From a virus: 33,784 nt of DNA. The notes beneath the pieces are model-generated. The model was not told the origin of the DNA. It worked only from the letters and a program-made list of their open reading frames with translations, and searched no databases. The stretch covers positions 1 to 33,784 of IMG/VR virus record IMGVR_UViG_3300005833_000033; one strand, 5' to 3'. A program made the position numbers and the translations under genes. Below are positions 1 to 33,784 of this stretch, piece by piece (position 1 is the stretch's first letter; each line of letters starts with the position of its first letter).

Positions 1-16
1 GCTCGGGCAAAGCGCC

Positions 17-238
17 ATGAGCCTCTACGGAACGCGTCGTGTTGCGATGGAAGTCCTAAAACGGATTGAGCCAACATGCAATTGTCCAACGCGCTGCGTT
101 TACTGTGGAGCTCGGCGTCGGCGTGACGCGGTAGGCCACTATTGCCCGACGAAGAATTGCAACTGGCAGCACGGCTACAAGGGCTGCACGCTGCACAAGA
201 AACAGCGCGAATACGTATCGCACGAAGGAGAAAAATAA
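17..238 (+). CDS. Small Cys-rich (zinc-finger-like) hypothetical protein
   Basis: This is a 73-aa protein with a cluster of Cys and His residues between about residues 21 and 59 (CNC, CVYC, HYC, NC, GC, H). The spacing suggests a small zinc-binding fold, but I cannot assign it to a named family. There is no convincing ribosome binding site before the ATG at 17. The reading frame is open to the left edge, so the gene may begin outside the window, or at the ATG at 47. The next gene starts immediately after its stop, and that gene's AAGGAG site lies inside the last codons of this one, so the two are probably co-transcribed. The role is unknown. Confidence 0.55.
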   Translation: MSLYGTRRVAMEVLKRIEPTCNCPTRCVYCGARRRRDAVGHYCPTKNCNWQHGYKGCTLHKKQREYVSHEGEK

Positions 239-679
239 ATGGGCATGTACACTGAGATTCACTTCAACGCCGAGCTTCGCAAGGACACCCCGGCTGATGT
301 TCTGGCGGTGCTGCACTTCATGCTTGGTGATGAAGGCGCTGGCGAGCCGGAGAAAATGCCAGAGCATCCGCTGTTTGGCGATACCCGCTGGCGCTTCATG
401 CTCCGCTGCGATAGCTACTACTTCGATGCCGACACGCACAGCACCCTGCGTTTCGATGACATCGCCGGGGCGCATTACCTCTGCATCCGGTCGAACGTGA
501 AGAACTACAGCGGCGAGATCGACCTGTTCGTGGACTGGATCACCCCGTACCTCGACAAGCACGAAGGCGACTTCCTGGGCTTCAAGCGGTACGAAGAGGA
601 CGAGTGGCCGACGCTTATCCATCACCCAAAGCGATTCACGCCGACTTCGTCCCACGACATACACCACGGAGACGCGTGA
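239..679 (+). CDS. Conserved phage hypothetical protein (146 aa)
   Basis: This is an acidic, soluble 146-aa protein that starts MGMYTEIHFN behind a clear GAAGGAG ribosome binding site. It has no membrane segment. It is rich in aromatic residues (RWRFM, SYYFD, FVDWITPYL), which suggests a compact alpha/beta domain. I recognise the general type as one found in phage accessory regions, without a known activity. It follows the Cys-rich gene directly, and its 3' end carries the GGAG site used by the next gene. No catalytic motif is visible and the function is unknown. Confidence 0.8.
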   Translation: MGMYTEIHFNAELRKDTPADVLAVLHFMLGDEGAGEPEKMPEHPLFGDTRWRFMLRCDSYYFDADTHSTLRFDDIAGAHYLCIRSNVKNYSGEIDLFVDWITPYLDKHEGDFLGFKRYEEDEWPTLIHHPKRFTPTSSHDIHHGDA

Positions 680-681
680 AC

Positions 682-888
682 ATGGCCTTCGGCATTGGCA
701 AGATCGCACGACCAACGCTTGCGGAAAGAATCCACGAGCGTTTCTACAAATGGTATGGGCGGCGCTACCCGGATGATCGCGCGATCGTCAGCGCCGTAGC
801 CCACTCCAGGCGCGACATGCGCGATGCCTACGAGGCTGGTTTCAAAGCCGGGCGCAAACAACGCGATGGAGATAAGCATGGATCTTAA
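682..888 (+). CDS. Small basic hypothetical protein (68 aa)
   Basis: I chose the ATG at 682 (MAFGIGKIAR) because GGAG lies 10-11 nt upstream, at 668-671. An upstream in-frame ATG at 604 would overlap the previous gene by 76 nt and has no ribosome binding site. The protein is short, basic and helical, with the pattern DAYEAGFKAGRKQ near the C-terminus, which is common in small phage proteins. Its end overlaps the following Lar-like gene by 11 nt, so the two are likely translated together. The function is unknown. Confidence 0.7.
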   Translation: MAFGIGKIARPTLAERIHERFYKWYGRRYPDDRAIVSAVAHSRRDMRDAYEAGFKAGRKQRDGDKHGS

Positions 889-1348
889 GCCTTGCCCGTT
901 TTGCGGAGGCGCTGCTGCGTTCCGTTGGTGCGGTGGCGTGATGCTGGCCGAATGCACGTCCTGCGGCACGTCGAAGGGCGATAGGGGCGCCTCGGAGGAC
1001 TTCGAGGCCGCTGCCGCCGCAAACTGGAACGCGCGTGCCGTCTGCGTCCCCACGGAAGCTCTGTTGAAAGGATGGCGTTGCAAGGCCGATCCTTCTGGCG
1101 TAGTGCCTAGCGATTGCGCATGGCCGAGCTGCGGTTGTGATCCGCACGTCGAGCGCGTTATTCGCGGGCTTCAGGAATCCGGCTGGACCGTCGAGCAATC
1201 CATACCGAGTGTAGACGGGCGCGATTTCTACGAGCTTTGTCAGCAGTACCGGCACGCGAAGCATGACCCGGTTTCGGAGTTTGATGCCATCAGGGAATAC
1301 GTGCGGTCCGGAAAGTTGCCGTGGGCTTCCTACGAAATAGTGAGGTAA
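878..1348 (+). CDS. Lar-like restriction-alleviation family zinc-ribbon protein
   Basis: The start at 878 has GGAG 6 nt upstream and gives a protein that opens with MDLKPCPFCGG. Residues 1-53 match the Lar-type zinc ribbon: Cys6 and Cys9, then Cys26 and Cys29 (ECTSCG), then the closing W-N-A-R at 50-53. In that family the founding Lar protein of the Rac prophage reduces type I restriction by enhancing modification; most phage members are untested. The protein is 156 aa, about twice the usual length. Its extra C-terminal part has a second Cys group (WRC, SDC, SCGC, residues 66-87) and a helical tail. The neighbouring RyR-domain gene follows within 4 nt. Family assignment is good, but anti-restriction function is only an inference. 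Confidence 0.75.
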   Translation: MDLKPCPFCGGAAAFRWCGGVMLAECTSCGTSKGDRGASEDFEAAAAANWNARAVCVPTEALLKGWRCKADPSGVVPSDCAWPSCGCDPHVERVIRGLQESGWTVEQSIPSVDGRDFYELCQQYRHAKHDPVSEFDAIREYVRSGKLPWASYEIVR

Positions 1349-1352
1349 AAAA

Positions 1353-1577
1353 ATGCTGCCTGACATCGAAGAGGTATCAGCGAAGGTTCACCAAGCCTGG
1401 ATGGAGTCCAAGCGTGCGCAGGGCGTCACCACGCGAAAGCTGGAGGACGGCGAGGAACTGATGGTCCCCTACGATCAGCTTTCGGAGAAGGCGAAGCAGC
1501 TAGACCGGGGGACGGTGCAGGCGGTGTACGCCGCGATCAACGCTTCAGCGCGCCCGCGTGGGCGATGGTGGGAATGA
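1353..1577 (+). CDS. RyR-domain small protein
   Basis: This 74-aa protein has GAGG 7 nt before its ATG. Residues 12-60 follow the RyR repeat pattern: H-x-x-W, a basic helix (ESKRAQG), the charged segment GEELMVPYDQL, then S-E-K-A-K-x-x-D-R and a final helix. RyR domains were named from ryanodine receptors and also occur in bacterial and phage proteins, where they are proposed to bind small ligands such as nucleotide derivatives. The protein is a single stand-alone domain with a short basic tail ending WWE. It directly follows the Lar-like gene and is the last gene before a structured intergenic region. Domain identity is fairly clear; the phage function is unknown. Confidence 0.7.
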   Translation: MLPDIEEVSAKVHQAWMESKRAQGVTTRKLEDGEELMVPYDQLSEKAKQLDRGTVQAVYAAINASARPRGRWWE

Positions 1578-1795
1578 ACAATAGTGCCCTGAACACTATC
1601 GTTATACCGTTACTAAAGGTATGGGCGGCAAACAAGAGAACAACTACCCGAATCCGGGCCGGCGCGGGGCTTAACACTATGCGCGACACGGTAGTTGTTT
1701 CCACTACAAGCGAATCACGGAAACCGTGACTAGCCCCGGCGCCGCGCTTCTGATCGAATACCTCTCTGTTTTAACCCAACCACAGAGAGAAAACC
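1578..1795 (+). promoter_or_regulatory. Structured leader upstream of the 194-aa gene
   Basis: This 218-nt non-coding stretch contains several inverted repeats. A perfect 10-bp pair AACAACTACC (1639-1648) and GGTAGTTGTT (1690-1699) encloses 41 nt. There is a 6-bp hairpin with an AAA loop at 1715-1729. An 8-bp hairpin pairs 1762-1769 with 1782-1789, and its right arm (ACAGAGAG) covers the only Shine-Dalgarno-like bases before the ATG at 1796. An octamer AACACTAT occurs at 1592-1599 and 1673-1680. I find no convincing sigma70 promoter. The pattern suggests RNA-level control of the next gene, but this is an inference from sequence alone. Confidence 0.45.
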
Positions 1796-2380
1796 ATGAA
1801 CATCGAAACCAAGCTGGCCCGTGTATTCACCGCCCTCGCAGGAGATGAGAAGCGCACCGAGTCGACCGCCTCCGCTGTCCTTACCATCGTGAAGGCTGCG
1901 GGCATTACCAAAGTCGAGGACTTCAACGTCGCCGTCCAGGCCGCGTATGAGGCGAACGGCTGGAACCAGAAACCGGGGCGGCCCGTCGCCGGAAGCACCG
2001 CCGACAGCGTCCCTGACACCGTGCGGACTTACGTCTCCTGGGTCCGCGCCGCGTTCGCCGCCGGGCTGCGCGTCGCCCGGTTCAAGACCTTTCAGGAGCT
2101 TCGCAAGGCTCTTGCGAAACGCCGGGCGCCAACCGCAGCTTCCGCACCCCGCGGTGCCGGCAGCGGCGACGTGAAGGTTCCCGAGTCGATCGTCGAGAGC
2201 TTCCGGGGTGTGCACGTCGAGGACGCGAAACCCAATGGAGGCCTTTTCCATGACCTCGCCCTCGTCTATATCAAGCTCTCCGAGTCGGAACGCGGGTTGT
2301 TCGGGCGGCAGTTGAACCAGCTCCTCGGCAAATACCGCGCACAAGCGTTCCCTGCGACGAAGCTGAAGAAAGCGGCGTAA
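1796..2380 (+). CDS. Hypothetical protein (194 aa), monocistronic with leader and terminator
   Basis: This soluble, basic, mostly helical 194-aa protein has no family I can name with confidence. The middle (residues about 75-110) reads like a helical segment, DTVRTYVSWVR followed by a basic stretch with TFQELRKALAKRR, which is a pattern compatible with DNA or protein binding. A linker rich in Ala, Pro and Gly (about 111-125) separates it from a C-terminal helical part. The gene stands alone: a structured leader precedes it, its weak ribosome binding site lies in a hairpin arm, and a strong terminator follows within 6 nt. That layout suggests a separately regulated, possibly highly expressed product. 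The function is unknown. Confidence 0.8.
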   Translation: MNIETKLARVFTALAGDEKRTESTASAVLTIVKAAGITKVEDFNVAVQAAYEANGWNQKPGRPVAGSTADSVPDTVRTYVSWVRAAFAAGLRVARFKTFQELRKALAKRRAPTAASAPRGAGSGDVKVPESIVESFRGVHVEDAKPNGGLFHDLALVYIKLSESERGLFGRQLNQLLGKYRAQAFPATKLKKAA

Positions 2381-2385
2381 AAAGC

Positions 2386-2410
2386 AAAGGGCCCCTCACT
2401 AGGGGCCTTT
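2386..2410. terminator. Probable bidirectional rho-independent terminator
   Basis: AAAGG-G-CCCC (2386-2395) pairs with GGGGCCTTT (2402-2410) around the loop TCACTA, with one bulged G. On the plus strand it ends the 194-aa gene and runs into TTTAACTTT. On the minus strand the stem is followed by TTTGCTTTTT, so it could also end the late operon whose last gene stops at 2592. Confidence 0.75.
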
Positions 2411-2430
2411 AACTTTCGAGACACTGAAAA

Positions 2431-2622
2431 ATGAACTTCGTCCCGCTCACGTCCGGCGAGATCGCGACGCTACGCAACTACGGTGCGGAGCGCGCTCGCG
2501 GGCTGCTGCACTCCGAGTCTTGGCATCGGCTGATGGCGGCCCTGCAGACTCGGCACGACCGCACCCAACCGCAACACCGCCGCCAGGGCGATCAGGAGCG
2601 GGGCGCCCCGCGATTATTGTAG
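2431..2622 (+). CDS. Possible small protein (63 aa), doubtful
   Basis: An open frame starts MNFVPLTSGE just after the terminator. Its first 40 residues look protein-like (GEIATLRNYGAERARGLL, then W-H-R-L-M-A-A-L). The tail is low in structure and overlaps the end of the minus-strand gene at 2592 by 31 nt. The ribosome binding site is weak (GAG 10 nt upstream) and no promoter is evident between the terminator and the ATG. It may be a decayed or truncated gene. I list it with low confidence. Confidence 0.3.
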   Translation: MNFVPLTSGEIATLRNYGAERARGLLHSESWHRLMAALQTRHDRTQPQHRRQGDQERGAPRLL

Positions 2623-2897
2623 ATGGTGGCCGGGTTCGGGTTATTGACCGGCTCGCCGTTGATGACCCCGCGCAGCGAGCGCGGGGACAGCATCCCCTGC
2701 GGGGGCGTAGTGCGGATCGGGATGCCCTTCAGCAAAAGGTCGAAGAACTGATCCATATGTTGGTCAGCCTCAAACCCTAATCGGCGCTGGTTCTCCGCCC
2801 GCGCGGCTGCCGCGGCCTTAGCTTTCTCCCACCGCTGCGCCCAAGGGTCGTCGCGGTCCATGATCGCCCGGATCATTTGTTCTTCTTCGGGGGTCAT
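2592..2897 (-). CDS. Hypothetical protein (101 aa), last gene of late operon
   Basis: This 101-aa protein starts MTPEEEQMIR directly after the stop codon of the 700-aa gene. Its GGAG site lies within the last codons of that gene, so translation is probably coupled. It has a charged N-terminal helix (about residues 2-45, with an Ala-rich run) and a more hydrophobic middle, and no membrane segment. It is the last gene of the late transcript before the probable bidirectional terminator. The position after the internal-type virion proteins suggests a minor virion or assembly role, but no family is recognisable. Confidence 0.7.
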   Translation of the reverse strand: MTPEEEQMIRAIMDRDDPWAQRWEKAKAAAAARAENQRRLGFEADQHMDQFFDLLLKGIPIRTTPPQGMLSPRSLRGVINGEPVNNPNPATIYNNRGAPRS

Positions 2898-5000
2898 TTA
2901 CTCCGCCTCATCGGTTGTGATGTTGTTCGCCTTCATGTATGCCTGCAATCGCGCATTGGCTTCCTGCACCGACTTCGCGGCCCCGATGCCCGCCATGTCG
3001 GCGCGCAGCACCTGGCTGATCGTGTTGAGCATCCCTTTGTCGCCGTGCGTGTAGGCGGTCGCTGCGGCCTTCATGCCAGCGACGTAAGTTAACCCGCTGA
3101 CGAGTACGCCCGGATGCACTTTGCTCGACGTTGTACCCATCGTGCCGCTGCCCGCCCGCGCCGCGAGCCCAGTGCCGCCTCCCATGACAATGTTCTTGTT
3201 GAGGGCCATCTGCGCGGCCTGCTCGATGACTTCCATCGTGTTGCGGAACTCTTTGCCGGCGGGAGCGCTGGTCAGTTCTTCCCAGGTGCGGCGCTTGGCC
3301 GGGGACTCCTTGAGGGTCTGCGACCACTTCGCGGCCGCCTCGATGTTCGGCACCGCTTCTTGCAGGAAGCCGCGCGCGACGGAACGGGTCAGCGCTTCCG
3401 CCTGCGGCGCGTTCGCCGCGCCCTCGCGTTTCGCGATCGAGAGCAACCGTTGCAGTTGCTGCGGCTCGGACACGTTGCCGTTCGACCACAGGAAACGCCC
3501 CACGTCCTCGGGGTTCTTCTTGAGCGCCGCCTTAATGGCGTCGTCATAGACCGTGCCCATCATCTCTTTATAGTCGCGCTGCGCGTCGAGGAGGCCTTTC
3601 ACGACGTCGCCTTTGCCCGCACCGCCCGCAGCGCGTGCGTACGCCGTGTCGGCTTCCTTCGTGAGATCGCCGATCAGCTTGTCATACGCCGCGCTCGGCT
3701 TCCAGTCGGCGGTCGTTGCGCGCAACTGCTCTTTGCGCCGCGAGATGAAATCAAGCGCTTGCTCGGCACCGATGTTCGAGTTCAAGCGTAAGTCCTCGAA
3801 AATACTATTAAGCTGTTCGCGCTCGGCGGGCGCGAGCATACCCCCCGGCACTTTGCTGTCGGCCAGGAGAGCTTTCGAGACCGCCACTCGAACCGGGCGC
3901 AGATCGACCGCCACCCCGAGCCGGTCTGCAGCGTCGAACGCAGGACGCAGGCGCGCCTTTACCGCCTTCTGTGTGGAGTCGGCGAGCGCTTGAATCTCCG
4001 CACCCACCGTCGGCGCGATCTCGGGCACCCCGGCGGGCGTCGTCGTCTCACGAAGCAGTTTGTCGGCCGCGGTCTCCATCTCCTTGTCGAGCACGTCGAA
4101 TTGACGCGGCTGACCCCGGCGGACGTTCGACTCCCACACGCCGGGCATGTCCGTCACCTGGCCGGGGGTCATCACACGATCCGGCGGCAGGCGCTGCCCG
4201 AGCTCGGTGATTGCTTGTTTCTTCGCTGGATCGTCGGTGAGCGCTTGCCGATCCGCCAGCTTCAGATCCTTGGCCGATGGGGCTGGCAGCGCGGGGGCGC
4301 CAACAGGCAACCCCATCGCCTGCCCGGCCTTCAACGCTTGGGTCTTGGCGAGGTCCACGAGCCAAGGCACGCCGGGGATTTTCATGGCGAGTTTGCCAAT
4401 GAGCGGGACGCCAGCGTTAAAGGCCAAGTCTTCGGCGCTCCCCTTCGCCGCCTCCCGCAGGAGAATGTTTTGCGCCTGGGCGTCGTCGATCGCGCCGGAC
4501 TGCACAGCTTTGTTCAAGTTGTAGGCGAGCGCCGTCAGCCGTACGAGGGCTTCAGCCCCAGTCGCGCCGGCAACGCCGCCCGTGAAACCGCCCCGCGCGC
4601 CGCCGGCGGCACCAAGGAGCGCGGCGGCCGGCTTCGCGACGTTGTAGAGCCCGCTGTCGCCGTAGGTGACTTCGCCGGTCTCTGCAAGGTGTTCGACCTC
4701 GGCCTTCTCGCGGGTCTTCGTTGGGTCTTGGATGCCGGAAGCATCTTCGATCGCCTGCGCCTGCGGCTTACCCTTCGGGAGCACGCCGTTGGCCTTCAGG
4801 TAGATTTGCCGGGCCGCCTCGAAGCGCGCTTCCTTCTCCCTCTGCGCGTTCATCGGGGTCGGGCGCGGCTCAGCCTTGCGCACGTCGGCTTGCGAGGCCA
4901 AGGCGGGTGCGGCGCCTTCCAGCGCGGCCGCGATCTCCTCGTCGGTCGCGTCGTCGGGGAACGAGTGCTGACGGCCTTCAAACGTGATGATGCGGGCCAT
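2898..5000 (-). CDS. Putative internal virion / DNA-ejection protein (700 aa)
   Basis: This large, Ala-rich, mostly helical protein begins MARIITFEGRQHSFPDDATD. The segment PDDATDEEIAAAL near residues 15-27 is a short motif seen at the start of many phage ejection and tape-measure-like proteins. A Gly/Ala-rich hydrophobic stretch at about 126-152 and another near 615-640 could contact or cross a membrane. The rest is long charged helices. It is the last of three or four large genes downstream of the nozzle gene, where podoviruses encode the proteins ejected with DNA. No lysozyme or transglycosylase motif was seen. Assignment rests on position, composition and the N-terminal motif. Confidence 0.6.
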   Translation of the reverse strand: MARIITFEGRQHSFPDDATDEEIAAALEGAAPALASQADVRKAEPRPTPMNAQREKEARFEAARQIYLKANGVLPKGKPQAQAIEDASGIQDPTKTREKAEVEHLAETGEVTYGDSGLYNVAKPAAALLGAAGGARGGFTGGVAGATGAEALVRLTALAYNLNKAVQSGAIDDAQAQNILLREAAKGSAEDLAFNAGVPLIGKLAMKIPGVPWLVDLAKTQALKAGQAMGLPVGAPALPAPSAKDLKLADRQALTDDPAKKQAITELGQRLPPDRVMTPGQVTDMPGVWESNVRRGQPRQFDVLDKEMETAADKLLRETTTPAGVPEIAPTVGAEIQALADSTQKAVKARLRPAFDAADRLGVAVDLRPVRVAVSKALLADSKVPGGMLAPAEREQLNSIFEDLRLNSNIGAEQALDFISRRKEQLRATTADWKPSAAYDKLIGDLTKEADTAYARAAGGAGKGDVVKGLLDAQRDYKEMMGTVYDDAIKAALKKNPEDVGRFLWSNGNVSEPQQLQRLLSIAKREGAANAPQAEALTRSVARGFLQEAVPNIEAAAKWSQTLKESPAKRRTWEELTSAPAGKEFRNTMEVIEQAAQMALNKNIVMGGGTGLAARAGSGTMGTTSSKVHPGVLVSGLTYVAGMKAAATAYTHGDKGMLNTISQVLRADMAGIGAAKSVQEANARLQAYMKANNITTDEAE

Positions 5001-6290
5001 TTATTGTTTCCGCTGAAGCTTACCGTTGACGCGGGTCCACTCTTCGCCTCCGGGGGCGGCAGCGGCCGGCGCAGCCGACGGTACTTGCGGCGCGGCGCCC
5101 GAGGCGCCTTTGAGCGCGGGCCTTTGCAGCGGGATCACAGCAACGCCGGTCGCCTTGGCTTTTTCGTCCAGCCGCGCGCCGCCCGCCATGATGCCGTCGA
5201 TATACTCGACCAGGTGCGCTCGCAAGGACTTCACGGGCTGGAAACGGCCCAGCGTCGCAACGGCGGATTGCACTTTGTCGCCTTCCTTCTCGGAGAGCGC
5301 ACCGAGACCAGATGCGCCGGTCTTCGACGCTTCTTTGAGCCGGATGAGGCCGGTGAGCAGCGTGCCGCCGACCACTGACTTGTGCAAGTCCGCGGCGCCG
5401 AGGCCCTTCTCCCCGGCAAGCACACTGGCACCGAAGCCGATGATGCCGCGGTCTTCCTTGCCTGCCGCTTCGCCCGTGACGCCAACGATGTTCGGGAGGC
5501 CGGGGTGATTGTAGAGTTCGGCAGAGGCGTTGATTTGCCGCTGCATGTCCGCTTTGATGTTGGCGTAGGCGTAGGCGTCGTGCTCGTCTGACTTGGCTGC
5601 CTTCTCCGCCTGCAGCGGTGAAACGCCTTTCATCTCCGTGCGGACGACGTCGCCGTTGCGGTCAATGAGTATGACGCGGTCAGGCAGGTTCAGCGTCTTG
5701 AAAGGCCCCCTGCTCACATCCTTGGGCGAGAGCTTCGCCGCGGCGATCTCTTCTCGGGATGCGTTGCGTGAGGCCTCGATACCTTCACGGGACGTGATGC
5801 GCGCGTCGTTATAATCGGCCCGATTGACGTCCGCAGATTCTCTGCGCGTGAGTTCGCGCTCTTGAAGACTCAGCTTCTGCGCGCCTGTCTTCTCGTCGCG
5901 GTATTCCTTCGCTACCGCCATCGCCTCGGCGACGAGCCCTTGCTGCTGGAGGATGCCGATCACCTTCTTGTAGAAATTGTCGATCGACGCCGGATCATCC
6001 GGATTGAACCCCAACGCGGAGACTTGCGCCTTCGCGGCCTGGATGGCTTGCTCGTTGCGAACGGCGGGCGTGCGCGGGTCTTTGCCGACTGCGGCTGCGA
6101 CAGCGCTGCCGAGGCCCTTACCCGCCATGTCCGCGCCTTGGTAGGTCGCAAGACGGTCGGCGGCGAAGCCACCCATGTGTGCGAGATCCGCGAGGCGCTT
6201 CTCGTCGTCCAAGTCTTCTTGCCGGGACACCCGATCGCTGTTGCTGAAAAGGTTCCCGAGCATCCCGCCCGAGTATTGGTTGCCGGCCAT
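5001..6290 (-). CDS. Putative internal virion protein (429 aa)
   Basis: I chose the ATG at 6290 (MAGNQYSGGM) because AGGA lies 6-7 nt upstream and the previous gene ends at 6298. The frame is open further upstream, but that part is an arginine-rich translation lying inside the neighbouring gene. The protein is helical and charged in its first half, with repeated patterns of RE, SREG and SREE at about 145-185. A later segment reads KTGASGLGALSEKEGDKVQ (about 335-355), a pattern found in phage virion-associated proteins. The C-terminus is rich in Ala and Pro. Its position between two other internal-type genes supports a role inside the particle, but the exact role is unknown. Confidence 0.6.
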   Translation of the reverse strand: MAGNQYSGGMLGNLFSNSDRVSRQEDLDDEKRLADLAHMGGFAADRLATYQGADMAGKGLGSAVAAAVGKDPRTPAVRNEQAIQAAKAQVSALGFNPDDPASIDNFYKKVIGILQQQGLVAEAMAVAKEYRDEKTGAQKLSLQERELTRRESADVNRADYNDARITSREGIEASRNASREEIAAAKLSPKDVSRGPFKTLNLPDRVILIDRNGDVVRTEMKGVSPLQAEKAAKSDEHDAYAYANIKADMQRQINASAELYNHPGLPNIVGVTGEAAGKEDRGIIGFGASVLAGEKGLGAADLHKSVVGGTLLTGLIRLKEASKTGASGLGALSEKEGDKVQSAVATLGRFQPVKSLRAHLVEYIDGIMAGGARLDEKAKATGVAVIPLQRPALKGASGAAPQVPSAAPAAAAPGGEEWTRVNGKLQRKQ

Positions 6291-6297
6291 TTTGATC

Positions 6298-7011
6298 CTA
6301 CCAGTCGATTGAGTCGGACGACATGCTGCTGAACGGGGTCTCGATCTTGGGGCCGAACCAGCCGCCGGCTTGGCGTTTAAGCCAGTCGCCAGCCACACCG
6401 AACAGTCCCGTGTCCTTCGCGACGCCGCTAAGTCCTTTGAGGAGTCGCATGCTGGCCGCCGCGCGCGACGGCTGTGTATCCTGCGCCGCGATGCCGGTGC
6501 CTTGCGCGCCGCCCGCCGCGCGCTGGAGCGTGCCCGCGCGGTTGACGTAGGTATCAATCTGCTTCTGGCCGGCGTCCAAGCTGTCGGCCGACATCCTCGC
6601 GTTGCGCGCGTTCTTCGCGGCGTAGAACGCGGCGAGTTCCGGACTCATCGGCGTGCCGTTGGGCGTGATACCTTCGACGCCAGGATTGTAGTTGGCTGCG
6701 CCGAGCATACCGCGCGACAGCAGCGAGCGCCTGAGATCGTCTTCGCTCTTGGCGTCGCCGCCCGCAAGCAAGCCCTGCTGCGCGTTGTAGCGCTGCTGGG
6801 CAAAGGCGTTGGGATCCATGTTGCCCGCTTGCCCAAGCGCGGTCTGCGCACCCTGCATACTCGCATCGTAGACCGGCCCTTGCGCGGCTTTGAGCCTAGC
6901 GGCCGCCGCACGCCGTCCCGCGGCGTCGCCATAGAGGCCTAAACCCGTATCGAAGAGGCCCGGCGCGGCTTTGGTACCGCGGTTCCAAAACTCATCCCAG
7001 CTTGCCGCCAT
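6298..7011 (-). CDS. Putative virion-associated protein (237 aa)
   Basis: This 237-aa protein starts MAASWDEFWN with AAGGA 8 nt upstream. It is Ala/Gly-rich and helical, with Gln-rich and Asn-rich runs (MQGAQTALGQAGN, QQRYNAQQG) and the segment LLSRGMLGAANYNPG around residues 97-111. The C-terminus has a Trp-containing amphipathic segment (GDWLKRQAGGWFG). It sits between the 737-aa and 429-aa internal-type genes, with only a few nt on either side, so it is probably a co-produced particle component. No enzymatic motif is seen. Confidence 0.6.
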   Translation of the reverse strand: MAASWDEFWNRGTKAAPGLFDTGLGLYGDAAGRRAAAARLKAAQGPVYDASMQGAQTALGQAGNMDPNAFAQQRYNAQQGLLAGGDAKSEDDLRRSLLSRGMLGAANYNPGVEGITPNGTPMSPELAAFYAAKNARNARMSADSLDAGQKQIDTYVNRAGTLQRAAGGAQGTGIAAQDTQPSRAAASMRLLKGLSGVAKDTGLFGVAGDWLKRQAGGWFGPKIETPFSSMSSDSIDW

Positions 7012-7022
7012 GATCGTGTTCC

Positions 7023-9236
<2,214 letters not shown>

Positions 9237-9248
9237 GCAGCGCTTCCC

Positions 9249-10757
9249 TTAGCGAATCTTAGTTGAACCCGGCACCGCGAACGGTCGAACCGAGTGGTAC
9301 GTGACTTTGTTGCCCGCGATGGTGGTAGTGAAACCGTAGCGCACGACCGTTCCGGCGCCGCCGATCGGCGACTTGATGACCCCGACGCCCGGCGCTTCCG
9401 CAAATTCCGTTGCGCTCGCCGTGACGCTCGCCGTGCGCGTAGTGCCCGCCTTGTAGTCGAACTGCCAGCGCAGCGTAAACGCTTGGTTGACGTTCGTCTC
9501 CATCGTCATCGCGAGGGCCTTCATGATCTTCTCGCGGGTCTCATCCCCCATCGCGTCCCACAACGAGTAGACGTCGAAGGAGTAGGCGTTGCTCGCGCCA
9601 TCGGATGTGTAGCCCGTGTACTTGCCGATGCCGTTGCGCATCGCGCAGTAGTAGTTGCCGTTCTTATCGTGGCAGAACCCGCGGAACGCAACGGCTGAAT
9701 TCGTCCAATACGTCGCCGCAGTGACACGTTCTTGGTCGTTCGCGGCGCTTGGCACCTTGCGCTCGACGTTGAACACCCAGGTCTTGTTCGACACCGGCGC
9801 CGCCAAGGTGATGATCTTTTCGCGCGAAAAGTAACCGGCGCGCACGGCCTTCAAATCTTCAGCGGCGAACGTGCTGACAACATCGTCCGCGGCGTTCGCC
9901 GAGACCTTCACCGCGGAGAGCATACTGGTCAACTGCGCGAGCTTGGGCAGCATGTAGTAACCCGAGTCCGCGAGAAAATACAAGTCTCCGCCCGCGAGGA
10001 CGACGCTGTCACGGGCGATGCAGCCGAGGCCCGAGATGGAGTCCGTCAGGCTCATGTTCGCCGGGTTGTGGTCCGCGGGGAGCGTGTAGAGCAGGATGTT
10101 GTTCTTGCCGAAGATCACGAGGCGCGAAGACAGGAACGCGACAGCGACGATGCTGTCCTGGCCTTCGGGCCACACCTTGCGAACATCAAGGCTACCCGCG
10201 TCCCCGGTGTTGTAGGTGACGCCGTCAAGGAGGTTCGACCACCAAAGCGTGTAGCTGTTGCCCCCGGCCTCGTCATCCGCCACCCACACACGGCCGTCGG
10301 CGGCGAGCACGACGTTCGGGCTCCCAGTCCACGGCGCCCCGACGAGCGCCACGTTCGCGAACGTCGTCTCGTTCAGCACCTTGAACGTCTGACCCTTCTG
10401 CGCCATGTGAATCCGGCCGGTCAGCGAAGCGAACTGCCAGTTGTCGTCGCCGGTGTAGGTATGGCGCGAAGTCAGCGTGGTGATGCCGCTCGCGATGACC
10501 CCGTCGCCAGCCGACATGATGGTTTCGGTGCCGTCCACATTACGGTGCGTGAACACCGTGTCGATGACCGCGGTGCTGCCCGTCGTTTGAAGGACGAAGT
10601 CCTCCCGGCTGACGAGTTTGCCCGACTTGTCGATGATGCCGTTGGCCGCGTCCGATACGAACCGCCGCGTAGCGTCGTCCGCGACGATCTCACTTTGCGT
10701 GTTGATGCCGAACGAGCCCGGCAGCGCGGTGTTGACACCTTTGATTTGGGACGGCAC
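9249..10757 (-). CDS. Tail nozzle / DNA-stabilisation protein (P22 gp10-like)
   Basis: This 502-aa beta-rich protein carries signatures of podoviral tail nozzle proteins. The pattern is LVIFGKNNILLYT, then SGLGCIARDSVVLAGGDLYFLADSGYYML (about residues 220-275), which corresponds to repeated beta-propeller blades in the gp10-like family. The nozzle closes the head after packaging and guides DNA out. The gene follows the adaptor gene, as expected. It begins with GTG; an in-frame TAA lies just upstream, so no longer form is possible, and I see no ribosome binding site. A short CGGT/ACCG inverted repeat overlaps the start. The N-terminal about 60 residues are unlike the P22 protein and may be a lineage-specific extension. 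Confidence 0.75.
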   Translation of the reverse strand: MPSQIKGVNTALPGSFGINTQSEIVADDATRRFVSDAANGIIDKSGKLVSREDFVLQTTGSTAVIDTVFTHRNVDGTETIMSAGDGVIASGITTLTSRHTYTGDDNWQFASLTGRIHMAQKGQTFKVLNETTFANVALVGAPWTGSPNVVLAADGRVWVADDEAGGNSYTLWWSNLLDGVTYNTGDAGSLDVRKVWPEGQDSIVAVAFLSSRLVIFGKNNILLYTLPADHNPANMSLTDSISGLGCIARDSVVLAGGDLYFLADSGYYMLPKLAQLTSMLSAVKVSANAADDVVSTFAAEDLKAVRAGYFSREKIITLAAPVSNKTWVFNVERKVPSAANDQERVTAATYWTNSAVAFRGFCHDKNGNYYCAMRNGIGKYTGYTSDGASNAYSFDVYSLWDAMGDETREKIMKALAMTMETNVNQAFTLRWQFDYKAGTTRTASVTASATEFAEAPGVGVIKSPIGGAGTVVRYGFTTTIAGNKVTYHSVRPFAVPGSTKIR

Positions 10758-10822
10758 GGTTTAGACCGCGTATGGCAGTAGTCGACCGCGAGCGTCGCGC
10801 GGCCGCTTGGCCGCCGTACGAC
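10758..10822 (-). other. 65-nt intergenic gap with GC hairpin before the nozzle gene
   Basis: On the minus strand this gap forms a 6-bp GC stem (10799-10814) with a 4-nt loop. A smaller 4-bp hairpin lies against the nozzle GTG start. There is no T-tract, so a terminator is unlikely; RNA processing or translational pacing is possible. Confidence 0.35.
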
Positions 10823-11509
10823 CTAGACTACGATCCATGTCATCTCTTCAGGGTCGTGCCCGCTCTCGCGCGCCACCGCGCTCGCCAGGAGGTCGGTGCG
10901 GATGAACTTCCCGCTGGGAGAGCTCGGGTCCGCTTGCTGGGCGTCGTCGTCGCCGCGTTCAGCCTTCGCGCGGGCGATGGTTTCTTCGATCAGCACGTTC
11001 TGCGGGCAGAGCGGCACCGTGGCGTCCAACGTGAGATCCGCTTGCGGCGCGTAGACGTTGAATTTGAGGACGTTGGCGCTCGCCGTGGGCTGCGGCCACA
11101 CATCGACACAGAAATCGAAGTTGTCGTCGACACCGGCCGGAACGAACTCGGTCGGAGGGCCAGTCAGCACGCCTGCGTTGCCGACGCCGAAAAAGCGACG
11201 GTTGAAATCGGCGTTTGTGCCGCGAGCGAGCGGGTAGCCTGTGGTCGTGTTCCAGGCGTCGATAACGACAGCATTCGAGCCGGCGCTGGTGAGCGCATAG
11301 TGGATCACGCCCGTCGATGTGTTGACGGTGTACGTGTCCCGCATCGAGTTCCAGTAGTACGCCTCCTCGATTTCGGCCTTGACCTGGTTCACGAGGGCGG
11401 AGATGAGCGTGGAATACTCGGTCGTGTTGTACGCCGCGACCGAAGACTCCCGCAGGCGCGCGAGCACTCGGTTGACGATCTGGAGATGAGTGAAGCCGGA
11501 CGCCGACAT
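10823..11509 (-). CDS. Head-tail adaptor (T7 gp11 / P22 gp4-like)
   Basis: The N-terminus THLQIVNRVLARLRESSV, followed by a helix reading ALVNQVKAEIEEAYYW (about residues 35-53), is the typical opening of podoviral head-tail adaptor (tail tubular A type) proteins. These form a ring between portal and nozzle. The middle is beta-rich, and the C-terminal part has the helix VLIEETIARAKAERGDD. Length (228 aa) fits the family. It is directly upstream of the nozzle gene in the transcript, as expected. The start overlaps the upstream holin-like stop region, with AAGG serving as ribosome binding site. Confidence 0.8.
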   Translation of the reverse strand: MSASGFTHLQIVNRVLARLRESSVAAYNTTEYSTLISALVNQVKAEIEEAYYWNSMRDTYTVNTSTGVIHYALTSAGSNAVVIDAWNTTTGYPLARGTNADFNRRFFGVGNAGVLTGPPTEFVPAGVDDNFDFCVDVWPQPTASANVLKFNVYAPQADLTLDATVPLCPQNVLIEETIARAKAERGDDDAQQADPSSPSGKFIRTDLLASAVARESGHDPEEMTWIVV

Positions 11510-11725
11510 TTACTTCTTACCTTTGGAGAACCAACGCTTTTCGACCGCGAGGTAAATTTGCAGCACGACCCACAACGCCCCGAATATCACGCCGATGGTG
11601 GCCGCCGGCCCGTGGATCTTGTCGAGGAACGCAGCGACAAGGGTGAACAGCGACGCGGTAGTGGCGCCGCCTTGCGCGGCTTGCGGGAGGTTTTGCGCCG
11701 CGTGCAGGACAGTTTGGATGCTCAT
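11510..11725 (-). CDS. Putative holin (71 aa membrane protein)
   Basis: This small protein has two likely membrane segments, ATTASLFTLVAAFL (about 21-34) and a longer one from ATIGVIFGALWVV to LQIYLAV (about 41-61). A basic tail, EKRWFSKGKK, follows. Size, two segments and the ATIGV-type second segment with a basic end resemble class II holins, which form lesions in the inner membrane at the end of infection. Its ATG overlaps the stop of the upstream membrane-protein gene by 4 nt (ATGA). No endolysin gene is recognised nearby, so the lysis role is not confirmed by context. Confidence 0.55.
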   Translation of the reverse strand: MSIQTVLHAAQNLPQAAQGGATTASLFTLVAAFLDKIHGPAATIGVIFGALWVVLQIYLAVEKRWFSKGKK

Positions 11726-12000
11726 TCCACTTCTTTCTTACAGTGGCCAGGCTCCAGCACCACGTTCAGGATCGCGCATAGAATTTTACAGAAGCGGCAT
11801 TCAGACCGACCACACTCCTTCGACACCGTGCTGTTGCCGTCCCACCCGAGCACCGCCGCGGTCGCGCGGTCTTGCGCGCGGGCGACTCGGCCTGCGTACG
11901 TCGTCTTGCCAAGCAGCAACGCCCCCAGCCCGAGCGCGAAACCGGCGACCTGTGCCAGCACGAACAGAAGCCAGATGACCAGCGCAGTGATGTACTTCAC
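11722..12000 (-). CDS. Small membrane protein with Cys-rich C-terminus (92 aa)
   Basis: A strong hydrophobic segment spans about residues 4-32 (ITALVIWLLFVLAQVAGF, then ALGLGALLL). A short linker follows, then a C-terminal domain with six Cys residues (KECGRSEC, RFCKILC, PGHC). The domain could bind metal or be disulfide-stabilised in the periplasm. The start is GTG, overlapping the upstream stop as GTGA, and the end overlaps the holin-like gene, so the three are coupled. Its place beside the holin candidate suggests a lysis-linked or membrane role, which is an inference. The family is not recognised. Confidence 0.65.
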   Translation of the reverse strand: MKYITALVIWLLFVLAQVAGFALGLGALLLGKTTYAGRVARAQDRATAAVLGWDGNSTVSKECGRSECRFCKILCAILNVVLEPGHCKKEVE

Positions 12001-12365
12001 GGGAGCGCCGCGAGCTGCGCGCGCAACAGTACCGCTTGCGCCTCTAGCTGCATCACTTTTTGCATACCGAGGTTGTCGCCGGTCAGCGGGCCGGGGACAG
12101 GGAGAGGCCCGCCATTGATGAGATAGTCAGTCAACTGCCCTTGGGAGATGATGAATTCACGCAACCCGCGCACGCCTATCATAGTCAGCCGATCTATCTC
12201 CGCCAATTGCGCCAAGAGGATGCTTCGCGGACTTGGCGTCAGGAACGCCACGAGATCCGGGTGGTCGTCTGCGACTTCCTCCTGCAGCGGATGGAAGGCG
12301 TCATCGGCTTGGCGCGAAGTCCACGAGCCGTATATCGAGCCGTCAAGTTTTCTACCGATGAACAC
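11997..12365 (-). CDS. Fibre-associated small protein (122 aa)
   Basis: The protein opens with FIGRKLDGSIYGSWTSRQ and then VADDHPDLVAFL, a pattern common in short phage proteins encoded next to tail fibres: a small beta strand pair, an acidic stretch, then V-x-A-F-L. The remainder is two helices (LLAQLAEIDRLT and MQLEAQAVLLRAQLAAL). It starts with GTG, immediately after the fibre stop codon, behind a strong GGAGGGA site. It may be a fibre accessory or assembly factor. The activity is not known, and the link to the fibre rests on adjacency and the N-terminal pattern. Confidence 0.6.
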   Translation of the reverse strand: MFIGRKLDGSIYGSWTSRQADDAFHPLQEEVADDHPDLVAFLTPSPRSILLAQLAEIDRLTMIGVRGLREFIISQGQLTDYLINGGPLPVPGPLTGDNLGMQKVMQLEAQAVLLRAQLAALP

Positions 12366-13478
12366 TTAGTCCCTCCGCGGCCAACGAAAGCCAACAGTCA
12401 CCACGGCATACAAATCTACTGTGGCGGTGTCTGCTTTCGCAGCGATTGTTCCCGTCGAACTTGTGCGGATTTTCATTTGTCCGGAAATAGCCGTTGTACT
12501 TGGATTTCCGATGTTCTCCAGCGGAGCGACAGTTTGCGACGGGGTTAGATCTGTTTGATCCGGGCAATACACCCATACAGAGACGTTCACGGCAGTGTCT
12601 TTAATAACGACGTTCAAATGCACGATGGTGGAGATATTTAGCGGTACCTTTACTGCATCAGTGCGCTTTGTCGTCGTGAGCGTGTTCGCAAGGTTTATAT
12701 CGAGAGTAGGAGAATCCCAATTCATCTCTAGGCCGCCACCTTCGGTCTCGTAAGTCTTGAACGCGACGATCGTGCCGCCGACGCGCTTGAACCAGCCGAT
12801 GAGCCGCTTGAAGTCGTAGTTCGTCGGCATCGTCGGCGCGGTCGACGAAAGCGAAAACAGGTAATCAGTGACGCCAGTGTCGCTGCGCGCGATCGCCCAA
12901 ACGTAGTAGTCGCTGTTGCCGACCGCGCCAGTATCTAATCCACCCGCCGCCGTGCCCACCGCCCACGCAACATCGCTCTGCTTCGTGAGCGCAGCACCTG
13001 TGATCCAGTACGCGCCAGTCGCGTCCATCGCGCCGCCGGCGGCGATGTCGATGTCGTTCGTCGCGTCGCCCGCGTTATTCGCGTAGGTGAAGCCGTAGAT
13101 CGCCTTGGTGAGCGCCGCCACGTACGCCAGTCCGGTCGTCGCTGCGCTGCGCGCCATCGGGACCGTGCCGTTCGCACCAACAGGCAGGACCGAGGGCGTG
13201 TTGGCGGCGGACGCCCCGATCAAATCGCCTTTAGCCGATGCCGCCACTCCGAACGCGGTACGCGCTTCGGCGGGCGTCGCCCACTTCAGGCCGGTGGTCT
13301 GCCCCGACGCGGCCATCAAGATTGTATCGTTCGCGCCGACCGCCAGCCGCCCCGGCGTGTCCGCCGCCGTGCCCGCGATGAGATCGCCCTTGGCGTCGAT
13401 CAAGGCTTCCTGGATCGCGCCAACGGGCGCCCCCGTACCGCTGGAGGCGCCGCTGCGATCTACACCGTGGCCGGACAT
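12366..13478 (-). CDS. Tail fibre / appendage protein (370 aa)
   Basis: The N-terminal third holds two copies of a phage-fibre repeat, AKGDLI(A/G)(G/A) followed by a (D/N)TP segment, then a VGAN(D/G)T segment and TTGL (about residues 28-64 and 82-118). These repeats build shaft-like trimers in many phage fibres. After YIFGFTYAN-type sequence (about 124-130) comes a beta-rich domain containing SDYYVWAIARSDTG and NYDFKRLIGWFKRV, seen in phage receptor-binding or appendage proteins. A beta-sandwich-like C-terminus ends the protein. It is the second fibre gene of this operon. A GAGG lies upstream but further than usual (about 11 nt). Confidence 0.7.
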   Translation of the reverse strand: MSGHGVDRSGASSGTGAPVGAIQEALIDAKGDLIAGTAADTPGRLAVGANDTILMAASGQTTGLKWATPAEARTAFGVAASAKGDLIGASAANTPSVLPVGANGTVPMARSAATTGLAYVAALTKAIYGFTYANNAGDATNDIDIAAGGAMDATGAYWITGAALTKQSDVAWAVGTAAGGLDTGAVGNSDYYVWAIARSDTGVTDYLFSLSSTAPTMPTNYDFKRLIGWFKRVGGTIVAFKTYETEGGGLEMNWDSPTLDINLANTLTTTKRTDAVKVPLNISTIVHLNVVIKDTAVNVSVWVYCPDQTDLTPSQTVAPLENIGNPSTTAISGQMKIRTSSTGTIAAKADTATVDLYAVVTVGFRWPRRD

Positions 13479-13485
13479 TGTCTCA

Positions 13486-13659
13486 CTACCTCATCGGGAT
13501 TGTTTGTTCGGCTTCGTCTTCTTCGTCGACCAGGTCGTCGCCGAATTCATCGACGCGCTGATAGTCGGGGTGGCCCTTCATTTCCTTGGCCTCCCAATAT
13601 TGATCGAGCTTGAGCAACGCAGCGTTGGGGTTGGACTTGCAGCGGAAGAAATAAGCCAT
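13486..13659 (-). CDS. Small acidic protein (57 aa)
   Basis: Reading the minus strand from 13659 gives MAYFFRCKSN, then about 47 more residues. The C-terminal half is strongly acidic (DDLVDEEDEAEQ) and the protein ends PMR. An AAAGGAG ribosome binding site lies 7-8 nt upstream, and the gap between the flanking genes exactly fits this gene, so I regard it as real despite its size. It lies between a 98-aa virion protein gene and the second fibre gene. The function is unknown; an acidic tail could mean binding to another virion protein. Confidence 0.65.
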   Translation of the reverse strand: MAYFFRCKSNPNAALLKLDQYWEAKEMKGHPDYQRVDEFGDDLVDEEDEAEQTIPMR

Positions 13660-13686
13660 GCGGGACGCTCCTTTGGTGTGTAGAAA

Positions 13687-13983
13687 CTAGGTAAAGCTGC
13701 CGGTCGCGACGGCCGCGACGCCGGCGCCGGTCGTGACCTTCCACGGGCCGGTTTGGCTGCGGATCTTCAGGGGCAGGACGTAGGTGCCGACACCGCCGCC
13801 AGGGCTGTTCGGAAACACCGCGATGCTGATTGAACCGTCCAGAATGCTCACGGCGGCCGTCGCGGCAGTCGTGACCACCAGTGTCAGCGTGTCGAGGAAG
13901 TCGCCGGCGGCTCCAGAGCCGCCGAGCACCTGCGCGGTCTGCGAAGCGGCGACGGTCTCATAATGTTGGGTATCCTGGGACAT
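13687..13983 (-). CDS. Small beta-rich virion protein (98 aa)
   Basis: I chose the ATG at 13983 (MSQDTQHYET) because AAGGAG sits upstream and the start follows the previous stop by 1 nt. A longer frame runs back into the glycosyltransferase gene but is an arginine/serine-rich shadow. The sequence has alternating short strands: GDFLDTLTLVVTT, VSILDGSISIAVF, YVLPLKIRSQTG and PWKVTTGAGV. It ends AAVATGSFT. The ending W-K-V-T-T-G-A is typical of a small structural protein family found near capsid and fibre genes of podoviruses. A particle-decoration or fibre-base role is likely but unproven. Confidence 0.65.
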   Translation of the reverse strand: MSQDTQHYETVAASQTAQVLGGSGAAGDFLDTLTLVVTTAATAAVSILDGSISIAVFPNSPGGGVGTYVLPLKIRSQTGPWKVTTGAGVAAVATGSFT

Positions 13984-13984
13984 T

Positions 13985-14680
13985 TTACTTCTCCTTGACT
14001 GCGAAATTGGAAAGCCCGAGCGCGTCGATGACGTCGCCTTTGTAAATCTTGTTCCCGAAATGCCCGACGTTGACACTTGGGTCAAGCCAAGCCGTGAAGC
14101 CGAGCTCGGTCGCGTCGTTGAAGAACGCGACATCCTCGCCACGGGGGGTGCTGCGCGCCGTGCGATCGACCCGAAATACATCGGCGTACTCCAGGCCGTT
14201 CTGCTCGTCCTTGACGCGGGGCTTCGTCGCCGCCACCGCCTCCACGACCTTGCGGGACATGCAAGTGAACCCAATCGCCATGCTGTCGATGCGAACGCAA
14301 CCCGTCACGTTGTTCACTTCGACCTGGCCGGGTTCGCCAGCGAGATTGATGAGGTACTGCGGCGGGTCTTTCTTGAAGGGGTAGCTGGCGCCGACGCTAT
14401 CGAACACACCGGCGAAGCCAAGAATGCGGAAGAAATCGTCCGGAGTCCACACGATGTCGGCGTCGATCCAGAAAAGCCGGTCGCAGTCGCTCTTGAGGAA
14501 ACCCTCTACGATTGTTGAACGAGCCCACTGCACGACGGAGCACCCGACCGGGGCACCGATGCGGATTGATATACCCGCTTTATCAGCGGCCCGCACAGTC
14601 GCCAGGAGCGATACCGCCGTGGGCCAGGGGATGCTGCCCGGCCCGATCGGCATCCCGATCATGACTTTAGGCTGCGGCAT
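13985..14680 (-). CDS. GT-A fold glycosyltransferase, paralogue B (231 aa)
   Basis: I chose the ATG at 14680 because the first strand of the fold (PKVMIGMP) follows at once. The region further upstream in frame does not match the paralogue. A D-A-D motif in LFWIDADIVW (about residues 73-75) is the metal/nucleotide-sugar site expected of GT-A enzymes. Later elements are SVGASYPFKK, VTGCVRIDSMAIGF, and RGEDVAFFNDATELGFTAWL, with the catalytic-type E-D pair. It is homologous across its length to the next gene upstream, which suggests a tandem duplication. The genes overlap by 14 nt. The sugar donor and acceptor are unknown. Late expression and virion-gene neighbours favour a virion target. Confidence 0.75.
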   Translation of the reverse strand: MPQPKVMIGMPIGPGSIPWPTAVSLLATVRAADKAGISIRIGAPVGCSVVQWARSTIVEGFLKSDCDRLFWIDADIVWTPDDFFRILGFAGVFDSVGASYPFKKDPPQYLINLAGEPGQVEVNNVTGCVRIDSMAIGFTCMSRKVVEAVAATKPRVKDEQNGLEYADVFRVDRTARSTPRGEDVAFFNDATELGFTAWLDPSVNVGHFGNKIYKGDVIDALGLSNFAVKEK

Positions 14681-15401
14681 CGGCGCCCCCGAGGGCGGCC
14701 TGCGCACCACCACCACGGTAGATTTTGATCCCGACATGCCCGAGATCGAGCGTCGGGTCCAGCCAGACCGTGTAGCCGGCCTCACGAATGTCATCGAAGA
14801 ATTTCATATCTTCGCCGAGCCGGTGGTTGTTCGCCGTGCGCCCGAACTCGAAGACGTCGCGGATCTCGCCGCCGTTGGTGATGATTGTCGGCTTGGTCGC
14901 TGCGACCTTCTCGACGACTTCCCGCTTCATGCAGACGAAACCGAGACCGAGGCCGTCGACTTCCACCAGCCCATACGGATTCGGTGTGTTCCGCGGGTTG
15001 CGCAGCATGTAGCGCGGCGGCTCGACCTTCTGCGTGTACGTGGCGCCGACAACGTCGACCTGGGTGCACAGCGCGACGAGCTTGAGGAAGTCCGCCGGCT
15101 GCCAAAAAATATCGCTGTCAACGAGAAATAAGTGCGTTCCGTCACCCTTCAGAAACTTGTCGAGGATGGCGGAGCGCGCGTCGATGAGGATCGACGAACC
15201 GATCAAGTCGAGCAGGCGGACGTCAAAGCGCCGCTTGGCCAAGTCCCGCAGGGTGGTCGCCAAGGCGGCGGCCGTGGGGTACGGCAGAAAGCCGGTGTGA
15301 CACGGCATTCCGAGATCGACACGAAGTTTTTTCGGATCGACTTCAAACTGAAAGTTGGTAGACAGGTTCGCTCCTGAATTGATGGAGGCTGCTAGGCGCA
15401 A
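14667..15401 (-). CDS. GT-A fold glycosyltransferase, paralogue A (244 aa)
   Basis: The fold opens with KLRVDLGMPCHTG, and the D-S-D motif in LFLVDSDIFW (about residues 95-97) matches the nucleotide-sugar site. DVVGATYTQK, LGLGFVCMKREVV, and LGEDMKFFDDIREAGY followed by TVWLDP align with the second copy downstream. The start is uncertain: TTG at 15401 has AAGG about 9 nt upstream, no ATG or GTG occurs before the first strand, and the ATG at 15308 would remove that strand. A CTG with AGGAG upstream is a further possibility. It follows the small virion protein by 24 nt. The target is unknown; a role in modifying the particle or host glycan is an inference. Confidence 0.75.
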   Translation of the reverse strand: MRLAASINSGANLSTNFQFEVDPKKLRVDLGMPCHTGFLPYPTAAALATTLRDLAKRRFDVRLLDLIGSSILIDARSAILDKFLKGDGTHLFLVDSDIFWQPADFLKLVALCTQVDVVGATYTQKVEPPRYMLRNPRNTPNPYGLVEVDGLGLGFVCMKREVVEKVAATKPTIITNGGEIRDVFEFGRTANNHRLGEDMKFFDDIREAGYTVWLDPTLDLGHVGIKIYRGGGAQAALGGADAAA

Positions 15402-15425
15402 CCTCCGAAGCCTTACTGCGATGAC

Positions 15426-15893
15426 CTATGCGAGCGGCGTCACCTTATCGCCGGAGCAGCGAGTGCGCCCGAAGACGTACCAGGTGCCCGCAGCGCCGTC
15501 CACAAATTCGAGGAAGTCGCCGCCGAGCCCGCCGGTGGTGGTGATGTTGAGCGTGATCTGCGTGGCGTTGGTCGAGAACCAGGACGACGTATCGGATGCG
15601 ACCGCCGTGCTGTCCAGGGACTCGATCATGACGTTGAACACGCTGGCCGTGTTGACCAGTTGGAAGATGAGCGATCCCGACGTACGCGTCACGGTGTTGA
15701 GCACCTTGTACGAGTCCATCGAGCCGACGGCTTGCGGCAACTTGAGCGTCACCGCCGACGTCGCGAACCCGACCAGGATCAGCTTGTTCGCGTGTGTTTC
15801 CGCGGCAAGTTGAGTCGTGCCTGCGGCCGGCAAGGTGAGAACCTTGTCGCCTGCGTTGCCGGTGTCACCGGAGATTTGTGAGAGGCGAGACAT
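15426..15893 (-). CDS. Small virion / capsid-decoration-like protein (155 aa)
   Basis: The ATG at 15893 (MSRLSQISGD) has AAGGA 9 nt upstream; a longer frame from 15941 has no such site. The protein is beta-rich, with Thr/Ser/Ala strands (NAGDKVLTLPAAGTTQ, KLILVGFATSAVTLKL, NATQITLNITTTGG and TWYVFGRT). It is the first virion gene after the capsid, where decoration proteins often lie, so that role is likely but not proven. Its first 9 codons overlap the end of the homing endonuclease gene, and its ribosome binding site is inside that gene. Confidence 0.6.
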   Translation of the reverse strand: MSRLSQISGDTGNAGDKVLTLPAAGTTQLAAETHANKLILVGFATSAVTLKLPQAVGSMDSYKVLNTVTRTSGSLIFQLVNTASVFNVMIESLDSTAVASDTSSWFSTNATQITLNITTTGGLGGDFLEFVDGAAGTWYVFGRTRCSGDKVTPLA

Positions 15894-16368
15894 AATCTGT
15901 TTCCTTTTTGCGTAGATGGTATGCGTGGTTTCGTTCGGCAAGTACAGGCTTCATCGCTATATACGCAGCTTCGCACTTCCCGCATCGACACTTTTGCGCC
16001 ACCCACGTAGAGTAGAACCCGTGCCGACTTGAGCGACCAATCGTCGGAAGGCTCGCGTACTTCGCCAGCCAAACCTTCGCTTGTTCTTGCCGCCGGAAAC
16101 CGAGGAACTGAAACATCGCCACCACCATAGCGTAGGCTTTGTCCCGCTCCATCAATTTCCAAACGAACGCTTGCTTGTGATGAGGCTTCTCTTTCCTCTG
16201 CCCATCCCACAACCATCCGCCGAACATCCGGTGTGCTTTTTCCAGCACGTCACGGTCTGTCATCTTGATGGTTAGGCCGAGAGATTTCCGCCCTTTGCAG
16301 ATTTCGAAGTGACCTTCTCCTTCGAACAGCCCCGCAAACCACAACACGTTGTCGCGCGTCAACTGCAT
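15865..16368 (-). CDS. LAGLIDADG-family homing endonuclease (167 aa)
   Basis: The ATG at 16368 follows a very strong AGGAGG site; an open frame continues upstream but only as a shadow of the capsid gene. Residues 9-22 read LWFAGLFEGEGHFE, a clear LAGLIDADG motif with the conserved acidic end. The later FQFLGFRRQEQAKVWL (about 86-101) fits the family's recurrent hydrophobic then K/R-Q-A pattern. One clear motif is seen, so it may act as a dimer. The C-terminus adds HGFYSTWVAQKCRCGKC, a probable small zinc-binding module. It sits between the capsid gene and the next virion gene as a free-standing mobile gene that cuts intronless alleles. It ends 29 nt inside the next gene. Confidence 0.85.
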   Translation of the reverse strand: MQLTRDNVLWFAGLFEGEGHFEICKGRKSLGLTIKMTDRDVLEKAHRMFGGWLWDGQRKEKPHHKQAFVWKLMERDKAYAMVVAMFQFLGFRRQEQAKVWLAKYASLPTIGRSSRHGFYSTWVAQKCRCGKCEAAYIAMKPVLAERNHAYHLRKKETDYVSPLTNLR

Positions 16369-16474
16369 ATTTCCTCCTACGAAAGAGAAATCCGGTTTAC
16401 TACCTCGCGGAGAGCCGGCATCCGCTCCGTAGCCCACCCAAAGGTAGGTTAGGTAACTTGCTGAATTAGAAGTC
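16369..16474 (-). other. 106-nt gap between capsid gene and homing endonuclease
   Basis: No gene fits here. The only structure seen is a weak GCGGA/TCCGC pair and the strong AGGAGG site of the endonuclease at its left end. No T-tract terminator is visible, so the endonuclease is probably read through from the capsid gene. Confidence 0.4.
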
Positions 16475-17401
16475 TTACCCGGGCATAACGAGAGCCACGC
16501 CCCCTTTGTCATACGCTTCCGCCGTACCGTAGATCGTGTCCGCGGTGAGCAGAGTCGCCAGATACTCCTGCTTATACTGCGTCTGCACGCGCGGCCCGAG
16601 CACGTCCGCCAGGATGATCGCGTCCTGATGAGCCAGGAGCGCCACACGGGCGGTCGTCGCCGAAGTCGGCGTCGGGCAGTTGCTGGAGACGTTGACGGAC
16701 ACGCCGTACACGTCGCCGAGCTTGCCGTTGCGGATGGTCTTGCCGTCACCGACGAACGCCTGCTCGGTGAAGCGCGCGAGGCCCATCATGATCCTGCGGC
16801 CGACGGGCGGGATGACCAGGTAGCGATCTGCCATCGGAATGTCGTTGTCGTCGAGCACCTGGATCACGCGCCGGATGCCGGCGTCGGTGATCGCGGTCGC
16901 GTTCGCGTTGCCGGAAGCATCCACAAACGCGGTCGTGCCATCGCCAGCGATGACTCCGCCGGTCCACGTCGAAGCACCGTCGCCACCGTTCAGCGTGCGC
17001 GCCTGGTTGAACAGGCTGGAGTCTTTCTGCACCGACAGGGCATAACCCGCGTCGTCAGTGTAGAACTTGCGCATCGACTGCAGCGCGTGGCACTCGGCGA
17101 TGTCTTCGATCAACCGGCTGTACTCGAAGTGCGCGGTCAGGTTGATGACCACCGAGCTGCCGGACGCCGCAGCGATCGTGCTGACGATGGTGTTCGCCGC
17201 CTTGGCGCTCGCGGTGCCGCGGCTGGGTTTGGGCAGGGTGACGGAGTCGCCCTTCTTACCCTTGACGTTCAGCTTCCTGACGAGCGAAGCGAGGACGATG
17301 TTCTTTTTGTACGCGGCCTGGATTTCGTCCATCCAGAGATCCGGCACGAACCCGCTGGTTGCGAGGTCCGCGCTAACTACGTTTGAGCCACCGAAGGCCA
17401 T
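16475..17401 (-). CDS. Major capsid protein (HK97-fold-like)
   Basis: The 308-aa product starts MAFGGSNVVS behind AAGGAG. Its N-terminal region FVPDLWMDEIQAAYKKN, then LVRKLNVKGKKGDSVTLP, is the typical N-arm and first beta element of podoviral capsid proteins. The middle has the spine-helix region (RFTEQAFVGDG, then GKLGDVYGVSVNVSSN), and the C-terminus TADTIYGTAEAYDKGGV fits the P domain ending. It follows the scaffold gene, as expected, but with two glycan-type genes in between. It forms the head shell. A long frame downstream is not an extension of the capsid. Confidence 0.85.
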   Translation of the reverse strand: MAFGGSNVVSADLATSGFVPDLWMDEIQAAYKKNIVLASLVRKLNVKGKKGDSVTLPKPSRGTASAKAANTIVSTIAAASGSSVVINLTAHFEYSRLIEDIAECHALQSMRKFYTDDAGYALSVQKDSSLFNQARTLNGGDGASTWTGGVIAGDGTTAFVDASGNANATAITDAGIRRVIQVLDDNDIPMADRYLVIPPVGRRIMMGLARFTEQAFVGDGKTIRNGKLGDVYGVSVNVSSNCPTPTSATTARVALLAHQDAIILADVLGPRVQTQYKQEYLATLLTADTIYGTAEAYDKGGVALVMPG

Positions 17402-17591
17402 GTGTGTTACTCCTTGAAAAACGATTGAGGGGTTTTGGAAAAGCCACTGTCGCGGACGAAGAACTTTTGGCTGCTTTACGCAGAAGTTTCGTCAGAGATG
17501 CGCTTCTCCCTCAACGACAATCAAGGGGGCGGCACTAGGATGGACGCCGGGGCTGTGCGTGCCTTGCCCGACGCGGTACTACGATGTTCTA
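17402..17591 (-). other. 190-nt non-coding gap upstream of the capsid gene
   Basis: No protein-coding frame of quality lies here. On the minus strand the only clear element is the AAGGAG site of the capsid gene. A 4-bp CTGC/GCAG pair and an AAAAG/CTTTT pair are too weak to call. A capsid-specific promoter or an RNA processing site would be expected in such a gap, but I cannot identify one. Confidence 0.4.
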
Positions 17592-18278
17592 CTACTTCAT
17601 TATACCACGCACCGAAACGGCGTCATGCTCGGCGAACCACTCGGCCGCGTAGTCACAGTCCCGGTACGGCTCGAAATACGGGCCGCCGAGCGTGTAGTGG
17701 ACGATCTTCGCGCCTGGCGCGTAGGGATACTCGCCGACCAGCCAATTCCACTCCAGCGGCAGCTCGCCGATCTCGGCGTCGTCAAGCCATTTGAAGCGGT
17801 GCAGATCGAGGCCCGGTGCCGTATTGACGTAATCCGGCGTGAGCGCGCGGCATCGCGCATTGTTGAACACCATGAGGCTCGACCAGTTCTTGCGCGGGTA
17901 TTTCGTCTGCACGCGGTCAAGAAACTTGCGCTCGGTCTTCGGCACGTAGTCATGCTTGCACACGAGAACCGCCTTGTCCGCTTGACGCTCAATCTGCGCG
18001 GCCAATTGAGCAACGTCGACCCGGCAGAGCATGTCGCAGTCCATGAAGACCGACCAGCCGCTGTACCCCGAAAGCGAAGGTACTAGGAACCGCGTCAGAC
18101 TGAATTCCGTCGACTCGGTCGGCCCACGCAGACGTTTGTAGACCCCCTTCAACTGGCTCTGCATGACGGGCGCGATCGACACCGGAATCGACGAACGGCG
18201 CATGATCGAGTGCGCCAGGGTGTGATATGCAGCAGACTCAACCGGATCGTAGCCGACGTAAATCACGAGACCGAGCAT
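17592..18278 (-). CDS. Glycosyltransferase, GT8-like nucleotide-diphospho-sugar fold (228 aa)
   Basis: I chose the ATG at 18278 (MLGLVIYVGYDP) with AGGAAAGGG just upstream. A longer frame lies in the preceding gene. The D-C-D motif in VFMDCDMLC (about residues 80-82) marks the sugar-nucleotide site. Conserved elements include GPTESTEFSLTRFLVP before it, NWSSLMVFNN, and the C-terminal KIVHYTLGGPYF with a metal-binding-type His. The closest family resemblance is to lipopolysaccharide-type glycosyltransferases. It overlaps the MptE-like gene by 16 nt, so the two probably form a functional pair. The acceptor is unknown; capsid or scaffold neighbours make a capsid target plausible. Confidence 0.75.
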   Translation of the reverse strand: MLGLVIYVGYDPVESAAYHTLAHSIMRRSSIPVSIAPVMQSQLKGVYKRLRGPTESTEFSLTRFLVPSLSGYSGWSVFMDCDMLCRVDVAQLAAQIERQADKAVLVCKHDYVPKTERKFLDRVQTKYPRKNWSSLMVFNNARCRALTPDYVNTAPGLDLHRFKWLDDAEIGELPLEWNWLVGEYPYAPGAKIVHYTLGGPYFEPYRDCDYAAEWFAEHDAVSVRGIMK

Positions 18279-19045
18279 TTCGCCCTTTCCTGCAAAAACG
18301 GGCGCAACATCCCGTCCCCGTGAATTTTCACTTTCATGTGCGGGTGCTTGCACAGCACCTTCTCAGCCCAAAACGCCTGCCGGATGAGCAGGGTCGAGGT
18401 AATCCTCGGCACCCCCGCGACGATGATGTCGATGTATTCCGGCACCAGACCTTCGTGGGGGCCGGCGTGCGCCGACTTCTTGCTCCGCGCGCTGGCATCC
18501 ATCCCGAACCACTCCTGCTCCCGATAGCCGAAGGCGAAAGCTAGACGAGCCGCCGTGAGTCCGGCATCGAATGCCGCGGGCAACTTCAGATAGCGCGGGT
18601 CGTAGAACCTGCCATCTTCCAAGTCAACATGGAACAAACTGACACGTTGACCGACGAGCGCATCAAGATAGGACGGGTGCACTTGCGTCCCTATCAGGTA
18701 CTGCGTTTCCGGCCCGAAGCGTTTATTAAACTTCGCCTTGTGCTCCCGGTACTCCGTGTCCGTGTGGTGCGTCGGCACGACCCCCCGCTCGCGCAAGAAG
18801 TCGTGCGCCTTGGATGTCGTCCAGACCGCGTCGAAACCGCCGGTTGCGATCCCCTCCCACGTATCCACGAGAGAAGGGCCGTAGCCGACGATCGCCACCC
18901 GCCCCCGGAAACCGGAAGCAGGTTTCACGACGCTTGGGAACTCGCGGGCGCAGTTCACGCGCCTTTGACCCTCGACGATCTGCGACCCGCCGTCGAGATA
19001 GACCGGCCCCATTTCGAGGTCGATCGACCGCAGCAGTCCTTGCAC
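18263..19045 (-). CDS. MptE/DUF115-like protein (260 aa)
   Basis: After a short lead the sequence FRGRVAIVGYGPSLVDTWEGI (about residues 46-66) matches the glycine-rich nucleotide-binding start of the MptE-like/DUF115 family. Further segments are VWTTSKAHDFL, VPTHHTDTEYREH and a C-terminal GMDASARSKKSAHAGPHEG. Bacterial DUF115 proteins take part in flagellin or surface glycosylation, and archaeal MptE is a pterin pyrophosphokinase. The start is either GTG at 19045, overlapping the scaffold stop as TAGTG (used here), or ATG at 19012 with no ribosome binding site. A long upstream frame is a shadow of the scaffold gene. It is coupled to the glycosyltransferase that follows. Confidence 0.65.
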   Translation of the reverse strand: MQGLLRSIDLEMGPVYLDGGSQIVEGQRRVNCAREFPSVVKPASGFRGRVAIVGYGPSLVDTWEGIATGGFDAVWTTSKAHDFLRERGVVPTHHTDTEYREHKAKFNKRFGPETQYLIGTQVHPSYLDALVGQRVSLFHVDLEDGRFYDPRYLKLPAAFDAGLTAARLAFAFGYREQEWFGMDASARSKKSAHAGPHEGLVPEYIDIIVAGVPRITSTLLIRQAFWAEKVLCKHPHMKVKIHGDGMLRPFLQERAKCSVS

Positions 19046-20025
19046 TACTTGACCCGGCCTTCCTTGTAGGCCTGCCCGATCTCGTCCGCCATTTGCTCGT
19101 AACGACCCGGGTCGGTCTCCATCAAGCGGAGGACGTCCGCGCGCCGGAAGATTTTCTTCCCGGTGGTCGCCTGGCCTCCACCACCGGTGGGCGCCGCCAC
19201 CGCCGCGAGCGCCTTGGCCTTCTTCGCTGCCGCCAGGGCTCGGCCCGCGTCGGACGCCGTCTGTACGGCTGCTGCACTTTCCGCAGCTTCTGCTGCCGGT
19301 AACGCAGTAGTCGCGCTCCTGGCGCCTTTCAGTTCCTTCCAGGTGCTGAAAACCTCGTCGCCAGCGTCGAAATCGTACTGCGCATGCGCACGCTGCAGAA
19401 GCGCCTGCCGAACGCGCGACTTGCCGACCCACGCCTGGAACTCCGGGTCGCGCAGGGTCGCCTGCGCGTCCGGGTGAACCGCGTTGAACCGCTCAGCGGC
19501 GCGCGTGCGGCTTTCCACTTCGCTGTTCGCCGCGGTTTTACCCAGCGCGTCGCGGATTTCCTTGATGGCCGGATGCTCGGCGATCAGCCGGGCAATCGAC
19601 TCGACCGGCTTCGCGAAAACCGCACTGTCGTCGATCGGTTCCGACGCGACCTTCGCCGTAGCGGCAGGCTGCACCGCGCGCTGCGCTTGGATGTTCGCGA
19701 GGCTCGCCTGGATGAGCATGTCCGCCTTCTTGCGGAACTCGCCCAGTTCCGTGCCCTGACGCCCGATGAGGCTCTGCGCCTGACGGTGCATCTCGACCAG
19801 TTCTTTTGGCGACTTCCCTTTGTACTCGGGCGGGAGATCGTCCTCCGCGGCAGCGGCGGGTGCCGGCTTCGCTTTCGCCGGCGCCGTCTTAGCCGGTACG
19901 GCGCCGGCGTCGCTGCCTTCGCTGAGGTCGACGAGTTCTTCGCCCTCCCCGGCTACGACTTCGTCACCGAACAGCGCGTGTTCGTTGTCTTCCAACACTT
20001 TCGATTTTGCTTGGATTTCAGGCAT
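19045..20025 (-). CDS. Capsid scaffolding protein (326 aa)
   Basis: The 326-aa protein has the composition of a scaffold: acidic, Ala-rich and helical. A Pro/Ala/Lys linker spans about residues 42-60, followed by DLPPEYKGKSPKELVEMHRQ and a heptad helix. The C-terminus (IFRRADVLRLMETDPGRYEQ, then IGQAYKEGRVK) resembles the small helix-turn-helix that binds capsid subunits in podoviral scaffolds. It precedes the capsid gene, as expected, and AAGGA lies before its ATG. It guides procapsid assembly and leaves before DNA enters. Confidence 0.8.
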   Translation of the reverse strand: MPEIQAKSKVLEDNEHALFGDEVVAGEGEELVDLSEGSDAGAVPAKTAPAKAKPAPAAAAEDDLPPEYKGKSPKELVEMHRQAQSLIGRQGTELGEFRKKADMLIQASLANIQAQRAVQPAATAKVASEPIDDSAVFAKPVESIARLIAEHPAIKEIRDALGKTAANSEVESRTRAAERFNAVHPDAQATLRDPEFQAWVGKSRVRQALLQRAHAQYDFDAGDEVFSTWKELKGARSATTALPAAEAAESAAAVQTASDAGRALAAAKKAKALAAVAAPTGGGGQATTGKKIFRRADVLRLMETDPGRYEQMADEIGQAYKEGRVK

Positions 20026-20061
20026 TGCTTTTTCCTTCGCTCAAGGGGGCAATTAAAGGGT

Positions 20062-20093
20062 GCGCTGGCTGCCCCCCGGAGAGGGCCAGGCGC
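20062..20093 (-). terminator. GC-rich hairpin between zinc-ribbon and scaffold genes
   Basis: GCGC(C)TGGC pairs with GCCAGCGC (one bulge), followed on the minus strand by ACCCTTTAATT. The T-tract is short, so this is a weak terminator or an attenuating or processing hairpin rather than a full stop. Confidence 0.35.
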
Positions 20094-20127
20094 GGTGCGG
20101 GCTAAAATGTTGGGTATAACTAACTTC

Positions 20128-20373
20128 TTAGCGGTACGTGCCGTGGTCCGCCTTGTTTTTCTTCTCTTTCGCTATATGGCTCGCGCGGTCGCGCTCCCAT
20201 TTGTCTGCGGCACCGGGGAAAGCGCCCGTGATACCTTCGAGCTTGGCACGCGGCGCGGCGATCTGGCGCTCCGCCAGCGCGCCGCAAGCACATTGGTTCT
20301 GCATGACGGTCGAGTCGACGAAATGCTCCTCGACGTGGCCCCGCGGGCACCGAAAGTCATACACCCGGATCAC
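20128..20373 (-). CDS. FmdB-like zinc-ribbon protein (81 aa)
   Basis: The product begins MIRVYDFRCPRGH and contains a second pair in CACG (Cys28 and Cys30). This follows the FmdB-type putative regulatory zinc ribbon: Y-x-F-x-C, then C-x-C-G and a basic helix. The C-terminal half (residues about 45-80) is charged and helical. The start is GTG, overlapping the previous stop as GTGA, with AAGG 7 nt upstream. Phages carry such ribbons between portal and scaffold genes, but no function is established. Zinc binding is likely; the first Cys pair is incomplete. Confidence 0.65.
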   Translation of the reverse strand: MIRVYDFRCPRGHVEEHFVDSTVMQNQCACGALAERQIAAPRAKLEGITGAFPGAADKWERDRASHIAKEKKNKADHGTYR

Positions 20374-20663
20374 TCGATCACCTTCGCGATGCCGCCGGTA
20401 GGCGCTTCGGCGGGCGTGCCGGTCTCGGCCTCAACGAGATCGTTGTAGGCACGCTCGTGCATGTCCTGGTGGCTGATGATTTGGGCGATCATGTCGATCT
20501 GGCCCTTGCGGAACCACAGTTGCTCTGCGCTCGACAACCCCACGAGGGAGTCGTGCGTGCGAAGCATCGCCTCAAAATCCAACTGCAGGCGCCGCCAACC
20601 AGGCGAGCCGTACATCGCGAACAAGTCCGAATAGTGCCGCTCTAACTCTGAATCTTTCAGCAT
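20370..20663 (-). CDS. Conserved small phage protein (97 aa)
   Basis: This 97-aa, mostly helical protein starts MLKDSELERHYSDLF behind AAAAGGAG. The pattern PGWRRLQLDFEAM followed by LWFRKGQIDMIAQIISH resembles a small protein encoded beside the portal of many podoviruses. No metal or active site is seen. It overlaps the zinc-ribbon gene by 4 nt. A head-assembly role is plausible from position only. Confidence 0.65.
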   Translation of the reverse strand: MLKDSELERHYSDLFAMYGSPGWRRLQLDFEAMLRTHDSLVGLSSAEQLWFRKGQIDMIAQIISHQDMHERAYNDLVEAETGTPAEAPTGGIAKVIE

Positions 20664-20700
20664 GGGCCGCTCCTTTTACGCTCCGAAAATAAAATGGGGG

Positions 20701-20718
20701 GCCGGTTTTTAGGCCGGC
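20701..20718 (-). terminator. Weak hairpin with T-rich tail after the portal gene
   Basis: GCCGG pairs with CCGGC around an 8-nt loop, then CCCCCATTTTATTTT follows on the minus strand. The T stretch starts about 6 nt after the stem, so this may only reduce transcription between portal and the next gene. The rest of the 103-nt gap shows no gene. Confidence 0.3.
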
Positions 20719-20766
20719 GGGCGTTTACACGGGAGCGAATCGCGCACCCGCCACTCCCCCGAAGGC

Positions 20767-23193
20767 TTAGAGTTGCTGGACGACTTGCGCTGCCGGCCGC
20801 GCCGGGATGATGACCGGCACCGGCACAGGACGCACTTCTTGGCTGGTTTTCGCGACACGCTGCGCGCCGTCGGCCTTGATGCGCTCGGCGTGGTTCTTCA
20901 CTTGCTGCGCTGCGACCGCCGCGCCCGCCTTGGTGCGCTCCGCCGCGTGCGCACCGCGCGCCCGAACCGCTTCAGTCGCCACGCTGCCGACGGACTTCAC
21001 CTTCTCCGCGGCCACGCTCGCCCCGGACTGCATACGGGCGATGCGCTCGTTGGAGTCGATGTCCTTGGCTTTCAGGATGCGATCCGCCACCGCCATGCGG
21101 CGGTCGAACTCGGCGGACTGCTGCGCCTGCTGGACCTCGTAGATGCCCTTGGTGGCGATCTCCATCGACTTGTACATCGGCTCGCGCGCCTCGTTGGCCG
21201 CCTTCGCGTCTTGCAGGCGGGTGCGGGCGCCGAGCTCGGCGATCTTCGCCTGGCCTTCGGCGATCTGAAGCTGCGCCGCCGTCTGAGCCATTTGCGTCTG
21301 CAGCGCTTGCATCTGCGGATCGCCTTGCTGCTGCGCCGCGGCGGATTCGAGTTGCTGCGCACTCGCGATTGACTCACTGAGCATTTTCATAAGTTCCAGG
21401 CGGTTCGACAGGCCCGTATTCGAGATGATGCCCATCAACAGGATCTTGTATTCCTTGCTCTCAGGCTGCATCGACTGCAGGAGCTGCACGAGAATCTGGT
21501 TCTCGTACTCCCGCTGCAAGATGCCCATCGTCGATGACGCGATAAACGTGAAATTGACCGGGGTGTAGCGCTCCGGATTAAACTGCATGTTGCGCCAGAG
21601 CATTTTGCGCAGGCACGGCACAAAGAAGCGGTCGACGAAGTTCATCAACGTGCGCTTGTGCCGCTTGACGATGCCCGAGAGCATCATCGACACGGCGCCG
21701 GGCCGCGCATCCCCGCCGCGCGAGGCGAGCGCAATCACGTCGAGGGAGCCCGTGGCGCGCTGGATCATCTGGTCGAGCTGTTGCGAGTGCTGGAACGTGG
21801 TCGCGTCGAGCTGCCCGAAATTCATCGGGTTGAGAATAGTCTTCGGATCGCCGTTCGTGAGGATCGACTTGCCCGGCTTCACCGTGAGTTGGAAGCCGCG
21901 CGGCAGCCGCGAAGCATCCATTGCCATCATCGGTGCGTTGGTGAACGCGAGCGCGTCGATTCGGCTGCGCAGTTCGGCGTCGAGCACCTTTTGCGGGACG
22001 AGGCCCTTCTCGCAGACACCGCGACCCCAAAAACGGCCCGGCACGATGTCCCACGGGAACGCCACGACCGGGCGATCCTTCATCACGTAGGGGGATTCGC
22101 CCGCCTTGATGACCACGGACTCGTTCGCGATGAAAACTTGCGCCTCGACCATCTCGGAATCGACCGGCTCGACGGATTTTTCACCGGATTTAGCGGTTTC
22201 ACCCGCTGCCGAAGGCTCAGCAGCTTTTTCACCAGGCGCTTCCTTGGCGAACAGGTCAACGACCTCCTCGCCGCCCTCATCCGCGCCGTCTTCGTCGTCT
22301 TTCGGGAGTAAATGCGACGGCACGAGCCCGTAGTAGCGGATGATGTGCACTTTATCGTACACATATTCGTTCTCGATCTGCCGATCGGCGCCGAGTTCCA
22401 TGTCGCCAGCGCTCGTCTTGACGTCAACCTCGCGATAGAGGCCCTTTTTCTGACCCATCTTGACGACGTGGGCACCGACATACTCTTCGACCGCCACGCC
22501 GAGGGCGCTGTCGACGGTGCGCGCCGTCGGTTCGATCAGGAAATTGCGCGGGTTCACGCTCTGCAGGTACGAGAAGTGGACTTCCTTCTCCTCGACTTGC
22601 ATCGTCGGCGCTTCGGGCTGCTCCATCCCCGCCATCGCCTGCTGCACCGCGAACACAATATCACGCTTGATGAACGTGTCGACGAAGATTTCGCCGATTC
22701 CCGAGCCGTACACCGCGGCGTTGATGAGCGCCTCGCCGATGTTCGGCGTGAAATTCTGGCTCGACAGGTCTTCCTTTAGATAATTCTTGTTCTGGTCCGT
22801 GATTTGTTTCAACAGCGCAGGGTCTTCGATCTGCGCCTTGATGTCGAAGAAATCTCCGCGGCCAAAGAGCGCCTCCTCGACCTCGGCGACGATGTTCTCG
22901 ACAGCCTCCGCCGTCGCAGGCGTGACGAGCGTGGACTTCTCCGACTTGCGGCCCTTGTCTTCATTCGCCCACAAGCCGCGCCAGATGCGCTCGTACTGAT
23001 CCCAGGCGGGTTCATAGTTCTGGCGCCGGTGGTCGCGCCACTTGCGCACGCGGCCGATGACCCAGGCGCGGAGTTCTTCGAGCTCGTCCTTGTTCTCTTT
23101 ACCCGGGACGGCTTCGCGCTGGTCGCGCGGATCGTCGGCGAGCACTTTTGCTTTTTCAGCGATTAGCCCGGACTTCAAGGTGATTTCAGCCAT
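20767..23193 (-). CDS. Portal protein (808 aa, P22-like)
   Basis: The 808-aa protein directly follows TerL and has the size and order of podoviral portals. An N-terminal helical region contains VRKWRDHRRQNYEPAWDQYERIW split over residues 49-71. The core holds NIGEALINAAVYGSGIGEIF (about 151-170), the clip/stem region has FPWDIVPGRFWGRGVCEKGL, and RATGSLDVIALASRGGDARPG precedes a long C-terminal region. The last about 180 residues are Gln/Ala-rich helices that may form the barrel inside the head. Residues about 298-348 are an acidic, Ala/Glu-rich insert that looks disordered. The portal is the dodecameric DNA entry ring. The ribosome binding site is weak, so translation may depend on the upstream gene. 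Confidence 0.85.
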   Translation of the reverse strand: MAEITLKSGLIAEKAKVLADDPRDQREAVPGKENKDELEELRAWVIGRVRKWRDHRRQNYEPAWDQYERIWRGLWANEDKGRKSEKSTLVTPATAEAVENIVAEVEEALFGRGDFFDIKAQIEDPALLKQITDQNKNYLKEDLSSQNFTPNIGEALINAAVYGSGIGEIFVDTFIKRDIVFAVQQAMAGMEQPEAPTMQVEEKEVHFSYLQSVNPRNFLIEPTARTVDSALGVAVEEYVGAHVVKMGQKKGLYREVDVKTSAGDMELGADRQIENEYVYDKVHIIRYYGLVPSHLLPKDDEDGADEGGEEVVDLFAKEAPGEKAAEPSAAGETAKSGEKSVEPVDSEMVEAQVFIANESVVIKAGESPYVMKDRPVVAFPWDIVPGRFWGRGVCEKGLVPQKVLDAELRSRIDALAFTNAPMMAMDASRLPRGFQLTVKPGKSILTNGDPKTILNPMNFGQLDATTFQHSQQLDQMIQRATGSLDVIALASRGGDARPGAVSMMLSGIVKRHKRTLMNFVDRFFVPCLRKMLWRNMQFNPERYTPVNFTFIASSTMGILQREYENQILVQLLQSMQPESKEYKILLMGIISNTGLSNRLELMKMLSESIASAQQLESAAAQQQGDPQMQALQTQMAQTAAQLQIAEGQAKIAELGARTRLQDAKAANEAREPMYKSMEIATKGIYEVQQAQQSAEFDRRMAVADRILKAKDIDSNERIARMQSGASVAAEKVKSVGSVATEAVRARGAHAAERTKAGAAVAAQQVKNHAERIKADGAQRVAKTSQEVRPVPVPVIIPARPAAQVVQQL

Positions 23194-23198
23194 GTGCG

Positions 23199-24554
23199 TT
23201 AAATCCCGATGGACGCATCCGTCGGCTCCCAGTAACTTTCATCCGAAACGTGCGCAAACCGCTGGAACACACGCGACTCAGCGAGCTGCACGATGTACGC
23301 CAGAGCGTCAGGCGCGTCATCATGAACCAACGTCGAGGGGAAATTCACGAACTGGTCCTCGACTTCCTTCATGCTCGACATCCCGCGGCGGTACAGAATC
23401 TTCCCGTGCTCCATCCGCCCCTGCAACGCCCAGCCGATGCGCTGGTCCTTTGCCGTGTTCTCATGCGACAATGGCTCGACCACCAGCGACATCGCGGGCC
23501 GACGCCGCGCGGCTTCGGCTTCGAGATACGGGGCGACCGCGTTGAATAGCGCCCCCTTCTCCATGCCAAGGTTCATCGTCTTACAACTCGCGACGGCATC
23601 AACAATTCGCCGCGCCGTTTCTTCCACACCCCAGCGCCCGAGGTAGACATCGCGCACGTACCAGCGCTCATCGTCCAGCACCTTGACGACTGCGATCGCA
23701 GTCTTGTCCAGGCGCTTCTGCCGGTAGCCCGACGCCTTCTTCACTTCAGCGAAACCGGCGAGATCCGCGGTAACGTACCAGTCGCCGGGGATGACCGTCT
23801 TTTTCCCCTTCGCGTCCAGCTCGAAGGGCTCCTCATCTACATACTTGAACCACTCCATCAGGAAGCTGCCGCTGCCGCCGGTCTCGAAGCTGGCGAGGTA
23901 CTCTTGGCGGAACAGCCAGGAAGGCAGTGTATTCTTCGCGTTCTCTATCTCGTTCATATCGAGGAACGGATTGTCGAGCGACGTGAAGTGGAACGCGGCC
24001 CAATCCGGGTCGTAGTCCGGGGAGTCAGGATCGAGCCCGGCGCGCATCCACAAATCGAAGAAGTGGTTGCGGCCTTTCGGCGTGCCGATGAACCCGGCCG
24101 TTCCCTTCACGTCCGTCAGCGCGGGACGGATGATCGCCTCCCACGTCTCAACTTTCATGTCAGCAAATTCGTCCATCTCGACATGCCAGAAGCCGAGGCC
24201 GCGCAGTGTGTCGGGACGATCCGAGCCCTTGACGCCTATCATCACCCCGTTCGCAAGATAGATGTGGCCCTCGTTCGCCTGCGGCGGCCGGCGCGGGTCG
24301 AGAACCGGGTGCAGCATCGCGAGCAGCTCCTGCCAGTACAGCAATTTCGCCTGCGTCGCGATCGGCGCGATGATGAACACCGGCTTCTTCTGAAGGTTGC
24401 GCGGGTCGAGCGCCTTGACCGCGGCGCGCACCGTCGCCAACCGGGTCTTGCCGAAGCGTCGACCCGCCGTCAGCACAGTAAAGCGCTTGGGCGAACTGAA
24501 GACTTCCATCTGCGCCGCGTGCAGGCGGAAATCGAGGGTGACGCCTTCGCTCAC
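23199..24554 (-). CDS. terL: Terminase large subunit
   Basis: The 451-aa protein carries all main motifs. The Walker A-like TAGRRFGKT lies at about residues 29-37, Walker B HVEMDE at about 125-130, and the coupling motif GFIGTPKGR at about 155-163. The nuclease acidic clusters lie at VTADLAG (about 262-268) and HDDAPDALAYI (about 412-422). It packages DNA using ATP and cuts the concatemer. The start is GTG, overlapping the upstream stop as GTGA, with GAGGAG almost adjacent, so it is likely translated by coupling. The portal follows after 5 nt. The terminase-small candidate is 4.4 kb upstream. Confidence 0.92.
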   Translation of the reverse strand: MSEGVTLDFRLHAAQMEVFSSPKRFTVLTAGRRFGKTRLATVRAAVKALDPRNLQKKPVFIIAPIATQAKLLYWQELLAMLHPVLDPRRPPQANEGHIYLANGVMIGVKGSDRPDTLRGLGFWHVEMDEFADMKVETWEAIIRPALTDVKGTAGFIGTPKGRNHFFDLWMRAGLDPDSPDYDPDWAAFHFTSLDNPFLDMNEIENAKNTLPSWLFRQEYLASFETGGSGSFLMEWFKYVDEEPFELDAKGKKTVIPGDWYVTADLAGFAEVKKASGYRQKRLDKTAIAVVKVLDDERWYVRDVYLGRWGVEETARRIVDAVASCKTMNLGMEKGALFNAVAPYLEAEAARRRPAMSLVVEPLSHENTAKDQRIGWALQGRMEHGKILYRRGMSSMKEVEDQFVNFPSTLVHDDAPDALAYIVQLAESRVFQRFAHVSDESYWEPTDASIGI

Positions 24555-24892
24555 TCCTCGCGCGCCGGAGGCACGCCGAACTGCATCTTGACCGGCCGAT
24601 TGGGTAACTTCGCGCTCGCCTCGCCCGACAGCACGACATAATCGCCGAGCGACAGATCTTCAGATAGCACGAATACGTCGTCGCACAGCTCAACCCACGC
24701 TTTGACATCGTGCGTCTCGCAAGCGTCCAGCCCCTTGCGGTTGTAGACGACGCGCCCGATCACGCGGCCATCAATGACCAACGCGAAGTGGTTCGACTCG
24801 TAGATGCGCTCCGGCGCCTGGCACACGATCACCGGCTTCGTCGGACGTTTCTGGCGGATGCGCTCGTTCATGTAAACGTATTGCGTCATCAC
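24551..24892 (-). CDS. Hypothetical protein (113 aa) upstream of TerL
   Basis: The product contains short beta-like segments, FALVIDGRVIGRVVYNRKG and DVFVLSEDLSLGDYVVLSG, so it is probably a small beta-rich protein. It overlaps TerL by 4 nt (GTGA) and the upstream gene by 3-4 nt; start is GTG at 24892 or ATG 3 nt later. I do not see the helix-turn-helix expected of a small terminase. Position directly before TerL makes a packaging role possible but unproven. Confidence 0.65.
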   Translation of the reverse strand: MMTQYVYMNERIRQKRPTKPVIVCQAPERIYESNHFALVIDGRVIGRVVYNRKGLDACETHDVKAWVELCDDVFVLSEDLSLGDYVVLSGEASAKLPNRPVKMQFGVPPAREE

Positions 24893-25071
24893 GCCACCTG
24901 CACTTTCAGCGCGAGCCGCCGCGTCAACTTCGTCGTACCGACCTTATCCTTGCGCCGGTCGTCGCCCTTGCCGGTGTTGCGCCCGCTGTCCCGCCGGTAG
25001 CCCTTGCCTGTCCTCGCCATCGCCAACCACAACTGCCGAACCCACAGCACGCTGAACTCGCGTTCGTTCAT
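24889..25071 (-). CDS. Small basic hypothetical protein (60 aa)
   Basis: A 60-aa protein starting MNEREFSVLWVRQLW behind AAGGAG with 8-nt spacing. The centre is very basic and hydrophilic (RRDSGRNTGKGDDRRKDK), which could bind nucleic acid. It is coupled to the following gene by overlapping stop and start. The function is unknown. Confidence 0.6.
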   Translation of the reverse strand: MNEREFSVLWVRQLWLAMARTGKGYRRDSGRNTGKGDDRRKDKVGTTKLTRRLALKVQVA

Positions 25072-25086
25072 TGCTCGCTCCTTCGG

Positions 25087-25284
25087 TTAGTGAAACTGCG
25101 CGTCGACAAGCATCTGCGCCGCGTACTCATAGATATCAAGACGAAGCTCGCCGTCCTTCAGGACCAAGTTGCCGATCACCTGGCCGCCCGAAGTGCGGAG
25201 CTCGCGCCGGCCTTTACCCTCGCCGAATACCACCTTCTTCACGGACTCATCGCCCAGGCGCAGATCGAAAACGAAACGGCTCAT
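25087..25284 (-). CDS. Small hypothetical protein (65 aa)
   Basis: I chose the ATG at 25284 (MSRFVFDLRLGDES), which overlaps the previous stop by 4 nt. A much longer frame upstream is an arginine/proline-rich shadow of neighbouring genes. The product alternates short beta strands (SVKKVVFGEG, QVIGNLVLKDGELRLDIYEY) and ends in a helix. This is compatible with a small beta-barrel or fibre-base piece. No family was recognised. Confidence 0.6.
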   Translation of the reverse strand: MSRFVFDLRLGDESVKKVVFGEGKGRRELRTSGGQVIGNLVLKDGELRLDIYEYAAQMLVDAQFH

Positions 25285-25529
25285 GCGTAAGCGTACGGGG
25301 TGACGATGTTCTGCTTGACGATGTAGTCGTAGCGCGGTGCGGCGCGCCGGGCCGCGCCACGCGCATCGCGGGCGTACACGGCTAGGGCGTACAGCGTCTT
25401 GTCCAAGCGGTTGCGAAAACGCAGCCCCTCCTCGGGGAACAGGACGACACTGACCACCGCAGGGCCGGCAGCGCCCGCCTGCTGCTGGTAGCCTGGAAGC
25501 TGAAATGTCGGGTGCCGCTGGAACGCCAT
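25281..25529 (-). CDS. Hypothetical protein (82 aa)
   Basis: An 82-aa protein starting MAFQRHPTFQLPGYQQQ. It has an Ala/Gly/Val-rich hydrophobic stretch (GAAGPAVVSVVLFP, about residues 19-32) and an arginine-rich helical part (VYARDARGAARRAAPR). The start follows the methyltransferase stop by 3 nt. I cannot name a family; it may be a minor structural piece. Confidence 0.55.
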   Translation of the reverse strand: MAFQRHPTFQLPGYQQQAGAAGPAVVSVVLFPEEGLRFRNRLDKTLYALAVYARDARGAARRAAPRYDYIVKQNIVTPYAYA

Positions 25530-25532
25530 GCC

Positions 25533-26096
25533 CTACTTTCGTTTGGTCAAGGTCGCGATGATGTCCTGGGCCGCATCCTTGAAGTTCGCGATCGCGTGCT
25601 GCCGGTACTCCTCGTTGCGCACCAGCAAGTCCTGGCGCAGCGAGTACCCGAAGGTCGAGTCGAAGTCGCAGGTGTAGAAATCGTTGTGCGGGGCGTTGCC
25701 GTCGCGCCACGACTTGTTCAGGTAGAAGAACCACATCTCCGACACGGGCGGCCATTGGTGCGTGAGGTCGCCGTACGCGCGGTGCGAGTTCCAGTGCGGC
25801 ACGATGACCTGCGCCGTGCCGCCGGGGATCAACACCCGGTACAACTCGTTGACGAAATGCACGCGCTCCATCGCCGTCAGGTGCTCGACAAAGTGCGAGC
25901 TGTGGACTTCCGCGACCGAGGCGTCTTTCCACGGCCAGGGCTTGCGCAGATCGACGACTTGGTCAACCTTCCCGTCGAACTGACGAGAGTCCACACCGCG
26001 GAAACCCTCACGCTTGTTCGGGCCGCAGCCGAGATCCAGCTTCAGCGGTGTCGCTGTGTCCGGGGTTTTCTTTACTCGTCGCTCCGCTCGATTCAT
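25533..26096 (-). CDS. SAM-dependent methyltransferase (187 aa)
   Basis: The ATG at 26096 (MNRAERRVKK) has GGGAG 6 nt upstream. The S-adenosylmethionine motif I reads KLDLGCGPN (about residues 19-27), an acidic motif II follows (RGVDSRQFDG), and motif IV/V-like HSSHFVEHL (about 65-73) and VLIPGGTAQVIVPHW are present. This is a class I methyltransferase of the type 11 group. Target residues cannot be told. It overlaps the upstream glycosyltransferase at its start region (the stop of that gene is at 26108), so the two are probably coupled in one pathway, for example methylation of a transferred sugar. Confidence 0.75.
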   Translation of the reverse strand: MNRAERRVKKTPDTATPLKLDLGCGPNKREGFRGVDSRQFDGKVDQVVDLRKPWPWKDASVAEVHSSHFVEHLTAMERVHFVNELYRVLIPGGTAQVIVPHWNSHRAYGDLTHQWPPVSEMWFFYLNKSWRDGNAPHNDFYTCDFDSTFGYSLRQDLLVRNEEYRQHAIANFKDAAQDIIATLTKRK

Positions 26097-26107
26097 TTCG
26101 CTCCCCT

Positions 26108-26824
26108 CTACCAACAAACGTCGTTCACGGCGTCGTAATGACCGACCAGCACACCGCAGTCAACGGCGCAGCGATAACCGTGTTTCCGGGCGTCACTCCA
26201 GAAATGCAGGTCCTGCGTGCCGACGCCTTCCGCCAAACTCGCCACCGTGCGAAACCACGGCTTGCGCAGCTTCGCGTCCTTGAACATCTTCAGGCGCCAG
26301 AGGTTGAACCCCATGCCCGTGCCGCAGCACTCAACCAGTTGCCCCGGCACCGGCGGTTGCGGACGGAAATTCAGGACCGGGTCTTTCGGGTCGCCCCATA
26401 TCTGCGGCACCCCGCCCTCGCCCTTCGTCCAGTACAGTCCACCGATGCACGCGAACTCCGGGTGCGCCTCCATCTGCGCAATCAGCTTCAACACGCCGTC
26501 GGCCGGCGGCACGTTGTCGTGCTCAACGGTCAACAGATACTCCCAGGTCGACAGTTCCGGGTGCACAAGGATCGCCTCGATCGCCTGCGAGTACGCCTCG
26601 CCGACTTCCATCCCCAGCGCGCCCCACCAGACGTTCGCCTGGTTCGGCGGAAAGATGAGACTTCGCATCGCGAAGAACACCTTCGAGGGGATGCTCGGCC
26701 CGGCAGGCAGAATCACAACGACACGCTGCTTCTTCCAACTCGCGCCGATCATGACGCGCGAGGCCGACTTCACAAGATCCGCGTTGTGACGGCCCGCGTC
26801 GGTGCTGACGAATTGCGGTTTCAA
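26108..26824 (-). CDS. Glycosyltransferase, GT2-like (238 aa)
   Basis: The preferred start is TTG at 26824, which overlaps the previous stop as TTGA; the first ATG (26752) would cut into the N-terminal strand and lacks a ribosome binding site. The nucleotide-sugar region reads RVVVILPAGPSIPSKV (about 34-49), then LLTVEHDNVPP with the E-H-D-N acidic motif (about 101-104). Further elements are GTGMGFNLWRLKMF (about 168-181) and GTQDLHFWSDARKHGYR. A long upstream frame is a shadow. It is followed by a methyltransferase after 11 nt. The sugar and acceptor are unknown. Confidence 0.75.
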   Translation of the reverse strand: MKPQFVSTDAGRHNADLVKSASRVMIGASWKKQRVVVILPAGPSIPSKVFFAMRSLIFPPNQANVWWGALGMEVGEAYSQAIEAILVHPELSTWEYLLTVEHDNVPPADGVLKLIAQMEAHPEFACIGGLYWTKGEGGVPQIWGDPKDPVLNFRPQPPVPGQLVECCGTGMGFNLWRLKMFKDAKLRKPWFRTVASLAEGVGTQDLHFWSDARKHGYRCAVDCGVLVGHYDAVNDVCW

Positions 26825-27216
26825 ATAATCCCGCCGACGTTGAAGTTCGAGAAGCCGACGACGTTGAAGATGAAGCTCCAGCCGACGCTCTGCGTAGCCG
26901 AGCCTGTCACCCGCACGAGAATGTCCGTGCCGGATATAGTGAACGTCGCATCCCAAGCCGCCGCCGCGACGTCTTTCCGCGCGGCGAACACGTTGATGAT
27001 GCCGGCCGGGACCGCCGTGAGGACCCCGCCGATGTTCTTCACCTGGCCTCGCACTTCCCACATCGCCGAGGCACCGTCCGTGAGGCCGCGCGCCAGGACG
27101 CCGAGGATCACCGAAGCGGTATTGCCATCGGGAATGTTGATAGACGCGGCAGTGACGACCGTCGCGTTGAGCGTAATCAGGTCCGGATCGCTGTTGAAAG
27201 ATTGGTTCGTAATCAT
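26821..27216 (-). CDS. Small beta-rich fibre-like protein (131 aa)
   Basis: The 131-aa protein is beta-rich: LITLNATVVTAASINIPDG, then MWEVRGQVKNIGGVLTAV, and AWDATFTISGTDILVRVTGSATQSVGW. The last pattern is typical of small phage fibre-end or receptor-region domains. It overlaps the fibre gene by 4 nt (ATGA), so it probably forms part of the same appendage. Receptor binding is an inference. Confidence 0.55.
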   Translation of the reverse strand: MITNQSFNSDPDLITLNATVVTAASINIPDGNTASVILGVLARGLTDGASAMWEVRGQVKNIGGVLTAVPAGIINVFAARKDVAAAAWDATFTISGTDILVRVTGSATQSVGWSFIFNVVGFSNFNVGGII

Positions 27217-28919
27217 AAGAGGTTCGTCCCTGTCGTGTAGCCGCTGAAATTGAAATACGGAATAGTGATGACCGGCGAGCCCCGGATGTCGCTCACGCTC
27301 AAAGCGATCGTCGCGGGGAACGCACCGGAGGTTGCGCTATACGTTCCGTCGCCGGGCCATGTCGGGAACACGCTCGCGTTGCTCGCGGCGCTTGACGTGC
27401 CGAAGGGCCGGTACGCGATGTTTGCTCCATTCGTCTGTTGCAGCACGGACTGCTGGATTACACCGATCGCGTTCGATGATGCCGTCGACTGCGCCACCGC
27501 CATCCAATAACGGCCCGGCGTGAGCATCGAACTGATCGGCATCGGGACCATCCGGTAGCCGCCGACGCTGTTCAGCAGATACGTTGATGCGTTCGACGAA
27601 CTGATGACTCCGTTGCTCGTCGTCGAGACCGCGGTGCTGTTGCTGATCCCAATCGGGTGCGTCACTCGAACCTGCGTGTTCGAGCTGTTGCTCATACGGA
27701 TAAACCACGAGCCGGACCAGAACGTCCCAATTCTCTCCGTGGACGCACCCGTGCCGCGCGAGTACAGCGCCGCGCTGAACGTGAGTCCCGCGCTATTCGT
27801 ACTATTCGACGCCTGCAGAACCGTTGCGATCGAGTGAAAGAAATTCACCCGGTACGCACTCAAATCCTGCGGCACATCGAACCCGACAAAGTACAGCGTA
27901 TTCTGACCAAGAGTCAGGTTGCTGAGTAAGGACGACCCGAAGATCGGCTCCATCTCAGACGCAGTGGCGTTGAGCGCCACGCTCGCCGTCATCACCCCGT
28001 TCGTGTTCAGCCCGAACGAGACGCCGTTCGAGTTGGAGAAGTTGACCGTGCCCGTGTTCTGCGAATTTGTACCACCCGAGATCGCAGCGCCCCCACCCGC
28101 GCCCGGCGCTGCGACCGAGATCGCGAGACCATTAGAATTCAGAGTGATGCTGGCGTTGGTCGCCGACGTGCCGGTGCCTGCGTAGCCCGCGGCATTGAAC
28201 GACAGCCCGGCAGAGTTCACCGTCCAGGTGACATTCGTCTGCGCGGTATTCAGCCCGACGGCATCGTTGCTGGCCCGGGCGGTGGTGAGCCCGTTATGGC
28301 TGGCCGTGATCTGCGTCGAACCAGACATCCCGAACGTGATGCCGTTCGAGTCGGCGAACACGACGGTTGTGTTCGTACCTGCAGTCTGCGTGCCGGCGGC
28401 GAGGCGGTTGAAGCCGTCGCCACCGCCAGCCGCCGCCGTGAGATACGCCGGCACAGCAAGCAGCAGCCCGTCAGTGTTATGCGTGCCGGCGACGACGCTG
28501 CCTGCGATCGTCGTGGTGGTGAAACCCGATCGCGGAATGTTCCCCGAGGCTTGGGTCTGCACCGTCTGCGCGGCGTAGGTCGTGATGTAGGCCGGGACGC
28601 CAAGGGAAAGCCCGGCGCTGTTGTGCGTACCCTTAACATCGACGCCAGCGGTAGTCGTCGACGTGAACCCGGCGCCCGCGATGTTCCCTGACGCCTGCGT
28701 CTGCACGCTCTGCGTCGGCACCGTGTAGCTTGCCGTCAGCTTGCCCGCGCTGTCCCCGAAGCTGATCCCGTTGGCGTTGCTGAAGGCACCACTAATCTCC
28801 GCCGCCGACACGAGCGCAACCATGATGATGTGCGCCGAGTTCCAGTGTTTCGGCTGGATCTCTGCGGCAGGATCGTCCGGCGTGGTCGCCGTGAGCTCGT
28901 GGTAGGCGGTGGCGCCCAT
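27213..28919 (-). CDS. Tail fibre protein (568 aa)
   Basis: The N-terminus reads YHELTATTPDDPAAEIQPKH, then WNSAHI, the standard opening of a widespread podo/siphoviral fibre type. A repetitive shaft follows: SNANGISFGDS, then copies such as ADSNGITFGMS and SNSNGVSFGLN, and VQTQASGNI repeated at about residues 71 and 119. The C-terminal half (about 340-568) is Ser/Asn-rich and beta-like, with a G-x-Y-x-M-P cluster, and likely includes the receptor-facing part. It overlaps the next small gene by 4 nt and follows the terminase-small candidate. It acts as a host-recognition appendage. Confidence 0.8.
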   Translation of the reverse strand: MGATAYHELTATTPDDPAAEIQPKHWNSAHIIMVALVSAAEISGAFSNANGISFGDSAGKLTASYTVPTQSVQTQASGNIAGAGFTSTTTAGVDVKGTHNSAGLSLGVPAYITTYAAQTVQTQASGNIPRSGFTTTTIAGSVVAGTHNTDGLLLAVPAYLTAAAGGGDGFNRLAAGTQTAGTNTTVVFADSNGITFGMSGSTQITASHNGLTTARASNDAVGLNTAQTNVTWTVNSAGLSFNAAGYAGTGTSATNASITLNSNGLAISVAAPGAGGGAAISGGTNSQNTGTVNFSNSNGVSFGLNTNGVMTASVALNATASEMEPIFGSSLLSNLTLGQNTLYFVGFDVPQDLSAYRVNFFHSIATVLQASNSTNSAGLTFSAALYSRGTGASTERIGTFWSGSWFIRMSNSSNTQVRVTHPIGISNSTAVSTTSNGVISSSNASTYLLNSVGGYRMVPMPISSMLTPGRYWMAVAQSTASSNAIGVIQQSVLQQTNGANIAYRPFGTSSAASNASVFPTWPGDGTYSATSGAFPATIALSVSDIRGSPVITIPYFNFSGYTTGTNLL

Positions 28920-29558
28920 TTAGGCGGGTAGCACTTTCAGTTGTGGTGTGACGTCAGTGAACTCGCCCTCATGCACCGGGCCGACGGGCGCCGCCGGAAC
29001 TGCGGGTAGCACGTTGACGATGAACTGCGGCCGCGCATCGCGCAGCGCGCCGACACCCGCGGCTTCGCCACCGAGCTCCTCATACAGCTTCCGGGGGAGG
29101 ACGCGCTGCAGCGTGAATTCGAGCGCCCACGAGTGCAGTTCGTGATCCGGGTCTTCGACATACTCGGCCAGTCGTGCCAGCGCGCTCGCGGCCAGGTCGT
29201 TCAGCACCTGACTGCCAGCCTTCAGGGCACGTGCCACATCGAGCTTCGCCGCGGTCTTCAGTTCCTTGCGCTTATCCTCCGGGGATCCCGCTTTCGCGGG
29301 TTCGGTGGGCGCAGGGAGAAGCCCGGCCTCGATCAGCTTGCGCCGCGCGTCGTATGCGGCCTTGCGCTTCTTCTCGCAAGCCAGGCACGACTGGCCGTGC
29401 GCTTGATACACCTTCTGCTTGTTGATCTTGTAGACCCACGTCTCCGGGGTCATCGCCTTCGTGTCGCCGCACTTCACGCACTGGCGCTGCTCAGGTATGA
29501 GCGGCGCTTGCGCCGGAACGGCGGGCGCGGCCGTCGTGCTGAATTCTGGCACGATCAA
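28920..29558 (-). CDS. Terminase small subunit candidate with zinc-finger N-terminus (212 aa)
   Basis: Residues 27-61 form a probable zinc finger (CVKC at 27-30, CLAC at 58-61) followed by a basic stretch. A long helical part (about 95-155, with LKTAAKLDVARALKAGSQ) and the C-terminal ARPQFIVNVLPA resemble some small terminases, with DNA-binding head, oligomerising helices and a beta tail. The start is TTG at 29558, overlapping the methyltransferase stop as TTGA, with no clear ribosome binding site; GTG at 29552 is an alternative. The role is inferred. An alternative is another DNA-binding protein. It is near the start of the operon, as small terminases often are, but 4.4 kb from TerL. Confidence 0.5.
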   Translation of the reverse strand: MIVPEFSTTAAPAVPAQAPLIPEQRQCVKCGDTKAMTPETWVYKINKQKVYQAHGQSCLACEKKRKAAYDARRKLIEAGLLPAPTEPAKAGSPEDKRKELKTAAKLDVARALKAGSQVLNDLAASALARLAEYVEDPDHELHSWALEFTLQRVLPRKLYEELGGEAAGVGALRDARPQFIVNVLPAVPAAPVGPVHEGEFTDVTPQLKVLPA

Positions 29559-30082
29559 GCTAAAGGTTTGCGCAGGAGAACGCCGAGATGATGCGCGGGC
29601 GCGCCGGCAAAGTCGGCGCGCACGACGTCAAAGTTGAGCTTCCAGTACCAACGGTAGTCGGCGGCGGACGTGCCCTTGGCTTCTTGCTCCGCGTACCAGG
29701 CTTGGTTCAGAAAGAGAAAGTGGTTGAGGCCGAAGAACCGCGTGTGACCCGGGTCGGCGAAGTGGTCGGCGCCGACGGGCACGACCGCTGCGAACTCGCC
29801 GCCGGGTTTCAAGAGGCGATGGTATTCCGCCATCTCGTCGAACCACGCGCGCCAGTCGCCCTGCGCGCCCCAATGCTCCAGGCAGTCGTAGGCGTGGATC
29901 TCGTCGAAGGTCTCGTCGGCGAAGGGCAGCGGTCGCTGGCCGCAGTCGTGGATGACGTCGACGCCGGCGTCCGGGTTGATGTCTACGGTGACGAGCTCAC
30001 CGTCCCATTCGCTGCGCCCGGGCAGGAACAGCTTCTTGGCACGGCTGCGCCCTGACGCCAGCAAAAGATTCGATCGCCCCAC
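29555..30082 (-). CDS. SAM-dependent methyltransferase (175 aa), first gene of late operon
   Basis: This 175-aa protein belongs to a phage methyltransferase type. It opens with LLLASGRSRAKKL in place of a full glycine-rich motif I, then GELVTVDINPDAGVDVIHDC (about residues 28-47), PLPFADETFDEIHAYDCLEH (about 51-70), and LKPGGEFAAVVP. The motif I start is shortened, with LLLASG where LLIGCG is usual, so its cofactor binding should be checked. The start is GTG at 30082 with a G-rich site just upstream. It is the first gene after the late promoter and is coupled to the next by TTGA. The target is unknown. Confidence 0.75.
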   Translation of the reverse strand: MGRSNLLLASGRSRAKKLFLPGRSEWDGELVTVDINPDAGVDVIHDCGQRPLPFADETFDEIHAYDCLEHWGAQGDWRAWFDEMAEYHRLLKPGGEFAAVVPVGADHFADPGHTRFFGLNHFLFLNQAWYAEQEAKGTSAADYRWYWKLNFDVVRADFAGAPAHHLGVLLRKPLA

Positions 30083-30121
30083 GTCGCCCCCGGATGTTTG
30101 AGGGCCGCACGTTCTCGGGCC

Positions 30122-30150
30122 CTATTAACACCAGTTTACCAGATTGTCAA
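30122..30150 (-). promoter_or_regulatory. Probable late-operon sigma70-like promoter
   Basis: On the minus strand a perfect -35 TTGACA (30145-30150) lies 17 nt from TAATAG (30122-30127), which matches the -10 consensus at half its positions. Transcription would begin about 40 nt before the methyltransferase start, the first gene of the approximately 27-kb operon. Confidence 0.55.
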
Positions 30151-30235
30151 ATCCGGCCGACGAGCGGCGTGGGCGCGCAGCAGACTCTTGCGACGGTCGG
30201 CAGCAAAACCGTGCTGCACGCGCGTCGCCCCGGGG

Positions 30236-30310
30236 TCCGAAATAATTATTTTCTCCAGCCGGCCGAGTTAATTATCGGATACGCCGCCAGAATTTAATTC
30301 CGAAATAATT
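30236..30310. repeat. Direct repeat TCCGAAATAATT in AT-rich patch
   Basis: The 12-mer occurs at 30236-30247 and 30299-30310, with TTAATTAT and TTTAATT between them. The AT-rich patch stands out in GC-rich DNA and could be a binding site or duplex-unwinding element. Confidence 0.5.
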
Positions 30311-30358
30311 CTTCCAGAGTACAAACGCGGGTCCCGCAAAGTAGCCGCGAGCGCAGCA

Positions 30359-30377
30359 CCCCCGCCCCCCACCCCCC
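30359..30377 (-). other. C-run tract (G-quadruplex-prone on the minus strand)
   Basis: Three runs of 5, 6 and 6 C separated by single bases give G-runs on the minus strand that could fold as a G-quadruplex. A GCGC-rich inverted-repeat zone follows (about 30378-30421). Confidence 0.45.
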
Positions 30378-30600
30378 GACGCGCGGCTGGCGCAGCGCGG
30401 CGCTGGCGCGGCGCCGGCGCGGAGCTAGCAGCGTAGGACCTGGCGCTCGTTGCAGCTAGCACTCGGCACGCTCGCGCCGAGTTCCGAATCCTCAATTCTC
30501 AAATCCTGATTTTGCCTTTTGCCTCAAGGCTTTAGAGCAGCGTGTCTACTGTCAGGCTATCAGTTGACGCTGTTGCTGCAGTGCGGGACGACACGGAATG

Positions 30601-30673
30601 TGTCAGGTTCCTGACAGCAAAGTGTCGAAATCTCGACACTGTCGAAATCTCGACAGTGTCGAGATTTCGACAG
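30601..30673. promoter_or_regulatory. Array of TGTC-N8-GACA palindromic operator-like sites
   Basis: Four 16-bp sites share TGTC...GACA ends. The first, TGTCAGGTTCCTGACA (30601-30616), is a perfect inverted repeat with a 2-nt centre. The next three, at 30623-30638, 30640-30655 and 30657-30672, carry 6-bp arms TGTCGA/TCGACA; the third is the reverse complement of the other two. They are spaced exactly 17 nt apart. Copies two and three make a perfect 35-nt inverted repeat (30639-30673). This resembles a cooperative repressor operator or an iteron array. The protein that binds it is not in the window. Confidence 0.7.
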
Positions 30674-30686
30674 GAGGAGCGCGAGC

Positions 30687-30914
30687 GTGCGAAGGACCAC
30701 AAATAATAATTTTGAAATCTTGACCGCGGTCAAGAGTTATTTGGTACGGCGCGCGTTATTGTTGGCTCATGCGCCTGCTGGAACGGCGCCTAACCTGAAT
30801 AGGGGCATCACATGGCAACGAAGATACAGCTTACATACTGCGGGATGGCCGGCGAAGGCGCGACTGTCAAACTTGCCAAGCAAGATGCGGCGCGCAAGAT
30901 CGAGGCCGTCTTAG
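30687..30914 (+). CDS. Possible leader peptide ORF with strong ribosome binding site (75 aa), doubtful
   Basis: A GTG at 30687 follows AGGAGG-type bases (30672-30677) with 9-nt spacing, just after the palindrome array. The frame runs 75 aa, the last third overlapping the next gene in another frame. The protein is basic and shows no family. It may be a regulatory leader, or chance; I keep it at low confidence. Confidence 0.25.
   Translation: MRRTTNNNFEILTAVKSYLVRRALLLAHAPAGTAPNLNRGITWQRRYSLHTAGWPAKARLSNLPSKMRRARSRPS
30718..30735. promoter_or_regulatory. Perfect 18-bp palindrome in candidate plus-strand promoter
   Basis: TCTTGACCGCGGTCAAGA reads identically on both strands. A TTGAAA box precedes it (30712-30717) and GTTATT follows at about 18-nt spacing (30736-30741), so it would sit between -35 and -10 of a weak promoter for the plus-strand genes. 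The palindrome also contains TTGACC. Confidence 0.4.
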
Positions 30915-31318
30915 ACGGTTACTACTCCCCGCACATGCTGCGCCAAGGCGACTTGATGGGCCTCGTCTGGCGCGAGCCGTCCGGGTATTGCTACAAGATC
31001 ATTTGGGCGGATACCAAGTCGGGCTCGATCTTCGGCAACACGTCAGGGCGTGACAGCGACCAGAAGGAAACGCTACGCGCTTGCGCTCGCCATATGGCGC
31101 AAGCTTCCGGCAGCATCGCTGGCCTTGAGCAGTATCTTACTGATGCAGACAAGCGCGAGCATACCGAGTATCTAGCTTGGCACGAGCGCTACAAGGCAGC
31201 GAAAACGGCCGGATACACGGATGTGCAAGCGCATGAAATAGCAACGCAGCGCACGCTATGTGTCAACGTCCTGTCCAGTGCGCCCTCGCACTCCGGGCTG
31301 GAACCCGGCAACCGATAG
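30812..31318 (+). CDS. Hypothetical protein (168 aa), first plus-strand gene
   Basis: The product is soluble and charged. It starts MATKIQLTYC, followed by VKLAKQDAARKIEAVLDGYY, with aromatic and Cys residues in the middle (GYCYKIIWAD) and a helical C-terminal half. AGGGG lies upstream. It is the first gene after the divergent control region and is followed by a zinc-ribbon gene. I do not recognise the family. Position suggests an early gene. Confidence 0.7.
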   Translation: MATKIQLTYCGMAGEGATVKLAKQDAARKIEAVLDGYYSPHMLRQGDLMGLVWREPSGYCYKIIWADTKSGSIFGNTSGRDSDQKETLRACARHMAQASGSIAGLEQYLTDADKREHTEYLAWHERYKAAKTAGYTDVQAHEIATQRTLCVNVLSSAPSHSGLEPGNR

Positions 31319-31331
31319 GAGACTGAACAAG

Positions 31332-31493
31332 ATGAACCCCTCACGATACATTCGCTGGAAATGTCCTGAGTGCGGACACCAGCATGAGCAGGAATGTATT
31401 GATCCAGTCTACGGCCCTTTCATTACCTGCACATGCTTAGTGTCCCGCTGCGCGCGCCTTCTCTCGAATTCCCTGTTCATGTATCACGGTTGA
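31332..31493 (+). CDS. Small zinc-ribbon-like protein (53 aa)
   Basis: The ATG at 31332 (MNPSRYIRWK) has AGGAG 10 nt upstream. The product holds CPECGHQHEQEC and then CTC and SRC, giving a Cys/His cluster that suggests zinc binding. A longer upstream frame lies in the previous gene and is a shadow. The function is unknown. Confidence 0.6.
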   Translation: MNPSRYIRWKCPECGHQHEQECIDPVYGPFITCTCLVSRCARLLSNSLFMYHG

Positions 31494-31547
31494 GAGCTGC
31501 GCCAATCCCGGCGCCGCGAAAACTTCAGGAGCATAGGAGAATCGAAA

Positions 31548-32633
31548 ATGGGTTATGGACAGTACAGCGCCCGTAGCATCGGCAAGCAGAACCCGCTGCA
31601 CTATAAGGCAGCCACCACGCGCCGTCAGGTCTATCCGACAAGCGAAATCCCGCACAAATGGGCGCATCAAACCCAGGAAGCGGCGCGCAACGCGCAAGGT
31701 AATCTCTACTTTAAGGGGCCGACGATCTACAGCTATCGGGACTCCTGGCCCTTGGCGCGAATCTATTGTAAGCGCGGGGTGCCGGATATCAAGTCCGGCA
31801 ACCTCGGAACGCTGGTACTGACAAACAGTGACCGCGCCAGCGTCACAACGTCGCGCCATCAGCGGCAGGTCAATCAGGCCGTGCGTCATCTTCCGTCAAT
31901 CGCTGTGCCGTTTGTTGAAGGCACGTACGGCGGCAAGATGGATAAAAACGCACACAGTCAAAACTTGAAGTATCTTCAGGACGCAATGTCTCACTTGCAT
32001 AAAGAGGCCGACCGCGCCATGACAGAGAGCGCTGTAACCTGGCGCGCAGACGCGGCCGCGCAGATGCACAAGGATATGGCCGATTACCTGATGTTTTTCG
32101 GCATCCGGCGCAAGCTGCCCGCTTTACTGTCTTTCGCTGCGCACCACGAAAGGGCGCGCAGGATCGAGCACCCGGATCCGGCCAGCTTGGGCAAACGCGA
32201 GCGAGATCGGGCTAAACGTCAAGAGCGTTTACGTGAACGTGACGAGTACATGCAGGAACAGCGCGCGGCGCTAGATCGCGGCGCCTTCTATCGCATCGGC
32301 GCCGTTCGCTCAGATTGGCGCCTGTTCGGCGCATTCAATACCGCGCACGGTTACGCTGACATGCGGCGCGGTGCCGTCATGCTGCGCGTCAACGGTGACG
32401 AGATCGAAACATCCCTAGGCGCCAGCATCCCGCTATCTCATGCACCGCGTATATGGGGTGTCGTGCAAAAGGTCATTGCGCGCGGCGAGCCGTACCAGCA
32501 TAACGGGCATAGCGAGCACGCGGGAGACTTCCGTATTGACCGGATAGACGTCGACGGTACGTTGACCGCTGGCTGCCATACGATCAAGTACAGCGAGTTG
32601 CGAGCGATGGCGCGCGCGTTGGGGCTGTCATGA
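31548..32633 (+). CDS. Conserved phage protein with repeat-like N and C domains (361 aa)
   Basis: The protein begins MGYGQYSARSIGKQNP behind AGGAG. The N-terminal region has NLYFKGPTIYSYRDSWPLAR and TLVLTNSDRASVTTSRH, and the C-terminal region has MLRVNGDEIETSLGASIPL and a late GCHTIKYSELRAMA. I associate these segments with a conserved phage family of unknown activity. The middle (about 160-245) is a highly charged helix-rich stretch (RERDRAKRQERLRERDEY). It overlaps the next gene by 4 nt. No active-site motif could be named. Confidence 0.75.
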   Translation: MGYGQYSARSIGKQNPLHYKAATTRRQVYPTSEIPHKWAHQTQEAARNAQGNLYFKGPTIYSYRDSWPLARIYCKRGVPDIKSGNLGTLVLTNSDRASVTTSRHQRQVNQAVRHLPSIAVPFVEGTYGGKMDKNAHSQNLKYLQDAMSHLHKEADRAMTESAVTWRADAAAQMHKDMADYLMFFGIRRKLPALLSFAAHHERARRIEHPDPASLGKRERDRAKRQERLRERDEYMQEQRAALDRGAFYRIGAVRSDWRLFGAFNTAHGYADMRRGAVMLRVNGDEIETSLGASIPLSHAPRIWGVVQKVIARGEPYQHNGHSEHAGDFRIDRIDVDGTLTAGCHTIKYSELRAMARALGLS

Positions 32634-32851
32634 TCTACACCATCACAGCAAGAGCCCGCGACGGCACAGAGCGCCCCGTGTACTTCACGCCTAATACGCT
32701 TGATGCGTGCGCCGGGGCAATAGCGGCGCTTAGTTGCGGGAACCGCAAACACGCGCTATGTTTCTTGAAGCGGGGACAAAGCTACGTCGCAAGCAATCGC
32801 GCAGGAGACATGCTGCGCGCTGAAGCCATAGTTGACAGGAGAAAATCATGA
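32630..32851 (+). CDS. Small hypothetical protein (73 aa)
   Basis: The product starts MIYTITARARDGTERPV, overlapping the previous stop as ATGA, and shows two beta-like segments and a C-terminal basic helix (RAGDMLRAEAIVDRRKS). Its end overlaps the next gene by 4 nt, and that gene's AGGAG lies inside it. The family is not recognised. Confidence 0.65.
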   Translation: MIYTITARARDGTERPVYFTPNTLDACAGAIAALSCGNRKHALCFLKRGQSYVASNRAGDMLRAEAIVDRRKS

Positions 32852-33324
32852 AATATTCCAAACAAGAAAAAGCCGAAGCTCTCGCGCGCTTGCGCGGCTG
32901 GCTCAAGCCGGGCGATACCGTGTATACCATCCTTCGCAACGTCTCGCGCAGCGGTATGCAACGGGAAATAAGCGTTGTGATCCTGAAGGACGGTATAGAC
33001 TTGCACCCTAACCATGCCGTTGCCGTGCTCTTAGGGGAGCGGCTTGGCAAGCGTGACGGCGTTATCGTCGGCGGATGCGGCATGGACATGGGTTTCCATC
33101 TCATATACTCCCTGTCGCGCACGCTGTTCCCTGACGGCTTCGCCGTCGTGGAGACTAAACCCTGCGGTAAATGCCAAGACCGCCCCGGCCATGACGGCCT
33201 AGGACGCCCGTGCAAGCATTGCGGCGGTAAAGGCGTAATCACTAAACCCGCGCGCGGGCGCAATGGCAGCATGAGCGGATGGGACAATGACGGCGGCTAC
33301 GCACTGCGCCATAAGTGGCTGTAA
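32848..33324 (+). CDS. Conserved phage protein with Cys4 zinc module (158 aa)
   Basis: The core (about residues 21-95) reads PGDTVYTILRNVSRSGMQRE, DLHPNHAVAVLLGERLG and GGCGMDMGFHLIYSLSRTLF, a family widely found in phages without known activity. After it, CGKC at 106-109 and CKHC at 122-125 form a Cys4 zinc module with DnaJ-like CxxCxGxG spacing. AGGAG lies 7 nt before the ATG. The zinc module may be an insertion relative to the core family. The following mini-gene overlaps its stop. Confidence 0.8.
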   Translation: MKYSKQEKAEALARLRGWLKPGDTVYTILRNVSRSGMQREISVVILKDGIDLHPNHAVAVLLGERLGKRDGVIVGGCGMDMGFHLIYSLSRTLFPDGFAVVETKPCGKCQDRPGHDGLGRPCKHCGGKGVITKPARGRNGSMSGWDNDGGYALRHKWL

Positions 33325-33404
33325 TGACCTACCATCTGCGGAGCATCGGCTATGAGCCACGCGTCCTGCGGCGCATTCAATGGCGCAAGGGTGACACGCG
33401 ATGA
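33324..33404 (+). CDS. Very small basic protein (26 aa), possible
   Basis: The ATG overlaps the previous stop by 1 nt (TAATG), and the end overlaps the next start as ATGA. The product (MTYHLRSIGYEPRVLRRIQW plus six residues) is basic and short. The tight coupling is the main support; it may be a translational bridge rather than a functional protein. Confidence 0.35.
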   Translation: MTYHLRSIGYEPRVLRRIQWRKGDTR

Positions 33405-33562
33405 AAACCCTACTCGCGGTATTCATCCTGTCCGCCATGCTCACCGGTTATACGCTCACCGCCCGCGGCGCCATGCGCCGGCGCGCGGCCGGGATGGTAG
33501 TTGGCTTGGCACTTGTAGGCGCGGCCTTCGCCGCGTCCTATCTCTACCGCATTTTCACTTAA
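33401..33562 (+). CDS. Small membrane protein (53 aa)
   Basis: Reading from the ATG at 33401 gives MKTLLAVFILSAMLTGYTLT, a basic turn (RRRAA), and a second hydrophobic stretch (MVVGLALVGAAFAASYLY). Two membrane segments of about 18 residues are clear. It overlaps the preceding mini-gene by 4 nt and is followed by AAGGA of the repeat protein. Role unknown; holin-type size, but no lysis neighbours are visible. Confidence 0.6.
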   Translation: MKTLLAVFILSAMLTGYTLTARGAMRRRAAGMVVGLALVGAAFAASYLYRIFT

Positions 33563-33570
33563 AAGGAACT

Positions 33571-33784
33571 ATGGCCATGAAAACGATTGAACAAGCAGTA
33601 AAAGACGGCAGCCTACGCGGAGACGTGAGCGGCCTGATCGGGGACGTGACCGGCCTGATCGGGAACGTGAGCAACCTGCGCGGAGACGTGAGCGGCCTGA
33701 TCGGGAACGTGAGCAACCTGCGCGGGAACGTGAGCAACCTGCGCGGGAACGTGAACGGCCTGATCGGGAACGTGAGCGGCCTGA
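33571..33784 (+). CDS. Heptapeptide-repeat protein, truncated by window end
   Basis: The ATG at 33571 (a second is at 33577) has AAGGA upstream. After a leader, MAMKTIEQAVKDGS, the sequence becomes perfect 7-residue repeats of the form (G/N)-L-(I/R)-G-(D/N)-V-(S/T/N), at least eight copies before the edge. A repetitive beta-solenoid or coil-like structure is likely, as in phage proteins with GDVSGL repeats of unknown role. The stop lies outside the window, so length is unknown. Confidence 0.75.
   Translation, partial: MAMKTIEQAVKDGSLRGDVSGLIGDVTGLIGNVSNLRGDVSGLIGNVSNLRGNVSNLRGNVNGLIGNVSGL
33612..33784 (+). repeat. 21-nt tandem repeats
   Basis: Eight 21-nt units from 33612 to 33779, plus part of a ninth, share CCTG(A/C)(T/G)CGG(G/A)(G/A)ACGTGA(G/A)C. 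They vary mainly at the I/R and N/D positions. The repeats keep frame and are prone to copy-number change. Confidence 0.85.

Follow-up and report, generated by a model that had tools for sequence, protein, structure and literature searches.

Work by Freeman et al. from 2023 is cited for virion glycosylation in the mycobacteriophages Che8, Corndog and Myrna. According to two papers citing it, glycosylated virions are known from these phages, and in the cluster O mycobacteriophages three tandem glycosyltransferases located downstream of an O-methyltransferase modify the capsid and the tail tube (PMC11600133, PMC12363180). The virus STIV cannot do without its protein A197, and the viral coat protein bears glycans, possibly attached by A197 (PMC10551542).

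The window analyzed here, a stretch of 33,784 nucleotides, is a linear virus record that is probably a fragment and in which no replication genes were recognized. It encodes four GT-A-like glycosyltransferases, one DUF115 protein and two Methyltransf_11 enzymes (Table 1). The mycobacteriophages Che8, Corndog and Myrna are similar in that several phage glycosyltransferases are combined with an O-methyltransferase and that the known targets are virion proteins, i.e., capsid and tail tube. However, the glycosyltransferases form a tandem array there, whereas here they are split into cassettes beside a repeat fibre or a small capsid-adjacent protein and are accompanied by a DUF115/Maf-like enzyme. 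When GT1, GT3 and GT4 were compared with phage records by tblastn, no mycobacteriophage was among the matches listed. STIV A197 (PDB 2c0n) is the closest solved structure to GT4 and a sequence relative of GT1 and GT2, but STIV is an archaeal tailless virus and an adjacent fibre/methyltransferase cassette is not among its published descriptions examined. The complete podovirus record ctKR88 also carries several glycosyltransferases and two methyltransferases between its capsid and stabilization genes. The initial annotation had regarded so many glycosyltransferases in one phage as unusual, for which ctKR88 and the cluster O mycobacteriophages are precedents. No description of a cassette of this kind was found among open-licence papers, and the combination of substrate and enzymes appears to be a new variant of virion glycosylation.

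Table 1. Enzyme, candidate acceptor and late-gene features of the window (cassettes A, B and C).
Feature	Position	Strand	Basis
Small beta-rich protein after GT1	13687..13989	-	GT1-linked in close relatives (L247-L250, L253-L256)
GT1 (B), A197-like glycosyltransferase	13985..14680	-	phrog_1574, 2e-21; invariant residues
GT2 (B), A197-like glycosyltransferase	14667..15401	-	phrog_1574, 3e-22; 2c0n profile, 1.3e-7
Small Thr-rich protein after MCP (B), decoration-like; proposed GT2/GT1 acceptor	15426..15893	-	Homologue at -1/-2 of GT1-type genes, 55/78 loci
MCP, major capsid protein (context)	16475..17401	-	phrog_267, 1e-30
GT3 (C), phrog_28018 glycosyltransferase-like protein	17592..18278	-	phrog_28018; D80/D82/H194 invariant
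MptE/DUF115-like protein (C), Maf/sialyltransferase-like fold	18263..19045	-	Fold match to Maf 5mu5, Z 21.4
Scaffold protein (context)	19045..20025	-	Gene order; portal-MCP position conserved in relatives
Portal protein (context)	20767..23193	-	phrog_1216
TerL, large terminase (context)	23199..24554	-	phrog_2
MT1 (A), class I SAM methyltransferase	25533..26096	-	Methyltransf_11 above cut-off; GT4 neighbour, 71/71 loci
GT4 (A), A197-like GT-A glycosyltransferase	26108..26824	-	AlphaFold model, fold match, invariant residues
Small beta-rich protein between fibre and GT4	26821..27216	-	No family matches; 4-bp overlap with each neighbour
Repeat fibre (A), repeats of NG[IV][ST]FG type and a divergent C-terminal domain; proposed GT4/MT1 acceptor	27213..28919	-	Of 80 viral loci, most have a homologue beside GT4
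MT2, class I SAM methyltransferase	29555..30082	-	Methyltransf_11 above cut-off and linkage

All seven enzyme genes translate cleanly and share their strand with the terminase, portal, scaffold and capsid genes; their placement amid late genes, already given in the initial annotation, is supported by the profile matches of MCP, portal and TerL. The coupling of gene pairs by overlaps was likewise found as described (16 bp for MptE-like/GT3, 14 bp for GT2/GT1), and overlaps of 4 bp join GT4 to the preceding small gene and MT2 to the gene at 28920, while 11 bp separate GT4 and MT1. A late virion position of such genes is also seen in the complete genomes ctKR88, ctDrO704, ctkAd229 and ctTUS972. 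Purifying selection acts on all seven enzyme genes, with pN/pS values ranging from 0.31 (GT4) to 0.62 (GT2) compared to 0.24 for the MCP and 0.50 for the portal. The region gave zero megablast matches to named phages, the NCBIfam scan returned sub-threshold methyltransferase matches only, and none of the seven enzymes was assigned to a defence family by PADLOC. A Lar-like anti-restriction gene is present in the window. No genes for a donor sugar were recognized in the window, and therefore the host must supply the donor.

The sequence match of GT4 to phrog_1574 is weak (3e-4), and a GT4 profile gave nothing reliable against PDB sequences. Its AlphaFold model (pLDDT 87.8) has STIV A197 as top fold match, with Z 19.1 and an rmsd of 2.3 over 170 residues. 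The collagen glycosyltransferases LH3/ColGalT1 and Mimivirus R699 are next-best (Z 14-16.5), but neither collagen repeats nor a hydroxylase were recognized in the window. E101, D103, D205 and H229 are invariant in the GT4 set, with an ExD replacing the DxD motif and roles assigned by position. GT1 and GT2 additionally match phrog_12406 ("glycosyltransferase"), their profile finds 2c0n in the PDB (E 1.3e-7), and the GT1 set has invariant D73, D75, D183 and H207, corresponding by position to a DxD-type metal motif, the catalytic Asp and a C-terminal His. GT3 falls into phrog_28018 (7e-48); neither this family nor phrog_1574 carries a functional label in the library. Several GT3 relatives from named phages bear an annotation as glycosyltransferase or nucleotide-sugar transferase, and the GT3 profile retrieved nothing reliable from PDB sequences. 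Both SAM methyltransferases of the initial annotation pass the Methyltransf_11 cut-off of 21.2 bits (MT1 25.0, MT2 27.1), and the structure searches with GT4 and the MptE-like protein returned the GT-A and DUF115-type folds that it had proposed.

The strongest evidence, missed by the initial annotation, is the conserved linkage of the cassettes. A methyltransferase adjoins GT4 in all 71 distinct phage loci, whereas any other non-fibre family does so in at most 12 of them, and in most loci the fibre adjoins GT4 on the upstream side. In the reverse search starting from the fibre, GT4 was found downstream in 51 of 52 loci with room for it, and GT4 together with a methyltransferase in 50. The surroundings of these loci are unrelated (388 of 464 flank clusters are singletons), while an identical GT4/MT1 overlap of 7 bp recurs in 25 loci. 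Across phages GT4 keeps about 69% identity, compared with about 25% for the fibre C-terminus. IMG/VR contains 200 confirmed GT4 relatives, the best 80 of which are 63-76% identical. In the genomes of 84,980 cellular species, GT4 occurs on one 4.6-kb contig, and this near-absence is more in line with a function in the phage than with a lysogenic change of the host surface. GT4 would thus use a nucleotide sugar made by the host to glycosylate the repeat fibre, whose gene lies just upstream; Ser/Thr residues of the repeats are the most plausible sites, and MT1 may methylate the added sugar or the same fibre protein.

Cassette B shows a similar arrangement. A homologue of the Thr-rich protein gene precedes GT1/GT2-type genes in 55 of 78 loci, sometimes with an MT2-type gene in between, and the capsid-type genes further upstream differ; about 30% of the GT1/2 loci are without it. 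MT2 relatives lie either directly before GT1-type genes or adjoin GT4/MT1. Reverse searches with the Thr-rich protein as single query returned eight loci, most of them on contigs found before, so that the reverse linkage of cassette B is tentative. As in cassette A, GT2 and GT1, together with MT2, may modify this protein beside the capsid gene. We also considered that every small beta protein beside a glycosyltransferase is its acceptor; this was kept for the fibre and the Thr-rich protein and dropped for the other two small proteins, as their linkage is limited to close relatives.

The MptE-like protein of cassette C matches PF01973 with 1.4e-5 and 25.4 bits, below the curated cut-off of 34.6 that several of its relatives pass; tblastn found no match in named phages. 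The AlphaFold model (pLDDT 87.3) is most similar to the flagellin glycosyltransferase Maf (5mu5, Z 21.4 over 216 residues). However, Maf has 632 aa, whereas the phage protein comprises the core domain only (260 aa). The Pfam family is named after MptE, and the second-best fold is archaeal MptE/HPPK (8sd5, Z 15.5), as would be expected if the protein were a pterin pyrophosphokinase of folate/nucleotide metabolism and not a glycosyltransferase. For this protein we consider such a role rather unlikely, since Maf is clearly closer, sialyltransferases follow at Z of about 10, and its relatives adjoin glycosyltransferases and are fused to methyltransferases. As a Maf/sialyltransferase-like enzyme, it may act with GT3 on another capsid-associated protein. 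Some cassette C relatives show a weak 2OG-oxygenase match below the Pfam cut-off, and one adjoins a collagen-like fibre. A collagen-type hydroxylation/glycosylation pathway, to which these oxygenase-like fusions and the fibre near GT3 relatives pointed, was rejected as none of this is present in the window.

Taken together, these genes probably encode a late, virion-directed glycosylation and methylation organized in cassettes of substrate and enzymes. That relatives of the seven enzymes travel beside particle-surface genes in many otherwise unrelated phages suggests that the particle is decorated, and because the linkage is to specific surface-protein genes, this reading has more behind it than the position in the operon alone. 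The computation shows the enzyme folds, catalytic motifs that are intact, purifying selection, conserved linkage and the near-absence of GT4 from cellular genomes; we infer enzymatic activity, the acceptors, the sugar, methylation on the glycan and a benefit, for instance a more stable particle or fibre or a change in adsorption. Gene linkage alone is no proof that a neighbour is the acceptor, and fold similarity is no proof of activity. The initial proposal of a glycosylated and methylated particle thus stands as the best reading, supported by the linkage to surface genes, but in place of a single distributed system there are at least three separable cassettes. With respect to gene order in related phages, cassette partners are constant but positions shift among close relatives. 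The suggested role in immune or receptor-based defence finds no support in this analysis.

A late modification of the host envelope (LPS, capsule or S-layer), leading to superinfection exclusion or freeing progeny from receptors, would explain the linkage to the fibre differently, as the fibre is usually the receptor-binding part and a receptor-modifying enzyme could travel with it. The similarity of GT4 to polymer glycosyltransferases (TarP, SpsA, chondroitin synthases) would also fit, although at lower Z. However, an enzyme matched to the receptor should diversify with the fibre, in conflict with the conservation of GT4 beside divergent fibre C-termini; cellular genomes, with their prophages, almost lack GT4, and the linkage of cassette B to a capsid-adjacent protein does not fit. 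We therefore regard envelope modification as unlikely. The flippase, bactoprenol glycosyltransferase and integrase of serotype-converting gtr clusters were not seen among the scanned proteins of this incomplete window, and the context is a late operon.

That the genes are moron cargo hitch-hiking where the late operon tolerates insertions, without virion function, could account for the differing positions among close relatives (L068, L069, L148, L150) and for 78 MCP relatives with 51-58% identity that have none of these genes. Constant partners within unrelated flanks are not expected of random cargo, and purifying selection and invariant catalytic residues also contradict it, which makes cargo very unlikely. 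Under the virion-directed reading, the same 78 relatives indicate that this type of capsid can do without the modification. Each cassette has its own history of gain, loss and relocation, even where the phages are closely related. Modification of phage DNA bases against restriction is the least probable alternative, and in our view highly improbable. Phage glycosyltransferases are known to modify DNA (PMC12619734), and the Lar-like gene implies that restriction is relevant. But the top folds are viral A197, collagen glycosyltransferases and Maf, the genes sit in virion cassettes and not beside replication genes, and no base-modification genes are annotated in the complete ctKR88. None were recognized in the window either, as the initial annotation had noted, but this is a weak argument because the record is probably a fragment in which replication genes were not recognized.

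It is quite possible, and we propose it tentatively, that a phage-only glycosyltransferase/methyltransferase pair is the near-obligate partner of the NG[IV][ST]FG-repeat fibre class across many unrelated tailed phages. The repeat would then be a dedicated glycosylated and methylated scaffold, the cassette would be passed between phages as a unit, and a parallel cassette would serve a capsid-associated protein. Few phage glycoproteins are known, and if the cassette rule holds, the glycosylated virion protein of a phage would become predictable from sequence. It would also provide functions for phrog_1574, phrog_28018 and an unnamed fibre family. Given the number of GT4 relatives in IMG/VR, many environmental phages would then have glycosylated fibres, and these fibres would represent a class of phage glycoproteins that is widespread but has not been described before.

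All seven open reading frames that the initial annotation assigned to glycan and methyl transfer translate cleanly and lie on the minus strand, as do the late genes. PHROGs matches identified TerL, portal and MCP on that strand, and the scaffold assignment rests on conserved gene order. The late operon is transcribed from high to low coordinates in the order MT2, 28920 gene, fibre 27213, small gene 26821, GT4, MT1, short gene, TerL, portal, small gene, scaffold, MptE, GT3, MCP, free-standing LAGLIDADG-like ORF, small protein 15426, GT2, GT1, small protein 13687 and fibre 12366 (numbers are lower coordinates). From MT2 through GT4 each gene abuts the next or overlaps it by 4 bp. The record (33,784 bases) is linear and therefore probably a fragment.

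Features of the window and of related viral loci (L-numbers)
Feature	Position	Strand	Remark
GT1	13985-14680	-	GT-A-like
GT2	14667-15401	-	GT-A-like
GT3	17592-18278	-	GT-A-like
GT4	26108-26824	-	GT-A-like
MptE	18263-19045	-	DUF115-like
MT1	25533-26096	-	SAM methyltransferase
MT2	29555-30082	-	SAM methyltransferase
LAGLIDADG-like homing endonuclease	15940-16420, in ORF 15865-16749	-	PF14528, 0.005, below cut-off
Inverted repeat	30623-30672		Perfect, 23 nt, 4-nt loop, TGTCGA-type repeats; upstream of late operon; may be an operator or a terminator, with divergent gene blocks on either side
Tandem repeat	33587-33784	+	21 nt, encodes NVSNLRG-type heptapeptide; ORF runs past record end
Lar restriction-alleviation-like protein	824-1348	+	PF14354, 8e-9; Lar-like gene likewise annotated in ctKR88
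Small protein	1353-1577	+	RyR domain match just above Pfam cut-off
MptE-like + Methyltransf_23 + FkbM methyltransferase	L005:3646-6318		Near GT3; about 890-900 aa; weak C-terminal 2OG-oxygenase match
Same	L045:143-2833		Near GT3; about 890-900 aa
Same	L059:6661-9375		Near GT3; about 890-900 aa
Collagen-repeat fibre	L019:3108-4124		PF01391, 3e-28; close upstream of MptE-GT3 pair

GT1 and GT2 both have matches in phrog_1574 and in phrog_12406, a family annotated 'glycosyltransferase', and a seven-member profile matches STIV A197 in the PDB at 1.3e-7. GT4 is barely detectable by sequence. Its structure model, built from 58 sequences (pLDDT 87.8), is clearly closest to A197, with Foldseek 2.9e-10, Z 19.1 and an rmsd of 2.3 over 170 residues; collagen and polymer glycosyltransferases come next. 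GT3 belongs to phrog_28018, and several related proteins of named phages carry the annotation glycosyltransferase or nucleotide-sugar transferase. In each GT family, the residues predicted to bind metal and to act in catalysis do not vary. MptE matches PF01973 below threshold, and the Maf flagellin glycosyltransferase is a better match to its model (Z 21.4), ahead of archaeal MptE (15.5) and the sialyltransferases (about 10). Both MT1 and MT2 score above the Methyltransf_11 cut-off.

An IMG/VR search with GT4 gave 200 confirmed relatives, and among the best 80 of these (63-76% identical) the homologue of the fibre (27213-28919) lies directly upstream and the MT1 homologue directly downstream. 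Of 81 loci, 76 of which extend at least 700 bp upstream, 67 have the fibre no more than 300 bp from GT4. The methyltransferase is no farther than 200 bp away in 70, and 25 loci share exactly the same 7-bp overlap between the two genes. As a control against simple inheritance of entire genomes, the six genes before and seven after GT4 were clustered for 71 non-duplicate loci. The methyltransferase flanks GT4 in all 71 (67 at +1), every other non-fibre family occurs in at most 12, and of the 464 clusters 388 have a single member. A reverse search begun from the fibres alone found GT4 in 51, and GT4 plus methyltransferase in 50, of the 52 loci that reach 1.5 kb or more downstream; this search is not fully independent, as its query was built from GT4-linked fibres, 13 of these contigs bear names that the GT4 search had given before, and some others are mutual near-duplicates. 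Even so, few fibres lack GT4. In a search of 84,980 cellular species genomes, GT4 turned up on a single contig of 4.6 kb.

Pairwise identities are correlated across 64 loci (GT4-MT1 r 0.41, GT4-fibre 0.27, MT1-fibre 0.17; none reached in 500 permutations), with mean identities of about 69% for GT4, 53% for MT1 and 25% for the fibre C-terminus. Ser, Thr, Gly, Ala and Asn are abundant in the fibres, and NG[IV][ST]FG-like motifs are ~200 times commoner in them than in other ORFs, a contrast that partly reflects how fibres were defined. The pattern is best accounted for by a strongly conserved enzyme that would act on a repeat shared by fibres whose tips diverge.

A second arrangement was seen in 78 loci with GT1/GT2 relatives, where a small Thr-rich protein homologous to 15426 is encoded before the GT in 55 (43 at -1, 12 at -2). 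The preceding gene codes for a window-type MCP in 20 loci; in another 16 its product is different and, as read from the sequence, resembles another capsid type. An MT2-type methyltransferase lies immediately upstream of the GT in eight. GT1 also occurs without protein 15426 (e.g., L254, L255), and this protein and all these enzymes are absent from 78 of 78 MCP relatives at 51-58% identity, several of them on short contigs. For GT3, 27 of 66 viral relatives share the locus with an MptE-type gene, which abuts or overlaps GT3 in several. MptE relatives carry fusions to Methyltransf_23, FkbM methyltransferase and, as a weak C-terminal match, 2OG-oxygenase; the proteins of about 890-900 aa are possibly all-in-one modification enzymes. 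GT3 neighbours include a collagen-like fibre and proteins resembling head-tail adaptor, stabilisation, capsid and portal proteins. The collagen-repeat fibre locus is a candidate for phage collagen-like glycosylation.

Complete genomes show these gene orders: MCP, large GT-type fusion protein, two more GTs, fibre-MT-GT4-MT, adaptor, stabilisation in ctKR88 (42.6 kb); MCP, TPR protein, FkbM methyltransferase, GT3, stabilisation in ctDrO704; and coat protein, small gene, methyltransferase, A197-like GT, tail adaptor in ctTUS972, with a GT at the equivalent position in ctkAd229. Against close relatives, pN/pS is 0.31-0.62 for the seven enzymes, 0.24 for MCP and 0.50 for portal, and 0.73 for the fibre and 0.85 for protein 15426. 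Thus the enzymes are kept and their presumed substrates diverge.

The best-supported reading is that the late-expressed enzymes would add sugars and methyl groups to specific surface proteins of the virion whose genes lie next to theirs, with sugar nucleotides coming from the host. Its observed basis is folds, motifs, constraint and linkage, and we infer enzyme activity, acceptor, sugar, methyl position and benefit. Modification of the host envelope by the same enzymes is the strongest rival. Modification of DNA is unlikely, and the annotation of the complete genome ctKR88 includes no DNA hypermodification genes.

The virion decoration proposed in the initial annotation is not new as a kind, because glycosylation of phage virions is established. 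Che8, Corndog and Myrna each modify proteins of their virions, and in cluster O phages an O-methyltransferase gene is followed by a tandem array of three GTs (PMC12363180, PMC11600133); STIV requires A197 and has a glycosylated coat protein (PMC10551542). Within the open-licence literature searched, what appears to be new is the near-obligate fibre-GT-MT cassette, together with a parallel capsid-adjacent cassette, across unrelated phages.
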